Positions 1-64,000 of a DNA stretch of 64,000 bases are shown piece by piece; positions within the stretch are counted from its first letter, which is position 1; each line of letters begins with the position of its first letter. Source of the DNA: Mesorhizobium sp. 113-3-3. GTDB lineage: Bacteria; Pseudomonadota; Alphaproteobacteria; Rhizobiales; Rhizobiaceae. The translations under genes and the position numbers were made by a program. The notes below the pieces were generated by a model that was not told where the DNA came from, ran no database searches, and saw only the letters and a list, made by a program, of their open reading frames with translations. The stretch lies in assembly GCF_016756495.1 (NCBI RefSeq), contig NZ_AP023243.1, positions 992,001-1,056,000 on the forward strand. Direction: 5' to 3'.

Positions 1-43
1 GCAGGCGGGCGGCAGACTGACGTCAAACAAAAAGGGGAAAGCG

Positions 44-1207
44 ATGACCAAAGACAATTCGATCCGCCAGGCGGGCATCTCCCGCCGCTATTTCCTGCAG
101 GTCACCGGCGCCGGCCTGGTGACGGCAACCGCGCTCGGCGCCAGCGGCCTCAAAGCCAGGGCGGCGGCCTATGAGAAATTCACCTGGATCTCGCCGCGCG
201 GCACGCTCGAAGTGCTCGACGATTATCCCTATTGGGCGGCGAAGAAAGCCGGCTATTTCGACGGGCTCGACACCGACATGCAGCCGGGACCGTCGGACGG
301 CACGGCGACGGTGAAGTTCGTCGATGTCGGCCAGGCGGACATGGGCTTCCCCTCGCCCGGGGTGTTCTCCTTCGCCATCCAGAACGGCATGAAGCTGAAG
401 TCGGTGTTCCACATGGGCGCCCGCGACACGTTCAGCATCGCCTTCCGCAAGGGCGAGGGCTCGAACGATCTGAAGAAGCTCGAAGGCAAGACCATTCTGC
501 TCGGCTCCGCCGCCTGGCAGTCGATCACCGATCCGCTGCTCGCCGCGCAAGGCGTCGACATCAAGAAGGTGAAATATGTCGAGGCCGGCTGGCCGACCTG
601 GGGCACCGCGCTCGCCGGCGGCCAAGGCGATGCCGCCCTGTCATGGGAAGGGTTGCGCGCCGAATGGATCGCCAAGGGCCTCGACTTCGAATACTGGCTC
701 GGCGTGAAGAACTCGAAGCTGCCGGCCAACACCTTTGTCGTGCGCGCCGCCGATCTCGAGGATGCCGACAAAAAGGCGTTCCTGGAAAAATACCTGCGCG
801 GCTGGGCGATGGGCCTTGAATTCGGCTACCAGAACCCGCGCGCGGCGGTCGAAGCGGTGTTCGAGCAGTTCCCGACGCTGGCCAAGAATCTCGGGCCGGA
901 GCTCGGCACCACCTCGATCCTGCAGCAGATCAACGTCTTCCGTGGCGACATGGACAAGCGCGGCGGCTGGGGCTCGCACGACATGGCGAGCTGGCAGGGC
1001 TTCTTCGACGAGATCCACAAGATCGGCCAGATCACCAATCCGGTGAAGGCCGAGGACGTCTGCACCAACGATTTGATCCCGGCGGCCAATGATTTCGACA
1101 AGGCCAAGGTCAAGGCCGATGCCGACGGCGTCAAACTGTCGGAAGGCTTTGCCGCGCTCGATGTCGAGAAGATCAAGGCGCATCTGTTCGATTCGGCGGT
1201 GAAGTAG
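44..1207 (+). CDS. Tat-exported ABC transporter substrate-binding protein (NMT1/SsuA-like)
   Basis: The 387-residue product is a periplasmic solute-binding protein of the NMT1/THI5/SsuA-like class, which delivers a small organic solute to an ABC permease. The N-terminus carries a twin-arginine motif (SRRYFLQV, about residues 13-20) followed by a hydrophobic stretch and an Ala-rich cleavage region (KARAAA), so export is likely by Tat. The start is preceded by an AAGGGGAAAG ribosome site. The mature part has the two-lobed pattern of the family, with EVLDDYPYWAAKKAGYF near its start and a VDVGQADMGF segment. No permease or ATPase gene lies downstream; they may sit left of the window edge. The substrate cannot be read from sequence; the amidase and peptidase nearby suggest an amide or peptide-like compound (inference). 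Confidence 0.85.
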   Translation: MTKDNSIRQAGISRRYFLQVTGAGLVTATALGASGLKARAAAYEKFTWISPRGTLEVLDDYPYWAAKKAGYFDGLDTDMQPGPSDGTATVKFVDVGQADMGFPSPGVFSFAIQNGMKLKSVFHMGARDTFSIAFRKGEGSNDLKKLEGKTILLGSAAWQSITDPLLAAQGVDIKKVKYVEAGWPTWGTALAGGQGDAALSWEGLRAEWIAKGLDFEYWLGVKNSKLPANTFVVRAADLEDADKKAFLEKYLRGWAMGLEFGYQNPRAAVEAVFEQFPTLAKNLGPELGTTSILQQINVFRGDMDKRGGWGSHDMASWQGFFDEIHKIGQITNPVKAEDVCTNDLIPAANDFDKAKVKADADGVKLSEGFAALDVEKIKAHLFDSAVK

Positions 1208-1227
1208 GGACTGCGATCGTCGGGGTT

Positions 1228-1410
1228 GGCGCTGCCCCTCATCCGCCTGCCGGCACCTTCTCCCCGTATAGTGACGGGGAGAAGGGAGATGACCGCAACC
1301 TCGGCGCATCTTCTGCGGCGTTGGCAATTGGCGAAATCATCGATGTCGGCGTCTTTCTCCCCGTCTCCATACGGGGAGAAATGCCCGGCAGGGCAATGAG
1401 GGGCAGCGCC
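1228..1410. repeat. Rhizobial intergenic palindromic element (RIME-like), copy A
   Basis: The ends are inverted copies of each other: GGCGCTGCCCCTCAT at the left and ATGAGGGGCAGCGCC at the right. Inside, TCTCCCCGTATAGTGACGGG and its inverse CCATACGGGGAGAA form further arms. Related copies occur near 4286, 25194, 38795 and (partial) 57260. The element fills most of the 288-bp gap between the substrate-binding protein and the dehydrogenase. It has no coding capacity. Confidence 0.85.
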
Positions 1411-1495
1411 GAGCTGACGTGATTGCCCGAATAAACATACAGGCAGCGTCAACCGATCGCCGCCCAAGATCCAATCAAGAATGTGGGAGGCTGAT

Positions 1496-2584
1496 GTGGC
1501 CGACAAGGTAAAAGTGCTGGTGGTGGGTCTCGGCAATATGGGTGCGTCGCACGCCAGCGCCTATCACCGCTCCGAGGGGTTTGAGATCGTCGGCATCATG
1601 AGCCGCTCGATCAAGAGCAACACCAAGATCCCGGCGGAGTTGGCCGGCTATCCGCTCTATGAGGATTTCGACCAGGCGCTGGAGGAGACGAAGCCGGACG
1701 CCGTGTCGATCAACAGCTGGCCGAACACCCATGCCGAATATGCTCTGAAGGCGATCGCGGCCAATTGCCATGTGTTCATGGAAAAGCCGCTCGCCACCAA
1801 CATCGAGGACGCCGAGAAAGTCGTGGCGGCGGCACGCGCCAAGAACCGCAAGCTGGTGCTCGGCTACATCCTGCGCGTCCACCCCTCCTGGATCAAGTTC
1901 ATCGAGGTCGGCAAGACGCTCGGCAAGCCGCTGGTGATGCGCCTCAACCTCAACCAGCAGAGCAGTGGCAGCGCCTGGCACTGGCACAAGAACCTGATCG
2001 ATTCGCTGATCCCGATCGTCGATTGCGGCGTGCACTATGTCGATGTCATGTGCCAGCTGACCGGCGCCAGGCCGGTTCGGGTGCACGGCATCGGCGCCAA
2101 GCTCTGGGCGGAAGCCGACAAGCAGAATTACGGCCATCTGCATGTCACCTTCGATGACGGCTCGGTCGGCTGGTACGAGGCCGGCTGGGGTCCGATGATG
2201 AGCGAGACGGCCTATTTCGTGAAGGACGTGGTCGGCCCCAAGGGCGCGGTGTCGATCGTCGCCGGCCAGGCGCCAAGCACGGCCTCGGACGCCGAGGTTT
2301 CCAACTCGGCCGACATCGACCGCCACACCAAGACCGATGCGCTGAAGATCCACTATGCCGCGGTCGACGGTGACAAGAACTTTTCCAAGCCCGACGAGAT
2401 CGTCAGCATGGAGGACGAGCCCGGCCATCAGGAGCTGTGCGACCGCGAGCAAGCCTTCTTCCTGCGCGCCATCCGCGAGGATCTCGATTTGACCGAACAG
2501 ATGGACGCCGCTGTCAACAGCCTGCGCATCGTGCTGGCGGCGGAGCAGAGCATCGAACTCGGGCGGACGGTCGAGCTGGCCTGA
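1496..2584 (+). CDS. Gfo/Idh/MocA-family NAD(P)-dependent oxidoreductase
   Basis: The roughly 362-residue product is a sugar, inositol or biliverdin-type dehydrogenase of the Gfo/Idh/MocA family. The Rossmann motif VVGLGNMGASHA lies at the N-terminus and the family signature EKP (FMEKPLATN) about 90 residues in; the second half is the alpha/beta substrate domain. An ATG lies at 1481, but GGAGG at 1486-1490 sits 5 nt before an in-frame GTG at 1496, so I place the start at the GTG; the upstream ATG would bury the ribosome site inside the gene. The gene sits between the substrate-binding protein and the amidase on the same strand, which suggests one catabolic regulon although repeats separate the genes. 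The substrate is unknown. Confidence 0.85.
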   Translation: MADKVKVLVVGLGNMGASHASAYHRSEGFEIVGIMSRSIKSNTKIPAELAGYPLYEDFDQALEETKPDAVSINSWPNTHAEYALKAIAANCHVFMEKPLATNIEDAEKVVAAARAKNRKLVLGYILRVHPSWIKFIEVGKTLGKPLVMRLNLNQQSSGSAWHWHKNLIDSLIPIVDCGVHYVDVMCQLTGARPVRVHGIGAKLWAEADKQNYGHLHVTFDDGSVGWYEAGWGPMMSETAYFVKDVVGPKGAVSIVAGQAPSTASDAEVSNSADIDRHTKTDALKIHYAAVDGDKNFSKPDEIVSMEDEPGHQELCDREQAFFLRAIREDLDLTEQMDAAVNSLRIVLAAEQSIELGRTVELA

Positions 2585-2596
2585 GGTCGGCGCCGG

Positions 2597-2757
2597 CCCC
2601 CCTCATCCGGCCGCTACGCGGCCACCTGTGCCGGGGCGAGTCACGGGCCTCGCCCGTCCTCCGGACCCCCAGGGGAGAAGAGATAAGCGCTAGCGCTCGT
2701 AGTCTCCTCTCCCCCTCGGGGAGAGGTCAGCCGAGCGAAGCGGAGGCTGGGTGAGGG
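2597..2757. repeat. Intergenic palindromic repeat, second family
   Basis: A repeat bounded by CCCCTCATCCGG at the left and GGGTGAGGG at the right, with nested inverted segments (GGCCGCTACGCGGCC; CCTCTCCCCCTCGGGGAGAGG). Its core differs from the 1228 family. It occupies nearly all of the gap before the amidase, whose ribosome site (AGAAGGAGC) lies just past it. Confidence 0.75.
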
Positions 2758-2787
2758 TGAGTCTCTCAGACATAGAAGGAGCAATAC

Positions 2788-4230
2788 ATGACCGCCGTCA
2801 CCGACAGTCTGTTGAAAACCTATGCCGAGTCCGATGCGCTTGACCTCGCAGCTCTGGTGCGCGGCGGCCAGGTTTCGCCGGCCGAACTGGTCGAGGCGGC
2901 GATCACGCTGGTGGAGCGGCTCAATCCGGCGCTGAACGCGGTGATCCACCGCCTCTATGACATGGCGCGTGCGCAGGCCGCGACGGTCGACAAATCGGCG
3001 CCCTTCGCCGGCGTGCCGTTCCTGCTCAAGGAGCTGGCCTCGTCCTGGACGGGCGCGCCGAACACCAATTCTTCGTTCTATCTGAAGGACGTCGTCGCCG
3101 ACTTCGACACCGAAGTGGTTCGCCGCATGAAGGCGGCGGGGCTGGTGCTGGTCGGCAAGTCGAACGCGCCTGAAAATGGCTGGTCGATCACGACCGAGCC
3201 GAAGCTTTACGGCACGACCAAGAATCCATGGAAGGAAGGCATCACGCCGGGCGGCTCCAGCGGCGGCGCGGCGGCGGCCGTCGCTTCACGCATGGTGCCG
3301 ATCGCCGAAGCCAGCGACGGCGCCGGTTCGATCCGCATTCCCGCCTCCTGCTGCGGCATTGTCGGGCTGAAACCGTCGCGCGGCCGCGTCAGCCTCGCGC
3401 CGTTCGGCGACTATTGGTATGGCGGCGCCTATTTTCTCTGCTGCTCGCGCACGGTGCGCGACACGGCGGCCTATCTCGATGCCGTCGCCGGCGCGCTACC
3501 GGGCGATCCTTACACGCCGCCGGTTCCCGATGCCTCCTGGCTCAGCCTGTCGGCGCGGGCGCCGAAAAGGTTGCGCATCAGCTTCACCGTTGCGCCGCCC
3601 AACGGCACGGCCATCGATCCGGAGGTGAAGGCGGCGGTGCTGGCGACGGTGGCCGCGCTCGAGCGGCTGGGGCACGATGTCGAGGAGCATGACATGCCGC
3701 TCGACGCCAATGGCGTGTGGACGACCTACACCAACATGACCTGTGTGCAGACGGCGGCGACCTTCGACTATCTCGAAACGGTGATCGGCCGGCCGGTGAC
3801 GCCAGCCGACGTCGAGGCGGTGACCTGGGCGATCATCGCGCGCGGCCGCGCGACCAGCGGCGTCAGGCACATCTCCGATGTCGAGCAGCTCCGGCAGACC
3901 GGCCGCGACATTGCCGGCGACCTCAACGCGTACGACCTCTTCATCACGCCGACGCTGACGCAGCTGCCGCGTCCATTCGGCTATTATGACATGTCGGAAA
4001 CCGACATCGATCGCTACAACGCCAAATGGACGGATGCGGTCTTCGCCTTCCCCTTCAACATATCAGGCCAGCCGGCGATCTCGCTGCCGCTCGGATGGTC
4101 GAAGGGCGGCGTGCCGATCGGCGTTCAGCTGGTCGGCCGCTATGGCGACGAGGCGACCGTGCTGGCGGCGTCGGCGCAGCTGGAGCAGGAGATGCCGTGG
4201 CGGGATCGGCGACCGGCGGTGAGCGGCTAG
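2788..4230 (+). CDS. Amidase (amidase-signature family)
   Basis: The 480-residue product hydrolyses a carboxamide and is expected in the cytoplasm. The amidase-signature catalytic triad is visible: Lys81 in the VPFLLKEL segment, the cis-Ser in the glycine/serine loop PGGSSGG (about 154-160), and the nucleophile Ser181 in DGAGSIRIP. Full length agrees with the family (about 450-500 residues). AAGGAGCAATAC precedes the ATG. Position beside a solute-binding protein, a dehydrogenase and an M24 peptidase fits breakdown of an imported amide or modified amino acid (inference). It could instead be annotated as a GatA-like or 6-aminohexanoate-type amidase; no GatB or GatC neighbour is present, so it is unlikely to be tRNA amidotransferase subunit A. 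Confidence 0.9.
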   Translation: MTAVTDSLLKTYAESDALDLAALVRGGQVSPAELVEAAITLVERLNPALNAVIHRLYDMARAQAATVDKSAPFAGVPFLLKELASSWTGAPNTNSSFYLKDVVADFDTEVVRRMKAAGLVLVGKSNAPENGWSITTEPKLYGTTKNPWKEGITPGGSSGGAAAAVASRMVPIAEASDGAGSIRIPASCCGIVGLKPSRGRVSLAPFGDYWYGGAYFLCCSRTVRDTAAYLDAVAGALPGDPYTPPVPDASWLSLSARAPKRLRISFTVAPPNGTAIDPEVKAAVLATVAALERLGHDVEEHDMPLDANGVWTTYTNMTCVQTAATFDYLETVIGRPVTPADVEAVTWAIIARGRATSGVRHISDVEQLRQTGRDIAGDLNAYDLFITPTLTQLPRPFGYYDMSETDIDRYNAKWTDAVFAFPFNISGQPAISLPLGWSKGGVPIGVQLVGRYGDEATVLAASAQLEQEMPWRDRRPAVSG

Positions 4231-4285
4231 GATGTGTTGATGTTAGGTGATGCGGCATCAATACAAAGCGACAATCTCTACCGTC

Positions 4286-4464
4286 GGCGCCGCCCCTCAC
4301 TGTCCTGCCGGACATCTCTCCCCGTAAACGGGGCGAGAGGAGCTGGCCGCAGCGCCTGCGCCTTTCTTGCGACGTTGGTGATTGGCGAAATCGGCGATTA
4401 AGGCGTCCCTCTCCCCGTCACTATACGGGGAGAGGATGCCGGCAGGCAGGTGAGGGGCAGCGCC
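4286..4464. repeat. Rhizobial intergenic palindromic element, copy C
   Basis: Same family as the element at 1228: left end GGCGCCGCCCCTCA, right end TGAGGGGCAGCGCC, internal CTCTCCCCGT arms in inverted orientation and a central CGAAATCGGCGATT-like core. It lies between two convergent genes. The remaining roughly 80 bp up to 4547 contain nothing I can identify. Confidence 0.85.
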
Positions 4465-4547
4465 AACGGTTGGCCATTGTGAATAGCTGATGTGACAAAA
4501 CAGGATGCTTAAAAATGTGCGGCCAGCCACACATCAAGAAGGCTTGG

Positions 4548-5789
4548 CTACCCAATCCCCTCCAGCCGCCTCGGCAGCCGGTTCATCGGCCTCGGCCCGT
4601 CCGCCGTGATCAGGAACTGGTCTTCCAGATTGAAGCTGGCAAGGCCATCGATATAGAGCGGGATTTCGAAGGCCAGCACCATACCGGCCTCGATCACCAC
4701 ATCGCTGTCGGCGGCGATGAACGGCCATTGCTCTGAGAATACCGATTGCCCCACGCTGTGGCCGAAATGGCCGCGGCGGTAGGAGGGCAGGCCTTGCCGC
4801 GCCAGGCTCCCGGTGGTGACGCGATGGACATGAGCGAGCGTGTTTCCGGGCATCAACGCCGCCAGCCCGTCCTCGAAGGCGCGCTCGGCGATCGCATGCA
4901 GCTCGGCCTGGTCGGCGGAAGGCGGTCCGAAGGTGAAGTTGCGCGACATGTCGGAGGCATACCCACCGACCGTGCAGACCATGTCGCATTTCAGGGGATC
5001 GCCGGCCTCGGCTCTGGCATCGGCGCCCTTGGCGCGGGCGCCCAGCGTCACATATTCGGCTGTCAGGACCGGATGCGACAGGCCGGCGGCCGCGTCGGTG
5101 ACGCCCTTGCGGTAGAGCGCGACGAGATCGGCCTGGCGCATGCCGGCCATCGCGTCCACCTGCAGTCGCTCCAGCCCGGCTTCCGAGAGGAAAATGCCTT
5201 GCTGCAAGAGGTCGATCTCACGCTGTGATTTGATGGCCCGCAGCCTGTCCAGCACGGGCGAGCCGTCGACGACAGGGCAATCCGGCAGCAGCGCCTGGAT
5301 GGAAGCGAAATCGGCGGCCGGGACAAAGTCGAGGTCGATGCCGAGCGTTGCGCGCGCCAGTCCGAAGTCGTCCAGCAGCACCCGCAGCTGGCGCAGCGAA
5401 CCGGCGAGATCGAAGGTGGCGGGCCGCGAGAAATCAGGCGTGCGGCCAAGCAAGGCAAGGCCGGCCTCGATGCGTTCGGCCAGGGGCAGCCCGTGCGCTG
5501 TCTCGACTGGCGCGGATTCGATCCAGATCGGGTGCGAACGCACGACCGCCTCGGGCATGGCGAGCCGCAGCTGCGCCGCGTTGAAGTCGGCGACGACGAC
5601 GCCGATCGGCAGGTCCTGTCTGGCCGGGATGACGACAAAGCCGCCGCCGGCGCGCCGGAACAGTCCCGCCGGGCCGATCCATGCGCCGGTGGCATAGTGG
5701 AAGGCTTCCGGCGCGCAAAGCACCAGCGCGGCAATGCCGGCGCGTTCCATCAATTGCGCGGCGTGCTGGCGGTCGACAAAGCCTGTCAT
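4548..5789 (-). CDS. M24-family metallopeptidase (Xaa-Pro dipeptidase / creatinase-like)
   Basis: The 413-residue product has the pita-bread aminopeptidase fold: an N-terminal creatinase-like domain and a C-terminal M24 domain. The five metal ligands of the family can be placed: Asp in KCDMVCTVGG, Asp in ASDMSRNF, His in GHFGHSVG, Glu in VLAFEIPLY and Glu in NLEDQFLIT, so the enzyme should be active. The open frame extends upstream to 5882, but I choose the ATG at 5789, which has GGAGAAACCC in front and begins at the expected family N-terminus. It converges on the amidase and probably shares its catabolic role, for example hydrolysis of a dipeptide or creatine-like amide (inference). Confidence 0.85.
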   Translation of the reverse strand: MTGFVDRQHAAQLMERAGIAALVLCAPEAFHYATGAWIGPAGLFRRAGGGFVVIPARQDLPIGVVVADFNAAQLRLAMPEAVVRSHPIWIESAPVETAHGLPLAERIEAGLALLGRTPDFSRPATFDLAGSLRQLRVLLDDFGLARATLGIDLDFVPAADFASIQALLPDCPVVDGSPVLDRLRAIKSQREIDLLQQGIFLSEAGLERLQVDAMAGMRQADLVALYRKGVTDAAAGLSHPVLTAEYVTLGARAKGADARAEAGDPLKCDMVCTVGGYASDMSRNFTFGPPSADQAELHAIAERAFEDGLAALMPGNTLAHVHRVTTGSLARQGLPSYRRGHFGHSVGQSVFSEQWPFIAADSDVVIEAGMVLAFEIPLYIDGLASFNLEDQFLITADGPRPMNRLPRRLEGIG

Positions 5790-6051
5790 GGGTTTCTCCG
5801 GATGGCCTGGCGGCAACGGAGCATTGCGGGCGCGGACAATCAAGCGCCGAATGGGAGATCCGGCGGCCGGCAGATCGCGCATTGGCTGGTGCTGCAGGCG
5901 ACTGGCACGAAGACCCCGTGGGACTTGATACCCACCCCATCTCTTTCCAGGGGCGGCGCAAGCTTCGCCAATCGGCCGCCTCCGCCACGGGTTAGGATTG
6001 TTGGGCGCGTGTGCCCTACGGCTGTCGCAAGACAGCGAACGGCATTACCCG

Positions 6052-6642
6052 CTACTTGATCGATTCCAGCTTGGCCACCGCGGCGCCGAAGCCTTTGAGG
6101 GAAACCGGGATGGTCACCGGCTTGCGCGTCACCGATTCCATGCCGATGTTCATCGTCGTCCCCGACTTCATCGCCTTGGCCAGTTCCGGCGCCACCGGCA
6201 CCGCGGCATAGGCGCCGTTCTGGTCGCTGGTCTGGATGGCGATGGTGACTTTCTTGCCGCTGTCGACCTGATAGCTGACGCCCGACGGCAGGAACAGGCC
6301 GTGCGGCAAGGCGAGCAGCATGGCCAGGCTGCCATTGCCGCTGTCGCGGCGCACGGTCACGGTCAACACGCGCTGGCCTGTCTTGGCCTCGGTGAGGTTC
6401 TGCGACACCTGGCACTGAAGGTCGCCGGCAGCAGAGTCGCTGGAACAGTTAACCGCCCATGCATTGGCGTCGGCCGGCTTGGATCCGGCGTCCTTTGATT
6501 GAGACTGTTTGGCTTGGGCCTCTTTGGTGGTGTCCTCCGCAAGCGCCGGGCCAGAAGAAGCCGACAACAGCCACAGAGCAGCCGATGCCGCGACCATGCG
6601 AAGTAGATTAGACTTCGCTAAAATAATTGCCATGTTCTTCAT
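6052..6642 (-). CDS. Invasion-associated locus B (IalB)-family periplasmic protein
   Basis: The roughly 196-residue product has an N-terminal signal segment (LLRMVAASAALWLLSAS, cleavage near GPALA-ED) and a Lys/Gln/Asp-rich linker. The globular domain has the IalB pattern: WAVNCSSD near its start, then QNLTEAKTGQRVLTVTV and VTIPVSLKGFGAAVAKLE at the end. IalB proteins are small alphaproteobacterial envelope proteins first linked to Bartonella invasion; their biochemical role is not settled. The frame is open to 6804, but the ATG at 6642 (another at 6633) directly precedes the signal sequence. It is divergent from the giant surface-protein gene at 6886, so the two may share a regulatory region. 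Confidence 0.8.
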   Translation of the reverse strand: MKNMAIILAKSNLLRMVAASAALWLLSASSGPALAEDTTKEAQAKQSQSKDAGSKPADANAWAVNCSSDSAAGDLQCQVSQNLTEAKTGQRVLTVTVRRDSGNGSLAMLLALPHGLFLPSGVSYQVDSGKKVTIAIQTSDQNGAYAAVPVAPELAKAMKSGTTMNIGMESVTRKPVTIPVSLKGFGAAVAKLESIK

Positions 6643-6885
6643 GCCCCGCAGTTTTCCTTGCCCCGGCAGGTATTCTCCTGGAAAAGGCTTGATACAACAA
6701 GGGCGACGGTTCCGAAAGCCGAGTCCCTGGCCAAGCAAGCCGGCAAATCTACTGTGGCAATATGGCCACAGGACAGAACTTTGAGGTCGGACAACAACAC
6801 TCACAACATTCCGGGCTCGCTATACAATAGAATTCACGTAAGAATTAACACGCGGGACGTGTAGTCCCAGAAGGACTCGCCAGGG
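6643..6885. promoter_or_regulatory. Divergent upstream region of the IalB and giant surface-protein genes
   Basis: A 243-bp gap that is clearly more AT-rich than its surroundings from about 6780 to 6850. A TATACAAT stretch at about 6829-6838 is a possible -10 element for the rightward gene, although no convincing -35 is visible. A short hairpin, GGGAC-GTGTA-GTCCC at 6854-6868, lies just before the AAGGA ribosome site (6871-6875) and may shape translation of the giant gene. Confidence 0.4.
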
Positions 6886-9800
6886 ATGGGAACTACCGAG
6901 ACGTCTCGGCAGGTTGGTGGGATGGTTGCGCGTGGGGAGGCTTTCCACGTGCGCGCCGGCTATGGCCGTTTGCGAATTGCAAGACAGCTGTGGAAGACGA
7001 CGGCGCTGACGACGCTGGCGCTCGGCCTTTCAGGCGTGGTTGCCGATGCCGACCCCGACGGGCTCTGGCAGCCGCAGATCCGCGCCATTGTCGGCGCCGA
7101 CAACAATGGCGGCAACGCCGCGCTCGAAGGCTTCATACCGATCAAGCAGACGGCGGAATCGGTGCTGTTCCTCGATGTCCGGGCCAAGCACGATTTCAAG
7201 GATGCGTCGGGCCAGGACATCGGCCTCGGCATTCGCCGCATCGTCAATCCGGACCTGATGCTCGGCGGCTACGCCTATATCAACCTCGAGAACTACAGCG
7301 GCACGCAGTTCACCGCCGGCACGCTGGGCGTCGAGGCGATCACGCCGAATTTCGACGCGCATGTGAACGTCTTTGTGCCGATCAAGGGCGACTCGACCGA
7401 TCGTTCGACCAGCTCGACCCTGTCGATGGTCAGCAACCAGCTGATCGAACAGATATCGGTGCTCGACCACCGCGACTACGCGGCCTGGGGCATCGAAGGC
7501 GAGATCGGCGCCCAGGTTCCGGTCAACCTGCCCGACAAGCACTCGCTGCGGCTCGACATTGGCGGCTACCATTTCGAGGATCCGCACGGCGATGACGGCA
7601 GCGTGACCGGTGCCAAGGCCGGTTTCGAATACACGATCGGCGATGTCTTCGGCAGCGGCACCGAACTGGTCTTTGCCGGCGAGGTCCGCAACGACAATCG
7701 CGACGACACCCAGTTCGCCGGCAGCGTGCGGCTGAACATCCCGTTCAACCCCAGCCGCGGCTCGGACACGACCGCGGCCATCGGAACGGATCCGGTCTAT
7801 CCGGTCAGCGAAGGCCTGCGCAAGCGCGTCAACGAACGCGTGCGCGGCGATATCGGCGTCAGGATCCAGTCGCAGGAGATCAACGGCGGCACGACGACGC
7901 GGGTCGCCATCAACGCCGCCACAAATGCGGCGTTCGGCAAGTTCTATTTCGCCGATGGCGGCCTGGCGGGCGCCGGCACGCAGGCCGACCCGACGACGCT
8001 GGACGACGCGGTCACCAAGGCCGGCACCGGCGGTTTTGTCGTCGCGCTCGGCGGCAATGGCAACATCCAGACCCCGGGCCAGACGATTGCCGCCGGCCAG
8101 ACGCTTATCGGCGGCGGCGAAAGCGTCACCGCGAAACTGGCCAACGGCGGCACCGCCACCTTCAATCTCGGCGGCAGCGACGGCACGATCCAGGGCACCA
8201 ATGTCGCCAACAATGTCATCACGCTCGGCACCGGCAACACGCTGAACGGCATCACCATCACCGGCGGCGCCAACGGCATCTTCGGCAACAACGCCGCCGG
8301 CACGACACTGACCAATGTCACGGTGACGGGCGCCGGCGGCAACGGCGCCGAATTCAAGGGCAATTCGACCAATGTCAGCGCGTCCAATTTCACCGCGACC
8401 GGCAATGGCCTCGACGGCCTGCATATAGAAGACAACGGCACCTACAATTTCACCGGCACGACATTGCTGTCGGGCAATCTCGACGACGGTCTGGATATCA
8501 CTGGCCAGGGCACCTACACCTTCGCCACCGTCAATGCGCTGAACAATACTGATCGCGGCATAACCGTGCAGGGCACGTCGAGCGGCGGCAGCTTCACCAC
8601 CACCGGCGGCACCGTGTCGGGCAATGGCGGCATGGCCGTCTTCATCGACCCGATCACCGCGCATGTGGTGCTGGATTCGATCAGCCAGACGGGCGGCACG
8701 TCGGGCGTGGTGCTCGACCATGTTTCGGGCAGCTTCACCGTCAACGGCGCGACGACGATTTCCAACACGACGGGACCGGCGATCGCCATTTCCGATTCGC
8801 CGGCGACGATCCGCTTCGGCGACATCAACATCACCAATCCCGGCGCCGACGGCATGTCGTTTGCCGGCGTCAACGCGGCGGTGGTGGCCGGCAACATCGT
8901 CATTTCCGGCCTCGGCGTCGGCACGGGTCTCGACTTCTTCGGCAGCCAGACCAATTTCACCGTGCAGTCGCTCAACATCACCGGGCCTGGTGCCGCCGGC
9001 ACCATCGGCATCGATCTCGCAGGCACCACGGGCGGCGCTTCGATCATCATCACAAATGGCGGTTCCATTTCGGGCGTCGATACCGGCGTTCGCTTCGGCA
9101 TATCCGGGTCGCTCGCCAGTTCGGCCAATGCCGAATTCAGCTTTGGCGGCGGCTCGATCGCCGGCAGCACCGCTTCGCTCGACGCGCGCGGCCTCAACCA
9201 GACGCTCGGCCATTACGCGTTCGGCTCGACCAGCTTCAGCGGCCCGCAGCTGTTCGACCCGCAGAACGTGATCTTCGTCGGCTCGACGGCGACCGGCCTG
9301 ATGGACGGCTCCTCGCTGTCGAACCTCGCCTCGTTCACCACGGCCAATGCCAACACCGACAGCAACGCCATCTTCGTGCTGGTCAACGATGGTACGCCCA
9401 TCGATGCTTCGGGTGGCTTCTCGCTCAGCAGCGGGCAGACGCTGGCGTCTTTCGGCAATGGCCGCTCCTTCTCGCTCGGCGGCGTGCCGATCAATATCAC
9501 CGGCGACAATGTCCAGCATGGCGTGACCGTCTCGGACCCGGCCGGCGCGGCGACGCTGACCAATTCCGGGGCCGGCGATGTCGTGACGCTGGCCAACAAC
9601 ACCTCACTGCTCGACTTCAACATTTCAGGCGGCGGCGCCAACGGCATCCATGGCAGCGGCGTCAGCGCGGTCACCATCTCCGGCCTGAACGTCACGGGCG
9701 CGGCTTTGAACGGCGTGCTGTTCGACGGCACCAACAGCATCACCGCCAACAATCTGAACTCGAGCGGCAACACCGGCAGCGGCCTCGAGATCGACAGTGG

Positions 9801-12800
9801 CGACGGCACCTACAATTTCACCGGTACGACGACACTCTCGAACAACACCGGCCAAGGCCTGCTCGTCGGCGGCGCCGGAACCTATGGATTCGAGACGCTC
9901 GACGCCAAGAACAATGGCGCCCAGGGCGTCTTTGTCACCTCGCTCGGCGCCGCAAAACTGACGATAACGGGCGGCACGATTTCGGGCAACGGCCTCCAGG
10001 GCGTGCTGATCCAAAGTCTCGGGCTTGGCAACGGTACCGAACTCGATGTCACGCTGGACTCGGTGAGCCAGACCGGCGGACAGAATGCCATCGGCCTGTC
10101 CCACACCAGCGGCAATTTCTCCGTCACCGGCACGACGACGGCCTCCAACACGCTTTTTGACGGCATTTTCATAGGAGACAGCTCCGCCACCGTCGATTTC
10201 GGCGGCGCGGTCACCATCACCCAGCCATCCCGCGACGGCATCCGCCTGTTAAACAACACAGGCACGATCAGCTTCCACGGCACGACGACGATCACAAATC
10301 CGGGCGCCTTCAACAGCGCAATCAGGGTCGGAAACAGTGGCCCAGTCCACTTCGCCGATGTCGACGTCACCGGGCTGATCGGCGGCAGGAGCGGGCTCAG
10401 CGTCTCGGGGACATCGGTCTTCACCGCGACCACGCTCGATGTCACCGGCACCGGGACCTCGACCGGCATCGACCTCTCCGGCACCAATGGCGGCTCGGTG
10501 ACCATCGGCAGCGGCGTCATTTCCGCCGGCACCGGCGTGCAGATGGGCACCAATGGCCAGGTCGGCACCACCGCCAACACGACATTCTCGTTCGGTGCCG
10601 CCGGCGGCGCCGTCATCACCGGCACGACGGCGTCGCTCGACATGCGGGGCCTGTCGCCAGGCAGCGGCACCTATGCCTTCAACACCACGGTGCTGAACGG
10701 TCCGCAGCTGTTCGACATCGCCAATGTCATCTTCGTCGGCGCCGCCAGCACCAACGCTGGTGACGGCTCCAGCGTCAACGACCTGATCAACGCCACCGCG
10801 GCGGACGCCCTGGCGGCTCCCGCCAACACGATCTTCGTGCTGGTCAACAACGGGACCGGAAACATCAACACGGATGCCGACGGCTTTACGCTTGCCGACG
10901 GCCAGTCGATCGTTTCCTTCGCCAATGGCGCCTCGGTGAGCCTTGGCGCGCCGCCCGCCAATGTCACCGGCACGAATGTCATCAGCGGCACGCAATTCCA
11001 GGCCGATCCTTTCGGCAATGGCGGTGCGACGCTCAACAATTCGGCCGGCAACACCATCGATCTTGCCAACGGCAACCTCGTCGCCAACCTCACCGTCAGC
11101 AGCTCCGCCACCGCAATCGATGGAACGGGCATCGCTGGCGCAACGATCAACGGCGTGACGGTCAGCAGCGCCGCGACAGGCCTCGTCCTCGACGGCGTGA
11201 CCGGCACGGTGACGGTCGGCGGTCTCAATGTCCAGAATGCGAGCCAGACCGGCATCGCGCTTGTCGGTTCGAGCGCGATGGTCAATTTCACCGGCAACAC
11301 GAAGATCGCCAACGCCACCAGTGTCGGGCTGTTCGCCAACAATTTCGACGGCACCGCCAGCTTCGACGATCTTGACGTCACCGGCGGCGGCACAGGCGTC
11401 GGCATCGTCGCCGGCTCGAGCGGAACCATGACGTTCGGGACCGGGAGTTCCATCGCCGGTACGATCAGCAACGCCTTCTCGATCACCAACTCCACGCCCA
11501 ACGTCACCTATAACGGCACCATCAGCCAGACCGCTGCTGCAAGCGCGGTGAGAATTTCCAACATGACCGGCGGCACCGCCACCTTCGGCGGAAAGATCAC
11601 CGCCAGCACCGGTGCGGCCAATGCGATCGACCTGACCGGCAACACCGGCGGCACGGTCAACTTCAATGGCGGTCTCGACCTGACGGCCGATGGCGGCTTC
11701 GCCTTCAGCGCCGTCGGTGGCGGCACGCTGACGGTGACCGGCTCCAGCAATACCGTGGCGACCGGTCTCGGGCCGGATGAAAAGGGCATCCAGATCGCCG
11801 GCATGACGATCGGCGCGGCCGGGGTGAACTTCTCCAGCGTTGCCGTGGACGGCTCGGGCGGCGGCGTTTCGACCGGCATCGCCATTTCCAACACCAGCGG
11901 CGGCAACGTCACCTTTGGCGGCGTCGACCTGTATCGCATCAGCGGCGTCGCCATCAGCCTCAACAATGTCAGCGGCACCTACAGCTTCAACGGCACGACC
12001 AAGGTCGACACCGTGGTGGGCGGCGGCGCCGGCTTCCTGGTTCAGAACAGCGCCGCGACCGTCAATGTCGGCAATCTCGTCACCACGAATATTGCCGGCG
12101 CCGATGTCAGCCTGGCCAACAACACCGGCACGATCGGCATTGGCGGCACCATCACCAACAGCGGCTCGGGCGACGGCGTCGTCGTCTCCGGCGGCAGCGC
12201 GGCGATCACGGTGTCGGCGGCCATATCCAGTTCGGCGACCGCACCGGGCACGGCGGTCAAGGTCGACGGCATCACCGGCGGCTCGGTGGCCTTCAGCGGC
12301 GCGGTCAATTCGACCGGGACCGGGACAGGCGTGTCGGTCTCGAACACCGCCGGCGGCAGCAGCGTCGGCTTCGGTTCGGTGACCGTGTCGGGTGCCGCCG
12401 GCAACGGCATCGACATATCAGGCAATGCCGGCTCGGTAACGTTCGCCGGCACGACCGGCGTGACGCTGGGATCGGCCGCCAACGCCGCCGGCATCAATTT
12501 CAGCGGCACCAATGCCAATGTCACCTTCGGCGCGACCAACGTGACCATGGGCGCCGGCGCCGGCCAGACCGGCATCGACTTCACGGGTTCTTCCACGACG
12601 GCCGGTTTCGGCGTGACAACTATCACCGGCACCGGCATTCTCACCTCGCGCGGCATCGACCTGTCGTCGACGACGGGCAACAAGACCATCACCTTCCAGC
12701 GCGGCTCCAGCATCACCAATCTCGGCATCGGTGTTGAACTGGCGCACGATCTCACCACCGCGACCTCGGCCAATGCCAACTTCACCTTTGGTGACGGCAA

Positions 12801-15800
12801 TTCGGCCGACGGGCTGCAGTCCACCATCAGCGCCACGGCCGTTGGCGCCTACACCGTCAACACGGTCGGGCTCAATCCGGCATCCGGCAACTACGATTTC
12901 GACGACGTGTTCTTCACCGGCAACGCCAATCTGGCGTCGGCGGTCGGCGTGGTCACCTTCGTCTCGCAGTCGGGTGGCGTCATCGCCGCCGGCACGGACG
13001 GGCTCAGCATGTCGGTGAACACGATCTCGGTCGCCGCCGCCGATGCCCTGGCCGGCACGCAGACCTTCGCCTTCGTCGGCACCGTCGATCTCAGCGGCAC
13101 GCCGTTCACGCTCGATTCGGGCCAGTCGATCACCGGCTTCGGCAACAGCAGCTCCATCCTCGTCTCCGGCACCATCCAGCCGGTCAATGTCCAGGGCAAT
13201 CTCGGCGCCACCGGCGGCAACGTCACCGGCAATGAGGGCGTGGTCACCGGCACGGGCGGCTTGCTGAATCTGCTCGGCAACAATCAGGTGCGCGACACCG
13301 CCTTTGATTTCAGCGGCGCCATCGGCTCGGTCTTCACCATCGACCAGAATGCCGGCGGCTTCAACAATGCCGGTGGTATCGTCATCGAAGGCGTCACGGT
13401 CAGCAATGTCGCCAGCGGCAGCTTGGCGTTCAATGTCACCAGCCTCGACACCAACCTGTCGATCGCCAACAACAATATCAACGTTGCCGGCACGCTGCTC
13501 AAAGTCACTGGCGGCACCGGCAACATAACGCTGACGCGCGGCACCTTGCCGAACAGCGCTACGGCAGGGACGCTGACCGGCGGTGGCGTCAACATCGATA
13601 GCCGCACCGGCGGCCTGGTCAATTTCACCGACAAGGTGACCGTCAACGGCAATGGTGTCTCGCTCACCAACAACACCGGCTCCACCGTCACCTTCGCCGA
13701 TGTCGATATCACCACCAACGGCGCGGCGGCGTTCACTGCAACAGGCGGCGGCGCGGTCAATGTCACGACCGGCACGATCAACGCCACGAATGCGCAAGCG
13801 GTGGCGCTTGACGGCATCACGGCCGGCATCAATTTCGCCTCGACCAGCGCGACATTCGCTTCCGGCAACGGCATCGACCTGCAGAAACTCAGCGGCACGG
13901 CGAGCTTCGGCACCGGCACGCTGACCAATACCGGGTTGGGCACGTCGTTCAATGTCGGCTCGGCGACCGCGCTCAGCGGCGGCAACGCGACGATTTCCTA
14001 TGGTGGTACGATCGCCACCAACGGCGCCGGCGCCGCGGTTTCGATCCAGAGCATGACCGGCGGCTCGGTGACGCTGTCGGGCAACCTCGCCGACAGCAAC
14101 GCGACGGCTGGCGGCAACATCCTCATCGCCGGCAATGACTCGGCCACGATCACCTTCTCGGGCTCGAGCAAGGTGATCAGCTCGGGCGCGACCGACGGCG
14201 TCAACATCGGCTTCCCCGGCGGCTTCCCGTTGGGCACCCCAAGCGCGAATACGAACTCCGCGATCAACTTCACCGGCGGCGGCCTCGACATAACGACGAC
14301 GACGGGCGACGGCTTCGAAGCCATCGGGGATGTCGTCAATTTCCCGCCCGGCCCGCCTTCCACCATCACCGTCTCCGGGACCGGCAACAAGGTCAACTCC
14401 GGCGCCGACGGCCTCGTGGTTGTCGGCACGAATGTCGGCGCCAGCGGCATGACCTTCGACAGCATCACGGCGACGTCGACCAACAATGCCGCCGGCGTGT
14501 TGCTGCAGGCTGCCGATCTTGCCGGCGACGTCAACATTGGCGGGTTGAAGGACACCGGCTACATCGGTGCCTCGCTGGCCGGCCTGAGCGGCGCGGGCGT
14601 GGTCAATTTCACCGGCACGACCGATCTGGACGTCAGCTACGAAGGCTTCGAGATCGGCGGTCAGGTCGGCACCGTAAACATCGCCAATGTCGCCGGATCC
14701 ACCTTGACCATCGATGGCAGTCAGATCGGCATTGCGCTCGCCGTCCTCCAGACCGGGACCGTCAACGTTGGCGGCAATGGCGGCAGCGCCAGCATCGGCG
14801 CGACGACAAGCACCACCGGTTCGGCCATAACCCTGTCCGGTGGCAACAACCTTGTTTCCGGTACGCTGAACTACAACGGCTCGATCAAGGTCGATACGGG
14901 CACGGTGCTGCAAGCCGGCGGCGGCGACTGGACCCATCTGAACATGAGCGGTTCGGTCGTTTCGACGACAGCAGTAGCCCTGCCGGGGACAGCGGCTTTC
15001 GTCTTCAGCGGCAACGCCGAGGGCGTGTACAATATTTCGAGCACGATCGATCATACCGGCACGGCCGTCGGCGTGCTGTTCGACGGATCGTCCGAGGGAA
15101 CGGTCACCTTCTCCGGCACGTCGAAGATATTCAACACCAGCAGCGGCACCAACGACGCCATCGTCAAGGCCCCCAGCATCGGCGCGGGCCAGGGCACGGG
15201 TACGCTCAACTTCACCAATGGCGGCCTCGTCATCACCACCTCGAGCGGCGCCGGCTTCACCGCCAGCACCCTCAGCCCCGGCACGGTCAGCGTCAGCGGT
15301 ACAGGCAACTCGATCACCACCGGCACGGGCACGGCGCTCAAGCTCGACGGCGCGACGGTCGGCGCGGGCGGCATCAATTTCGATACGATTTCGAGCAATG
15401 GCGCGGCGACCGGCATATCGCTCAACAATGTCAGCGGCGGCACGCTCAATCTCGGCGCGGTCAACCTGCAGAACATCACCTCGCGCGGCGTCGATGTCTC
15501 CGGCACGCTCGGCTCGACGCTGAATTTCACCAGCCTCAATATCGGGCTCAATGCCGCGAGCGCCGTCGGGCTCGATCTCAACGGCGCCGCGCTCGGCGCG
15601 AGCAACATCACGGCGGGCGATTTCGACGTCGACGGCGGCAGCTTCGCCGGCACGATCGGCATCGACATGGCCGGCACGACCGGCACCGGCACGATCCAGC
15701 TCGGCGACACCGTCAACAACAACCCCGGCCCTGCCGGCCAGACCTCGACCATCGCCAATGTCGGCTATGGCGTGCAGTTCTCCAGCGCCACCAACGCCAA

Positions 15801-18800
15801 GCTGGTGTTCGGCGACGGCCAGGGTCCGGCCGAATCGTCGATCGCGACCACCGGCGGCCAGGTCATCCACGCCACCGACACTTTGCCGACCAACGGCGAC
15901 TACAATTTCAACGACGTCAATTTCACCGGCGATACCGCGAACCTGGCGTCGATCAGCGTCTACTACGTCACCGCGGGCGGCACCGGCGATGGCAGCCTCG
16001 CCAATCCGGGTAGCTATCTGGGAGCACAGGCGTCCACCGCCAATGTCGTGGTGCTGATCGACCAGAACGTCAACGGCGCCCAGGAAACCATCGACCTCAG
16101 CGGCACCACGTTCAACCTCGATGACGGGCAGGTGCTGCTCGCGTTCAAGAGCGGCGACGCGGCCGTCGACGTCTCGACGCTTGGCGTCGACACCAGCGGC
16201 GGCGCATCCGCGGCGTTCCACTTCACCACGGTGCAGAATTCGCCGATCATCGCGGCGCCGGGCGGCATCGACACGCTGCGCCCGATCCTGCAGAGCAACA
16301 ACGCCACCTCGGTGATCAACTTTGCCACCAGCGGCACAGGCACCTTCACCGGCGGCATCGAGAACCTGATCGTCCGCAATCTCGGCAGCGGCGCCGGCGT
16401 TGCCGTCAATGCGGCGGGCGCCTCCAACTTCATACTCCGCAACAACGACATCGCCGCTGGGGGCAATGCACTCAACTTCGCCACGACCGGCGCGCCGGCC
16501 AATACGCTTCTGCTTTCCATCGACGGCAACACGCTCAGGTCGACCGCGTCCGGTCTGGCGGCGTCCTTCTCCGGCCAGAACATCAGCGCGACGGACAATT
16601 CGATCGCGATCAGGTCGTTTGCCGGCAATAAAGTGACCGGCGGCGCCGGCAGCGGCGGCATCGTGTTCAACAATGTGCGCTTCGATTCCGACGGCGCCGG
16701 CGGCACCGTCAGCGCCGGAACGCTCGCAATGGGTAATCCCGGCGCGCGGATCCAGGGCAATGGCCTGAGCTTCACCAACACCAGCGGCACCCTTGATCTG
16801 GGGCAACTCAACCTCGCCAACACCGGCGGCACCGGCGTCCTGGCCAACACCAAGGGCGCCGGCACGATCTTCACGCTGAACAGCAGCGCCGGCGTGGTCG
16901 CCACCAACAGCGGCGCGGCGTTCAACCTCGATCCGCTGACCGTCAACATGACGTTCTCCAGCGTGAGTGCCAGCAGCGGCGCCAGCGGCATCATCTTCGA
17001 CGGCGTGGCCGGCACCTTCACCGTCACCGGCGCGACGAGCATTTCCAGCACGACGGGCTTCGGCATCGACGCCATCAACACCAACACCGGCACCTTTAAT
17101 TTCAACACGGTGGCGGTGAACAACGCAGCCGCGACCGGTGGCGGCATCCATGTCGCCTCCGGCACGCTCAACGTCACCGGCCTCGCCAACATCGACACGA
17201 CGAGCGGCATCGGTCTGTCGCAGAACGGTGGCACGACCAGCTTCACCGGTGGCCTGACCATCGACACCACCACCGGCACCGGCATCTTCGGCAATGGTGG
17301 CACCATAGGCATCACCGCCACCGCCGGCGCCGAGACCGTGAACTCGACCCTCGGCCAGGCGATCGACCTCGGCAGTATGCAAGCCAACATCGCGCTGGAT
17401 TCGACCTCGTCGGGCGGCGGCGGCGACAATGTCAGTCTGGTACTAGTCGACGGCGCGCTGAATCTCGGCTCCGGCACGTTGACGGGCGCAACGAGTAGCT
17501 CGTTCAACGTGAACGGAGGCACGGCGGCAGTCAGCTATTCCGGCAACATCACCAAATCCTCTGGATCTGGCGCGGCTGTTATTGTGCAGGGTCGGTTGGC
17601 CGGTGCCGGTCTCGTCGCGCTGAGCGGCAACTTGACCTCCAACGTAAACGGCATCGTGCTAAGCGCCAATTCCGGCGGCACCGTCACCGTCTCGGGCGCA
17701 TCCAACAATTTTACGGGTGCGGGATTTGGTATCGCGATCACTGGCAACAGTGGCGGCACTTACAACATCAACGGCGCAAGCTACACGATCGGCATGACCG
17801 GCGGCGGCACTGGTGTGAGCATCTCCGGCAACAGCAGCCCGGTGACAATGAATTTCGGCGGCGGCCTGGCGATCACCACCGCGGCGGGAGCGGGCTTCTC
17901 CGCCACCGGCGTCGGCACGCTCAACGTCACCGGCTCCAGCAATACGATCTCGACCGGTTCGGGCACCGCGCTCAGCCTCAACGGCCTCACCGTCGGCGCC
18001 GGTGGCGTGAACTTCTCCAGCGTCTCGGCCAATGGCGCCGCGACCGGCATTTCGCTGACCAATGTCATTTCGTCGGGCGGCGGCACGATCGCGCTCGGCA
18101 CGGTCAACCTGCAAAACATCACCTCGCGCGGCGTCGATGTCACGGGCACGCTGGGTGTGGCGCTGTCCTTCAACGATCTCGACATCGGCCTGAACAGCTC
18201 GACCGGCGTGGCCTTCGACCTCAACGGCGCGGCGATCAACGCGGCGATAACGGCAAACGATTTCGATGTCACCAACGCGGCCGCCGCCGGCACCTCGATC
18301 GGCGTCGACCTGCAGGGCGCAAGCGGCGGCCAGACGGTGCGCCTGGGTGACACCGTGGTCGGTGGCAACAGCTCGAGCATTGCCGGCGTCAACACCGGCG
18401 TCTTCCTCAACTCGACGACGAACCTCGCCTTCGTCTATGGCGACGGCGAATCGGCGACCGACCAGCTCTCGACCATCAGCGCCAATGTCGGCATCGACGC
18501 TTCCAGCGCGCCGGTGGCCGGCACCTACAATTTCCAGGACGTGAACTTCCAGTCGAGCCCCGGCCTCGGCTTCGGCATCGGCAAGATCTATTTCGTCGGC
18601 GCCAGCGCGACCGGCGACGGCACCGGCCGCGACCAGAACAATCTGGCGACGCTTTCGACGGCCGAAGCGGCGTCGGTCGCCAGCGACATCCTCGTCCTCG
18701 TCAACGATCAAGGTGTCATCACCGCACAGGGCACCAATGGCAACGACACGCTGGTGCTGCTGGCCAGCGAACAGGTGCGCGGCTTCGACAATGGCAACAT

Positions 18801-21516
18801 CAATCTGGCGCTGACGGTGCCGTCGGCCATCCAGCTTGCCAGCAACACCCTCTCGATCGCCGACCAGACGCCCGGCGGCACCACCACTTTGACGACCGCC
18901 GACGGCGCCAACGTCATCACGCTCGGCGCCAGCGGCAACATCATCGACGGCTTTACCATCGACGGCAACGACAGCACCGGCGCCAATGCCGCGATCGGCA
19001 TTAGCGGCGGCACGGCGAACGCCACGATCCGCAACATGACGATCAGAAACGTCACCGCCACCGATATCGACTTCGGCGCCGGAGCCACCGGCACGACGAC
19101 GCTGAGCAATCTCTCGCTTTTCTCGACGGGGGCGGCCGGGACGGGCATCAAATTCGGCGCTGCCTCCGGAACGGTCACCGCGACCAATGTCGACTTCTCG
19201 GGTGGCGGCGGCCTGTCCGTCGTCGGCGGCAGTGCGGTGTTCAGCTTCGACAGCGCGAGCTCGATCTCCAGCCTCGCCGGCACCGCTGTCAGCATCACCA
19301 ACCGCACCGGCGGCAGCTTCGGCTTCGCCGGCACCGTCACGACGGGTACCGGGGGCAGCGGCATCGCCATCTCCGGCGCAACCGGCGTAGACACGGTCAG
19401 CTTCACCGGCGCCCTCAGTCTCGCCGCCAACGGCGGCACGGCTGTCTCGATCAACAATGGCGGCTTGGCCTCGACCGTCAGCTTCGCCAACCTCGCCATC
19501 ACGACGGGCGGCGCCAACACGGCCTTCACCGCGACCAATGGCGGCACGGTCACTGTCACCACCGGCTCGATCAGCGCGACGAACGCCCAAGCGGTCAACC
19601 TCAACGGCATCGCGGCCGGCATCAATTTCACGTCGACCACCTCGGGCGGCGGCGTCAACAATGTCGCGCTCACCAACGTCACCGGTACGGTGAACCTGGG
19701 CAGCGGCGCTCTGAGTGGCGCGACGACGGGTACGGCGTTCCTGGTTTCGGGCGGCTCGGCCAATATCGATTACAACGGCACCATCACCCACACCGCCAAC
19801 GCCACCGCGATCGACATCCAGAACCACAGCGGCACCGCCGGCGGCGCCAGCACGATCTCGTTCGACGGAACCGTGACGTCGAACGGCTCGAGCGATGGCA
19901 TCAACCTGGTCAACAATGGCGGCACCAACGGCACGAATATCAATTTCACCAACACGCTGACGATCAATACGAGCACCAGCGGCAGCACCGGCTTCAATGC
20001 AACCGGCGGCGGCACGGTCACCGCGACGGGTGGCACCGGCAGCACGATCACGTCCGGCAGCGGCACCGCGCTTAATGTGGTCAACACGACGATCGGCGCC
20101 TCGGGGCTGACGTTCCGGAGTATTTCGTCCAACGGCGCCGCCAACGGCATCGTGCTCAACAACACCGGCACCAGTGGCGGGCTGACGGTCACCGGCGATG
20201 GCGGCGGCGCGAACAATGGTTCGGGCGGAACGATCCAGAACTCGACCGGCGACGGCATAAGCCTGACGTCGACCCAGGATGCCCACCTCGCCTACATGAA
20301 CATCACCAACAATCTGGGCGACGGCATCGGCGGCTCGGGCATCAATGGGTTCGTGCTGAACCGGCTCAACATCTCCGGCAATGGCAATGACGCGGCGACG
20401 GACGAGTCCGGCATCAACATAACGCAATTGACCGGCACCGCCTCGAACGGCGCGCATGCGACGTCGATCAGCAATTCGGTGATCAGCAACAACAACGAAT
20501 TCGAGATTCAGATCGCGAACAGCTCTGGTACGTTGACGAATCTCCAATTCATCAACAACACGATCTCCAGCAACGGCCTGCCGATCAACGGCAATGTCAG
20601 CTCGCCCCATGGCAACCTCGTCAACTTCCTTGGCACGGGGTCGTCCACGATGGGGATCACGGTCACGGGCGGCAGCTTCACCGGAGATTGGAATGCCGCC
20701 TCTCCGCCCGCGACGATCACGGGCACCGGTCTGTTCGCCAATTCCGGTGGTACCAGCATGACGGTGAACGTGTCGGGCGCGACGTTCACAAACAACAATG
20801 CCGGCGTCGACGTGTCGACCGACCCGGCCGCGACCTCGCTTACCTTCGACATCGAGAGCAACACGTTCATCGGGCAACGTTCGACGGCCATCAATCATTT
20901 CGACAATGGCAACGGGCCTTTCAACAGAACGGTCAACGGAACGATCAAGAACAACATCATCGGCAACAACGCGGTCACCAATTCCGGCTCGAGCGTCGGC
21001 ACTGGCATCCAGATCCAGAACGAAGGCGCCGTCAACGGCAAGTATCTGATCGACGGCAATCAGATCTATCAAATCGCGACTGGACCCGGCATCAGCGTCA
21101 ATGTCGGCCTTGCCGGTCAGGCGACAGGCGGTGGTGAAACCGATCTCACCATTACCAACAACATTTTCGACCATATCAACGGCAGCCGCGCGATCACCGT
21201 CCAGGACAATCAGGTTACCAATATCGCGTCTCCGCCGGGGGCTGGTCCTTTCCCGACCATCTGGCTCAACCTTCAGGGCAATTCCTTCGCCAACATCGCC
21301 GGTCAGGCCGGCAATGGCCAATACGTGCGTCTCAAACAGTCGTACGGCGTCTTCAAGGTCACGCAGTCGGCCGCCACTGCCGGAGCAAACGCCGGCGAAC
21401 TGGATGACGCAAACGGCATCAACGACCCGACCAAGTTCAGCACCAGCAGCACCAGCGGCAGCATTCAATACGGCCAGGGGGCCGCGCCCTTGCCGACGAC
21501 CAACCCTCTGCCTTGA
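6886..21516 (+). CDS. Giant inverse-autotransporter-like surface protein with beta-helix passenger (4,876 aa)
   Basis: The frame is open for 14.6 kb. Residues 1-30 form a leader extension, and 31-55 a hydrophobic signal segment (LTTLALGLSGVVADA). Residues about 60-290 resemble the intimin/invasin-type (type Ve) beta-barrel: LGIRRIVNPDLMLGGYAYI, then LGVEAITPNFDAHVNVFVPI, and paired amphipathic strands. Residues 308-330 (LRKRVNERVRGDIGVRIQSQ) match the linker after such barrels. From residue 350 to the end the chain is Gly/Thr/Asn/Ser-rich, with repeated short turns (NNTGT, TGTTTL, GAGGNG, NFTGT) typical of a right-handed parallel beta-helix. There is no C-terminal barrel or YadA-like anchor; the protein ends in QYGQGAAPLPTTNPLP. 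The likely role is a very large exposed adhesin or biofilm factor (inference). The barrel call is from pattern recognition, without a profile search. Confidence 0.75.
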   Translation: MGTTETSRQVGGMVARGEAFHVRAGYGRLRIARQLWKTTALTTLALGLSGVVADADPDGLWQPQIRAIVGADNNGGNAALEGFIPIKQTAESVLFLDVRAKHDFKDASGQDIGLGIRRIVNPDLMLGGYAYINLENYSGTQFTAGTLGVEAITPNFDAHVNVFVPIKGDSTDRSTSSTLSMVSNQLIEQISVLDHRDYAAWGIEGEIGAQVPVNLPDKHSLRLDIGGYHFEDPHGDDGSVTGAKAGFEYTIGDVFGSGTELVFAGEVRNDNRDDTQFAGSVRLNIPFNPSRGSDTTAAIGTDPVYPVSEGLRKRVNERVRGDIGVRIQSQEINGGTTTRVAINAATNAAFGKFYFADGGLAGAGTQADPTTLDDAVTKAGTGGFVVALGGNGNIQTPGQTIAAGQTLIGGGESVTAKLANGGTATFNLGGSDGTIQGTNVANNVITLGTGNTLNGITITGGANGIFGNNAAGTTLTNVTVTGAGGNGAEFKGNSTNVSASNFTATGNGLDGLHIEDNGTYNFTGTTLLSGNLDDGLDITGQGTYTFATVNALNNTDRGITVQGTSSGGSFTTTGGTVSGNGGMAVFIDPITAHVVLDSISQTGGTSGVVLDHVSGSFTVNGATTISNTTGPAIAISDSPATIRFGDINITNPGADGMSFAGVNAAVVAGNIVISGLGVGTGLDFFGSQTNFTVQSLNITGPGAAGTIGIDLAGTTGGASIIITNGGSISGVDTGVRFGISGSLASSANAEFSFGGGSIAGSTASLDARGLNQTLGHYAFGSTSFSGPQLFDPQNVIFVGSTATGLMDGSSLSNLASFTTANANTDSNAIFVLVNDGTPIDASGGFSLSSGQTLASFGNGRSFSLGGVPINITGDNVQHGVTVSDPAGAATLTNSGAGDVVTLANNTSLLDFNISGGGANGIHGSGVSAVTISGLNVTGAALNGVLFDGTNSITANNLNSSGNTGSGLEIDSGDGTYNFTGTTTLSNNTGQGLLVGGAGTYGFETLDAKNNGAQGVFVTSLGAAKLTITGGTISGNGLQGVLIQSLGLGNGTELDVTLDSVSQTGGQNAIGLSHTSGNFSVTGTTTASNTLFDGIFIGDSSATVDFGGAVTITQPSRDGIRLLNNTGTISFHGTTTITNPGAFNSAIRVGNSGPVHFADVDVTGLIGGRSGLSVSGTSVFTATTLDVTGTGTSTGIDLSGTNGGSVTIGSGVISAGTGVQMGTNGQVGTTANTTFSFGAAGGAVITGTTASLDMRGLSPGSGTYAFNTTVLNGPQLFDIANVIFVGAASTNAGDGSSVNDLINATAADALAAPANTIFVLVNNGTGNINTDADGFTLADGQSIVSFANGASVSLGAPPANVTGTNVISGTQFQADPFGNGGATLNNSAGNTIDLANGNLVANLTVSSSATAIDGTGIAGATINGVTVSSAATGLVLDGVTGTVTVGGLNVQNASQTGIALVGSSAMVNFTGNTKIANATSVGLFANNFDGTASFDDLDVTGGGTGVGIVAGSSGTMTFGTGSSIAGTISNAFSITNSTPNVTYNGTISQTAAASAVRISNMTGGTATFGGKITASTGAANAIDLTGNTGGTVNFNGGLDLTADGGFAFSAVGGGTLTVTGSSNTVATGLGPDEKGIQIAGMTIGAAGVNFSSVAVDGSGGGVSTGIAISNTSGGNVTFGGVDLYRISGVAISLNNVSGTYSFNGTTKVDTVVGGGAGFLVQNSAATVNVGNLVTTNIAGADVSLANNTGTIGIGGTITNSGSGDGVVVSGGSAAITVSAAISSSATAPGTAVKVDGITGGSVAFSGAVNSTGTGTGVSVSNTAGGSSVGFGSVTVSGAAGNGIDISGNAGSVTFAGTTGVTLGSAANAAGINFSGTNANVTFGATNVTMGAGAGQTGIDFTGSSTTAGFGVTTITGTGILTSRGIDLSSTTGNKTITFQRGSSITNLGIGVELAHDLTTATSANANFTFGDGNSADGLQSTISATAVGAYTVNTVGLNPASGNYDFDDVFFTGNANLASAVGVVTFVSQSGGVIAAGTDGLSMSVNTISVAAADALAGTQTFAFVGTVDLSGTPFTLDSGQSITGFGNSSSILVSGTIQPVNVQGNLGATGGNVTGNEGVVTGTGGLLNLLGNNQVRDTAFDFSGAIGSVFTIDQNAGGFNNAGGIVIEGVTVSNVASGSLAFNVTSLDTNLSIANNNINVAGTLLKVTGGTGNITLTRGTLPNSATAGTLTGGGVNIDSRTGGLVNFTDKVTVNGNGVSLTNNTGSTVTFADVDITTNGAAAFTATGGGAVNVTTGTINATNAQAVALDGITAGINFASTSATFASGNGIDLQKLSGTASFGTGTLTNTGLGTSFNVGSATALSGGNATISYGGTIATNGAGAAVSIQSMTGGSVTLSGNLADSNATAGGNILIAGNDSATITFSGSSKVISSGATDGVNIGFPGGFPLGTPSANTNSAINFTGGGLDITTTTGDGFEAIGDVVNFPPGPPSTITVSGTGNKVNSGADGLVVVGTNVGASGMTFDSITATSTNNAAGVLLQAADLAGDVNIGGLKDTGYIGASLAGLSGAGVVNFTGTTDLDVSYEGFEIGGQVGTVNIANVAGSTLTIDGSQIGIALAVLQTGTVNVGGNGGSASIGATTSTTGSAITLSGGNNLVSGTLNYNGSIKVDTGTVLQAGGGDWTHLNMSGSVVSTTAVALPGTAAFVFSGNAEGVYNISSTIDHTGTAVGVLFDGSSEGTVTFSGTSKIFNTSSGTNDAIVKAPSIGAGQGTGTLNFTNGGLVITTSSGAGFTASTLSPGTVSVSGTGNSITTGTGTALKLDGATVGAGGINFDTISSNGAATGISLNNVSGGTLNLGAVNLQNITSRGVDVSGTLGSTLNFTSLNIGLNAASAVGLDLNGAALGASNITAGDFDVDGGSFAGTIGIDMAGTTGTGTIQLGDTVNNNPGPAGQTSTIANVGYGVQFSSATNAKLVFGDGQGPAESSIATTGGQVIHATDTLPTNGDYNFNDVNFTGDTANLASISVYYVTAGGTGDGSLANPGSYLGAQASTANVVVLIDQNVNGAQETIDLSGTTFNLDDGQVLLAFKSGDAAVDVSTLGVDTSGGASAAFHFTTVQNSPIIAAPGGIDTLRPILQSNNATSVINFATSGTGTFTGGIENLIVRNLGSGAGVAVNAAGASNFILRNNDIAAGGNALNFATTGAPANTLLLSIDGNTLRSTASGLAASFSGQNISATDNSIAIRSFAGNKVTGGAGSGGIVFNNVRFDSDGAGGTVSAGTLAMGNPGARIQGNGLSFTNTSGTLDLGQLNLANTGGTGVLANTKGAGTIFTLNSSAGVVATNSGAAFNLDPLTVNMTFSSVSASSGASGIIFDGVAGTFTVTGATSISSTTGFGIDAINTNTGTFNFNTVAVNNAAATGGGIHVASGTLNVTGLANIDTTSGIGLSQNGGTTSFTGGLTIDTTTGTGIFGNGGTIGITATAGAETVNSTLGQAIDLGSMQANIALDSTSSGGGGDNVSLVLVDGALNLGSGTLTGATSSSFNVNGGTAAVSYSGNITKSSGSGAAVIVQGRLAGAGLVALSGNLTSNVNGIVLSANSGGTVTVSGASNNFTGAGFGIAITGNSGGTYNINGASYTIGMTGGGTGVSISGNSSPVTMNFGGGLAITTAAGAGFSATGVGTLNVTGSSNTISTGSGTALSLNGLTVGAGGVNFSSVSANGAATGISLTNVISSGGGTIALGTVNLQNITSRGVDVTGTLGVALSFNDLDIGLNSSTGVAFDLNGAAINAAITANDFDVTNAAAAGTSIGVDLQGASGGQTVRLGDTVVGGNSSSIAGVNTGVFLNSTTNLAFVYGDGESATDQLSTISANVGIDASSAPVAGTYNFQDVNFQSSPGLGFGIGKIYFVGASATGDGTGRDQNNLATLSTAEAASVASDILVLVNDQGVITAQGTNGNDTLVLLASEQVRGFDNGNINLALTVPSAIQLASNTLSIADQTPGGTTTLTTADGANVITLGASGNIIDGFTIDGNDSTGANAAIGISGGTANATIRNMTIRNVTATDIDFGAGATGTTTLSNLSLFSTGAAGTGIKFGAASGTVTATNVDFSGGGGLSVVGGSAVFSFDSASSISSLAGTAVSITNRTGGSFGFAGTVTTGTGGSGIAISGATGVDTVSFTGALSLAANGGTAVSINNGGLASTVSFANLAITTGGANTAFTATNGGTVTVTTGSISATNAQAVNLNGIAAGINFTSTTSGGGVNNVALTNVTGTVNLGSGALSGATTGTAFLVSGGSANIDYNGTITHTANATAIDIQNHSGTAGGASTISFDGTVTSNGSSDGINLVNNGGTNGTNINFTNTLTINTSTSGSTGFNATGGGTVTATGGTGSTITSGSGTALNVVNTTIGASGLTFRSISSNGAANGIVLNNTGTSGGLTVTGDGGGANNGSGGTIQNSTGDGISLTSTQDAHLAYMNITNNLGDGIGGSGINGFVLNRLNISGNGNDAATDESGINITQLTGTASNGAHATSISNSVISNNNEFEIQIANSSGTLTNLQFINNTISSNGLPINGNVSSPHGNLVNFLGTGSSTMGITVTGGSFTGDWNAASPPATITGTGLFANSGGTSMTVNVSGATFTNNNAGVDVSTDPAATSLTFDIESNTFIGQRSTAINHFDNGNGPFNRTVNGTIKNNIIGNNAVTNSGSSVGTGIQIQNEGAVNGKYLIDGNQIYQIATGPGISVNVGLAGQATGGGETDLTITNNIFDHINGSRAITVQDNQVTNIASPPGAGPFPTIWLNLQGNSFANIAGQAGNGQYVRLKQSYGVFKVTQSAATAGANAGELDDANGINDPTKFSTSSTSGSIQYGQGAAPLPTTNPLP
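7934..18850 (+). repeat. Six super-repeat modules inside the giant surface protein
   Basis: A module of about 75 residues recurs six times. It starts with a strand such as VIFVGSTATG, IYFVGASATGDG or VYYVTAGGTGDG, continues through IFVLVND-type or VVVLIDQ-type strands, and ends in a GF-L-GQ-(I/T)-F-G turn. Modules start near 7934, 9271, 10729, 12949, 15958 and 18586 (residues about 350, 796, 1282, 2022, 3025 and 3901). The beta-helix blocks between them vary from about 1.3 to 3.0 kb. This is a repeat at protein level; the DNA copies have diverged. Confidence 0.7.
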
Positions 21517-21710
21517 TCGGCCTGTGCCAAAGATTTTGTTTACCAGAGGGAGCTAAAAAACCAGCTTGCAAAGTAATGAAATCGGTTGTTGAATAGAGCA
21601 GAGAAAACTGTTCTAACTAGCAGAAAAATTTAAGTAACTGGGTCGGCCTTTTTGCAAGTGTCTCTTGCGAAATGGAAGGTCTGTGCTTGTTGTTATGCAA
21701 AGGGGCGACG
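21517..21710 (+). other. AT-rich gap before the tail-collar genes
   Basis: A 194-bp stretch much richer in A/T than its surroundings (for example 21535-21650), between the giant gene and the first collar gene. It probably carries the promoter of the collar operon, but I cannot fix a -35/-10 pair. The AAGGGGCG ribosome site of the next gene ends the gap. No clear terminator with a T-run follows the giant gene. Confidence 0.35.
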
Positions 21711-22223
21711 ATGGCGGAACCGTTTCTTTCCGAAATCCGAATCATGTCTTTTGTCTTCGCACCAAAGGGTTGGGCGCTGTGCAACGGACAGCTTCTCCCA
21801 ATCAATCAGAACCAGGGGCTTTTTTCGCTGCTCGGCACCACTTTCGGTGGCGATGGCCGGGTGAACTTCGGCCTGCCCGACTTTCGGGGCCGTATTCCGG
21901 CCCATGTCGGCAACGGCCATACACTGGGCGAGCGGGGTGGGGAGCAGGCGCATACGCTTTCGATAGGCGAACTGCCTCAGCATACGCACGTCGCAAACGC
22001 ATCCACCACGCAGGGCGACTCGAACAACCCGAATTTCGCGAATGTCGGCAACGTCCTGGCGAAGGATCCGGGAAACATCTATGGCCCCGCGAGCAATCTG
22101 GCGGCATTGAACGCCGGGAGCGTGTCCAGCATCGGCGGCAGCCAGGCGCATCTGAACATGCAGCCCTTCCTGACGCTCAGCTTCTGCATCGCCCTGCAGG
22201 GCATCTTCCCCTCGCCGACCTGA
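21711..22223 (+). CDS. Phage tail collar-domain protein 1 (MdpB-like)
   Basis: The 170-residue product belongs to the tail-collar family that includes phage short-tail-fibre domains and the bacterial microcystin-dependent protein MdpB. The N-terminal collar domain is clear: EIRIMSFVFAPKGWALCNGQ, LFSLLGTTFGGDG and FGLPDFRGRIPAH. A His-containing ELPQHTH segment follows, and the C-terminus is the MQPFLTLSFCIALQGIFPS block shared by all three paralogs here. The ATG at 21711 has AAGGGGCGACG in front; the frame is open further upstream but without that support. There is no signal peptide. The genes at 22236 and 22752 follow with 12-nt gaps, so they form one operon. No phage structural or lysis genes are nearby, so this is not an ordinary prophage. 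Confidence 0.85.
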   Translation: MAEPFLSEIRIMSFVFAPKGWALCNGQLLPINQNQGLFSLLGTTFGGDGRVNFGLPDFRGRIPAHVGNGHTLGERGGEQAHTLSIGELPQHTHVANASTTQGDSNNPNFANVGNVLAKDPGNIYGPASNLAALNAGSVSSIGGSQAHLNMQPFLTLSFCIALQGIFPSPT

Positions 22224-22235
22224 GGATTAGCGACC

Positions 22236-22739
22236 ATGGCACAACCCTATGTTGGCGAAGTTCGTATGTTTGCCGGCAATTTCGCGCCGGCAGGCTGGAT
22301 GTTCTGCGAAGGGCAGCTTTTGCCGATCTCTGAGAACGAGACGCTGTTCAACCTGATCGGCACCACCTATGGCGGCGACGGCGAAAGCACTTTCGCGCTG
22401 CCCGACCTGCGTGGCCGGCTTCCTCTTCACCAGGGCAATGGTTTTACCCTTGCGGAGACGGGAGGCGCCGAGGAGATAACGCTGACGATCCAGCAGATTC
22501 CGGCGCATTCCCATCCGTTTCTGGGGAACATCGGCAATGGATCGCAGGCGTCGCCACAAAACAATGTGCTTGCAAGTTCGACGCTGGTCCAACTGTACGC
22601 CGCGGAAACAGCCGACGCCAACATGGCGACATCAGCCATCTCCTCCGTAGGCGGCAGCCAGCCGCATACGAATTTCCAGCCCTATCTCTGCGTCAATTTC
22701 ATCATCTCGCTGTTCGGCATTTTCCCGTCGCAGACTTGA
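22236..22739 (+). CDS. Phage tail collar-domain protein 2 (MdpB-like)
   Basis: The 167-residue second paralog of the collar operon. It keeps the same order of motifs: EVRMFAGNFAPAGWMFCEGQ, LFNLIGTTYGGDG, FALPDLRGRLPLH, a QIPAHSH turn and the C-terminal block FQPYLCVNFIISLFGIFPS. It begins 12 nt after gene 1 with TGAGGATT upstream. The paralogs differ most between the collar and the last 30 residues, as expected for specificity regions (inference). The role is not known from sequence; in phage this fold trimerises at fibre tips. Confidence 0.85.
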   Translation: MAQPYVGEVRMFAGNFAPAGWMFCEGQLLPISENETLFNLIGTTYGGDGESTFALPDLRGRLPLHQGNGFTLAETGGAEEITLTIQQIPAHSHPFLGNIGNGSQASPQNNVLASSTLVQLYAAETADANMATSAISSVGGSQPHTNFQPYLCVNFIISLFGIFPSQT

Positions 22740-22751
22740 AGAGAGACCGTC

Positions 22752-23279
22752 ATGGCCGATCCGTTCGTCGCCGAAATCCGTATCTTCCCGTTCAATTTCG
22801 CGCCCAAGGGTTGGGCGTGGTGCGACGGCCAGTTGCTGCCATTGTCGCAGAACACGGCTTTGTTCTCGCTGCTGGGCACCACCTATGGCGGCGACGGCAA
22901 GTCCAATTTTGCCTTGCCCGACCTGCAGGGCAGCGTGCCCATGCACCCCGGCCAAGGCCCAGGGCTTTCCCTGCATGATCTCGGCGAAACTGGCGGTTCG
23001 GAAACCGTAACTCTGCTGGAGTCCGAGATTCCGATGCACAACCACACGATGCGGGCGACCGTCGAAAATGGAACGCAGGGTACGCTGACCCCCGGCATCA
23101 CGCTGGCAACATCGGCCAACGGAGCCGTGTTTCAAAAGACCACCAACGCCAATCTGGTGCCTATGAGCCCCAACGCACTTGCCCCCGCCGGCGGCGACCA
23201 GCCGCACAACAATATGCAACCCTATCTCACCTGCTATTTCTGCATCGCGCTGCAGGGCGTCTTCCCGCCGAGAACCTGA
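22752..23279 (+). CDS. Phage tail collar-domain protein 3 (MdpB-like)
   Basis: The 175-residue third paralog. The motifs are EIRIFPFNFAPKGWAWCDGQ, LFSLLGTTYGGDG and FALPDLQGSVPMH, an EIPMHNH turn, and the C-terminal block MQPYLTCYFCIALQGVFPP. GAAGAGAGA precedes the ATG and the gap to gene 2 is 12 nt. Three consecutive diverged copies point to a heteromeric assembly rather than recent duplication (inference). The protein has no signal peptide, so if it works at the surface it needs a dedicated export route or release by lysis. Confidence 0.85.
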   Translation: MADPFVAEIRIFPFNFAPKGWAWCDGQLLPLSQNTALFSLLGTTYGGDGKSNFALPDLQGSVPMHPGQGPGLSLHDLGETGGSETVTLLESEIPMHNHTMRATVENGTQGTLTPGITLATSANGAVFQKTTNANLVPMSPNALAPAGGDQPHNNMQPYLTCYFCIALQGVFPPRT

Positions 23280-23309
23280 ATTCCGAGCCAACAGGGCACG
23301 ACTCACGCG

Positions 23310-24641
23310 ATGGCCAAGAAAGCAGAACCGAAATCGAAGTCATCGGCCCCCGCGACAAAGAAGCCGGCGGCACCGAAAGCCGCTTCCAAGGCGAAAGGTA
23401 ATATCAGTTCGCGGCAGTCCGGACCCGCGCCCGTCTACCAGAGCATGCCGGGGGGCACGTCGTTCTTCGAACTGTCGCGGCTGATGGTGGTGGGCATCGA
23501 TTCCGCCAAGAGCCAGCTGATTCAGAAGGCGCAGACCTCGCCGAACGGGCCTTGGCCTTCCGCATGGTCACCGATCGCGCCCGGCGCCTGGGTGATCATG
23601 ACGGCTGGCCTGACGAAGGACGGCCGCGTTGCCGTGGTCGCACAGCCGTCAGGCACCACCAATCTGTCCTTCATCACCGAGGATGCCAACCAGATCGGCC
23701 CGATCGACAAATGGAACTCGCCGGTCGGCATCGGTGCACCGCCTGGCGCCACAAGCTACCAGAAGCTGACGATGGCCAATGATGCCGATGGCCGCATCGA
23801 AATCTTTCTCACCGACAATCAAGGCCGCATCTGGTGGATCTACCAGAATCCCGACCAGGTCGTGCAGGTGCAGAAAACCATCACGCCGCCCGGCACCACC
23901 GCGCCGATCGTCGTCACCGTCGATGTGCTCGCGCCACCGGCCAAGCCGTGGAGCGACTGGCAGCAGCTTACCGGTCAGCTGGTGACGGTCACCGCCATAC
24001 GCCAGGGCGACGGCCGCATCGCGCTGTTCGGTATCAATTCGAACCTGAATCTCTACCGCTGCCAGCAGGCGAAGCCGCAGCCGCTGAAGGTGGCCGACTG
24101 GACGGGATGGGTACAGATTGACACCACGCAAACCGGCGGTTTCATCGAGATGGCGCCGGCGATCGGGCCGCTGGGCGCCACCAATCTGTTTGCCATGAAC
24201 AGGGGCGGGCAGGTGCTGCACACGCGCCAGATGCCTGCCGGATCGGACAGCTGGACGCAATGGGCGACACCGGGTTACTCCAGGTGGCCCCAAAACGCGC
24301 TCGCCGCAGGCATTCAGGGCGATGGCGACATCGTGCTGGTCGCCACCGACCAGCAGCATGTCCTCCAGTTCAACGCGCAGTGGGATGCCAAGACCCAGAA
24401 CTGGTCGGGATGGCGCGATTTCGGTTTCGCCCTCAACTCAGCGCGCCTGTCGCTCAACTACAATGCCGACGGTCGGCTCGCTTTGTTCATGCTGATGGTC
24501 ATGCCCGACGGCACAAGTGGGCTTTGGACGATCAACCAGATGGCCATCGACAGCTCCGAATGGGAATATGACTGGATGGCGCTGACCACCAGTAACCTCA
24601 AGCAGATCGTCGTGGTGCGCGACCTGACGCCGCCGGTCTGA
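23310..24641 (+). CDS. Beta-propeller (PLL/tectonin-like lectin) protein with basic N-terminal tail
   Basis: The 443-residue product starts with a Lys/Ala/Pro-rich, histone-H1-like tail (residues 1 to about 33). The rest consists of repeated blades with the pattern DGRI-(A/E)-(L/I)-F followed by W-W elements: ADGRIEIFLTDNQGRIWWI, GDGRIALFGINSNLNLYRC, WTGWVQI, WSGWRDF and ADGRLALFMLMV. This resembles fucose-binding PLL-type and tectonin-type propellers. No signal peptide is visible. It follows the third collar gene by 30 nt and precedes a GNAT gene by 12 nt, so it belongs to the same operon. Glycan binding is inferred from the fold only. Confidence 0.65.
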   Translation: MAKKAEPKSKSSAPATKKPAAPKAASKAKGNISSRQSGPAPVYQSMPGGTSFFELSRLMVVGIDSAKSQLIQKAQTSPNGPWPSAWSPIAPGAWVIMTAGLTKDGRVAVVAQPSGTTNLSFITEDANQIGPIDKWNSPVGIGAPPGATSYQKLTMANDADGRIEIFLTDNQGRIWWIYQNPDQVVQVQKTITPPGTTAPIVVTVDVLAPPAKPWSDWQQLTGQLVTVTAIRQGDGRIALFGINSNLNLYRCQQAKPQPLKVADWTGWVQIDTTQTGGFIEMAPAIGPLGATNLFAMNRGGQVLHTRQMPAGSDSWTQWATPGYSRWPQNALAAGIQGDGDIVLVATDQQHVLQFNAQWDAKTQNWSGWRDFGFALNSARLSLNYNADGRLALFMLMVMPDGTSGLWTINQMAIDSSEWEYDWMALTTSNLKQIVVVRDLTPPV

Positions 24642-24653
24642 CGCGCAGGCGGC

Positions 24654-25184
24654 ATGGCGGGTCTGGAACAGTTCTCTCGGGTCTGGTCCCGGTCGCGCGA
24701 GGCCGGGCTCGCCTTTCGTGCCTCGACCGATGCGGATCTGCCGTTCCTGTCGCGTCTCTATGCCTCGACGCGCCTGGAAGAACTCGCCGTGACGGACTGG
24801 AGCGAGGCGCAGAAGGCCGCTTTCCTCGACATGCAGTTCCAGGCGCAGCACGCGCACTACAGAAAACACTATCCCGAGGCCGACTGGCTGGTGGTGGAGC
24901 GGGCCGGGCAGGACATTGGCCGCCTCTATATCGAGCGCTGGCCGAGCCAGCACCGCATCATCGACATCGCTTTCCTGCCGGAGCATCGCCGCAAGGGATA
25001 CGGCTCGGCGCTGCTGCGCGACCTCATCGACGAGGCATGGTTTGCCGGCAAATCAGCATCGATCCATGTCGAGAAGAACAATCCGGCCAGGCTCCTCTAT
25101 GTCGAGCTCGGCTTCAAGGTGATCGAGGACAAGGGTGTCTATGATCTGATGGTGTGCACGCCGCCTGGCGCCAGCACTCCATGA
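24654..25184 (+). CDS. GNAT-family N-acetyltransferase in the collar operon
   Basis: The 176-residue product has the GNAT fold. After an N-terminal LAFRASTDADLPFLSRLY start, the acetyl-CoA loop is RRKGYGSALLRDL (motif A, R-x-x-G-x-G/A) and motif B reads HVEKNNPARLLYVELGF. It lies 12 nt after the propeller gene on the same strand and ends the operon; a repeat element follows. Its substrate is unknown. Given the context it may acylate one of the collar or propeller proteins or a cell-surface amine (inference). Confidence 0.85.
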   Translation: MAGLEQFSRVWSRSREAGLAFRASTDADLPFLSRLYASTRLEELAVTDWSEAQKAAFLDMQFQAQHAHYRKHYPEADWLVVERAGQDIGRLYIERWPSQHRIIDIAFLPEHRRKGYGSALLRDLIDEAWFAGKSASIHVEKNNPARLLYVELGFKVIEDKGVYDLMVCTPPGASTP

Positions 25185-25193
25185 TCGACGGGC

Positions 25194-25330
25194 GGCGCCG
25201 CCCCTCATCTGCCTGTCATCAACGGTTTCGCCAATCACAAGCGTTGCCGAGAATGCGCCGGCGTCGCAGCTAAATCCTCTCGCCCCGTTTACGGGGGGAG
25301 ATGTCCGGCAGGACAGTGAGGGGCAGCGCC
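25194..25330. repeat. Rhizobial intergenic palindromic element, copy D (shortened)
   Basis: Same ends as the element at 1228: GGCGCCGCCCCTCATCTGCC at the left and GTGAGGGGCAGCGCC at the right. It is shorter than copies A and C, with the left internal CTCCCCGT arm missing, so it looks internally deleted. It separates the 3' end of the GNAT gene from the convergent DUF6916-like gene; about 70 bp of unremarkable sequence remain on its right. Confidence 0.8.
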
Positions 25331-25404
25331 GACGGTAAAGATTGTCACATTCGGCCCAGTCACAATCCGGTAGGGCCTCCATGCATGTCGCCCAGAACCG
25401 TGTG

Positions 25405-25674
25405 CTAATTGAACACCGCCTCGTAAAGCCGCCCGGTCGCGTCGGCGGCGACCGGGACGATGAAGATGTCGTGCACCCCGCTTGTGCCGGTGAAGCGATA
25501 GGTCGCCTGCGGCAGCGGCGTTTCGCGCGGGCCCCGGAAGATCAGCGAAAAGCCGCCGCCCGGACGCGGGCTGGCGGGAATAGGTTTGACCGCGCTCAGT
25601 TCCAACGAGACCCACTGGCCGCCGGCTTCCACGGTGAATTCCTGCCCCTGTTCGAAATCCGCTAGCGACGCCAT
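25405..25674 (-). CDS. DUF6916-like protein
   Basis: The 89-residue product is a compact all-beta protein. The N-terminal half is FEQGQEFTVEAGG followed by LELSAVKPIP, then RPGGGFSLIFRGP, LPQATYRF and a terminal GRLYEAVFN. To my recollection this matches the DUF6916 family, of unknown function and often coded near tail-collar genes. The frame is open to 26007, but the ATG at 25674 follows GAGGCGG and starts at the domain border; the longer N-terminus is compositionally random. It is convergent with the collar/propeller/GNAT operon and divergent from sapC, which suggests a shared locus. Confidence 0.65.
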   Translation of the reverse strand: MASLADFEQGQEFTVEAGGQWVSLELSAVKPIPASPRPGGGFSLIFRGPRETPLPQATYRFTGTSGVHDIFIVPVAADATGRLYEAVFN

Positions 25675-25960
25675 GCCATCCGCCTCATTCCACTTGCGTT
25701 GCGGGCGCAATCTCGCCGCTTCGCGGCAGGCTGTCCAGAGGCGGGCGGCAGCCCCGAGCGCCGGGCGAGACAATTCGCCGGGGCAAAGCGCAAAATACCG
25801 CAAGCGTCGTGCTTTTATGCGCGCCACGGACACTGTAGTACTTTGTTCCCGCGCCGGAGTCTTGGCCCAACCAAGATCAGCGCAACAAGAGCAGATGCCA
25901 GTCTTGGGGTCTGATGCGGAACAGCCGGCGCGATCAGCCGGCGGGAGAAAGGGACGGACC

Positions 25961-26746
25961 ATGGCTGATATCGCGGCAAGGACGGAGGCGGCGCAGGCGG
26001 ATGCCATGCCGCTGTTCTATTCCAGGCCCGAAGCGCTCAACCCGGTGCGGCATGGTTCGCTGGGCCTGACCGCGCGCGGCGACTTTGCCTTCGCGCGAGC
26101 CGCGCATGCCATTCCGGTGGTGGCGTCGGAAATGCCGGCGGCGATGCGCTCCTACCCGATCGTCTTCATCGGCCCGGCCAAATCACCTGTCATCATCACC
26201 GGCGTGCGCCAGGGCGAGAACCTGTTCGTCGATGCCGACGGAAGGTGGACCGCGCCGCACTACATCCCCGCCTATGTCCGCCGCTATCCCTTCATCCTTG
26301 CCGAGGATCCGACCACGGCAGGCCGGCTGACGCTGTGCGTGGACCGGGCCAGCGAACGGGTCATCGACCAACTGATGGCGCCATTCCGCGAAGACAAGAT
26401 CGCACCGTTCTTCAGCGGCAACGAGCCGACCGAAGCGACCAAGCAGGCGCTCGCCTTCTGCAACCAGTTCCAGATCGACTTCAGGGCCACACGCGAAATG
26501 ATCGACAAGATCGACGCGCATGGCCTGTTCGCGCCGCGCCAGAGCAAGGTGACGCTGGAAGGCGGCGAAGTGCTCAACCTCACCGATTTCCAGGTGATCG
26601 ACGAGCCGGCCTTCAACAAACTGAGCGACGAGGCCTTCCTCGACCTGAGAAAATCCGGCGCGCTCGGCCTGCTCTACTGCCACCTCGCCTCGACCAACAG
26701 CTGGACATCGCTGGTGCACCAGGCATCGCTGCGCAAGGCGGGGTGA
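25961..26746 (+). CDS. SapC-family protein
   Basis: The 261-residue product fits the SapC family (named after a Campylobacter S-layer gene). Typical features are FYSRPEALNPVRHGSLGL at the start, then FAFARAAHAIPVVASEM, YPIVFIGP, YIPAYVRRYPFIL, and a C-terminal ALGLLYCHLASTNSW. It has no signal peptide. The ATG at 25961 follows GGGACGGACC; the frame is open upstream to 25586 but the extra part overlaps the DUF6916 gene antisense and is not family-like. SapC proteins have no settled function; in several Proteobacteria they sit near surface or tail-like genes, which fits this locus. Confidence 0.8.
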   Translation: MADIAARTEAAQADAMPLFYSRPEALNPVRHGSLGLTARGDFAFARAAHAIPVVASEMPAAMRSYPIVFIGPAKSPVIITGVRQGENLFVDADGRWTAPHYIPAYVRRYPFILAEDPTTAGRLTLCVDRASERVIDQLMAPFREDKIAPFFSGNEPTEATKQALAFCNQFQIDFRATREMIDKIDAHGLFAPRQSKVTLEGGEVLNLTDFQVIDEPAFNKLSDEAFLDLRKSGALGLLYCHLASTNSWTSLVHQASLRKAG

Positions 26747-26829
26747 GGGCGAAATGAGGCTGAAACTGGCTTTCCCCATCGACAGTATTCAGGAAACAGC
26801 GTGCGATTGATTTGTAAGTGCCCTATCGG

Positions 26830-27639
26830 TCAACCCTTCTTCAGTCGAACCGTGACAACCTTTGTCTGGTCGCCTGTACGCTCCACTTCGAGTATTCCGG
26901 AAGCATCGGCCAGATCGCTCAATCGCTTATAGCCGTAGTTTCTGGCGTCGAAGTCTGGAGACTGCTTTGCCAGGTGATCGCCCACGCGCCCGAGGTGGGC
27001 GCGGCCGTCCTCATCCGCTGATGCCTCCACTGCTTTTTGGAGCATGCTCAGCGCGGCCTCGTCCAGTCGACCACTCGCCGCCGCTCCACCCTGCGCTGGA
27101 TCGGCTTTTTCCGTTTCGATTTTGACGGGTACGGCGACAGCCTCAGCTGACTCCCCAACGGCCTTCTCGGGCGTGATCTGGGTTGTCTGCGGCGGCTCTT
27201 CTACCGCGTCGCCGAGCACATCGACATATATGAATTTGTCGCAGGCCGTTATGAACGGACGGAGCGTCTTACGTTCACCGAACCCGTAAACGGTTATGCC
27301 CTGTTCGCGGATGCGTGAAGCGAGCCTCGCGAAATCGCTGTCGCTCGAAACGATGCAGAAACCGGAAAACCGCCCCGTGTAGAGCAGGTCCATCGCGTCG
27401 ATGATCATGGCGCCGTCGGTCGCGTTCTTGCCTTTCGAGTAAGCGAACTGCTGTATGGGCTGAATGGAATGCTCAAGCAAACATTCCTTCCAGCCGTTGA
27501 GGTTTGGCTTCGTCCAATCACCGTAGATTCGCTTGACGCTTGCCGTGCCGTAATTGGCGATCTCCGCGAGAAGTCCTGAGATGATCCTCGGTGATACGTT
27601 GTCGCCGTCAATCAAAAGCGCAAGTGTATCGCTCGTCAT
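26830..27639 (-). CDS. NYN-domain protein with C-terminal OST-HTH/LOTUS domain (LabA-like)
   Basis: The 269-residue product has an N-terminal NYN (PIN-like) nuclease domain, residues about 1-150. The conserved acidic residues are visible: LLIDGDNVSP at the start, GKNATDGAMIIDAMDLLY in the middle and FCIVSSDSDFARLA. After an acidic, Ala-rich linker, about the last 70 residues form an OST-HTH/LOTUS domain (VGDHLAKQSPDFDARNYGY, LSDLADASGILEVE). Proteins of this layout are thought to cut or bind structured RNA. AGGGGGAAAG precedes the ATG. The gene stands alone beside tRNA-Gly and appears less GC-rich than its neighbours, which would fit acquisition at a tRNA gene (inference by eye). Confidence 0.88.
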   Translation of the reverse strand: MTSDTLALLIDGDNVSPRIISGLLAEIANYGTASVKRIYGDWTKPNLNGWKECLLEHSIQPIQQFAYSKGKNATDGAMIIDAMDLLYTGRFSGFCIVSSDSDFARLASRIREQGITVYGFGERKTLRPFITACDKFIYVDVLGDAVEEPPQTTQITPEKAVGESAEAVAVPVKIETEKADPAQGGAAASGRLDEAALSMLQKAVEASADEDGRAHLGRVGDHLAKQSPDFDARNYGYKRLSDLADASGILEVERTGDQTKVVTVRLKKG

Positions 27640-27948
27640 TCAACTTTCCCCCTGCCTGTCTTACACGATAACCCGAATTCCAGGTTTACGACATTTCGAA
27701 TCGCCTGTTTCGAAACCGGCTCGTGCGAGTCTGGAAGCGGTTTCAACAACCAGAGCGGAGCGATGTGAGGGTGTAGAACGCCGGAAGTGCGGAAAGCACC
27801 TGCAGATGACTGCACAAGTGGAGCTCCGGAGGGAGCTCTAAGTGGCACGACGGTTCCTCGATACCTCGGCGGTGCGCTTTGCTCGTAAGAAACAGAATAC
27901 GTCGTGTCGCCGTTATCGGTCGCGATTCCCGTCCGCCCCAAAACGCGA
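27640..27948. other. Non-coding gap upstream of the NYN gene
   Basis: About 310 bp with lower GC than the surroundings and no supportable gene; open frames across it are shadows. It presumably holds the promoter of the NYN gene. I found no direct repeat of the tRNA-Gly 3' end here that would mark an attachment site. Confidence 0.4.
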
Positions 27949-27975
27949 AAAAGCCGCGGCGGACCGCGGCTTTTC
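27949..27975 (-). terminator. Intrinsic terminator of tRNA-Gly
   Basis: A perfect 11-bp stem, AAAAGCCGCGG / CCGCGGCTTTT, with a 4-nt loop. On the minus strand it lies about 25 nt after the tRNA 3' end and is followed by a run of T (CGGCTTTTTCG). The A/T-rich feet could let it work in both directions. Confidence 0.85.
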
Positions 27976-28000
27976 GATGCTTGATTTCCCCTGAGGAAAC

Positions 28001-28075
28001 TGGAGCGGGTGAAGCGATTCGAACGCTCGACCCCAACCTTGGCAAGGTTGTGCTCTACCCCTGAGCTACACCCGC
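28001..28075 (-). tRNA. tRNA-Gly (anticodon GCC)
   Basis: On the minus strand the molecule starts GCGGGTGTAGCTCAG and ends CACCCGC-T-CCA, giving a perfect 7-bp acceptor stem and an encoded CCA. The anticodon arm is CAACC-TTGCCAA-GGTTG, so the anticodon is GCC. The T arm contains GTTCGAATC. Length is 75 nt with CCA. A terminator follows directly. Confidence 0.95.
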
Positions 28076-28287
28076 TCACACGGCGTCTTGGCCGCAAGCC
28101 GGGCCTATATGGCTTAAGAGCGCGGCGATTGCAACAGGGAAATCGCAGGCTTTTTTCAACATGCCAAACGATGCCGGCAAACCGCCCGCAACGCGCGGAT
28201 TTCGCCACGCCGTTGCGCGATGGCCTTGTGTCGGCCACCGCATTGGCCGTAAACGGCAAGGCGGGAAAACGACGAAGAAGACGATCG

Positions 28288-28785
28288 ATGCCGAAGACCG
28301 AAGCCGAACTTTTTGCCTTTCTCGCCGAACTCGGCATCGCCGTTTCGACGAAACGCCATGCGCCGCTCTATACGGTGGCCGATTCGCAGGCGCTGCGCGG
28401 CGAAATCGCCGGCGGGCACACGAAGAACCTGTTCCTGAAGGACAAGAAGGACAATTTCTTCCTGGTCACTGTCGGCGAGGACGCCGTCGTAGACCTCAAG
28501 CAGATCCACCAGCTGATCGGCGCCGCCGGCCGTGTTTCCTTCGGCAAGCCGGAGATGCTGATGGAGCTTCTGGGCGTCTCGCCGGGCGCCGTCACCGTCT
28601 TCGGCGTCATCAACGACACGGCAAAGCGCGTGAAGCTGGTGCTCGACGAGGATTTGATGGCGCATGCCGTCATCAACGCGCATCCGCTGACCAATGAGGC
28701 GACGACATCGATCGCCGCTGCCGATCTCATCAGATTCGTCGAGGCAACCGGGCACGATGCTGCTATCTTGAAAGTCTCGGCTTGA
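28288..28785 (+). CDS. YbaK/ProX-type prolyl-tRNA editing domain protein
   Basis: The 165-residue product is a freestanding aminoacyl-tRNA editing protein of the YbaK/ProXp class, expected to hydrolyse mischarged tRNA(Pro). The family core is visible: STKRHAPLYTV near the N-terminus, HTKNLFLKDKKDNFFLVTV with the conserved Lys, and a C-terminal INAHPLTNEATTSI. The ATG at 28288 has GAAGAAG upstream; a longer frame back to 28009 would run through the tRNA gene and is rejected. A thioredoxin-like gene follows 82 nt downstream on the same strand. Confidence 0.88.
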   Translation: MPKTEAELFAFLAELGIAVSTKRHAPLYTVADSQALRGEIAGGHTKNLFLKDKKDNFFLVTVGEDAVVDLKQIHQLIGAAGRVSFGKPEMLMELLGVSPGAVTVFGVINDTAKRVKLVLDEDLMAHAVINAHPLTNEATTSIAAADLIRFVEATGHDAAILKVSA

Positions 28786-28867
28786 TCGCCACATGCATGG
28801 CGAAACCGACTTCCAATGACATGGCGCCGACCCCGCGGGCCGGCGGCGCGACCGAAAGGGTGACGAG

Positions 28868-29872
28868 ATGAGCGACAACAAGCCGTTTGGCGGGTCATTC
28901 GGCAGCAGCGGCGGCCAGTATGCCACCACCGTTCAGTATGGCGCAGCGCCCCCCGCGCCGGCAAAGGTCTCGCTTGGCGATGCGCCGGCCGCGCCCCCGG
29001 CCGATGTCATCAAGGACACCACGACCGCGGCCTTCGCCGCCGACGTCATCCAGGAATCGCGCCGCCAGCCGGTGCTGGTGGATTTCTGGGCGCCGTGGTG
29101 CGGCCCCTGCAAGCAGCTGACGCCGCAGCTGGAAAAGGCGGTCCGGGCCGCCGGCGGCAAGGTCAAGCTGGTCAAGATGAACATCGACGATCATCCTTCG
29201 ATCGCCGGCCAGCTCGGCATCCAGTCCATTCCGGCGGTCATCGCCTTCAAGGACGGCCAGCCGGTCGACGGCTTCATGGGCGCCATCCCGGAGAGCCAGA
29301 TCAACGAATTCATCACCAAGGTCGGCGGCAAGGGCAATGGTGCTGCGGCCGTGGCCGAGGCGCTGGCAGCGGCAGCGGAAGCGCGCGACGCCGGCGACAT
29401 GCAGACCGCCGCAGACATTTTCGACGCCATCCTGGCGCAGGCGCCGGAGACGATCGAGGCAATCGCCGGGCTGGGCGATCTGCTGTTCGAGGCCGGCGAC
29501 ACGCAAGGCGCCGAGGCCTTGCTGGCAACAGCACCCGAGGCCAAGAAGGACGCGCCAGTTCTTGCCGCCTTGCGCGCCAAGATGGCGCTGGCCGCGCAAG
29601 CGGCGGAGCTGGGCAATCCGGCCGAGTTCGAGCGCCGCCTGGCCGAAAACCCGAAAGACCATCAGGCGCGTTTCGACCTCGCCATGATCCAGAACGCCAG
29701 GGGCGAACGCACGGCGGCAGCCGACAATCTGCTGGCCATCATCAAGGCCGATCGCGGCTGGAACGAGGATGGCGCGAGGGCGCAGTTGCTGCAATTCTTC
29801 GAGGCCTGGGGCATGACCGACGAGGCGACGCTGGCCGCGCGGCGCAAATTGTCGGCGCTGCTGTTTTCCTGA
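28868..29872 (+). CDS. Thioredoxin-TPR co-chaperone (CnoX/YbbN-like)
   Basis: The 334-residue product has a Gly/Ala-rich N-terminal segment, a thioredoxin domain with an intact WCGPC redox motif (VDFWAPWCGPCKQL, about residues 74-87) and cis-Pro loop (IQSIPAVIAF), and a C-terminal helical region of about 190 residues with TPR-like repeats. Proteins of this layout (CnoX) protect substrates from over-oxidation and hand them to chaperones. AAAGGGTGACG precedes the ATG. The order thioredoxin - Lon-N - Trm112 is, to my knowledge, kept in related rhizobia, but 121 nt separate this gene from the next. Confidence 0.9.
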   Translation: MSDNKPFGGSFGSSGGQYATTVQYGAAPPAPAKVSLGDAPAAPPADVIKDTTTAAFAADVIQESRRQPVLVDFWAPWCGPCKQLTPQLEKAVRAAGGKVKLVKMNIDDHPSIAGQLGIQSIPAVIAFKDGQPVDGFMGAIPESQINEFITKVGGKGNGAAAVAEALAAAAEARDAGDMQTAADIFDAILAQAPETIEAIAGLGDLLFEAGDTQGAEALLATAPEAKKDAPVLAALRAKMALAAQAAELGNPAEFERRLAENPKDHQARFDLAMIQNARGERTAAADNLLAIIKADRGWNEDGARAQLLQFFEAWGMTDEATLAARRKLSALLFS

Positions 29873-29993
29873 GCCGGAGGCTGTTTCGTCGCACGGGCTT
29901 GTGGTCGGCGGCGGCCGCGCCAGATTAGGAAGCTGACTTCGGCCTAGCCGACGATCCCGGCGGCGGGCGCAAGAAGTCGATCGGAGGAATGTG

Positions 29994-30665
29994 GTGCAAG
30001 CGGGAAACGCGCATTACCGGCTGGCCAAGGATCTGCCGTCGACGATCCCGATCTTTCCGCTCGAGGGGGCGCTTTTGCTGCCGGGCGGCCGCATGCCGCT
30101 CAACATCTTCGAGCCGCGCTATCTGCAGATGGTGGATGAAGCGGTCGCCGGCTCGCGGCTGATCGGCGTGATCCAGCCGCGTCTCGACGGCGCGCTGCGC
30201 GAGGATGGCGAGCCGGAGCTTTGCAATGTCGGCTGCGCCGGCCGCATCATCGCCTTCTCCGAGACCGGCGACGGCCGTTACCTGATTTCGCTGCAGGGCG
30301 TGTTCCGCTTCCGCATCGCCCATGAACTGACGGTCAAGACCCCGTTTCGCCAGGCCAAGCCGGCGCCCTTCCTCGCCGATCTCGACGACGATCCGGCGGC
30401 CAACGAGATCGACCGGCCGGCGCTGCTCAAGGCGTTTCGCGCCTATCTTCAGGCCAATGATCTCGAGGCCGACTGGGAAAGCGTCAGCCGCGCCGAAAAT
30501 GCCATGCTGGTCAACGCGCTGTCGATGATGGCGCCCTACGGGCCGGCCGAGAAACAGGCGCTGCTTGAAGCCGCCGACCTGAAGACGCGGGCCGAGACGC
30601 TGATCGCCATCACCGAAATGGCGCTGGCGCGCGAGAATGAGGATTTTGGTTCAAGTCTTCAATGA
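29994..30665 (+). CDS. Lon N-terminal (LON substrate-binding) domain protein
   Basis: The roughly 223-residue product has only the N-terminal substrate-binding domain of Lon protease: STIPIFPLEGALLLPGG, LNIFEPRYLQMV, LCNVGCAGRIIAF and YLISLQGVFRFRI. The AAA+ and protease domains are absent, as usual for this stand-alone family. GGAGG at 29983-29987 can serve GTG codons at 29991 or 29994; I prefer 29994 for its 6-nt spacing. An ATG at 29989 is out of frame. Its partner is unknown; location between a co-chaperone and Trm112 suggests protein quality control (inference). Confidence 0.88.
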   Translation: MQAGNAHYRLAKDLPSTIPIFPLEGALLLPGGRMPLNIFEPRYLQMVDEAVAGSRLIGVIQPRLDGALREDGEPELCNVGCAGRIIAFSETGDGRYLISLQGVFRFRIAHELTVKTPFRQAKPAPFLADLDDDPAANEIDRPALLKAFRAYLQANDLEADWESVSRAENAMLVNALSMMAPYGPAEKQALLEAADLKTRAETLIAITEMALARENEDFGSSLQ

Positions 30666-30674
30666 GAGGGCACG

Positions 30675-30914
30675 ATGGCGGCGGATGGGCGTGACGGAAA
30701 GAAGATCGATGTCGACCCCAAGCTGCTGGAGCTTTTGGCCTGCCCGCTGACCAAGGGGCCGCTGGCCTGGGATCCGGAGCGTGGTGAGCTCATCTCGCGG
30801 GTCGCCAAGCTCGCCTATCCGGTGCGCGACGGCATCCCGATCATGCTGCCTTCCGAGGCGCGGACACTGTCGGCGGAGGATGTGCTGGCGCCGCCGAGGC
30901 TGGGTGGGCCTTAG
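30675..30914 (+). CDS. Trm112-family protein
   Basis: The 79-residue product fits the Trm112 family of small methyltransferase partners: [17 protein letters not shown], then [18 protein letters not shown]. As in many bacterial members only one of the eukaryotic zinc-site cysteines is left. It starts 9 nt after the Lon-N gene with GAGAGGGCACG upstream, so the two are cotranscribed. Its stop codon overlaps the left end of the palindromic element at 30913. Confidence 0.9.
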
Positions 30915-31074
30915 GGTATGTCGATATTCAGGTGAGGCCGGCCTGCAAACGGGTGATACCTGCGCTTCCCCGTTCTACTGCGTCGCAGTAGAACTGTGCT
31001 CACGTACGAAAAGTACGCTCCGCTTCGGTTCTCGGCATTTTCGGCTCGGCCTGACCTGAATCTCGACATACCCT
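30913..31074. repeat. 162-bp inverted-repeat element after the Trm112 gene
   Basis: The ends are imperfect inverted copies: AGGGTATGTCGATATTCAGG at the left and CCTGAATCTCGACATACCCT at the right. Nested hairpins lie inside (TTCTACTGCGTCGCAGTAGA; CGTACGAAAAGTACG). It belongs to a different family from the RIME-like elements. It is non-coding, could fold almost completely in RNA, and separates two convergent transcription units. Confidence 0.8.
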
Positions 31075-31115
31075 GCCGCGCCGCCAAATGCTGAAGGTCG
31101 CCAAGCGCGACAGCC

Positions 31116-34100
31116 CTACTGAAAATTGCGGCCCTTGGGCATGACGCTTTCCGCCTCTTCCGACAGTGTTGCGAGGTCGTGCCTTGCCGGCGCCTTCCCT
31201 ATCTCGGGCCGGCTGGGGCGATCCGAGCCTGCCTCTCTGGCGTTCGCCATCGGCTGGGCACCCGGCGCTCCAGCCCCGCTGACCTTCTCCAGAAGCACGG
31301 TCAGCCAGGGCGTCAGGTCCTCGATCTTTTCCGCGACGATATGGATGACACCGGATTCCGACTGCAATTTGCCGCTGACCTTGACGAAGCGCGCGCCCAT
31401 GACGATGGGGCGGAAGCGGGTAAAGGTCCGCTCCCAGAAGATGACGTTGGCGACGGCCTTGTCGTCCTCCAGCGTCAGGAAGATCGCATTGCCCTTGCCT
31501 GGACGCTGGCGCACCAGCACCAGGCCGGCGACGGAGACCCGCCTGCCGTCGCGCACCGATGGCAGGTTGGCATTGGGCGTGACGCCGGCGCGGTCGAGCC
31601 GTTCGCGCAGGAAGGCGACCGGATGCGCCTTCAGCGACAGGCCGAGCGAGCGGTAGTCGTGGATGACATGCTCGCCGAGCGGCATTTTCGGCAGCTTCGT
31701 CTCCGGCTCCAGTTCGCGCAGGCGCAGCGCCGGCTGGTCGAACAGCGGCAGCTTTTCGGCGGCACTCCTGGCGCCCAGCGCCCGCACCTCCCACAGTGCG
31801 GCACGGCGGTCGAGGCCGATCGAGCGGAAGGCGTCGGCCTGGGCCAGGCGCTCGATCTCGCCGACATCGAGGCCTGAACGCAGCCAGACATCCCGGACGG
31901 TCGAGTAGCCTGAGCCGCGTCGCGCGACGAATTGCTCCATGCGTTCCTCGGACAGGCCCTTGATCTGCCGGAAGCCGAGCCGCACCGCATGGCTCGTCTC
32001 GATGACGCCGCGCATCTCAGCATGGCGCGGCAGGATGCGGGCCGGATCGAAAGGCGCTTTTTCCAGGGTGCAGTCCCAGACGGAATAATTGACGTCGACG
32101 TCGCGGATGTCGACGCCATGATCGCGCGCGTCGCGCACCAGCTGGGCCGGCTGGTAGAACCCCATCGGCTGCGAATTCAGGATCGCGGCGCAGAACACGT
32201 CGGGATAGAAGGTCTTGAACCAGCAGGAGGCATAGACGAGCAAGGCGAAGGAGGCGGCGTGGCTCTCGGGAAAGCCATATTCGCCAAAACCCTCGATCTG
32301 CTTGAAGCAGCGCTCGGCGAAGTCCCTGGTGTAGCCCTTGCCGACCATGCCGTTGATCATACGGTCGCGGTAATTGCCGATGGTGCCGGTGCGCTTGAAG
32401 GTGGCCATGGCGCGGCGCAGTTCATCGGCCTCGCCCGGTTTGAAACCGCCGGCGACGATAGCGATATTCATAGCCTGTTCCTGAAACAGGGGCACACCAA
32501 GTGTCTTGCTCAGGATCGCTTCCAGCTCCGGCTTTTGATATTCGGGCTTTTCCTTGCCTTGCCGGCGGCGCAGATAAGGGTGGACCATGTCGCCCTGGAT
32601 CGGGCCGGGCCGCACGATCGCCACCTCTATGACGAGGTCATAGAAATCCTTTGGTTTGAGCCTTGGCAGCATCGACATCTGGGCGCGAGACTCGATCTGG
32701 AAGACGCCGAGCGTGTCGGCGCGGCCGATCATGTCGTAGACGCGCCTGTCTTCCGGCGGCAAGGTGGCCAGCACATAGGGTTGGCCATAGTCATCCCGTG
32801 CCTTCGGATAATGGTCCGTAAGCAAGGTGAAGGCGCGCTGCAGGCAGGTCAGCATGCCGAGCGCCAGCACATCGACTTTCAGGATCTTCACCGCGTCGAG
32901 ATCGTCCTTGTCCCATTCGACCATCTTGCGCTCGTCCATCGCCGTCTTGACGATGGGCACGATCTCGTCGAGCCGGTCCCTGGTGATGACGAAGCCGCCG
33001 ACATGCTGGGAGAGATGGCGGGGAAAGCCCATGATCTCATTGGCGCGTTCCATCACATGCTGCGACACCGGGTCGGTGCGGTCGAGACCGCCGGCGCGGG
33101 CTTCCTTCTCACCGAGTTCCGAGGTCGACCAGCCCCAGATAGAGCCGGACAGCGATGCCCGGACATCCTCCGACAGGCCCATGGCCTTCGACACTTCGCG
33201 CAGCGCCGAGCGGCCGCGATAGCTGATGACGGCGGCGGCGAGTGCGGTTCGCTTGGAGCTGTATTTCTCGTAGATGTACTGGATGACGGTTTCGCGCTTT
33301 TCGTGCTCGAAGTCGACGTCGATGTCTGGAGGTTCGTTCCTTTCCTCGGAAATGAAGCGCTCGAAAAGCGAATCGATTTTCTCGGGTCCCACTTCGGTGA
33401 TGCCGATGCAGAAGCAAACCACCGAATTGGCAGCCGAACCACGACCCTGGCAGAGAATGTCCTGGCTGCGGGCGAATTTGACGATGTCGTAGACGGTCAG
33501 GAAGTAACGGGCATAGTTGAGGCGCTCGATCAGAACGAGCTCTTCCTCGATGCGCTTGATCACCGAAGCGGGCACGCCCGAGGGATAGCGCCGCGCCGCC
33601 CCCTCCCGCGCCAGCCTCTCCAGCTCGGCCTGCGGCCCTAGACCCGATTCCGTCGGCTCGTCGGGATAATTGTACTGGAGGTCGCTGAGCGAGAAGGTCA
33701 GCTCTTCGGCGAACCGCAACGTCTCGGCCAGTGCCTGCGGATGCCTGCGGAACAGCCGGGCCATTTCCAGCGGCGGCTTCAGATGGCGTTCGGCATTGGC
33801 GGTCAGTTCCAGCCCGACCTCGGCGACGGGCGTGTTGAGGCGGATCGCGGTCAGCACGTCCTGCAGCGGGCGCCGTTCGGCGGTATGGTAGAGGACATCG
33901 TTGGTCGCCATCAGCGGGATGCCGGTCATTTCGGACATTGCCGCCGCCTGCTCGATGCGGAACCGGTCATTGCCGGCATAGCAGGGTGAGACGCCAAGCC
34001 GCAGGGCCCTGCCGAAGCGGTCCTTGAGCTGGGCAAGCCCGGCAAGACCGTCTTCAGCGCCCGCCGCCAGGTCGGGCAGGACCGCCAGCGACATCAGATC

Positions 34101-34472
34101 CCCCCATTCGAACAGGTCGCCGCGCTGGAGCAGCGTCGCGCCCTTTTCGGTCTCCTCGCGCAGATTGGCTTGCGTCAGCATGCGGCACAGATGGCCCCAG
34201 CCGGCGCGGTTCCGGGGATAGGCGAGAATGTCAGGCGTGCCGTCGGCAAAAACCAGCCGGCAGCCGGGGTGATAGGCAAGTTTTTCGACCTTGGCCTGCT
34301 GCCAGGCGCGCACGACGCCCGCCACCGTGTTGCGGTCGGCAAGACCGATCGCCGAAAAACCCATGAGCTTGGCCGCGACCACCAACTCCTCCGGCTTGGA
34401 CGCACCGCGCAGGAAGGAGAAATTCGACTGGATGCCGAACTCGGCATAGGGGATGACGGTCAGCGCGTTCAT
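31116..34472 (-). CDS. dnaE2: Error-prone DNA polymerase DnaE2 (ImuC)
   Basis: The 1,118-residue product is a C-family DNA polymerase alpha subunit of the DnaE2/ImuC type, used in SOS mutagenesis. The order is an N-terminal PHP domain ([28 protein letters not shown]), the polymerase core with the catalytic [13 protein letters not shown] segment and [12 protein letters not shown], fingers and tandem HhH regions, and an OB-fold near the C-terminus ([20 protein letters not shown]). The start at 34472 overlaps the imuB stop in ATGA, indicating translational coupling; the longer open frame upstream is antisense-like. It works with ImuA and ImuB, and the whole cassette lies under a LexA box. Confidence 0.95.
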
Positions 34473-36100
34473 GCGAAGACCCCATGCATGAACCAGCGCG
34501 GCGCGGCTTGCGAGCCGCCGTAAAGGCCTTGCCGGTAGAGCCAGTAGCGGCGGCCTTCGGCATCCTCGATGCGGAAATAGTCGCGCGTCGATGCCGCCGC
34601 GTCGCTCGGCGCCTCGCGCCACCATTCGGCGGCGATGCGTTCGGGACCCTCGGCACGGGTGACGCGGTAGAGCGCGCGCCGCCAGCGGAAATTGAGCGGC
34701 GGTCCCTCCGGCATTTCGGTGGCCGGCACCTCGATGGGCTCGGGGGCGCGAAACAGGCGGATCGGCCGTTCCGGCGGGAAGATGGTTTTGGGCGCCTGCA
34801 CCCTGTCCGGTCTCTTCGGCGGCGTGGTCCGGCGCGGCGCTTCGCTGAAGGGGACGATGGCGACGGCGCGCTCCGGCAGATGGCTTTCGACCGCGACCGG
34901 CTGCAGCACCGCGCCCTCGCCGAGCCGGGCGCGGATGCGGTCGGCGAACAGCGCGATGTCGGCGCCGTCATCGGTCACCTCGCCGGTCAGATCGGCCTGC
35001 GCCATGTCGAAGGCGGCGGCCGCCAGCACCGAAAGCCGCACCAGGTCGAAGCCGTAGCCGGCGTCGATGTCCTGCTCGAGTGCCGCCAGCCTTTCATGGA
35101 ACAGCTTCTGGATCAGCCGGGGATCGCGCATCGGCCGCGAAGTGCCCAAGGCGATGCGGCTGACGGCGCCGTCGACGCGGAAGAGCAGCAGCGCCAGCGT
35201 CCGGGCGCCCTCGCCGCGGCGCTCGAGATCGCTCTTCAAGGTCGTCGCCAGCAGGCCGACCAGCCGCTCGATGTCCTCGGTGAGCGTAACGGGCTCGGCG
35301 AGATGCCGCTCGACCGAAAGCGGCGCGACGGGAAGGCGCGGCGAGACCGCCTCGTCGAGGCGGCCAAGCGCCTGGTCGAGGCGTAGCAGCAAGGTGGCGC
35401 CGAAGCGGCGGGCAAGCGGCGCGCGCGGGGCGGCCATGACGGCGCCCGCCGTGCGCAGGCCGACACTTTCCAGGCTGGCGCGGGTCTCCGGCGCGATGCG
35501 CAATGCCGCGAGCGGCAAAGGCGCCATCAGCGCTTCCTCCTCACCTGAAACAACGATGCGGTCGCCGCAAAAGCGGGCCGCCGCCCAGGCCGCCCCCGGC
35601 GTCGGGGCAAGGCCGGCGCGGACATCGAACCCCTGGTGCAAGAAGCGCCACAGGATATCGTCTAGCATGGCGCGTTCGCCGCCGAACAGATGGGTGCAGC
35701 CGGTGACGTCGAGGAACAGGCCGTCCGCCCCGTCCAGCGCCACCAGCGGGGTGTAGCGGTCGCACCAGTCGGCAAGGCCTTCGAGCAGGCGCCGGTCGGC
35801 CTCCGGATCGGCCTCGACGATGTCGATCGAGGGATGCATGGCGCGCGCATCGGCAATGCCCATGTCGCGCTTCAGGTGCAGCGCCTCAGCCCGCTCGTCG
35901 AGGGCTGAGATGCGCTGGGCGTTGCCCTGGCGGTGGCTGATCACCAGTGGCGGGTGCGATGGCGCCGGGTGATCCGACGGCCGGGAACGCCAGGATCGCC
36001 CCAGACGCTGCCGCAGGATCCTTTCGGCCGCCAGATAGGGAAACCACAGGGACAGGATTCTCTGTCCGTTGGCCCCTTCTTTCGTAGAATACGCGTTCAT
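34469..36100 (-). CDS. imuB: ImuB, Y-family polymerase-like mutasome adaptor
   Basis: The 543-residue product resembles Y-family DNA polymerases but starts with [13 protein letters not shown] instead of the catalytic DxDxF segment, as is typical of ImuB, which is non-catalytic and links DnaE2 to the beta clamp. Other marks are [35 protein letters not shown] and a C-terminal domain ending [12 protein letters not shown] place the start at the ATG at 36100. The frame is open further upstream, but the residues before it are Arg/Pro-rich and not family-like. The first 215 bp overlap imuA in another frame, and the last 4 bp overlap dnaE2. Confidence 0.93.
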
Positions 36101-36923
36101 CGGGGTTCCACTCCAGTGTGAATTGTCCAGGCAGGGCCGTGCGGCTCTTGCCGATGGTGATGGTGAAGGCCGGGCGGCCGATCGATTCGGCGAGCGGCCC
36201 GGCAACCGTGGCGCGCGGCACGGCCGGCGCCGAGGAGACGATGAGGCGGACGGGCGCCGCCGTCGGTTCGGGTTCGGCCGCCTGTCGCAGCAGGAATACC
36301 GGGCGGCCGGCACTTTGCGCCCTCGCATGCAGCCGGCGCGTCGCGGTCAGGTCCAGCCGCTGCGGGTTGCCGCGAATTTCCAGGATGACGGCGGCGAGCG
36401 CCGTGATCCGTGCCGCTTCCTCAGTGACCCACAACGCGTCGACGAGCTTTGGCGCCTCGGAAAACAACAATTGCTCCGGCTCGATGCCGAAGGAGGCTTG
36501 CAGTCCCCTTGCATAGGGAAAGCCCGCCTCGCGGAAGATTTCCGTGGTGCCGATCCATAGGATGGGCAGCCCTTGCGCCTGTTTGAGGATCAGGCTGGTG
36601 AGCGAAAGGGCGAAGCCGGCGACGGCTCCGGCATCTCGGGTTTCCAGGCCATGGATTTCGCTGAGCGCGGCTTTCGGCAGGCCGCCGCTCAGGGCGTCAT
36701 CGAGCCGTTCGATGCCGATCGGCAGGAAGGCATCCGGCAAGGCCGCGGCAAGGCCGCGCCGCACGATCGTGAGATCGGCGCCGGGTGTGGCATCGGCGCT
36801 GGCGTCGGCTTCAAGCGGCGCGCCAGCCGGCGCCTGCAGGCGCTCTGGCAGCGTTCCCTCGATCTTCGCGATCTGGCGGCGCAGGGCAAAAACAGTCTCC
36901 CGCGCCACGGCTGATATCGCCAT
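35886..36923 (-). CDS. imuA: ImuA, RecA-like mutasome protein
   Basis: The 345-residue product is the ImuA (SulA/RecA-like) component of the ImuA-ImuB-DnaE2 system. Visible marks are LRRQIAKIEG at the N-terminus, LDDALSGGLPKAALSEIHG in the RecA-like core, LPILWIGTTEIFREAGFPYA and, near the end, [18 protein letters not shown]. The last 50 residues are low-complexity and are encoded in DNA that also codes for the start of ImuB. A LexA box lies 25 nt before the start codon, so it heads the SOS operon. No strong ribosome site is visible; a GTG five codons later is an alternative start. Confidence 0.92.
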   Translation of the reverse strand: MAISAVARETVFALRRQIAKIEGTLPERLQAPAGAPLEADASADATPGADLTIVRRGLAAALPDAFLPIGIERLDDALSGGLPKAALSEIHGLETRDAGAVAGFALSLTSLILKQAQGLPILWIGTTEIFREAGFPYARGLQASFGIEPEQLLFSEAPKLVDALWVTEEAARITALAAVILEIRGNPQRLDLTATRRLHARAQSAGRPVFLLRQAAEPEPTAAPVRLIVSSAPAVPRATVAGPLAESIGRPAFTITIGKSRTALPGQFTLEWNPDERVFYERRGQRTENPVPVVSLSGGRKDPAAASGAILAFPAVGSPGAIAPATGDQPPPGQRPAHLSPRRAG

Positions 36924-36947
36924 GACGGTCAGTGTCCACTCACAATT

Positions 36948-36962
36948 GTTCCTGTTATGTTC
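36948..36962 (-). promoter_or_regulatory. LexA (SOS) box for imuA-imuB-dnaE2
   Basis: GTTC-CTGTTAT-GTTC, an exact match to the alphaproteobacterial SOS consensus GTTC-N7-GTTC. It is centred about 32 nt before the imuA start codon. The divergent zincin gene begins 144 bp away on the other side, so its control by the same box is possible but not shown. Confidence 0.92.
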
Positions 36963-37105
36963 CTATAGATTCCAGAGGCAACCTGAAGAGTCAAGCAGAG
37001 TCACAAGGAATTTATTCCTGCAGGCCCTGTGCGGCATGGGCGTATGGGCCGCTTCATTTGCCTCGACCGGTGCGAAAGCCTATATGCCGGGTCAAAGGAC
37101 AAAGC

Positions 37106-37528
37106 ATGGCCCGCATCTACAAAACCCGCACCTGGCATGGCGAACTCGCGCCCTCGATGGAGGAGATGGAGTTCCTGGCGCTGGAGGCCTACGCCCATCT
37201 GCCGGAGGACTTTCGCAAGCTGACCGGCGAGATCGTCATCCAGATCGCCGAGTTCCCGACCGACGAGATCATGGACGACCTGTCGCTGGAGACGCCGTTC
37301 GACCTGCTCGGCCTGTTCGAGGGGCGCGGCATCGCCGAGCGCTGGAACCCGCAGACCGGCGAAGGCCCGAACCGCATCACGCTCTACCGCCGCGCCATGC
37401 TCGACTACTGGGCCGAGAACGAGGAGACGCTGGGCGACATCGTCACCCATGTGCTGATCCACGAGATCGGCCACCATTTCGGCCTGTCGGACGATGATAT
37501 GGAGAAGATCGAAGAGGCGGCGGAATGA
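37106..37528 (+). CDS. Zincin-like metallopeptidase-family protein
   Basis: The 140-residue product has the zinc-binding motif HEIGHHFG (HVLIHEIGHHFGLSD) near its C-terminus, with FDLLGLFEGRGI and RITLYRRAMLDYW before it. It matches the minimal zincin family often labelled metallopeptidase or DUF1025. AAAGGACAAAGC precedes the ATG at 37106; the frame is open to 36932 but without a better start. Peptidase activity is unproven for this family. It is divergent from the SOS operon. Confidence 0.88.
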   Translation: MARIYKTRTWHGELAPSMEEMEFLALEAYAHLPEDFRKLTGEIVIQIAEFPTDEIMDDLSLETPFDLLGLFEGRGIAERWNPQTGEGPNRITLYRRAMLDYWAENEETLGDIVTHVLIHEIGHHFGLSDDDMEKIEEAAE

Positions 37529-37552
37529 CGAAGAGAGGAAGGCAGCTAGCCT

Positions 37553-37759
37553 CTACCAGTCGCTGAGCTTCGTATCCGGCCCGTATTCCTGGCCATCGAC
37601 ATCCTTCACCACGGCCTGGCCACAGCGCATGGTCTTGGCTTTCTTGTCATAGGCGTAGGTCGGCGAGCCGAACAGGTGCCAGCCCTTGTTCAGCGCCGCC
37701 GTCACCTTGTGGCAGAAGCTGGCGTCGTCGGGGGCGGTCAGAAAGCGGTAGAGTTTCAT
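37553..37759 (-). CDS. DUF1737-like small protein
   Basis: The 68-residue product begins KLYRFLTAPDDASFCHKV and continues LNKGWHLFGSPTYAYD, the pattern of the DUF1737 family (short proteins predicted to form a small alpha/beta unit around a G-W-x-L-x-G-x-P core). It ends in VVKDVDGQEYGPDTKLSDW. Function is unknown. It lies 48 nt after the stop of the upstream CoA-ester lyase gene on the same strand and could be cotranscribed with it. Confidence 0.75.
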   Translation of the reverse strand: MKLYRFLTAPDDASFCHKVTAALNKGWHLFGSPTYAYDKKAKTMRCGQAVVKDVDGQEYGPDTKLSDW

Positions 37760-37807
37760 GTCTCAAGTCCTGTCGTAAGTGCCATAGCCCGCGAGCATGG
37801 GCCGATA

Positions 37808-38704
37808 TCATGCGCCGATGGCGGCCGCCTTCGCCAGCAATTTTTCAGCCTGCGCCAGATGCAGCCGCTCGACCATCTTGCCGTTCAGCGAAATCACGCC
37901 TTTTTCGACATTCTCGGCACGTGAAAAAGCGTCCTTTATCAGCCGCGCCTCGGTCAGCGCCTCCGGCGACGGCGCGAAGGTGCGGTTCGCCGCGTCGATC
38001 TGGGCCGGATGGATGAGGGTCTTGCCGTCGAAGCCCATGGCGGCCGCCTCCGTGCATTCGCGGGCAAAGGCGTCGAGGTCGCGGAAATCGTTGGCGACGC
38101 CATCGAGCATGTCGAGGCCGCCGGCGCGCGCGGCCAGCACCATCTGCATCAGCCACGGCACGAGATAGCGCCGGTCGGGGGTCGCCAGCACACCGGTGTC
38201 CTTGGCCAGGTCATTCGTTCCGGCCACGAAACAATTGAGGCGCGAGGCCGGATCGCGGCCCAGTTCGGCAATGGCGCCGATGTTGAGCAGAGCCTTGGGC
38301 GTCTCGATCATCGCCCAGAGTTTCACGCTGTCGGGGGCAAAATTGTCGTCGAGCACGTCGCCGACTTCAAGGATATCGCGCGGCGTGGCGACCTTGGACA
38401 ACAGGATGCCGTCGGGCTCGACCTTCGCCACGGCGATGAGGTCGTCGGCGCCCCATTCGCTGGCCAGCGCGTTGACGCGCACGACCATCTCGCAGCGGCG
38501 GCCAGGAGTGCCGGCAGCCGGGCGGCTGGCAAAGATCGCGGGCAGCTTTTCGCGAGCGGCGATCTTGTCGGCCGGTGCGACGGCGTCCTCTAGATCGATG
38601 ATGATTGCATCGCAGGACAGCTGCGCGATCTTGGCCAGCGCCTTGTCGTTGGAGGCCGGGACGTAGAGCACCGAGCGGCGCGGGCGATAGGGTTCGTTTG
38701 TCAT
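37808..38704 (-). CDS. HpcH/HpaI aldolase / CitE-like CoA-ester lyase
   Basis: The 298-residue product belongs to the CitE-like lyase family (TIM barrel), which cleaves or hydrolyses beta-hydroxyacyl-CoA thioesters such as malyl-CoA or citramalyl-CoA. Family marks are RRSVLYVPASNDKALAKI at the start, IIIDLEDAVAP with the metal-binding acids, VRVNAL, WAMIETPKALLNI with the catalytic Glu, FVAGTNDLAKDTG and GFDGKTLIHPAQI. No citrate lyase alpha or gamma gene is nearby, so it is a stand-alone enzyme; the exact CoA ester is uncertain. Confidence 0.9.
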   Translation of the reverse strand: MTNEPYRPRRSVLYVPASNDKALAKIAQLSCDAIIIDLEDAVAPADKIAAREKLPAIFASRPAAGTPGRRCEMVVRVNALASEWGADDLIAVAKVEPDGILLSKVATPRDILEVGDVLDDNFAPDSVKLWAMIETPKALLNIGAIAELGRDPASRLNCFVAGTNDLAKDTGVLATPDRRYLVPWLMQMVLAARAGGLDMLDGVANDFRDLDAFARECTEAAAMGFDGKTLIHPAQIDAANRTFAPSPEALTEARLIKDAFSRAENVEKGVISLNGKMVERLHLAQAEKLLAKAAAIGA

Positions 38705-38794
38705 GCTGGATCTATGCCGCCTGTGGGGGGTCGAGGCAAGCGTTGGGGTAATGGCTTTAGAAGTTTGCGTGACGTCGGCTAATCATCAAGATCA

Positions 38795-38970
38795 GCGCCG
38801 CCCCTCATCTGCCTGCCGGCATCTTCTCCCCGTATAGTGACGGGGAGAAGGACGCCCTCATCGCCGATTTCGCCAATCGCCAACGTTGCGGAAAGGGCGC
38901 CAGCGTTGCGGCCAGCTCCCTTCTCCCCGTTCACGGGGAGAAGATTGCCGGCAGGCAGATGAGGGGCGGC
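38795..38970. repeat. Rhizobial intergenic palindromic element, copy E
   Basis: Left end GCGCCGCCCCTCATCTGCC, right end GGCAGATGAGGGGCGGC, with internal TCTCCCCGTATAGTGACGGG and its inverse TCCCCGTTCACGGGGAGAAG. It is the best-preserved copy of the 1228 family. The 38705-39258 gap (about 550 bp) consists of this element, about 90 bp of plain sequence before it, and a stretch after it that holds only the doubtful small frame at 39080. Confidence 0.88.
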
Positions 38971-39079
38971 GGCAGCGTTCGCAGGATGGCGCGCTGCCTG
39001 CACGAAAACTGCACGCACCTGCCGAAAAGCTCCTCGGATCCGCCCTGCCATCTCCCTGCCGGTCTGCCAAACAGGCGGC

Positions 39080-39262
39080 ATGCACAAGCGAGCAAAACCC
39101 CGTTGGTCCCTGCCCCGGCGCCTGCGCAGCGAAGGCTGGTGGCTGGTCGATCCGCCGCGCGCCAACCCCGCGGCGATCCTCATTCCCTTTGTCCGCAAGA
39201 GCCCGCCGCCATGGCGGCCGGGCACGATCAGGCCAGATGCCATCAGGAAGGTCAGTTCATGA
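39080..39262 (+). CDS. Possible small protein coupled to the DUF4173 gene
   Basis: A 60-codon frame whose stop overlaps the next start in ATGA, the layout of translational coupling. The predicted product is Arg/Pro-rich (MHKRAKPRWSLPRR; DPPRANPAAILIPFVRK) with no domain I recognise and no signal or membrane segment. Composition alone does not separate it from a chance GC-rich frame, and only a weak CAGGCGGC lies before the ATG. Confidence 0.3.
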   Translation: MHKRAKPRWSLPRRLRSEGWWLVDPPRANPAAILIPFVRKSPPPWRPGTIRPDAIRKVSS

Positions 39263-40803
39263 CATCGTTTTTCACCGCCGCACCAGGCTACTGCAGCCGC
39301 TTCGGCGTTGCCGTGCTGCTGGTCGTGCTGGCGGATTTCCTGTTCTACGGTCAGCCCGCCGACATCACGGTTTTCCTGTTCGCCATCCTGATCGCCGCCG
39401 CGGTCGTGGCCGTGCACCCCGCGGCCTTCAGCGACATCAGGGTCTGGCTCAAGCCCGCCGCCTTGCTTGTCGCGCTGCTGCCGCTGGCCGAAAATGTCAG
39501 CCCTCTGTCCGTCTCGATCGCGCTTGCGGCGCTGATCATCTTCGCGCTTTCGCTGAGCGGCCGGCTGCGGCACAGCCTGGCCCGCATTGCCGGCCAGATC
39601 GTGTTGTTCGGGCTGGCGGCGCCGTTCCGCTTCGTCAGTGATTTCATCCGCTGGCGCAAGACGGCGCGCCGGTTCGGCGGGCGGCGCGTGCGGCTGGCGG
39701 CGGTCGCCGTCTGGCTGATGCCGCTGACGCTGGGCGCCGTCTTCCTGGCGCTGTTCGGCGCCGCCAATCCGGTCATTGAATACTGGCTGTCGCTGATCGA
39801 TCTTCTGAAACTGCTCGATCTGATCCAGCTGGCGCGGATCGCCTTCTGGCTGTTCGTGCTCGCCGGCGTCTGGGCTTTCCTGCGGCCGCGCCTGCCGCGT
39901 TTTTCGTGGGGCATCCGCCGGCCAAACCATGCCCTTGCCGCTGCTCAACCGGCGACCAATCCCCAACGACACGTGATCGAGGACATCGTCGGCAAGGCCG
40001 CCATCCTGCGCGCATTGATCGTCTTCAACGTGCTGTTTGCGCTGCAGACCGGGCTCGACGCCACCTATCTCTGGGGCGGGGTCGCCCTTCCCGATGGCTT
40101 GAGCTACGCCGCCTATGCGCATCGCGGCGCCTATCCCTTGATCGTCACCGCGCTGCTTGCCGCCGGTTTCGTGCTGGCGGCGCTCAGGCCGGGAAGCGAG
40201 ACCTCGGGCGATCCGCTCATCCGCCGGCTGGTCTATGCCTGGGTGGCGCAGAACATCGTGCTGGTCATCTCGTCGATCCTGCGGCTCGACCTCTATATCG
40301 GCATCTACGCGCTGACCTATTGGCGCATCGCGGCTTTCGTCTGGATGGGGCTGGTGGCATCAGAGCTTGCGCTGATCATCGCCCGCATCGCGCTCGAAAA
40401 ATCCAATGAATGGCTCTCCTCCGCCAATCTTCTGACGTTATCCCTGACGCTCTATGCCTGCTGCTTCATCAACTTTGCCGCGCTGATCGCCAACTATAAT
40501 GTCGACCACTCCCTTGAAATGACCGGCCAGGGCATCCCCCTCGACGCCTGGTATGTGCGCTCGCTCGGGCCGGGCGCGTTTCCGGCGCTCGATCGTTTCT
40601 TCGATCATCAGGACCGGACGGCTGCCGCCGGCGCCGTCCGCGAGCTCGAAGGATTGCGAGCCAGCGACGAAGACTGGTACCGCACCGTTCAGCGGAACTG
40701 GCGGGCCTGGAGCTTTCGCGACTGGCGCCTGCTTGCCTATCTCGACAGCAAGGGGTCGCTCGTGCTTCCTCAGCCTACGCAACCTTCCTTGCCGGGCCGC
40801 TGA
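39259..40803 (+). CDS. DUF4173 multi-pass membrane protein
   Basis: The 514-residue product is an inner-membrane protein with about ten hydrophobic segments, for example VAVLLVVLADFLFYG, VFLFAILIAAAVVAV, AAVAVWLMPLTLGAVFLAL and LVIVTALLAAGF-like stretches. The C-terminal soluble tail (about 70 residues) includes RTVQRNWRAWSFRDWRLLAY. This fits the DUF4173 family (unknown function). GGAAGG precedes the ATG. It runs into a response-regulator gene 3 nt later, so the three genes form one operon in which this protein may be a sensory or regulated envelope component (inference). Confidence 0.8.
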   Translation: MTSFFTAAPGYCSRFGVAVLLVVLADFLFYGQPADITVFLFAILIAAAVVAVHPAAFSDIRVWLKPAALLVALLPLAENVSPLSVSIALAALIIFALSLSGRLRHSLARIAGQIVLFGLAAPFRFVSDFIRWRKTARRFGGRRVRLAAVAVWLMPLTLGAVFLALFGAANPVIEYWLSLIDLLKLLDLIQLARIAFWLFVLAGVWAFLRPRLPRFSWGIRRPNHALAAAQPATNPQRHVIEDIVGKAAILRALIVFNVLFALQTGLDATYLWGGVALPDGLSYAAYAHRGAYPLIVTALLAAGFVLAALRPGSETSGDPLIRRLVYAWVAQNIVLVISSILRLDLYIGIYALTYWRIAAFVWMGLVASELALIIARIALEKSNEWLSSANLLTLSLTLYACCFINFAALIANYNVDHSLEMTGQGIPLDAWYVRSLGPGAFPALDRFFDHQDRTAAAGAVRELEGLRASDEDWYRTVQRNWRAWSFRDWRLLAYLDSKGSLVLPQPTQPSLPGR

Positions 40804-40806
40804 CCG

Positions 40807-41499
40807 ATGCCGCATCACATCCTCGTCGCCGACGATGACCCGCATATCCGCGAGGTGATCTGCTTCGCGCTGGAAAAGGCCGGCATGAAAACGCTTGGTG
40901 TGGCGGATGGTGCGGCCGCCTTGCAGGAGATCGGACGCCAGGCGCCGGATCTGGTCGTTCTCGACATCGGCATGCCGGAAATGGACGGGCTGGAGGTCTG
41001 TCGGCGGCTGCGCCACACCTCTGATGTGCCGGTGCTGTTCCTGTCCGCGCGCGACGAGGAGATCGACCGCATCCTCGGGCTCGAAATGGGCGGCGACGAC
41101 TATGTGACGAAGCCGTTCAGCCCGCGCGAGCTGGTCGCCCGCGTCAACGTCATCCTGCGCCGTGCCCGCCCGGCGGCGTCCGAACCGGCCGACGACCGGC
41201 AGTTTTCGCATGGCAAGCTCACTTTGGCGCCGGCCAGCCACGGGGCATCCTTCGACGGCCAGCCGCTTGCCCTGACGGGGATCGAATTTTCTATCCTGAA
41301 AGGTTTCCTGGCGCGGCCGGCGCATGTGCTCGACCGCGACGCGGTGATGGCCAGCGCCTATGCCGGCAAGATCCATGTCGCCGACCGCACCGTCGACAGC
41401 CACATAAGAAACATCCGCGCCAAGCTGGCGGCGGTGGGTTGCCTGGACGCCATCGAGACCGTGCATGGCGTCGGCTTCCGGCTCGGCCGATGCGGCTGA
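40807..41499 (+). CDS. OmpR/PhoB-family response regulator
   Basis: The 230-residue product has a receiver domain with acidic pocket (VADDDPH, residues 7-13), phosphorylation site Asp53 in VVLDIGMPEMDG and the conserved Lys102 in VTKPFSP. The winged-helix output domain follows (LTGIEFSILKGFLARP, VDSHIRNIRAKL, ETVHGVGFRLG). It starts 3 nt after the DUF4173 stop and overlaps the sensor kinase gene by 10 nt. It should be phosphorylated by that kinase and control transcription; targets are unknown. Confidence 0.93.
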   Translation: MPHHILVADDDPHIREVICFALEKAGMKTLGVADGAAALQEIGRQAPDLVVLDIGMPEMDGLEVCRRLRHTSDVPVLFLSARDEEIDRILGLEMGGDDYVTKPFSPRELVARVNVILRRARPAASEPADDRQFSHGKLTLAPASHGASFDGQPLALTGIEFSILKGFLARPAHVLDRDAVMASAYAGKIHVADRTVDSHIRNIRAKLAAVGCLDAIETVHGVGFRLGRCG

Positions 41500-43097
41500 C
41501 GACGTCAAGCAAATGGATCGGCCGCAAATGGCGGCCACGGCTCGCCACGGTCGTCGTCGCCATCCTGATCATGGTGATGGCGCTGCCTTTGGTCGGGCTG
41601 TTCTTCTTCCGCCTCTACGAGAACCAGCTGATCCGCCAGACCGAGGCGGAACTGATCGCGCAAGGGGCGGCCATCGCCGCCATCTATGCGCAGCAGGTGC
41701 GCGACGCCGGCATTTCCCCGGAAAAACTCGGCGCGCCGATGCCGCAGGCCAATGGCAGCGCCAGCCGGGCCGACAATCCTGACGGACCATACCGGCCGAT
41801 CGAGCCGCGCCTCGATCTGGCTTCGGACTATGTACTACCGACCCGGCCGGCGGCCATGCCCGTTACCGCCGCCGATCCGGCCTTCGCCGCGATCGGCACG
41901 CGCCTATCCGGCATTCTCGACGCGACGCAGAAAACCACGCTCGCCGGCTTCCGGCTGCTCGATCCCCAAGGCGTCGTCATTGCCGGGCGCAACGAGGTCG
42001 GGCAGTCGCTCGCCGGGGTCGATGAGGTGCGCACGGCACTTGGCGGCCACTATGCCAGCGCGCTTCGGCTGCGCATCCCCGACCAGCCGACGCCGCCGCT
42101 CTATTCGGTCAGCCGCGGCACCAAGGTGCGGGTCTTCGTCGCTCTGCCGGTGGCCGTCGACGGCCATGTCGCCGGCGTGGTCTATGTCTCGCGGACACCC
42201 AACAACATCATCAAGCATCTCTATGGCGAACGCGGCAAGGTGACACTGGCGGCGATCGCCATCCTTGGCGGCACGCTGCTCATCGGCCTCGTCTTCCTGC
42301 GTACCGTCAGCCGGCCGATCTATGCGCTGATCGACCGCACCCAGCGTATCGCCGCCGGCGAGCGCGACGCGATCCGGCCGCTCGACCATCACGGCACCTA
42401 CGAAATGGCCGAGCTGTCCGCCGCCTTCCTCGACATGGCGGAAAAGCTGCAGGCGCGATCGGATTCGATCCAGACCTTCGCCACCCATGTCTCGCACGAG
42501 CTCAAATCACCGCTGACGGCGATCCAGGGCGCGGCCGAATTGCTGCGCGATTCCGGTAGTGCGATGGACGATGAGGAGCGTCGGCGCTTCTCAGACAATA
42601 TCGTCACCGATGCCGGGCGGCTCAATCTGCTGGTGCGCAGGCTGCTCGATCTGGCGAAGGCCGAAAATCTTGCACCCAGCGGCGAAACCACCTCGATCGC
42701 TGCCTCGCTGGCGCTGCTGCCCGTCGACACCAGGCTGGCGGTCCGCGTCGAGGCGGGCGGTGATCTCGCTTTGCGCATCTCGGCTGAGAACGCCGCGATC
42801 GTGCTTGCCAATCTCATCGACAATTCCGCCAGGCACGGCGCGACGCTGGTTTCGATCACCGCGACCAGCGCCGGCGGCAAGGCGACGGTGCTGGTCAGCG
42901 ACGACGGCGCCGGTATTTCGCCGAGCAACCGGGCGCGCATCTTCGAGCCGTTCTTCACCACGCGCCGCGCCACCGGCGGCACCGGCATGGGCCTCGGCAT
43001 CGTGCTGGCCCTCCTGAAAGCGCATGATGGTATGATCCGGCTGGTTGACTCCGAGCGCGGCACGCGCTTCGAGATCACTTTGCCTTTATCAAGCTGA
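41490..43097 (+). CDS. Sensor histidine kinase
   Basis: The 535-residue product has a first membrane segment (VVVAILIMVMALPLVGLFFF), a periplasmic sensing domain of about 220 residues, a second membrane segment (AAIAILGGTLLIGLVFL), a HAMP linker, a HisKA domain with the phospho-acceptor His in FATHVSHELKSPL, and an HATPase domain with N, G1 and G2 boxes (NLIDNSARHG, SDDGAGIS, GGTGMGLGIV). The ATG at 41490 lies inside the regulator gene; a longer frame back to 41439 is less likely. The N-terminal layout resembles CreC-type kinases. The stop codon touches the repeat at 43097. Confidence 0.92.
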   Translation: MRLTTSSKWIGRKWRPRLATVVVAILIMVMALPLVGLFFFRLYENQLIRQTEAELIAQGAAIAAIYAQQVRDAGISPEKLGAPMPQANGSASRADNPDGPYRPIEPRLDLASDYVLPTRPAAMPVTAADPAFAAIGTRLSGILDATQKTTLAGFRLLDPQGVVIAGRNEVGQSLAGVDEVRTALGGHYASALRLRIPDQPTPPLYSVSRGTKVRVFVALPVAVDGHVAGVVYVSRTPNNIIKHLYGERGKVTLAAIAILGGTLLIGLVFLRTVSRPIYALIDRTQRIAAGERDAIRPLDHHGTYEMAELSAAFLDMAEKLQARSDSIQTFATHVSHELKSPLTAIQGAAELLRDSGSAMDDEERRRFSDNIVTDAGRLNLLVRRLLDLAKAENLAPSGETTSIAASLALLPVDTRLAVRVEAGGDLALRISAENAAIVLANLIDNSARHGATLVSITATSAGGKATVLVSDDGAGISPSNRARIFEPFFTTRRATGGTGMGLGIVLALLKAHDGMIRLVDSERGTRFEITLPLSS

Positions 43098-43144
43098 GCA
43101 TGATCTTATCCGAAAAACCGGTACCCACTTTTCGGGATCATGCT
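43097..43144. repeat. 48-bp rhizobial palindrome
   Basis: AGCATGATC at the left and GATCATGCT at the right enclose GAAAAACCGG and CCACTTTTCGG segments. This sequence type is frequent between genes in Rhizobiales. It begins on the last base of the sensor kinase stop codon and may act as an mRNA 3'-end stabiliser (inference). Confidence 0.8.
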
Positions 43145-43164
43145 CTGGAAGCCGGAGCTGAAAA

Positions 43165-44331
43165 ATGCGCTACGACATCGTCATCATCGGCGGGGCCATC
43201 GTTGGGTCCTCCATTGCCTACTATCTGCGCGAGGAAGGCTTTTCCGGCTCCATCGCGCTGATCGAGCGCGATCCGCAATTCGCCCATGCGGCAACGACGC
43301 TGTCCATGGCCTCGATCCGCCAGCAATTCTCCATTCCGGAAAACATCCGCCTGTCGCAGTTCACGCTGAAGCTGTTCCGGCGGCTGAAGGAGACGTTCGG
43401 CACCGATGCCGATATCGGTTTTCGCGAGGGCGGCTATCTCATCCTGGCCGGCGAGAATGGCTTGCCCGTTCTCAAGGCCAACCATGAAGCGCAGGTCGCC
43501 GAGGGCGCCGACATCGTGCTCGAGGATCCAGAGCAGCTGACCCGGCGCTTCGCCTGGCTGTCGACCGAGGGCATTTCCGCCGGCGCCTATGGCCGGAGCG
43601 GCGAGGGCTGGTTCGACGCGCATGCGATGCTGACGCTTTTCCGCAAGGCGCTGCGCGACAAGAAGATCGATTTCATCGCCGCCTCCGTCACCGGCATCGC
43701 GCGGGACGGCAATCGCGTCACCGGCGTCTCCCTCGACAATGGCCAGACGCTGGAAGCCGGCATCGTCGTCAACGCCGCCGGACCGAATGCCGGCAAGGTC
43801 GCCGCCCTTGCCGGGCTGGCGCTGCCGGTCGAGCCGCGCAAGCGCAACGTCTTCGTCTTCGAGGCGCGCGAGAAATATGCCGACATGCCGCTGCTGGTCG
43901 ACCCCTCCGGCATTTATGTGCGCCCGGAAGGCTCGGTCTACCTCACCGGCGGCGCCGAGCCGGAAGAGGGCGACGGTCCGGCCGATCCCGCCGATTTCGA
44001 CGTCGACTGGCCGCTGTTCGAAGAGGTGATCTGGCCGGTGCTGGCGACCCGGATCCCCGCCTTCGAAGCCATCAAGCCGACCCGTGCCTGGGCCGGGCAT
44101 TATGACTACAACACGCTGGACCAGAACGCGGTGATCGGCCCGCATCCAGAGGTCGGCAATTTCCTGTTCGCCAACGGCTTTTCGGGCCACGGCCTGCAGC
44201 AGGCGCCGGCGGTCGGCAAGGCGCTGGCGGAGCTTCTGGTGCATGGCGGGTACCGGACGATCGATTGCTCGGCGTTTGGGTACGAACGCGTGGCCGAGGG
44301 ACGGGCGTTCCGGGAATTGAACGTGATTTGA
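43165..44331 (+). CDS. DadA-like FAD-dependent oxidoreductase (glycine/D-amino-acid oxidase family)
   Basis: The 388-residue product has the N-terminal dinucleotide-binding motif VIIGGAIVGSSIAYYL (residues 5-20), the family block STLSMASIRQQFSIPE-like region (AATTLSMASIRQQF), VVNAAGPNAGKVAAL in the middle and the C-terminal FAD-closing segment NGFSGHGLQQAPAVGKALAE. It oxidises an amino or N-methyl group, but the substrate cannot be read from sequence; FOXRED1-like and sarcosine-oxidase-like enzymes share the layout. GGAGCTGAAAA precedes the ATG. It stands alone. Confidence 0.88.
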   Translation: MRYDIVIIGGAIVGSSIAYYLREEGFSGSIALIERDPQFAHAATTLSMASIRQQFSIPENIRLSQFTLKLFRRLKETFGTDADIGFREGGYLILAGENGLPVLKANHEAQVAEGADIVLEDPEQLTRRFAWLSTEGISAGAYGRSGEGWFDAHAMLTLFRKALRDKKIDFIAASVTGIARDGNRVTGVSLDNGQTLEAGIVVNAAGPNAGKVAALAGLALPVEPRKRNVFVFEAREKYADMPLLVDPSGIYVRPEGSVYLTGGAEPEEGDGPADPADFDVDWPLFEEVIWPVLATRIPAFEAIKPTRAWAGHYDYNTLDQNAVIGPHPEVGNFLFANGFSGHGLQQAPAVGKALAELLVHGGYRTIDCSAFGYERVAEGRAFRELNVI

Positions 44332-44379
44332 GCGGTTTGGGACGGCCCTCAGAATTCGCAAAGCGCTATCAGTTTCTTC

Positions 44380-44438
44380 GTCATTCCAGGGCGGAGCAGG
44401 AGCGAAGGTCCGTCGCGGAGACCCTGGAATCCATGCCG
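44380..44438. repeat. Rhizobial ATTCCAGGG/CCCTGGAAT inverted repeat
   Basis: GTCATTCCAGGGCGGAGC at the left and GAGACCCTGGAATCCATGCC at the right form a stem around a 25-nt middle. A degenerate inverted counterpart (GCATGGATTCTAGGGTC) lies at about 44531-44547, inside the end of the DUF72 gene. Confidence 0.75.
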
Positions 44439-44491
44439 TTACCGCTGCCGAAGGGCGTCAGCGCTGCAGAATGAAACGCCCGTGCGTTGTC

Positions 44492-45292
44492 CTAACAGTT
44501 CTGATCCGTCGCGACACATCGCCGCCGCCGCATGGATTCTAGGGTCCGCGCCGCGTCGCTTCGGGGTATCACCGCATCGACCTTGAGCGCATTGCCAAGC
44601 GCATGCCCGGCAGCCGTGTTGTCGAAAATCCCCCAGACTTCCGCCCCTGACGCGGCCGCAGCTTGCACGTGCCGGCTGATGCGGTCGAGCGCTTCGGCGT
44701 CGTAGTCCGAGTAATAGACACGCGGCATGCCATGCCAGCGAAAATAGGCGAGGCCGGCCCAGCCGCCCGGCACGGCTGCCGCAGGCACCGGAGCCGGGTC
44801 GGCGGCAACGCGTGTGATCTGCCGATCTGCCAGAAGCGCCTCCGCCTCCGCTCGGAACCAACTCGGATGGCGCGGTTCGCATACGAGCCTGGCCTTTGTC
44901 CGCTTGCTCAGCATGTCGAAGAAACCGCCGGCGACGTCCGGCTCGAAGGCCAAGCTCGGCGGCAGCTGCACCAGAAGCACGCTCAGTTTTTCGCCAAGAC
45001 CATCGACCTGCTGCAGAAATATTTCGGCCAGCGCATCGCAATCCGCGAGACGATGCTCATGGGTTATTGCCTTGGGCGTCTTGACGGCAAAGCGGAAGGG
45101 CTCCGGCACGGAGCTTGCCCAGCGTTCATAGGTCTCACGGCGATGCGGCTTGTAGAAAGACGTGTCGATCTCGACGATCGGGAAGCGCTGGGCATAGCGT
45201 TCGAGATGTGAGCCGGGCTGCGGGAAATCTTGCTGGTATCGGGTTGGAATTCCCCAACCGGCCGTGCCTATGAAACATCCCTGTTTTTCCAT
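44492..45292 (-). CDS. DUF72-family protein
   Basis: The 266-residue product is a TIM-barrel-like DUF72 protein: FIGTAGWGIP at the start, FPIVEIDTSFYKPHRRETYERW, FRFAVKTPKAITHEHRL, LSVLLVQLPPSLAF, RLVCEPRHPSWF and VWGIFDNTAAGHALGNA. Function is unknown. The last 20 or so residues (ARTLESMRRRRCVATDQNC) are not family-like and are encoded by DNA that resembles the rhizobial ATTCCAGGG repeat, so the original C-terminus was probably altered by a repeat insertion. It follows the SRPBCC gene on the same strand and may share its transcript. Confidence 0.88.
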   Translation of the reverse strand: MEKQGCFIGTAGWGIPTRYQQDFPQPGSHLERYAQRFPIVEIDTSFYKPHRRETYERWASSVPEPFRFAVKTPKAITHEHRLADCDALAEIFLQQVDGLGEKLSVLLVQLPPSLAFEPDVAGGFFDMLSKRTKARLVCEPRHPSWFRAEAEALLADRQITRVAADPAPVPAAAVPGGWAGLAYFRWHGMPRVYYSDYDAEALDRISRHVQAAAASGAEVWGIFDNTAAGHALGNALKVDAVIPRSDAARTLESMRRRRCVATDQNC

Positions 45293-45341
45293 GCATGGGA
45301 TGTGGACCAGATGAGGTGCGGGTCAAGGCGGCACCCGCCGC

Positions 45342-45833
45342 CTAAGCCGCCACCCGCTTCCCAGCCTCGACATAGGCCTGCAGCCAGGCCAGCACCCGGC
45401 CCCAACCCTCGGCATGTTCAGCCGCCGCATCGCTGAGCCCAGCAAAACCGCCATGGCAGATGGTGAGACGCGTACCCCCGGTGATCGGCTGCAGCAGCCA
45501 GGCAAGTGTGGTTTGCCGCCGGCCAAGCGTCGCGTGATCCCAGCCATAGGCCCGCGTCTGCACGATCCGGCGCGGTGCCTCGATCTCGAGGAATTCGCCG
45601 CCGGCCGGCAGGTCGTTGCCGTCAGCTGTGCGGACAGTGACGGTCCAACGGCCGCCGACACGAAAGTCGGCGGACCAGTCGGCCATGCGGTAGGTGTCGG
45701 CCGACCCCCACCATTGCTCTATCTCGCTCGTGACCAGTGCGCGAAAAATGCGCTCAGCGGGCGCTTCGATCTCGGCGGATGCCATGATCGTGTCGCCGTT
45801 GGTCATGCTTTGCACCCTGGGAAAGTGCATCAT
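45342..45833 (-). CDS. SRPBCC (AHSA1-like) protein, second of the ArsR operon
   Basis: The product of up to 163 residues belongs to the START/Bet v 1-like SRPBCC superfamily: EIEAPAERIFRALVTSEIEQ, WWGSADTYRM, DFRVGGRWTVTV, LEIEAPRRIVQT and a C-terminal GWGRVLAWLQAYVE helix. These proteins bind hydrophobic ligands in a deep pocket. Start codons at 45833, 45830, 45806 and 45785 are possible; I keep the longest. It lies 44 nt after the first SRPBCC gene in the same operon. Confidence 0.85.
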   Translation of the reverse strand: MMHFPRVQSMTNGDTIMASAEIEAPAERIFRALVTSEIEQWWGSADTYRMADWSADFRVGGRWTVTVRTADGNDLPAGGEFLEIEAPRRIVQTRAYGWDHATLGRRQTTLAWLLQPITGGTRLTICHGGFAGLSDAAAEHAEGWGRVLAWLQAYVEAGKRVAA

Positions 45834-45877
45834 GGACGCCTCCGGACAGAGTTTGTTTCGATATCGAAACGAGCCTT

Positions 45878-46324
45878 TTACCCTTTTGATGGCGGGCGCT
45901 CGAAACCCTTGCCGGTCTCAAGCAGGCTCTTGAGGCTGGCCAGCACCAGCGGCCAGCCCTTGCTGACATTGGGGATCAGCCGGTGCGGACCGTCGGCCTC
46001 GTGGGTGACGGCAAGCTTCATCAGCTCGCCGTCCTGTTCCATGGCGAAGGTGCAGCGCGTGTAGCCGTCTTCCCTGATCTCCGGCATCCATTCATTGCGC
46101 CATTTGATGACCAGGCGTCGCGGCGGGTCGATCTCGAGGATCTCGCCCGAGTCGGCGACGCGGCCGTCGGGGAAGACCAGTTTCCAGCTGGAGCCGACCT
46201 TCCACTCGCTCTCCTGGTAGGAGCAGAGGAAGAACTGCCGGTTGAACTCCGGGTCGGTCAGCGCCTCCCAGAGCTTTTCGGGCGTGGTGCGGATGTAGGT
46301 CACGTAGACGAAGCTGTTGCTCAT
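45878..46324 (-). CDS. SRPBCC (AHSA1-like) protein, first of the ArsR operon
   Basis: The 148-residue product is an AHSA1-type SRPBCC protein: YVTYIRTTPEKLWEALTDPE, FFLCSYQESEWKVGSSW, ILEIDPPRRLVIKW and KGWPLVLASLKSLLE at the C-terminus. Its ATG overlaps the stop of the ArsR gene by one base (TGATG), so translation is coupled. ArsR-plus-SRPBCC pairs are common in Proteobacteria; the regulator probably controls these ligand-binding proteins (inference). Confidence 0.9.
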   Translation of the reverse strand: MSNSFVYVTYIRTTPEKLWEALTDPEFNRQFFLCSYQESEWKVGSSWKLVFPDGRVADSGEILEIDPPRRLVIKWRNEWMPEIREDGYTRCTFAMEQDGELMKLAVTHEADGPHRLIPNVSKGWPLVLASLKSLLETGKGFERPPSKG

Positions 46325-46641
46325 CAGTCTTCCCTTTCGAGGCGTTTCTTCAGATCACTCAAGGCATTCAGCCGATGGCGCTCGAACTTGCCGATCCAGC
46401 GCTCGGCGATCTCGTTGATCGGAACCGGGTTGAGGTAGTGCTCCTTTTCGCGCCCCTTGCGGAGCGTGGTGACGAGGTTGGCTTCCTCCAGGATCGCCAG
46501 GTGCTTGGTCACCGCCTGGCGCGTCATGTCCATCTCCGCGCACAGCGCGTTCAGCGTCTGCCCGTTCCGGGCATGGAGACTGTCCAGCAATTGCCGGCGT
46601 GTCGGGTCCGCCAAGGCGCGAAAGACTGCATCCATGCTCAT
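46324..46641 (-). CDS. ArsR-family transcriptional repressor
   Basis: The roughly 105-residue product is a winged-helix ArsR repressor: AVFRALADPTRRQLLDSLHA, LNALCAEMDMTRQAVTKHLA (recognition helix) and LVTTLRKGREKEHYLNP (wing). No metal-binding Cys pair typical of ArsR/SmtB sensors is present, so it probably does not sense metals. The upstream ATG at 46656 lies inside the operator, between the predicted -10 and -35, so the start is more likely at 46641 or 46635. Two SRPBCC genes follow in the same operon. Confidence 0.9.
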   Translation of the reverse strand: MSMDAVFRALADPTRRQLLDSLHARNGQTLNALCAEMDMTRQAVTKHLAILEEANLVTTLRKGREKEHYLNPVPINEIAERWIGKFERHRLNALSDLKKRLERED

Positions 46642-46645
46642 GGCT

Positions 46646-46675
46646 TTAATATGCAACCATTTGGTTGCATGTCAA
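46646..46675 (-). promoter_or_regulatory. ArsR-operon promoter with operator in the spacer
   Basis: On the minus strand TTGACA (46670-46675) and TATTAA (46646-46651) are 18 bp apart, a good sigma-70-type pair. The spacer is filled by the palindrome ATGCAACCATTTGGTTGCAT (46651-46670; 9-bp arms, 2-bp centre). This is a convincing operator for autorepression by the adjacent ArsR protein. The predicted transcript start is within a few bases of the ATG, so the message could be leaderless. Confidence 0.8.
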
Positions 46676-46726
46676 GCGGCAAGATCGCACGCCATCGGCA
46701 AACGGATGCCGTCACAGGAGAAAGAA

Positions 46727-47152
46727 TCAGCCCTTGCGGGAGAACCAGAAGGCGTCGGCCATGCGTTTCATGCCGATGCGTTCGTAAAAGCCGACGGCGT
46801 CCGGCATGGAGATCAGGCTGATGGCGACCGAGGGTCCGAGCTGCCGCCGGGCCTCGTCCATCAGGCCCTTGCCGATGCCGAGCCCTTGCGCCGATCGGGA
46901 CACGGCGAGCTCGGAGACGTAGCAGACCCAGGCAAAGTCGGTGACCGCACGGGCCACGCCGACCAGCGGCTTGCCTTCGATGTCGAGGCGCGCGGTCAGC
47001 ACCAGATTGGCACCGGACAGCATGGCCTGCAGCCTGGCGGGATCATCGACGGGCCGTGTCTCGCCGAGGCCGGATTCCAACAGCACCTTGCGGAATTCTG
47101 CGACATCGAGCGCGGGTTCGCTTGCGTAGAGGACATGGGAATTTTCAGCCAT
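46727..47152 (-). CDS. GNAT-family acetyltransferase
   Basis: The roughly 141-residue product has the GNAT core: [20 protein letters not shown] (beta4), then [18 protein letters not shown] as the acetyl-CoA loop and [13 protein letters not shown] as motif B. The start is placed at the ATG at 47152; a longer frame begins at 47170. It lies upstream of the ArsR gene on the same strand with a 70-nt gap that contains the ArsR promoter. Substrate unknown. Confidence 0.87.
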
Positions 47153-47306
47153 GCCGGCAGACTGCACCATCGGCCAGCGAATTCGAAGCCGCTTTGTGGG
47201 GTGGCTGTTGTGCCAATGCGCACGAACAGTTGCCTTTTATTTGCCCTCGGCTTTGTGTAAACGGAGCTTCAGCAAATCCCCCGCAACGAAAACACGGGCC
47301 AAAGCC

Positions 47307-47912
47307 ATGGAAAAATTCACCAAGCTCACCGGCGTCGCCGCTCCGATGCCGATCGTCAATGTCGACACCGACATGATCATCCCGAAGGATTATCTCAAGA
47401 CGATCAAGCGCACCGGCCTCGGCACCGGCCTGTTCGCCGAAATGCGCTACAATGACGACGGTTCGGAAAACCCGGATTTCGTGCTCAACAAGCCGGCCTA
47501 CCGCAAGGCGCAGATCCTGGTCGCCGGCGACAATTTCGGCTGCGGCTCGAGCCGCGAGCACGCGCCGTGGGCGCTGCTCGATTTCGGCATACGCTGCGTC
47601 ATCTCGACCTCGTTCGCCGACATTTTCTACAACAACTGCTTCAAGAACGGCGTGCTGCCGATCACCGTCAGCCCCGAGGACCTCGAGAAGCTGATGGATG
47701 ACGCCTCGCGCGGCTCCAACGCCACTTTGTCGATCGACCTCGAAGCCAAGGAAATCCGTGGCCCCGATGGCGGCGTGGTCAAGTTCGACCTCGACGATTT
47801 CAAGCGGCACTGCATGCTCAACGGCCTCGACGATATCGGCCTGACCATGGAAAAGGCCGGCGCCATCGCCTCGTTCGAGAAGCGCAACGCCGAACAGCGC
47901 CCCTGGGCCTGA
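47307..47912 (+). CDS. leuD: 3-isopropylmalate dehydratase small subunit LeuD
   Basis: The 201-residue product is the small (swivel) subunit of isopropylmalate isomerase, which with LeuC converts 2- to 3-isopropylmalate in leucine synthesis. The hallmarks are [14 protein letters not shown] near the start and the substrate loop [20 protein letters not shown]. Length is normal for the family. The ATG at 47307 is chosen; the frame is open further upstream without family similarity. leuC is not adjacent, as is common in Rhizobiales. A terminator follows at 47935. Confidence 0.97.
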
Positions 47913-47934
47913 ACGGCACCATCCGAATATAGGC

Positions 47935-47957
47935 CCGGCCCTTTCAGGCCGGGTTTG
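47935..47957 (+). terminator. Intrinsic terminator after leuD
   Basis: Stem CCCGGCC / GGCCGGG (7 bp), loop CTTTCA, then TTT. It lies 22 nt after the leuD stop and before the next gene. The T-run is short, so efficiency may be partial. Confidence 0.65.
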
Positions 47958-47982
47958 GCGGCGACTGAAGGGAGGGACAGTC

Positions 47983-48918
47983 ATGGCACGTTCGCTTCTT
48001 GCCGGCGTTTGCGGGCTGGCCTTGTTGCTGGTGCCCATAGCCAGTGCCTTTGCGCAGACACAGACACCCGCAGCAGCCCAGAAGCCGGCCGACCAGCCAG
48101 CGACCGAACAGGGAGAGTCGAGCACCAGCGACGCGGCGCCCGCCGACGATGACAAGCAGGCGCCGATAGCGTTCGAGGGCGGCCAATTGACCATCACCCA
48201 GCCGGAGCAGGATGGCGAGAAGGTGCTTGCCTATGACGGCAAGCAGCTGGCCAGCAACTACGATGTGTTCTTCGACAAGGTGGTCAAGATCGGCGACGTC
48301 AATGTCGCGCTGGTCGATGTCGGCGACGGCGGCAATCAATGCGGCCCGGCCAAGGTCATCGTCTGGAAGCCGAAGGACGGCGAGATCAAGACCACGACGG
48401 TCGAGCAGGACGAATGCGGCGCGCCGCCGGCGGCGATCTCCGACAGCGCCATTTATTTCGTGCCCTATCTGCTGCCTGGCGAGATAAAGGCGGCGCTGCA
48501 ATGGTCGCCGACCGAAGGCCTGACGACTTCAGGCAACCTCGCCTATACGCCGGAGCCCGGCACCGACTGGAAGGACATCGATCCGTCGAAATACGACAAC
48601 ATCATCGACGCCTTCCACAACGAGGCTGTCTACAAGGCGGCCAAGGCGCTGCTCGGCGACACCATGCCCGACATGGCGACCAGCCTGCTGGTCGGCGGCG
48701 GCACGGAGAAGACGGCGTCCGGCGCCTTCTACGCCACCGGCTGCGTGCCGCATGACTGCGGCGGCAATGACGGCTTCATGGCGGTCGACCCGGCCAAGCA
48801 CACGGTCTATTTTTCGCGGCGCGGCGACGATGGCCAGCCAGCGGCCTGGCCGCCGCTGAAGGACTGGCCGGACGATATCAAAAAGGCGCTCGACGCCGCG
48901 CAGGGGTCGGGGAATTAG
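47983..48918 (+). CDS. Secreted protein of unknown function
   Basis: The 311-residue product has a classical signal peptide (LLAGVCGLALLLVPIASAFA, cleavage near AFA-QTQ), a Pro/Ala/Gln/Asp-rich linker up to about residue 58, and a globular domain I do not recognise. That domain holds four Cys residues (GNQCGPAK, DECGAPP, ATGCVPHDCGG) that could form two disulfides in the periplasm. The region LSNYDVFF-like (LASNYDVFFDKVVKIG) is its most regular beta segment. It lies between leuD and ridA on the same strand, with no sign of a functional link. Confidence 0.75.
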   Translation: MARSLLAGVCGLALLLVPIASAFAQTQTPAAAQKPADQPATEQGESSTSDAAPADDDKQAPIAFEGGQLTITQPEQDGEKVLAYDGKQLASNYDVFFDKVVKIGDVNVALVDVGDGGNQCGPAKVIVWKPKDGEIKTTTVEQDECGAPPAAISDSAIYFVPYLLPGEIKAALQWSPTEGLTTSGNLAYTPEPGTDWKDIDPSKYDNIIDAFHNEAVYKAAKALLGDTMPDMATSLLVGGGTEKTASGAFYATGCVPHDCGGNDGFMAVDPAKHTVYFSRRGDDGQPAAWPPLKDWPDDIKKALDAAQGSGN

Positions 48919-49030
48919 GGTTCTCCGCGCCCGCGCGCTTCGCTTCCGTGACAATGGTCCGCTCGGCTTGGCCCACGACCGGCGCCGCCTCGCCTGCTAA
49001 ACGCAGGCCGACAACCCAACGAGGCCTGCC

Positions 49031-49423
49031 ATGCGCAAACTGATCTCCACCGGCTCGCCCTTCGAAAAGACTGCCGGCTATTCGCGCGCGGTGGTGCAGG
49101 GCGACTGGTGTTTCGTCTCCGGGACAACCGGCTATGACTACGCGACGATGACGATGCCGGAGACGGTCGAGGCGCAGACGCGCAATTGCCTGGCGACGAT
49201 CGGCAAGGCGCTGACCGACGGCGGCTTCGAGATGGCCGATGTGGTGCGGGCGCATTACTACATCACCGACCAGGCCTTCGTGGACGTGGTCTTCCCGATC
49301 CTCGGCGAGACATTCGGCGACATCAGGCCGGCGGCGACGATGATCGTCTGCCAGCTCAACAAGCCGGAAATGAAGATCGAGATCGAAGTCACGGCGCTGC
49401 GGCGCTCGGCTCCGGGGCGTTGA
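49031..49423 (+). CDS. RidA-family protein
   Basis: The 130-residue product belongs to the RidA/YER057c/UK114 family, whose founding member deaminates reactive enamines and imines released by PLP enzymes. Marks are RAVVQGDWCFVSGTTGYDY near the start and RPAATMIVCQLNKPEMKIEI at the end. The Arg of the R-P-A-x-T motif, which contacts the substrate carboxylate in active RidA, is present. The VOC gene follows after 4 nt, so the pair is cotranscribed. Confidence 0.9.
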   Translation: MRKLISTGSPFEKTAGYSRAVVQGDWCFVSGTTGYDYATMTMPETVEAQTRNCLATIGKALTDGGFEMADVVRAHYYITDQAFVDVVFPILGETFGDIRPAATMIVCQLNKPEMKIEIEVTALRRSAPGR

Positions 49424-49427
49424 GAGC

Positions 49428-49778
49428 ATGAAGGTCCGGCGCATCGTGGCCAATATCGAGACGCAGGATGCGGCGGCGGCGAAACGCTTCTACCAGGACG
49501 TGCTTGGCCTCGACGTGCTGATGGATCAGGGGTGGATCGCCACCTACGGTTCCGACGAACAGATGCAGGTGCAGGTCTCCTTCATGGCGCAAGGCGGCTC
49601 CGGCACGCCGGTGCCGGATCTGTCGATCGAGGTCGACGATGTCGAGGCGGCGCTGGAAGGCATGAAGGCCGCCGGCTTCGCCATAGAATACGGACCGGCC
49701 GACGAACCCTGGGGCGTGCGGCGCTTCTATGTGCGCGATCCCCTGGGCCGGCTGGTCAACATTCTCTCACATCGGTGA
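49428..49778 (+). CDS. VOC-superfamily (glyoxalase/bleomycin-resistance-like) protein
   Basis: The 116-residue product has the vicinal-oxygen-chelate fold: VANIETQDAAAAKRFYQDVL at the start, VPDLSIEVDDVEAALEGM in the middle and WGVRRFYVRDPLGRLVNILS at the end. It could be a lyase, dioxygenase or binding protein; metal ligands are only partly conserved to the eye. It starts 4 nt after the ridA-like gene. leuB follows 87 nt later. Confidence 0.88.
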   Translation: MKVRRIVANIETQDAAAAKRFYQDVLGLDVLMDQGWIATYGSDEQMQVQVSFMAQGGSGTPVPDLSIEVDDVEAALEGMKAAGFAIEYGPADEPWGVRRFYVRDPLGRLVNILSHR

Positions 49779-49865
49779 TCGTGGTCCTGAACCGCAGGCT
49801 TGCGCTGCAAGCGCTTGGCGTTTAGCAAAGCGCCGGTTCAAATTCTTTTCTGGGACGGTTTTTCC

Positions 49866-50969
49866 ATGGCAACGAAGCATCTTTTCCTGCTCCCCGGCGA
49901 CGGCATCGGCCCCGAGGCCATGGCCGAGGTCAAGAAGCTGATATCGGCCATGAACGAGAAGCTCTCCAGCGGTTTCGTCACCGACGAGGGCCTGGTTGGC
50001 GGTTGCGCCTACGACGCGCATGGCGCGGCGATCTCCGATGCCGACATGGCAAAGGCGATGGCGGCGGACGCGGTGCTGTTCGGCGCGGTCGGCGGGCCGA
50101 GATGGGATGCCGTGCCTTACGAGGTGCGCCCCGAGGCCGGCCTGCTGCGGCTGCGCAAGGACATGGAGCTGTTCGCCAATCTGCGCCCGGCCATCTGCTA
50201 CCCGGCGCTGGCGGCATCGTCCTCATTGAAACAGGAGGTGGTCGAAGGCCTCGACATCCTGATCGTGCGCGAATTGACCGGCGGCGTCTATTTCGGCGAG
50301 CCCAAGCAGATCATCGATCTCGGCAACGGCCAGAAGCGCGGCATCGACACGCAGGTCTACGACACGTTCGAGATCGAACGCATTTCGGGCGTCGCCTTCG
50401 AGCTGGCGCGGACCCGCAAGAACCACGTCACCTCCATGGAAAAGCGCAACGTCATGAAGTCGGGCGTCCTGTGGAACGAGGTCGTCACCCAGACCCACAA
50501 GGCGCGCTATTCCGACGTCAAGCTCGACCATATGCTGGCCGATGCCGGCGGCATGCAACTGGTGCGCTGGCCCAAGCAGTTCGACGTCATCGTCACCGAC
50601 AATCTGTTCGGCGACATGCTGTCCGACATCGCCGCCATGCTGACCGGCTCGATCGGCATGCTGCCGTCGGCCTCGCTCGGCGCGCCCGATGTCAAGACCA
50701 AGAAGCGCAAGGCGCTCTACGAGCCGGTGCACGGCTCGGCGCCCGATATTGCCGGCAAGGGCATCGCCAACCCGATCGCCATGATCGCCTCCTTCGCCAT
50801 GTGCCTGCGCTATTCCTTCGGCATGGTCGATGAAGCCGACAGGCTCGAAGGCGCGATCGCCGCCGTGCTCGACCAGGGCCTGCGCACCAAGGACATCTTC
50901 TCGCCTGGGATGACCGAGGTCGGCACGGTCGAGATGGGCGACGCGATCATCGCCAGGTTCCTGGCCTGA
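49866..50969 (+). CDS. leuB: 3-isopropylmalate dehydrogenase LeuB
   Basis: The 367-residue product catalyses the NAD-dependent oxidative decarboxylation of 3-isopropylmalate in leucine synthesis. Marks are [19 protein letters not shown] at the start, [46 protein letters not shown] with the catalytic Lys, [17 protein letters not shown] and [15 protein letters not shown] (NAD binding). The ATG at 49866 is chosen over the open frame upstream. A short frame ending in Leu codons precedes it (see findings). The GNAT gene follows after 3 nt. Confidence 0.97.
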
Positions 50970-50972
50970 TCC

Positions 50973-51461
50973 ATGCCGGTCGACGTCCGCTGGGCAACGG
51001 ACGCGGATGCTCCCGCACTCGCGGTCATGCTGTGCGCCATGGCGGCACATTACCGGCAGCCACCGCTCGACCATGATCGGGCCTTGTCCGCCGCTCGGAA
51101 ATGGCTTGGCGAGGAAAGCCCGGCCTATCCACATTTCGCGCTCGCCTTCGTTGAGGAAGAGGTCAGCGGATTGGCGTCGGTGGCGATCGCGCATCCGGGC
51201 ATCGACCTCGAGCGGCTGCTGTTCCTCAAGGATCTGTTCGTGCGTGACAAGGTCCGCGGCGCCGGCGTCGGCCGGGCGCTGATCGATTTTCTCGCCGATC
51301 ATTGCCGCAGCCACGGCATCGGCCGCATCGATCTGACCACCGAGGACTGGAACGAGGGTGCGCTGCGCTTCTACGCGCGGCTCGGCGCCGAACGCCATGC
51401 CCAGAAGATTTTTCTCAGGCTTTCGGGCGATGCGCTGAAGGTGTTGAAACCCGACGCCTGA
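50973..51461 (+). CDS. GNAT-family acetyltransferase next to leuB
   Basis: The 162-residue product is a GNAT protein: VDVRWATDADAPALAVMLC, RLLFLKDLFVRDKVRGAG as beta4 into motif A, GVGRALIDFLADHC for the acetyl-CoA loop and LRFYARLGAERHAQ as motif B. It starts 3 nt after leuB and is probably cotranscribed. The substrate is unknown; the link to leucine synthesis may be only positional. Confidence 0.88.
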   Translation: MPVDVRWATDADAPALAVMLCAMAAHYRQPPLDHDRALSAARKWLGEESPAYPHFALAFVEEEVSGLASVAIAHPGIDLERLLFLKDLFVRDKVRGAGVGRALIDFLADHCRSHGIGRIDLTTEDWNEGALRFYARLGAERHAQKIFLRLSGDALKVLKPDA

Positions 51462-51522
51462 CGGCATGGATAGCCAGCCAGTAGACAACTCATTGTTTTC
51501 TTAGGGTCTTTAGCGGGTATCC

Positions 51523-52233
51523 TTAAATTCGGACTCCCGCCGGCACCGGCCCCCACTGGTTTTCGCGGCCCTGAGTCGGGATGAGCGCGAAGACCAGGAT
51601 GATCAGGCTGCCGAAGGTCGGGATCAGGATCAGCAGGCAGAGCCAGCCGGTCAGGCCGAGGTCGTGCAGGCGGCGCACGATCATGCCGAGGCTGGGCAGG
51701 AAGGTGGCCAGCAGGAACATGCCGAAAAGCCCGACCGTCATCGCCGGCAGCTCGGCGCTGTCGAAATTGCCTGTCTCGACATCGGCGAAAACGCCGATGC
51801 CCATGACGACCAGCAACGCGATCGTCCAGAACAGACAATAGCCCCAATATTCCTTGCGCCGGGCGCGGCCGGCGAAATTGAAATAGTTCTGGGTCACCCC
51901 ACGCCAGAAATAGGACCAGAGATCGGTGGGCTCGGTCGGCTCGGCGGCCCGGCCGAAATGCTGCGCCTGCGGTGCGACGGCCGCCGGTGCGGGGGCGGCT
52001 TGCGCCGGTGCGGCGCTGGTGCCGGCGTCGGCAGCCGGGCCTGCCGCCTGTGCGGCGATCGCGAAAACATCACGCGCCTGGCCGCCGCCCGGCTGGAACT
52101 CGACCGCCGTGCCCTTTGTCATCGCGGTTTGCCGGCGAAGGTTCTCGCGGGTGAATGTGTAGCGGTTGCCGTCGGCCCCGGTGATGAAGCCGAAACCCTG
52201 GTCCTCGTCATAGTGAAGCACTTCGCCACGCAT
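51523..52233 (-). CDS. Cold-shock-like domain fused to DUF805 membrane protein
   Basis: The 236-residue product joins two parts. Residues 1 to about 62 form a cold-shock/S1-like domain (GEVLHYDEDQGFGFITGADG, KGTAVEFQPGGG); an Ala/Pro-rich linker follows, and residues about 110-236 form a DUF805 membrane domain with NYFNFAGRARRKEYWG at its start, about four hydrophobic helices and LHDLGLTGW. Cold-shock domains bind single-stranded nucleic acid, so this may tether RNA to the membrane (inference). The ATG at 52233 follows AGGGGGG; the frame is open to 52266. It is divergent from the glycosyltransferase gene. Confidence 0.85.
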   Translation of the reverse strand: MRGEVLHYDEDQGFGFITGADGNRYTFTRENLRRQTAMTKGTAVEFQPGGGQARDVFAIAAQAAGPAADAGTSAAPAQAAPAPAAVAPQAQHFGRAAEPTEPTDLWSYFWRGVTQNYFNFAGRARRKEYWGYCLFWTIALLVVMGIGVFADVETGNFDSAELPAMTVGLFGMFLLATFLPSLGMIVRRLHDLGLTGWLCLLILIPTFGSLIILVFALIPTQGRENQWGPVPAGVRI

Positions 52234-52373
52234 CGCCAACCCCCCTTGTCGCCGCGTCCCTGCCAAGGTGACACAGGGCCGAGCCCGCCGGCAAGGCCGT
52301 GCGACATGGCTACCATCTTAGCGGCAAATCGAGCATAACGCTTCACGTGCAGCCGTCTTCGCCAAAGCAGACC

Positions 52374-53798
52374 ATGACAGTCGAGCAATCCGATGCAAGC
52401 GCCGCGACCGCGGATGGGCAGGTCGCATGGCCGCCGAGGCTGGCCCCTGCAGTGGCCGTCGATGCCACAGGGCTGATGTTCTGGCCGCCCGGCAAGGGCC
52501 TGGCGGGTATTCCGCGGGTGGAGAGCTTTCTCGTCAACGCGGCCTTGGCGGATCCCGACCCCGACGTGGAGGTGGTGGCGTTCAGGCCCGGGGAAGGCCG
52601 GTTCCGGCCGCTTGCGCCTTTCGAACAGGACCATGTCGCGGCGGGCGGGATTTCACCGCATCGTGCCAAGCGGTGGCCGGGGAGACGCGCGGCGCTGTCG
52701 CGGGCTTTCGAGGCGGTGCGGCAACAGCCCTGGGACAAGCGTGACGCGGACCGCCATCTGGCCAGGACGGTGACCAATGGCGGCAAGGGGATCGCCTGGC
52801 AGGCGACGCGGCTGTTGATCCGCGCCTATCGCCTTTACCAGCGGGCGCGGATCCGCGTTGGCTTGCGAGAAGATGCCCCAGCCCGGCCGGTCGAGACGGA
52901 GCCAGGCCTTGTGCTGATCAGCCATCACATCCTGACCCAGGAAGACCGGTCCGCCGTTTCGGGCAGCGCCGGCAAGCTTGCCTTCCTGTGCCACGATATC
53001 ATCCCGGCATTGCGCCCTGACCTGCTCGGCTCGAGCGCCGGCGAGCGCCGTTTCGGCTCCGATCTCGAGCAGCTTGTGCGCGCCGGTGCGCCGGCATTCT
53101 GCGCCTCCGACGAGGTCGGCGCGACGCTGAGCGAATATATGCGCAAGGCCGGCATCGGCGCGCCGGTGGTGTACCGCTTTCCGATGCCGTCGATCCTGCA
53201 TGAGACGGCATCGCGCATGGGCGCTACCGCGCGCATCGAGGCCGGCGAGCCGTTCGTGCTCTACTGCTCGACCATCGAAGTGCGCAAGAACCACATATTG
53301 CTGGCGCGGATCTGGCAGCAGGCGCGGGAAGAGGGCGTCAAGCTGCCAAGGCTGGTCTGCGCCGGGCGCTGGGGCTGGATGATCGAGCCGCTGCGCGCCT
53401 ATCTCAAGGCGCATCCCGAGCTGCTCCAGTCGGTCACTTTCACCGGGCTGGTCAGCGACGAGCAGCTCATCCAATATTATCGCAGCGCCACCTTCGGCGT
53501 CTTTCCCTCGCATATAGAGGGCTGGGGCTACGGCGCCTCGGAATGCCTCGATTTCGGCGTTCCGGTCATCGTGTCGACGGCGCCGTCGCTGATCGAGGCG
53601 AGCGGCGGGCTGATGCCGGCAATCGATTCCGAAGACCAGGCCGGCTGGTACGCGGCGATCCGCAGGATGGCGGAGGATCACGCCTGGCGCTCCTCATTGG
53701 CGGAGCGCATCGCCCAAAACCATCGGCCGACGCCGGCGGCCACAAGCTGGGCGGTCATCAAGGCCGGACTGCGGGACAGCGCTGCCCGGCGTCTATAA
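52374..53798 (+). CDS. Glycosyltransferase, GT4-like
   Basis: The roughly 474-residue product has a GT-B layout: an acceptor-side N-terminal half, then FVLYCSTIEVRKNHILLARI and FTGLVSDEQLIQYYRSATFG in the donor domain, and the nucleotide-sugar motif EGWGYGASECLDFGVPVI. This is typical of family 4 transferases that build exopolysaccharide or lipopolysaccharide. No signal or membrane segment is visible. The ATG at 52374 is favoured; a longer frame starts at 52299. No polysaccharide cluster surrounds it, so the product is unknown. Its stop is 3 nt from the end of the convergent helicase gene. Confidence 0.87.
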   Translation: MTVEQSDASAATADGQVAWPPRLAPAVAVDATGLMFWPPGKGLAGIPRVESFLVNAALADPDPDVEVVAFRPGEGRFRPLAPFEQDHVAAGGISPHRAKRWPGRRAALSRAFEAVRQQPWDKRDADRHLARTVTNGGKGIAWQATRLLIRAYRLYQRARIRVGLREDAPARPVETEPGLVLISHHILTQEDRSAVSGSAGKLAFLCHDIIPALRPDLLGSSAGERRFGSDLEQLVRAGAPAFCASDEVGATLSEYMRKAGIGAPVVYRFPMPSILHETASRMGATARIEAGEPFVLYCSTIEVRKNHILLARIWQQAREEGVKLPRLVCAGRWGWMIEPLRAYLKAHPELLQSVTFTGLVSDEQLIQYYRSATFGVFPSHIEGWGYGASECLDFGVPVIVSTAPSLIEASGGLMPAIDSEDQAGWYAAIRRMAEDHAWRSSLAERIAQNHRPTPAATSWAVIKAGLRDSAARRL

Positions 53799-53801
53799 GG
53801 G

Positions 53802-55673
53802 TTACGAAGGCCGCTTCTTCGGCTTCTTGTGCTTCGGCGGGCCGGCATTGTCGAATTTCGGCTTGCCCGGCTTTTTTGCCCACGGCTTTGCCTCATGCGC
53901 GGCTGCCGGCCGCTGGTCGGCGGCCGCAGCCGGCGGCCGCTTCTCGAACTTCCGCTTCGGCGCGTTCGGGTCGAATGGCGCCTTGCCGCGATGCGGCTTC
54001 TTGTCGGGGCTCGGCGGCTGATAGCCGGCGCGCGACAGGTCCGGCGTGCCGTCGAGCCGCTTCACGACGATGTTGCCCTGCAATTTGCGGTCTGGCCCGA
54101 TGGCGGCGAGAAAGCGGTCGGCCCAGTCCTCGGCGATCTGCACGAAGGTCTCCTCCGGCTGCATCTTGATGGCGCCGATCTCGCGCTTCGAGATGCTGCC
54201 GGTGCGGCACAGCATCGGGATCAGCCAGCGCGGCTCGGCATTCTGCCTCCGTCCGACCGACAGCGAGAACCAGACGCTGGCGCCGAAATCGTCGCGGCGG
54301 CTCGGCGCTTCGTCGCGCTGCGCGAACTTTTCGTCCGCCGGTCTTTCACGGGAAGGCGTGAACGGCGCGACGTCCATGAGATCCTCGGGCGCCGAGCGGC
54401 TGGCGCGGCACTGGCGCACGAAGGCGGCCGCCACCTGTTCGGCGCCATGTCGGCTGAGAAGCGCGTCGATGAAGGCGCGTTCGTCATCCTTCACCGGCTC
54501 GTCGAAAGCCGGATCGGCCAGGATGCGCTCGTCGTCACGGCGGATCACGTCGTCGGCCGAGGGCGGGCTTGCCCATGTCGCCTTGAGGCCGGCGTTCTGC
54601 AGCAGCCGCTCGGTGCGCCGGCGGGCGCTGCCCGGCACGATCAGCGCGCTGACGCCCTTGCGCCCGGCGCGGCCGGTGCGGCCGCTGCGGTGCAGCAACG
54701 TTTCGGGATTGGTCGGCAGGTCGGCGTGGATCACCAGTTCGAGGTTGGGCAGGTCGATGCCGCGCGCCGCGACATCGGTGGCGATGCAGACCTTGGCGCG
54801 GCCGTCGCGCATTGCCTGCAGCGCATGGCTGCGCTCGTTCTGGCTGAGCTCGCCCGAAAGGGCGACGACCGAGAAATTGCGGTTGTTGAAGCGCGCGGTC
54901 AGATGATTGACGGCGGCGCGCGTGTTGCAGAACACCAGCGCATTCTTCGCCTCATAGAAACGCAGCACGTTGATGATGGCGTTCTCGCGGTCGGCCTGGG
55001 CGACGTTGAGCGCCCGGTATTCGATGTCGAGATGCTGCTTTTCCTCGCCGGCGGCGGAAATGCGCACGGCATCGCGCTGGTAGCCCTGGGCGAGCGTGGC
55101 GATGGAGCGCGGCACGGTGGCCGAGAACATCAGCGTGCGGCGCTCGGCCGGGGCGGCGTCGAGGATGAATTCGAGGTCTTCGCGAAAACCGAGATCGAGC
55201 ATCTCGTCGGCCTCGTCGAGCACCACGGCCTTCAGCGCCGACATGTCGAGCGAGTTCCGGGTGATGTGGTCGCGCAGGCGGCCGGGCGTGCCGACGACGA
55301 TATGGGCGCCGCGTTCCAGCGCGCGCCGCTCGGTGCGCATGTCCATGCCGCCGACGCAGGACGCCACCGTGGCGCCGGTCGGCTCGTAGAGCCATTCCAG
55401 TTCGCGCGTCACCTGCAGCGCCAGTTCGCGTGTCGGTGCCACCGCCAGCGCCAGCGGCGCTGTCGCTTGGCCGAAACGCTCCGCGCCGTCGAGCAGCGTC
55501 GGCGCCATGGCAAGCCCGAAGGCCACGGTCTTGCCGGAGCCGGTCTGCGCCGAGACCAATGCATCGGCCTGGCCGAGTTCCAGCACCGCCTTCTGCACCG
55601 GCGTCAGTTCGGAATAGCCGCGTTTTTCCAGCGCCTGTGCCAGCGCCGGGACGATACCTTCAAAGTTGGACAT
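53802..55673 (-). CDS. DEAD-box RNA helicase (DeaD/CsdA-like) with DbpA-type RNA-binding domain
   Basis: The 623-residue product has the complete helicase core: Walker A in SAQTGSGKTVAFG, DEAD in VVLDEADEMLDLG, SAT in LMFSATVPRS and the arginine finger in HRSGRTGRAGRKG. Residues about 450-560 contain a DbpA-like RNA-binding domain (ISKREIGAIKMQPEETFVQI). The C-terminal tail is Lys/Pro/Arg-rich (KKPHRGKAPF; PKHKKPKKRPS). The role is expected in ribosome assembly or RNA decay. AAAGAGCGAG precedes the ATG. Confidence 0.93.
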   Translation of the reverse strand: MSNFEGIVPALAQALEKRGYSELTPVQKAVLELGQADALVSAQTGSGKTVAFGLAMAPTLLDGAERFGQATAPLALAVAPTRELALQVTRELEWLYEPTGATVASCVGGMDMRTERRALERGAHIVVGTPGRLRDHITRNSLDMSALKAVVLDEADEMLDLGFREDLEFILDAAPAERRTLMFSATVPRSIATLAQGYQRDAVRISAAGEEKQHLDIEYRALNVAQADRENAIINVLRFYEAKNALVFCNTRAAVNHLTARFNNRNFSVVALSGELSQNERSHALQAMRDGRAKVCIATDVAARGIDLPNLELVIHADLPTNPETLLHRSGRTGRAGRKGVSALIVPGSARRRTERLLQNAGLKATWASPPSADDVIRRDDERILADPAFDEPVKDDERAFIDALLSRHGAEQVAAAFVRQCRASRSAPEDLMDVAPFTPSRERPADEKFAQRDEAPSRRDDFGASVWFSLSVGRRQNAEPRWLIPMLCRTGSISKREIGAIKMQPEETFVQIAEDWADRFLAAIGPDRKLQGNIVVKRLDGTPDLSRAGYQPPSPDKKPHRGKAPFDPNAPKRKFEKRPPAAAADQRPAAAHEAKPWAKKPGKPKFDNAGPPKHKKPKKRPS

Positions 55674-55822
55674 CTCGCTCTTTCGGAATTCAGGGGTCTG
55701 CGCTCATCATGGAGCACGAGCCGGGGCCGGCGCCGTGCCAGCCAAACAATCTTGGCCGTTCGTACTTCCTGCCGCTGCTCTTGTACAGGGCGCGCCATGA
55801 AGGCCATGCGATGCGCCGCCAA

Positions 55823-55850
55823 TTGACTCCTGCCGCAAACCGCGTAAAAG
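55823..55850 (+). promoter_or_regulatory. Candidate promoter of the asd leader transcript
   Basis: TTGACT at 55823-55828 and TAAAAG at 55845-55850, spaced by 16 bp. A start near 55857 would give a leader RNA of about 260 nt before asd. The rest of the 55674-55978 gap holds nothing else I can support. Confidence 0.4.
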
Positions 55851-55978
55851 CCCGCTTCGAACGGGATCGTTTTTCGATGCGCGGCCTTTTGATGGCTCTT
55901 CTTGCATTCGATGCCCCCAGCCTCAATGCGAACCATTGGGCCGGGCGTGTCGGCGCGTCCCCTCGTTCCAGCAAAACC

Positions 55979-56011
55979 ATGGCCAAAAAAACCACCACCA
56001 AAACGGTGTGA
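55979..56011 (+). CDS. Candidate Lys/Thr leader peptide of asd
   Basis: A 10-codon frame encoding MAKKTTTKTV and a TGA stop. Seven consecutive residues are Lys or Thr (3 Lys, 4 Thr), the two main end products reached through aspartate semialdehyde. All three Lys codons are AAA, whereas the neighbouring genes mostly use AAG. Hairpins and a terminator-like stem follow within 75 nt, and asd starts 108 nt downstream. No strong ribosome site precedes the ATG; an in-frame ATG at 55877 would give a 44-residue version. Confidence 0.55.
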   Translation: MAKKTTTKTV

Positions 56012-56031
56012 TTCCCTTGGCCTAACCACCC

Positions 56032-56083
56032 TCTCCCGGGTCCGGCCCGGGGGACGGAACCCGCATTGGCCGGCGGGTTTTCT
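56032..56083 (+). terminator. Candidate attenuator hairpins upstream of asd
   Basis: First stem TCTCCCGGG / CCCGGGGGA (56032-56040 with 56046-56054), second stem AACCCGC / GCGGGTT (56058-56064 with 56073-56079) followed by TTCT. CCGGCC at 56042-56047 can alternatively pair with GGCCGG at 56068-56073, which would disrupt both. This is the arrangement expected of a transcription attenuator, although the T-run is short. Confidence 0.55.
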
Positions 56084-56118
56084 CCAACAAACCAAGCGGA
56101 GAGGGACAGGAGATCTTT

Positions 56119-57153
56119 ATGAGTTTCAAGGTTGCAGTCGTCGGCGCCACGGGCAATGTGGGCCGGGAAATGCTGAACATACTGGAAGAGCGCGGCTTTC
56201 CGGTAAGCGAAGTGGTGGCGCTGGCGTCGCGGCGCAGCCAGGGCACGGAAGTGTCGTTCGGCGACCGCACGCTGAAGGTCCGTACGCTGGACCAGTACGA
56301 TTTTTCCGACACCGACATCTGCATCATGTCGGCCGGCGGCAATGTCTCCAAGGAATGGTCGCCGAAGATCGGCAAGCAAGGCTGCGTCGTCATCGATAAT
56401 TCGTCGGCCTTCCGCTACGACCAGGATGTGCCGCTGATCGTGCCGGAAGTGAACCCGGACGCGATCTCGCTGTTCACGCGCAAGAACATCATCGCCAACC
56501 CGAACTGCTCGACGGCGCAGCTGGTCGTGGCGCTGAAGCCGCTGCACGATTTCGCCACCATCAAGCGCGTCGTCGTCGCCACCTACCAGTCGGTATCGGG
56601 CGCCGGCAAGGAAGGCATGGACGAGCTGTTCACGCAGACCCGCGCGGTGTTCGTCGCCGACCAGGTCGACGTCAAGAAGTTCACCAAGCGCATCGCCTTC
56701 AACGTCATTCCGCATATCGACGTCTTCCTCGACGACGGCTTCACCAAGGAAGAGTGGAAGATGGTCGCCGAGACCAAGAAGATGCTCGATCCCAAGATCA
56801 AGCTGACGGCGACCTGCGTGCGCGTGCCGGTGTTCATCGGCCATTCGGAAGCGGTCAACATCGAGTTCGAGAAGCCGATCACCGCCGACGAGGCACGCGA
56901 CATCCTGCGTGACGCTCCCGGTTGCCAGGTCCTGGACAAGCGCGAGGACGGTGGCTACATCACGCCGCTGGAATCGGCCGGCGAGGACGCCACCTTCATC
57001 TCGCGCATCCGCGAGGATTCGACCGTCGACAACGGCCTGTCGATGTGGGTCGTCTCCGACAATCTGCGCAAGGGCGCGGCGCTGAACGCCGTGCAGATCG
57101 CCGAGCTCTTGGTCGAGCGCGGCCTGATCCAGCCGAAGAAGAAGGCGGCCTGA
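56119..57153 (+). CDS. asd: Aspartate-semialdehyde dehydrogenase
   Basis: The 344-residue product makes L-aspartate semialdehyde from aspartyl phosphate, the branch point to lysine, threonine, methionine and diaminopimelate. Marks are VAVVGATGNVGREML (residues 5-19, NADP binding), IDNSSAFRYDQDVPLIVPEV, and the catalytic Cys130 in NPNCSTAQLVVALKP, with ATYQSVSGAGKEGMDE after it. GGAGATCTTT precedes the ATG. Regulation is probably by the Lys/Thr leader upstream. An intergenic repeat follows. Confidence 0.97.
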   Translation: MSFKVAVVGATGNVGREMLNILEERGFPVSEVVALASRRSQGTEVSFGDRTLKVRTLDQYDFSDTDICIMSAGGNVSKEWSPKIGKQGCVVIDNSSAFRYDQDVPLIVPEVNPDAISLFTRKNIIANPNCSTAQLVVALKPLHDFATIKRVVVATYQSVSGAGKEGMDELFTQTRAVFVADQVDVKKFTKRIAFNVIPHIDVFLDDGFTKEEWKMVAETKKMLDPKIKLTATCVRVPVFIGHSEAVNIEFEKPITADEARDILRDAPGCQVLDKREDGGYITPLESAGEDATFISRIREDSTVDNGLSMWVVSDNLRKGAALNAVQIAELLVERGLIQPKKKAA

Positions 57154-57259
57154 CGGCTGTTATTTTTACGCTCACGGGCCGTATCGCCGCTGCCGCGGCG
57201 GGCCCTCCGCGAGGGCGCCGGGGCAGCCCGCCGTCGCGGGCTCGGCCTTCGGCCGTTAG

Positions 57260-57397
57260 CTCACTTCTCCCCGTTCACGGGGGTGAGAAGTGGTCCGCGA
57301 AGCGGACGGAAAGCCAATTGCTTGGCTTTCCGAACGACGAGCGCCCGGAGCGATAGCGAAGGGCCGGCATGCCGGCGGGGGGATGAGGGGCAGCGCC
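57260..57397. repeat. Rhizobial intergenic repeat, rearranged copy F
   Basis: The right end GGATGAGGGGCAGCGCC and the arm TTCTCCCCGTTCACGGGG belong to the 1228 family, but the left terminus is missing. The middle carries a different insert (GGTCCGCGAAGCGGACGG; AAGCCAATTGCTTGGCTTTC). The stretch 57154-57259 before it is a GC-rich series of small palindromes (GCCGCGGCGGGC; GCCCGCCGTCGCGGGC; GGCCTTCGGCC) and looks like a further mosaic module. Confidence 0.7.
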
Positions 57398-57418
57398 GGC
57401 CTGCGTTGAGAAACGTCT

Positions 57419-57871
57419 ATGAGCGATCCCGCCAAAGTCACGCTGCGCCCAGCCATCGATTCTGACGCCGCTGCCATCGCAAAGCTCATGCGGGCAGCAC
57501 TTGGCACGTTCGCCTGGATGCCGGTCATCCACACGCCGGCCGAGGATCTCGCCTTCATCCGCGACATCGTGCTGCCTCGGCAGCAGGTGACGGTCGCCGA
57601 AACCGGCAAGGAGATAGTCGGCTTCATTGCCGTCAGCGGCGATTGGGTGGACCAGCTCTATCTCGACCCGGCCTGGACAGGACAAGGCATCGGCGGCTGC
57701 TTGTTGAGCGACGCGATCGCTGCGCTGCCGGTCGTAAAACTCCATTGCTTCCAATCCAACACCGGTGCGCGGCGCTTCTATGAGCGCCACGGCTTCCGCG
57801 CAGAGTCGTTTGGCGACGGCACCACCAACGAGGAAGGCCTGCCGGATATTCTGTATGTCCGGCGGCGTTAG
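57419..57871 (+). CDS. GNAT-family acetyltransferase
   Basis: The 150-residue product is a GNAT protein: VTLRPAIDSDAAAIAKLMRA at the start, IVGFIAVSGDWVDQLYLDPA leading to TGQGIGGCLLSDAI (acetyl-CoA loop), and NTGARRFYERHGFRAESFG as motif B. The gene follows a repeat and converges on the decayed toxin gene. Substrate unknown. Confidence 0.88.
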   Translation: MSDPAKVTLRPAIDSDAAAIAKLMRAALGTFAWMPVIHTPAEDLAFIRDIVLPRQQVTVAETGKEIVGFIAVSGDWVDQLYLDPAWTGQGIGGCLLSDAIAALPVVKLHCFQSNTGARRFYERHGFRAESFGDGTTNEEGLPDILYVRRR

Positions 57872-57900
57872 TCTGGCGCTGGCCTGGCTGTCGAAACTGC

Positions 57901-58330
57901 TCAGTCACGCGGTATCCGACGGCTTTGCCCGGCTTCCCAAATGATCTTGAAGCGCTCCACCATCGATGAGAACAGCCGTGGAGGTAGCATGCCGTAGTCG
58001 TAGCGATCGGTATGCGGCACCGGGCGGAGATCGTAGCCCGGCCATGCAAAGCGAATGCCATCGTCAAGCATCACCCCACGAGCGCTCGCCGTCCAGACCG
58101 AGATGGCGTTTGACGGCTGGAGGCAACTCGATCGCCAGAGACGGGTCCGCCGGCGGCAGATGTGTGATCGGCACGACTGTCACGATCACACCGTCGGCGT
58201 CTCGTTCGGAGGCGAGCACGATCACGCAAGGACGGTCCTTGCGCCCCTCTTCCCGTCCGGCTTGATGCTCATGATGCCACAGATAGGCATAGGAGATCAC
58301 AAGGCCGAGCTGTGGATCGGGAAGAGGCAT
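57901..58330 (-). pseudogene. Frameshifted toxin gene (PemK/MazF-like growth inhibitor family)
   Basis: The N-terminal frame (58064-58330) reads LGLVISYAYLWHHEHQAG, DRPCVIVLAS, VTVVPITHLPP and LGLDGERSWGDA before an early stop. Removing one G from the GGGG run at 58074-58077 restores a long frame to 57901 that reads ERSWVMLDDGIRFAWPGYDL, then a conserved-looking RPVP and a C-terminal MLPPRLFSSMVERF. The restored protein matches the layout of plasmid-maintenance toxins paired with Phd antitoxins. It lies 3 nt after the antitoxin gene. It is either a real single-base insertion or a homopolymer sequencing error. Confidence 0.75.
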
Positions 58331-58333
58331 GCC

Positions 58334-58603
58334 TTATTTGGCGTCCATCAAGGCATTGAGATGGTCGTGTTCCGAGGACATGCGGCCACTGGCGATAGCC
58401 TCGATTTCCTCGCGTTGGAGATCCTTGGTCGCAAATGATTTCTGGGCCAGATTCTTGTAGCGCTGCAGATCTTCATACTCGACGGCCGAAACGAAATAAC
58501 CGGTCGGCCGCCCGTGACTCATGACAGCGACAGGCTCGCGTTGCACGATTTCACGGTAGCGGCCGAAGTTGCGAGTGAATTCTGTGGTGGGAACTTCACG
58601 CAT
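58334..58603 (-). CDS. Phd/YefM-type antitoxin
   Basis: The 89-residue product has the Phd/YefM N-terminus, VPTTEFTRNFGRYREIVQRE, then PVAVMSHGRPTGYFVSAVEY, and a helical C-terminus (LQREEIEAIASG) that would bind the toxin. Such proteins repress their own operon and neutralise the toxin. A large palindrome lies just upstream. With its toxin gene frameshifted it may now be an orphan regulator. Confidence 0.85.
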   Translation of the reverse strand: MREVPTTEFTRNFGRYREIVQREPVAVMSHGRPTGYFVSAVEYEDLQRYKNLAQKSFATKDLQREEIEAIASGRMSSEHDHLNALMDAK

Positions 58604-58616
58604 GGTGTTTCATCCT

Positions 58617-58657
58617 AAATTGCGCGATTTACGCGTTAAACGTAATTTACGCAATTT
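58617..58657 (-). promoter_or_regulatory. Operator/promoter of the toxin-antitoxin operon
   Basis: A 41-bp palindromic region with outer arms AAATTGCG / CGCAATTT and an inner inverted pair TTACG / CGTAA around GTTAAA. It lies 14 bp before the antitoxin start. A TTGCGT / TAAATC pair about 17 bp apart on the minus strand lies within it, so antitoxin binding would block the promoter. Confidence 0.7.
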
Positions 58658-58675
58658 GAAGCGCGCTGTCAAAGG

Positions 58676-59083
58676 TCAGTCAACACTCTCCTTGGCCAAC
58701 TCCATCAGCAATTCCATCGCCTCCTCCGCCCGCTCCGCGGGCACGAACAGATGGTCGTGATAAAACGCCGAGACCGGATTGACGCCCATGCCGGCGCCAG
58801 CCAGCCGTGTGGTGATGGCGGCGAGGAAGCCGACGGCTTCCAGCGATGAGTGGATGTTCAGCGTGATCATCCGGCAGCGGAACGAGGCGGCCAGCCCCGC
58901 TGCCTTTGCCGCGTCCTCCGTCACGATCAGCGTCGTGCCCTCGCGCTCGCGAAACAGCATCACGGGGTCGAGGCCATCGGGTTGGGGAACCCCAGGCGCC
59001 AGCGTGGCGAAGACATATGTGTCATCGAGCAATTCCGGCCTCATCGACGCCAGCAATGTCTTCAGATCGGTTTCGCCGGTCAT
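58676..59083 (-). CDS. ACT-like domain protein
   Basis: The 135-residue product contains tandem ACT-like (DUF2241/ACT_7-type) folds: DLKTLLASMRPELLDDTYVF in the first half and ITLNIHSSLEAVGFLAAITT, then GVNPVSAFYHDHLFVPAE in the second. Such proteins bind small ligands, often amino acids. The frame is open to 59356, but the ATG at 59083 follows GCGAGAGAA and starts at the domain border; the longer N-terminus is compositionally random. It is divergent from the bestrophin gene. Confidence 0.8.
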   Translation of the reverse strand: MTGETDLKTLLASMRPELLDDTYVFATLAPGVPQPDGLDPVMLFREREGTTLIVTEDAAKAAGLAASFRCRMITLNIHSSLEAVGFLAAITTRLAGAGMGVNPVSAFYHDHLFVPAERAEEAMELLMELAKESVD

Positions 59084-59258
59084 TTCTCTCGCCTGAACTG
59101 GGATGGGCAACAGGGCTTCTTGATATCCGCAACCCGCACATGCCGATAGTCCGCGCCGCGCACGACATGGCGATGTCGCTGGCGGCCAGGCTTGCGGATC
59201 TGTCGCATCGCACAATAGAGGAGCTGAGGGCCGATGCCGGTCCATGAAAGGTCCGACC

Positions 59259-60164
59259 ATGATCGTTCGCCCGCGCCCCAACTTCCTGCAGCTGTTCTTC
59301 ATCATGCGCGGTTCGGTGGTGCCGCGCATCCTGCCGCAGATTTTTGGGTTCGCCATCTATTCGGCGGTCATCCTGGTCCTGGCGCGATGGTTCGCGCTCG
59401 ATCTCGGCGTCTTCAACATCACGCCCTTCGGCCTGGTCGGCGTGACACTGTCGATCTATCTGTCGTTCCGCAACAACGCCGCCTATGACCGCTGGTGGGA
59501 AGCGCGCAAGCTGTGGGGCACGCTGGTCTTCGAAATTCGCAACCTGGCACGCGCCACGACCAGTCTCATTCCGGACCCAGCCGAACAGCGCGCCTTGCTG
59601 ATGGAGGCGCTGGCCTTCTGCCATTTCCTGCGCGGCCAGTTGCGCAGGATCGACAGCATCAAGGACGCCCGCGCCTTCATCGACGCCGAAGCGGAGGCGG
59701 TCGCAGCCTTCGCCAATCCGGCCGACGAGATGGTCAGGCGCATGGGGCGGCGTGCCAATGGACAGCGGCGGTCGGGTGAAGTCGATCCGATCGGCTTCCG
59801 CATCCTCGATGAGAGGCTGGCGTCGATCACGGCCATCCAGGCCGGCTGCGAGCGGATCGCCGGCACGCCCCTGCCCTTCGCCTATACACTGCTCGTGCAC
59901 CGCACGGCCTATATCGTCTGCCTGCTGCTGCCGATCGGGCTGATCTCGACCACCGGCTGGGCGACGCCGCTGTTCACCGCGCTGATCGCCTACACCTTCT
60001 TCGGTCTCGACGCGCTTTCGGAAGAACTGGAGGATCCGTTCGGCACCGAAGCCAACGACCTCGCGCTCGACGGCCTGTGCCGCGTCTGCGAGATCTCGGT
60101 GTTCGAGGCGCTGGGCGAGGCGCCGCCGAAGATGCTGCCGGCGGAGAAGTTTTATTTCTCCTAG
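59259..60164 (+). CDS. Bestrophin-family (UPF0187/YneE-like) membrane protein
   Basis: The roughly 301-residue product is a bacterial bestrophin homologue, predicted to form a pentameric ion channel in the inner membrane. It has hydrophobic segments FAIYSAVILVLARWFAL and FGLVGVTLSIYLSF, the family motif NNAAYDRWWEARKLWG, a cytoplasmic helical part, TAYIVCLLLPIGL and DALSEELEDPFGTEANDLAL at the C-terminus, where the acidic cluster binds ions in the family. AAAGG lies upstream of the ATG at 59259; an ATG at 59244 is the alternative. Confidence 0.9.
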   Translation: MIVRPRPNFLQLFFIMRGSVVPRILPQIFGFAIYSAVILVLARWFALDLGVFNITPFGLVGVTLSIYLSFRNNAAYDRWWEARKLWGTLVFEIRNLARATTSLIPDPAEQRALLMEALAFCHFLRGQLRRIDSIKDARAFIDAEAEAVAAFANPADEMVRRMGRRANGQRRSGEVDPIGFRILDERLASITAIQAGCERIAGTPLPFAYTLLVHRTAYIVCLLLPIGLISTTGWATPLFTALIAYTFFGLDALSEELEDPFGTEANDLALDGLCRVCEISVFEALGEAPPKMLPAEKFYFS

Positions 60165-60267
60165 AGCGTTTCACCGTTTCATGGAAACGGCGAACCACTC
60201 TAACTTTTTGTTTTGACGCAATTCCGGACGGAAAACCGCTCACACTTTTCCTGGAATTGCTCCTAGA
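60163..60267. repeat. Mesorhizobium-type AGAGCGTTTCACCG intergenic repeat
   Basis: The block starts AGAGCGTTTCACCGTTTC, contains an inner palindrome (CCGTTTCATGGAAACGG), an AACTTTTTGTTTTGACGC core and ends GGAATTGCTCCTAGA, with ATTCCGGACGGAAAACCGCT between. It begins within the bestrophin stop codon. About 130 bp of plain sequence follow before the next gene. Confidence 0.75.
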
Positions 60268-60398
60268 CCGTGGCCCAGCCGGCTTGCCATCCGAGGGACG
60301 GCTCAAAAAGAATGCGACCCCTGTAGGATTGCCGGCCGATGCCGCGTCCTTGGTTCGACCCCGGCGAAAGGGGCTCGAACCAGCAGGAGGGAACACCG

Positions 60399-60809
60399 AT
60401 GAGCATTTCCGAAACCGCGCCAATCTCGTCCGGCGCCTTGTGGACCGGCCGTGCGCTCAGCGGCCTCATCATCCTGTTCATGATCTTCGACGGCGCCATC
60501 AAGCTGCCGCCGCTCGATGTCGTCACCCAGACGATGGTGCCGCTCGGCTGGCCGGCCGACGCCAATGTCGCGCGCATGCTCGGCGTCATCGGCCTGATCG
60601 CGACCGCGCTCTACGCGTTGCCGCGCACCTCGGTGCTCGGCGCCATCCTGCTCACCGCCTATATGGGCGGGGCGATCGCCACCAACGCGCGGATCGGCAA
60701 TCCGCTGTTCTCGCACACGTTGTTCGGCGTCTACCTCGGCATCATCCTGTGGGGCGGCCTGTATCTGCGCAATCCAAGGATACGTGCGCTGTTGCCGTTC
60801 ACCCTGTAG
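60399..60809 (+). CDS. DoxX-family membrane protein
   Basis: The 136-residue product has four hydrophobic helices: LSGLIILFMIFDGAIKL, ARMLGVIGLIATALYAL, VLGAILLTAYMGGAIAT and FGVYLGIILWGGLYL, the layout of the DoxX family of small quinone- or electron-transfer-linked proteins. Very good ribosome site AGGAGGGAACACCG before the ATG at 60399. An SRPBCC gene follows after 18 nt, a common pairing in Rhizobiales. Confidence 0.87.
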   Translation: MSISETAPISSGALWTGRALSGLIILFMIFDGAIKLPPLDVVTQTMVPLGWPADANVARMLGVIGLIATALYALPRTSVLGAILLTAYMGGAIATNARIGNPLFSHTLFGVYLGIILWGGLYLRNPRIRALLPFTL

Positions 60810-60827
60810 GCGCGAAAGGAGAGAAAA

Positions 60828-61355
60828 ATGTTCAGCACCATCCTCATCATCCTGCTCGTCATCATCGCCGCGATCCTCGTCTACGCCGCGACGCGGCCCA
60901 ATGATTTCGTCACCACCCGCACGGCCACCATCAAGGCGCCGCCGGAAGCGATCTTCCCGCTGATCAACGATTTCAGCCGCTGGCCGACATGGTCGCCTTA
61001 CGAAAAGCTCGACCCCGACATGAAGCGCACGCTTTCCGGCGCGCAGAGCGGCAAGGGCGCCGCCTATGCCTGGGAAGGCAATGGCAAGGCCGGCAAGGGG
61101 CGCATGGAGATCGTCAGTTCGGTGCCGTCCTCGCTGGTCGCGCTCAAGCTCGACTTCGAAAAGCCGTTCCGCGCCAGCAACAGCGTCGACTTCACCTTGA
61201 CGCCATCGGGCGACACCACCGCCGTCTCCTGGGCGATGCGTGGCAGCCGGCCCTTCATCGCCAAGCTGATGGGCCTGTTCATGAATTTCGACACGCTGAT
61301 CGGCCGGGATTTCGAGATCGGCCTCGCCAATCTGAAGCGCAACACCGAGGCCTGA
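60828..61355 (+). CDS. Membrane-anchored SRPBCC-family protein
   Basis: The 175-residue product has an N-terminal membrane segment (ILIILLVIIAAILVYAA), then an SRPBCC domain: TATIKAPPEAIFPLINDFSR, WSPYEKLDPDM, VSSVPSSLVALKLDFEKPF and LFMNFDTLIGRDFEIGLANL. It probably binds a hydrophobic ligand at the outer face of the membrane. AAAGGAGAGAAAA precedes the ATG. Cotranscribed with the DoxX gene. Confidence 0.88.
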   Translation: MFSTILIILLVIIAAILVYAATRPNDFVTTRTATIKAPPEAIFPLINDFSRWPTWSPYEKLDPDMKRTLSGAQSGKGAAYAWEGNGKAGKGRMEIVSSVPSSLVALKLDFEKPFRASNSVDFTLTPSGDTTAVSWAMRGSRPFIAKLMGLFMNFDTLIGRDFEIGLANLKRNTEA

Positions 61356-61492
61356 GCCGACTGACTCAGCCGCTCGCCGGAAGTCGCCTGAACGAGCGGA
61401 GCCACGATTTCATCCTCTCTTGGATCAAATTGGCCGTTTGCGAGTTTAGCCCTTGGCGGAGCGATGGCGATCCCCCTGTGAGAGGAACAAAA

Positions 61493-61756
61493 ATGAAGAA
61501 AATCATGACCATTCTGGTGCTGACGATGGCGCTGGGCGCGTGTTCGCAGACTGAAAAAGGCGCGGCTATCGGCGGATTGGGTGGCGCGGCGGTTGGCGCC
61601 GCTGTCGCCGGCGATCCGGTGCAAGGCGCTGTCGTCGGAGGCGCTGTCGGTGCGGTGGCCGGGGCGCTGATCGGCCATGCCAGCGAAAGTGGCCAGTGCC
61701 GCTACCGCGACCGTCACGGCCGTGTCTATGTAGACCGCTGCCCGAGCGGTTATTGA
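61493..61756 (+). CDS. Glycine-zipper lipoprotein (YMGG/OsmB-like)
   Basis: The 87-residue product has a lipoprotein signal peptide with lipobox LGAC (ILVLTMALGACSQ), then a glycine-zipper stretch (AAIGGLGGAAVGAAVAG; AVVGGAVGAVAGALIGHA) and a C-terminal RYRDRHGRVYVDRCPSG tail. Such proteins form or stabilise membrane-associated helices in the envelope. AGAGGAAC precedes the ATG at 61493. Confidence 0.88.
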   Translation: MKKIMTILVLTMALGACSQTEKGAAIGGLGGAAVGAAVAGDPVQGAVVGGAVGAVAGALIGHASESGQCRYRDRHGRVYVDRCPSGY

Positions 61757-61780
61757 GCGGCGACCAGCAGCAAAAACAGC

Positions 61781-61809
61781 AAGACGGCGGGCGTCAGACC
61801 CGCCGTCTT
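61781..61809. terminator. Bidirectional terminator between convergent units
   Basis: An 11-bp stem AAGACGGCGGG / CCCGCCGTCTT with a 7-nt loop. It lies between the lipoprotein gene and the decayed thioesterase. The flanks are A-rich on the left and TCGCC on the right, so termination is more likely for minus-strand transcripts. Confidence 0.7.
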
Positions 61810-61823
61810 CGCCTGAAAACGCC

Positions 61824-62619
61824 CTACAGCAGGTCTCGGATCAATTCCCAGGCGTCGCGGCCGAGACGCGCATCGGCATGATCATTGCCGCCATGGGCGT
61901 GCGATCCCGATCGCGGCGTGGTTTCACCTGGCAAAAGAATGCGGTGGCCGGCATCGGGGCTCGAAACGAGGCACGTGGCTTTGCCGGCGTCTTCTCGACG
62001 TCGGACAATCGACCGGGCAAAATCGAGGGATGGCCACAGCGCATCGTCGCCGCCCGCGACGAGCACAATCCTTGCCGAGATAGTCTCGACGGGAATGGCG
62101 GCGCGGTCCGCCTCCTGTTTGAAGCTTGCCAGGCAGTGTTCGAAAAGCCCCTGTAGGACACAAGGCCGTCCACGTAGCGTGGATTCCAATTGGGCTCGGT
62201 CGGAACAAACGGGAGCGGGACCCCCTTCAGCGTCCATGACGATCGCTCCGGCCAGTTGATGCCGTCGCGGCGGCGTCGATGCGCGGGTCGTGCGTGGCCG
62301 CAAGCAGTGACGCCTCGGCGCCTTTCGACGTTCCGACATAGATGATGCGCCGGCATCCCAGTCCGACAAGATGGTCGGTCGCGGCGAAAAACGTCTCGAG
62401 CGGGATTTCGCAGATGCCGGGAACCTGGCCTTCGCCGCCGAACCACCGCAGCGCCAGCGCGGACACGCCCTCCCCGGCAAAAAGACCTGCGCGGGCGACG
62501 TCGACGCGGCCGCTGGATCCGCTCAGCACCACCACGCCCGTTTTGGCGTCAGCGCATCGCAGCAGCGTTCCGGCAACGCCGCCGGACAGGATTTCTTCGG
62601 TGACTGCTCGTTCGCCCAT
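61824..62619 (-). pseudogene. Decayed acyl-CoA thioester hydrolase / BAAT C-terminal-like gene
   Basis: Three frames are needed to read one alpha/beta-hydrolase. The first part (down to about 62265) has LLRCADAKTGVVVLSGSSGR and the nucleophile elbow YVGTSKGAEASLL. The second holds DGINWPERSSWTLKGVPLPF and PNWNPRYVDGL. The third holds LFEHCLASFKQEADRAAIPV, ARIVLVAGGDDALWPS and the catalytic His in PDAGHRILLPGE, ending AWELIRDLL. The first switch (near 62260) also seems to lose a short stretch; the second lies at an AGGGGCTTTT run near 62150. The active-site residues survive, so decay is recent. Confidence 0.75.
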
Positions 62620-62665
62620 CTGCTTGGTCAGCCTGATGCCGTCATGGCACCGGCGCACAATAGCA

Positions 62666-62691
62666 AAACGGCGGGCACTGGCCCGCCGTTT
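62666..62691 (-). terminator. Intrinsic terminator of the rpsP transcript
   Basis: An 11-bp stem AAACGGCGGGC / GCCCGCCGTTT with a 4-nt loop, followed on the minus strand by TTTTGC. It lies 22 nt after the rpsP stop. Confidence 0.85.
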
Positions 62692-62712
62692 CGTCGATGC
62701 GATGAAGCGATA

Positions 62713-63114
62713 TTATTCGGCGCTGGCGGCTTCCGCCTCGGCGGGAGCTGCGGCAGCGGCCGCAACGGCGGCGGCTGCGTCTTCCTGCGCCTTCTTCAGC
62801 AGGGCGGCGCGTTCCTGCGCCTTCTTGCCCGGCTCGGCCTTCTTCGGGTTGGAGCGGGCGTCGCGCTTGGCGAGGCCGGCCTCGTCGAGGAAGCGCAGCA
62901 CGCGGTCGGTCGGCTGGGCGCCATGCGACAGCCAATGCTTGACGCGGTCGGCGTCGACCTTGACGCGCTCGCCGTCCTTCGGCAGCAGCGGGTTCCACGA
63001 GCCGAGCGACTCGATGAACCGGCCGTCGCGCGGCGAACGGGCGTCGGCGACGACGACGTGGTAGTAAGGACGCTTCTTCGAGCCCGCACGGGCCAGTCTG
63101 ATCTTCAGTGCCAT
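62713..63114 (-). CDS. rpsP: 30S ribosomal protein S16
   Basis: The 133-residue product is ribosomal protein S16, needed for 30S assembly: [40 protein letters not shown] and [20 protein letters not shown]. The core is about 85 residues; the rest is an Ala/Glu/Lys-rich tail typical of alphaproteobacteria. It is on the minus strand after ffh and chorismate mutase, the order found in related genomes; trmD and rplS normally follow but are replaced here by a decayed thioesterase gene beyond a terminator. Confidence 0.97.
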
Positions 63115-63166
63115 TTCTATCTCCTAAAAGCTCTGATTTCGTTTGATTGCGTTGAGGCTGGTTGGT

Positions 63167-63475
63167 TCAGCCGGTTTTCGTCACGCCGTTGGCAGCGGCA
63201 ATCTGTTCGTGGTGCCGGATCACTTCGCGGACGACGAAGTTGAGGAATTTTTCCGCGAAATCGGGGTCGAGATGCGCGTCCTTGGCCAGCTGGCGAAGAC
63301 GGGCGATCTGCTGCTGCTCGCGCGCCGGGTCGGCCGGCGGCAGGCCATGTTCGGCCTTGAGCACGCCCACTGCCTTGGTGCAGCGGAAGCGCTCGGCCAA
63401 CATATGGATAAGGGCGGCGTCGATGTTGTCGATCGAGGCGCGGTAGCCAGCCAGGATGGTGCGGGCGTCGGCCAT
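63167..63475 (-). CDS. Chorismate mutase (AroQ-type)
   Basis: The 102-residue product converts chorismate to prephenate for Phe/Tyr synthesis. The AroQ helical pattern is clear: LAGYRASIDNIDAALIHMLA, RFRCTKAVGVLKAEHGLPPA, DPAREQQQIARLRQLAKDA and FLNFVVREVIRHHEQIA, with the active-site Arg and Lys residues present. AAGGAC precedes the ATG at 63475; upstream starts at 63493 and 63505 are possible. It sits 26 nt after ffh. Confidence 0.93.
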   Translation of the reverse strand: MADARTILAGYRASIDNIDAALIHMLAERFRCTKAVGVLKAEHGLPPADPAREQQQIARLRQLAKDAHLDPDFAEKFLNFVVREVIRHHEQIAAANGVTKTG

Positions 63476-63501
63476 GTCCTTTTCTTCATTCATGCATATT
63501 C

Positions 63502-64000
63502 TCACTTCTTCTTGCCGAGGCCGGGCAGTCCGCCGCCACCCAGGCCGGGAAGCCCCGGAAGTTTCATGCCGCCGGGCAGGCCAGGCAGGCCACCGCCACC
63601 GGGAAGTCCGCCTGGCAGACCCTTCATGCCGCCCAGGCCGGCTGCCTGCGCCTGCTTCTGCAAGGCTTCGAGCTGCTTGGGATCCATCTTGGAGAGATCG
63701 GGCATGCCGCCCATCCCCCCCATCCCGCCAGGCATCATGCCGCCGAGGCCCATCTTGGAGGCAAGGCCGCCCATCATGCCGCGCATCAGGCCGCCGCCTT
63801 TGCCCTTGCCGCCCATCGCCTTCATCATGTCGGCCATGCCGCGATGCATCTTGAGCAGCTTGTTGATCTCGGCGGCGTCGGTGCCGGAGCCGGCGGCTAT
63901 ACGCTTCTTGCGGGAATGCTTGAGAATATCGGGATTGGCGCGCTCGGCCTTGGTCATCGAGGAGATGATGGCGAGCTGGCGGCCGAACATCTTGTCGTCG
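63502..64000 (-). CDS. ffh: Signal recognition particle protein Ffh, C-terminal part (cut by window edge)
   Basis: Only the C-terminal 165 residues lie inside the window; the gene continues past 64000. Visible is the M domain: MFGRQLAIISSMTKAERANP, ILKHSRKKRIAAGSG with the 4.5S RNA-binding Arg/Ser/Gly loop, INKLLKMHRGMADMMKAMG, and then a long Gly/Met/Pro-rich tail ending GLGKKK. Ffh binds signal sequences of nascent membrane proteins and targets them to FtsY. The frame stays open to the window edge in line with a normal gene. Confidence 0.95.
   Translation of the reverse strand, partial: DDKMFGRQLAIISSMTKAERANPDILKHSRKKRIAAGSGTDAAEINKLLKMHRGMADMMKAMGGKGKGGGLMRGMMGGLASKMGLGGMMPGGMGGMGGMPDLSKMDPKQLEALQKQAQAAGLGGMKGLPGGLPGGGGLPGLPGGMKLPGLPGLGGGGLPGLGKKK

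Follow-up and report, generated by a model that had tools for sequence, protein, structure and literature searches.

The tail-collar domain (PF07484) is known from phage short tail fibre and collar proteins such as T4 gp12 (1ocy) and from a long tail fibre (8kec). The tips of phage fibres are homotrimers with a metal held by HxH motifs, and these collar heads function outside cells. Here, we analysed a locus of Mesorhizobium sp. 113-3-3 in which the same domain is carried by three distinct short paralogs. Unlike the phage fibre proteins, they are encoded by the cell, show no phage genes among their scanned neighbours and lie alongside genes for a GNAT acetyltransferase, a DUF6916 protein and a giant surface protein. 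The giants of the system recall two described groups of adhesins. Intimin and invasin, which are inverse autotransporters (PF11924), have passengers made of Ig-like domains. The divergent barrel-type N-terminus of our giant may be related to IAT_beta, judging from its relatives, whereas its passenger is a β-helix of about 4,500 aa, a collar triplet adjoins its gene and the anchors of the other giants are of different kinds. The second group is that of the cadherin-like/tandem-95 surface adhesins of the BapA/LapA type. Big_9, Cadherin_4 and tandem-95 domains are also present in giants of the system, which differ in adding a common β-helix domain and an adjacent collar-GNAT-DUF6916 module.

A cellular tail-collar protein has also been described in the rhiABC operon of Rhizobium leguminosarum. 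Excerpts of the corresponding papers assign the domain to RhiB (PMC13133039), place the operon under quorum-sensing control (PMC5977203) and use RhiA as a cytoplasmic marker that was not detected in the medium (PMC2275737). At the level of these descriptions, RhiB shares the tail-collar domain with the collars of the window, which is the whole 64,000-nucleotide stretch of DNA that was analysed. Our searches of the open literature found no description of the collar-triplet system and no paper on DUF6916. The main text of a Pseudoalteromonas adhesin paper (PMC12153261) contains neither 'collar' nor 'tail fiber'.

Organization of the locus

The features of the locus are collected in Table 1. The initial annotation had placed a giant gene, three tandem collar genes and propeller-like, GNAT, DUF6916 and SapC genes in this region, with gaps of 12 nt between the collar genes and of 12 nt between the propeller-like and GNAT genes; the open reading frame coordinates agreed on both points and the Pfam matches on the gene identities. 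It had not mentioned that the DUF6916 gene, the presence of which was confirmed by PF21880, lies on the minus strand and therefore cannot belong to the same operon as the collar and GNAT genes. Its statement that phage capsid, tail-tube, lysis and integrase genes were missing also held for the nine flanking genes scanned, none of which was phage-like. No further collar domain was detected elsewhere in the 7.73-Mb genome (E 0.001). A promoter scan of positions 21400–26100 found no promoter-like site (1.2 expected) and nine terminator-like sites (4.2 expected); the stretch that separates the giant from collar 1 (21517–21710) contained no terminator-like site.

Table 1. Features of the locus (positions in the window)
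Feature	Position	Strand	Evidence and remarks
IalB-family protein; local accessory, divergent upstream neighbour of the giant	6052..6804	-	PF06776 E 2.7e-28
Giant surface protein, 4,876 aa	6886..21516	+	ORF list; outer-membrane-barrel-like N-terminus, β-helix passenger, conserved C-terminal domain
N-terminal domain of divergent inverse-autotransporter type (residues 1-340, including an extended signal region)	6886..7905	+	Profile relatives, intimin
C-terminal β-helix-type domain of the giant (fold predicted from sequence)	20734..21513	+	Alignment A7
Tail-collar, position 1	21711..22223 (alternative start 21672)	+	PF07484 E 8.9e-26; HxH site HTH; position-1 tree group
Tail-collar, position 2	22236..22739	+	PF07484 E 5.5e-29; HxH site HSH; position-2 tree group
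Tail-collar, position 3	22752..23279	+	PF07484 E 4.5e-28; Gp10_C PF21939 E 1.5e-6; HxH site HNH; position-3 tree group
Propeller-like protein (fold unproven); lineage-specific accessory	23310..24641	+	Sub-threshold FG-GAP E 0.0021
GNAT acetyltransferase; core module	24654..25184	+	PF00583 E 4.6e-12
DUF6916 protein; core module	25405..25674	-	PF21880 E 1.6e-23
SapC-family protein; local accessory outside the core	25961..26746	+	PF07277 E 1.3e-62

The giant had been called an inverse autotransporter. Its own N-terminus gave no direct match to Pfam IAT_beta (PF11924), but this domain scored above the cut-off in eight of nine scanned relatives collected by profile and just below it in the ninth, and intimin was the sole PDB profile match, a weak one (E 0.31). 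Judged from these relatives, the giant is a putative inverse autotransporter. At an E value of 0.01, Beta_helix was the single Pfam match of the passenger, and no Ig-like domain was found in it.

The three collars are distinct paralogs

The collar homologs included phage fibre and minor tail proteins, the best phage match showing 41% identity (best 20 of 403 records). The HxH motif was kept in 324 of the 345 collars of 115 triplets, including all three of the window, and the collar profile aligned across this motif with the phage fibres 8kec and 9qgo; the alignment with T4 gp12 stopped short of it. On a tree of 189 collars, the position label changed 20 times, compared to 85–101 times in five within-locus shuffles. 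Counted separately, the changes were 14, 15 and 8 for positions 1, 2 and 3, and support was weak on 93 of the 183 inner branches. Computation thus showed that the three collars are old, distinct and largely position-specific paralogs.

One- or two-collar loci also occurred, as did fusions. Specifically, locus L153 encoded a single protein whose three collar units follow a circularly permuted order and which carried a PEPxxWA-CTERM signal (E 2.1e-14), the triple-collar fusion of L154 carried RTX repeats (E 2.5e-45) and lacked the HxH motif, and L151 encoded a collar-collar-GNAT fusion in which no signal sequence was seen. A crude hydropathy check for a hydrophobic stretch of 12 residues within the first 60 was positive in 7 of 345 whole collar frames and in 6 of 345 when confined to the matched collar domain. 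Judged from the hydropathy of these residues, most collars look cytoplasmic.

Recurrence of the module across genomes

Two sets of loci were compared with random genomic points. The named loci were the 80 best listed matches to the window's collar 1, a non-random set chosen by collar-1 similarity alone. The second set came from 397 evenly drawn Pseudomonadota genomes, from which we took the 39 regions having at least two clustered collar matches among the matches listed; one genome with two far-apart matches (G356) and roughly three dozen single-match genomes were left out of these 20-kb regions. Strict triplets were present in 28 of the 39 regions (26 genomes). At least three loci were shared by both sets (L122/L026, L124/L063 and L125/L076), and L161 was drawn from a separate family sample. 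A giant was defined as an open reading frame of at least 700 aa with more than 33% Gly+Ser+Thr+Asn within 4 kb, and a triplet as well flanked when at least 4 kb was available on both sides; this removed 30 of the 78 named triplets and 7 of the 28 sampled ones, which had a contig or region end closer than 4 kb. Matches in the first-set loci served to rebuild the profiles of GNAT, DUF6916 and the collars once, so the counts for named loci are not independent of these profiles; neither the sampled regions nor the random windows entered profile building, save three sampled regions that repeat named loci.

Exactly three tandem collars were found in 78 of the 80 named loci, and the triplet occurred in ten phyla. 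Among the well-flanked named triplets (best collar-1 matches listed), a giant lay near 48/48, a GNAT near 46/48 and a DUF6916 gene near 41/48; the corresponding values in the Pseudomonadota sample were 15/21, 19/21 and 16/21. At 1,200 control points in 60 windows of 12 genomes, the three were seen 56 times (all from three windows), 20 times and never, respectively. When the flank filter was lifted, the counts were 62, 69 and 60 of 78 named triplets (best matches listed) and 17, 25 and 21 of 28 sampled ones. The giant was upstream on the same strand as the collars in 48 of 115 triplets, only 11–58 nt from collar 1 in 17 of these. The possibility, raised beforehand, that the co-occurrence was no better than chance was therefore not borne out for the core unit, and computation shows that collar triplet, GNAT, DUF6916 and giant form a recurrent cross-phylum unit. 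The window holds one copy of this widespread bacterial module, which usually occurs together with a giant; the type of anchor on the giant depends on the lineage.

Giants were not universal partners. Six of the 21 well-flanked Pseudomonadota triplets had none, five of them keeping GNAT and four DUF6916. At least one Asn-synthase-like, sulfotransferase or HprK-like gene lay near 7 of the 28 sampled triplets, four of them well flanked, with no giant seen.

A shared domain tracks the collars

Giants from seven phyla had a β-helix domain in common. A profile of the 75-aa C-terminal tail (A3) was too narrow, matching 1 of 397 genomes (that one beside collars), and a 260-aa profile (A7) was used instead. 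Its genome matches adjoined collars in 6 of 6 cases and then in 21 of 22. Using hmmsearch --max, as default filters under-count A7 in long repetitive giants, we found it in 33 of 59 named loci outside its building set and in just 5 of the 28 sampled triplets, whereas none of the 60 random windows contained it. Nearly all occurrences of the A7-type domain were in giants that adjoin collar triplets, and the computation shows that many giants bear this shared domain, which tracks the collars. The link between giant and collars, initially drawn from proximity alone, is strengthened by this domain and by the recurrence beyond chance. Other parts varied: of 22 scanned giants, several carried lineage-specific anchors (T9SS sorting in 4, autotransporter in 2, IPTL-CTERM in 2, CWB2 in 1), and Big_9 was present in 13, Cadherin_4 in 11 and tandem-95 in 14.

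Possible function of the module

The gene set has the look of a cell-surface attachment system that has yet to be described. Tentatively, and at somewhat less than an even chance, we read the three collars as a heterotrimeric head acting together with the giant as the receptor-binding end of an adhesin, with GNAT and DUF6916 assisting. The collars would assemble 1:1:1 into a trimer around a metal predicted to be held by the HxH motifs, as proposed from the position changes on the tree (20 against 85–101), the conservation of the motif, the alignment with 8kec and 9qgo and the three-unit protein of L153. This head would work with, and probably dock on, the β-helix domain, as suggested by the occurrence of the latter beside collars (6/6 and 21/22). 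In the inverse-autotransporter-type layout of the window, the domain would sit at the distal tip of the giant, and the head would become the receptor-binding end of a long adhesin, its target probably being a glycan or a surface. The extracellular location is proposed from PEPxxWA-CTERM in L153, RTX in L154 and the lineage anchors on several of the 22 giants. Ahead of display, while still in the cytoplasm, a residue of a collar or of the giant may be acetylated by GNAT, a role proposed from the L151 fusion, and DUF6916 may be an assembly helper.

Against display stands the presence of the hydrophobic stretch in only 7 of 345 frames, by which most collars look cytoplasmic. The signal-less L151 fusion likewise fits cytoplasmic collars, and the excerpted source (PMC2275737) takes RhiA, from the operon of the collar protein RhiB, to be cytoplasmic. 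We also counted against the adhesin-head reading the giant-less triplets (6/21), the enzyme-cassette neighbours (7/28), the limited spread of A7 (5/28 and 33/59), the 14/15/8 changes per position, the weak branches (93/183), the one- and two-collar loci and the absence of HxH from L154.

An alternative is a cytoplasmic maturation complex, in which collars, GNAT and DUF6916 would stay inside the cell, not themselves being displayed, and help to fold, modify or deliver the giant, by analogy with Asp1-3, which serve serine-rich adhesins. We consider it rather unlikely. It would accommodate the 338 of 345 frames devoid of a hydrophobic stretch, the need of GNAT, fused to two collars in L151, for cytoplasmic acetyl-CoA, and the several export routes spanned by the anchors, all of which a shared cytoplasmic step could serve. 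However, a docked head is hard to reconcile with the unfolded passage of Sec export, both triple-collar fusions (L153 and L154) have secretion features, and phage collar heads act outside cells. The giant-less loci would instead suit a free-standing collar-GNAT-DUF6916 module, such as a modified lectin released by lysis or exported unconventionally, with giants or a modification cassette as partners and no mechanistic tie to the giant. The seven cassette-associated triplets (four well flanked) and the retention of GNAT (five) and DUF6916 (four) in the six well-flanked giant-less triplets speak for it, but the giant near all 48 well-flanked named triplets (best matches listed), its 11–58 nt distance in 17 loci and the tracking of the collars by its domain make this module improbable.

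Both remaining alternatives find hardly any room. The homology of the collars to fibre proteins and minor tail proteins of phages could point to a domesticated prophage or tailocin remnant, leftover fibre genes sharing no function with the giant. This very improbable idea is largely contradicted by, and was rejected on, the lack of phage genes among the nine neighbours scanned, the uniqueness of the collars in the genome, the conservation over ten phyla of a triplet with largely position-specific paralogs and the tree, and the top phage match reached only 41% identity (best 20 of 403 records). The presence of phage-like receptor-binding domains within a cellular gene set might also suggest an anti-phage defence or decoy module, which we hold to be very improbable; the module is usually partnered by a surface protein, and a known defence system was rejected because none of six proteins matched a PADLOC model at E 0.01.

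A general form of the adhesin-head reading is possible but more doubtful than the local one: a phage-type head, obligately heterotrimeric and acetylated by GNAT, would be displayed across phyla on giants through the β-helix docking domain, whatever the secretion route or anchor of the adhesin, and in some lineages a modification cassette would take the place of the adhesin. Were the adhesin-head reading true, a phage receptor-recognition fold would have been recruited as a fixed three-subunit set for bacterial surface proteins in ten phyla, proteins annotated 'tail fiber protein' and DUF6916 would gain a function, and a class of giant adhesins would gain a marker domain.

Accessory genes

The functional unit as initially proposed stood for the collars, GNAT, DUF6916 and the giant. 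SapC and the propeller-like protein were rejected as core parts, each being present in only 8 of 106 triplet loci; they were added in Mesorhizobium-like lineages and a few others. The propeller-like gene itself is present, but its fold rests on the sub-threshold FG-GAP match and on distant plasmid matches, some annotated 'tectonin'. DUF6916 recurred across phyla beside triplets, despite its opposite strand in the window. The IalB gene, which lies just outside the interval of the initial annotation, is a lineage-specific addition that regularly accompanies giants with an N-terminus of the window's type, adjoining six of the six others.

Recurrence of the collar gene unit

Every gene named in the initial annotation was found where it had been placed, and none of the nine neighbouring genes scanned was phage-like, in agreement with its description of a region without phage capsid, tail-tube, lysis or integrase genes. 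Apart from the three tandem collars of the window, the 7.73-Mb genome has none at E 0.001. When genomes from 84,980 species were scanned, relatives of collar 1 were confirmed in at least 554 places, and 74 of 397 evenly drawn Pseudomonadota genomes carried one at E 1e-15. Exactly three tandem collars (a triplet) were present in 78 of the 80 named loci, which are the best 80 of the at least 554 relatives; these 78 span nine phyla, with Deinococcota plasmids as a tenth. Strict triplets were also found at 28 sampled Pseudomonadota loci in 26 genomes, the window's own being additional, and loci with one or two collars exist too.

Features of the window and of selected loci from other genomes
Feature	Position	Strand	Observation
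IalB-family gene	6052-6804		divergent from the giant
Giant	6886-21516		Beta_helix is the sole Pfam match at E 0.01
A7 domain of the giant	20734-21513		beta-helix-like sequence pattern
Collars 1-3	21711-23279	+	strong PF07484 matches
GNAT gene			clear family match
DUF6916 gene		-	clear family match
SapC gene			clear family match
DNA polymerase III alpha and ImpB/MucB-type gene	31116-36328		
Collar-GNAT fusion	L151:8595-10274		a single frame joins two collar domains to a GNAT domain
Triple-collar fusion	L153:9171-10670		single protein; three collar units circularly permuted, signal-like N-terminus, PEPxxWA-CTERM
Triple-collar fusion	L154:9168-11360		single protein; three collars and eight RTX stretches, HxH absent
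Bradyrhizobium giant	L091, end of 443-6967		metallopeptidase-like HELGHVLGL stretch past A7

The initial annotation had proposed that collars, giant, propeller, GNAT, DUF6916 and SapC form one functional unit. Among well-flanked named loci (4 kb or more on each side; from the best 80 of at least 554), a giant, defined as a Gly/Ser/Thr/Asn-rich frame of at least 700 aa within 4 kb, was present in 48/48, GNAT in 46/48 and DUF6916 in 41/48, and the well-flanked sampled Pseudomonadota loci gave 15/21, 19/21 and 16/21, respectively. As a control, of 1,200 random points in 60 control windows, 56 had a giant nearby, 20 a GNAT and none a DUF6916 gene. Without the flank filter, the values were 62, 69 and 60 of the 78 named triplets (from the best 80 of at least 554) and 17, 25 and 21 of the 28 sampled ones. 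The co-occurrence thus held for collars, giant, GNAT and DUF6916 and failed for SapC and the propeller, each found in 8 of 106 triplet loci. All eight annotated plasmid loci (Aminobacter, Comamonas, two Deinococcus, Ruegeria, Paenibacillus, Sinorhizobium and Pontibrevibacter) contained three tandem collar genes and an adjoining gene of 2.7-12.5 kb. An annotated acetyltransferase adjoined the collars in seven of them and a DUF6916-type gene was present in five, four being profile seeds and the fifth (L005) being matched by the profile. At three loci (L112, L116 and L121) a lone collar gene still adjoined GNAT and DUF6916-type frames, and L014, L048, L101 and others carried a second DUF6916-like frame by the module, often longer than the first.

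Collar paralogs

We built a tree of 189 collars, drawn from 63 loci, on which the label for position required 20 changes, compared with 85-101 in five within-locus shuffles. The grouping was imperfect (14, 15 and 8 changes for positions 1, 2 and 3) and 93 of 183 inner branches were weak. Among the tree rows, the two nearest relatives of window collars 2 and 3 came from the Acidobacteriota bins L014 and L012, while L012 was nearest and L014 third for collar 1, with identities up to 81-85%. Since these relatives occupied the same position every time, the three genes seem to be passed on together. The likeness could reflect whole-triplet transfer or else misbinned contigs. The HxH motif, which binds metal in phage trimers, was present in 324 of 345 collars, and P-x-H-x-H was invariant in an alignment of 23 collar rows. 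Profile alignments with the solved phage fibres 8kec and 9qgo covered HxH; the match to T4 gp12 ended short of it.

Giants and a shared, mostly C-terminal domain

Among 115 triplets, the giant shared the collars' strand in 78, lying upstream in 48 (with just 11-58 nt to collar 1 in 17 of these) and downstream in 30, and was on the opposite strand in 10; none was seen in 27, 21 of which had a contig or region end within 4 kb. Of the 74 giants whose own start was included, 55 had a hydrophobic stretch in the first 120 residues; no N-terminal one was seen in the L091 giant. We scanned 22 giants, the window's and 21 picked for diversity. Big_9 was found in 13 and tandem-95 in 14, and the anchors were T9SS sorting (4), autotransporter barrel (2), IPTL-CTERM (2) and CWB2 (1), so that the recognised anchor varies by lineage and the neighbour genes stay constant.

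Many giants have in common a domain, A7, whose profile was built from 20 loci. It matched 6 of 397 Pseudomonadota genomes, of which five belong to a single genus and at least two had contributed to the profile (the window's and G289/L076), and each match ended within 400 bp of a collar cluster. By coordinates, 21 of 22 matches in 25 genomes reached via named loci sat in giants at the collar locus, the remaining one being a 716-aa frame in G703; of the 20 matching genomes, 16 contained a profile locus, and those of L036, L041, L054 and L086 did not. A7 was also found in 33 of 59 named triplet loci outside the profile (named being the best 80 of at least 554), 5 of 28 sampled triplets, 3 of 7 plasmid triplets and 0 of 60 random windows, and it spans six phyla of the named loci (best 80 of at least 554) plus two Deinococcus plasmids. 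In 41 of the 55 proteins whose own stop was included, it extended to 6 residues or fewer from the C-terminus; in two Bacteroidota giants, L036 and L089, it is internal. In the Acidobacteriota locus L039, the triplet lay between two giants, both with A7.

Among 199 genomes of the order, 18, counting the window's, encode relatives of the window giant's N-terminus, many of them in shorter proteins. IAT_beta scored above cut-off in eight of nine scanned relatives, taken from 17 matches outside the genus, and did not match the window giant, whose N-terminus we therefore label a putative, divergent barrel of the inverse-autotransporter type, followed by a beta-helix passenger. As in the window, the giant had a divergently oriented IalB-family neighbour in each of the six further loci read with such an N-terminus (L004, L223, L224, L225, L226 and L227, the last a weak relative).

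Proposed function and a second gene context

We tentatively prefer a displayed heterotrimeric collar head, judging from sequence features. It is best supported by the export features of the two triple-collar fusions (L153 and L154) and by the A7 domain of the giants, which tracks the collars. A cytoplasmic maturation complex of collars, GNAT and DUF6916 is the alternative that we consider somewhat less likely. What speaks most strongly against display is that signal sequences are almost universally absent from collars (by a coarse hydropathy check, 7 of 345 whole frames have a hydrophobic 12-residue stretch among their first 60 residues), together with the collar-GNAT fusion.

An Asn-synthase-like, sulfotransferase and/or HprK-like kinase gene lay near the collars in seven of the 28 sampled triplets, these seven being spread over five families (L131, L136, L139, L144, L145, L147 and L148). 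All three genes were present in L131, L136, L139 and L144, and also in L151, L152 and L156, regions whose collars number two or are fused; none of the three occurred in the 78 named loci (from the best 80 of at least 554) or in 60 random windows. L145 carried an ABC transporter and a TPR-GT41 protein besides. Such neighbourhoods resemble lasso-peptide tailoring clusters; the nearest NCBIfam model to the Asn-synthase-like enzyme was a lasso-peptide cyclase, well under cut-off. L131, L136, L144 and L145 were well flanked and had no giant, the other three triplets being cut short. Two further well-flanked sampled triplets were giant-less: L129 had a 462-aa secreted-looking protein close by, and L149 lacked GNAT and DUF6916 as well. 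These loci weaken the claim that collars work solely via giants.

The novelty of the collar system is provisional, since subscription papers lay mostly outside the literature search. The open literature yielded no relevant paper on DUF6916 and none combining 'phage tail collar' with 'GNAT'; a single paper, on an E. coli genome, matched both 'tail collar' and 'autotransporter'. Of the studied relatives found, RhiB of rhiABC, which has a tail-collar domain, was the nearest (PMC13133039).

Elsewhere in the window, a DNA polymerase III alpha gene, which we take to be DnaE2-like, lies with an ImpB/MucB-type gene, and the pair looks similar to an SOS mutagenesis cassette.
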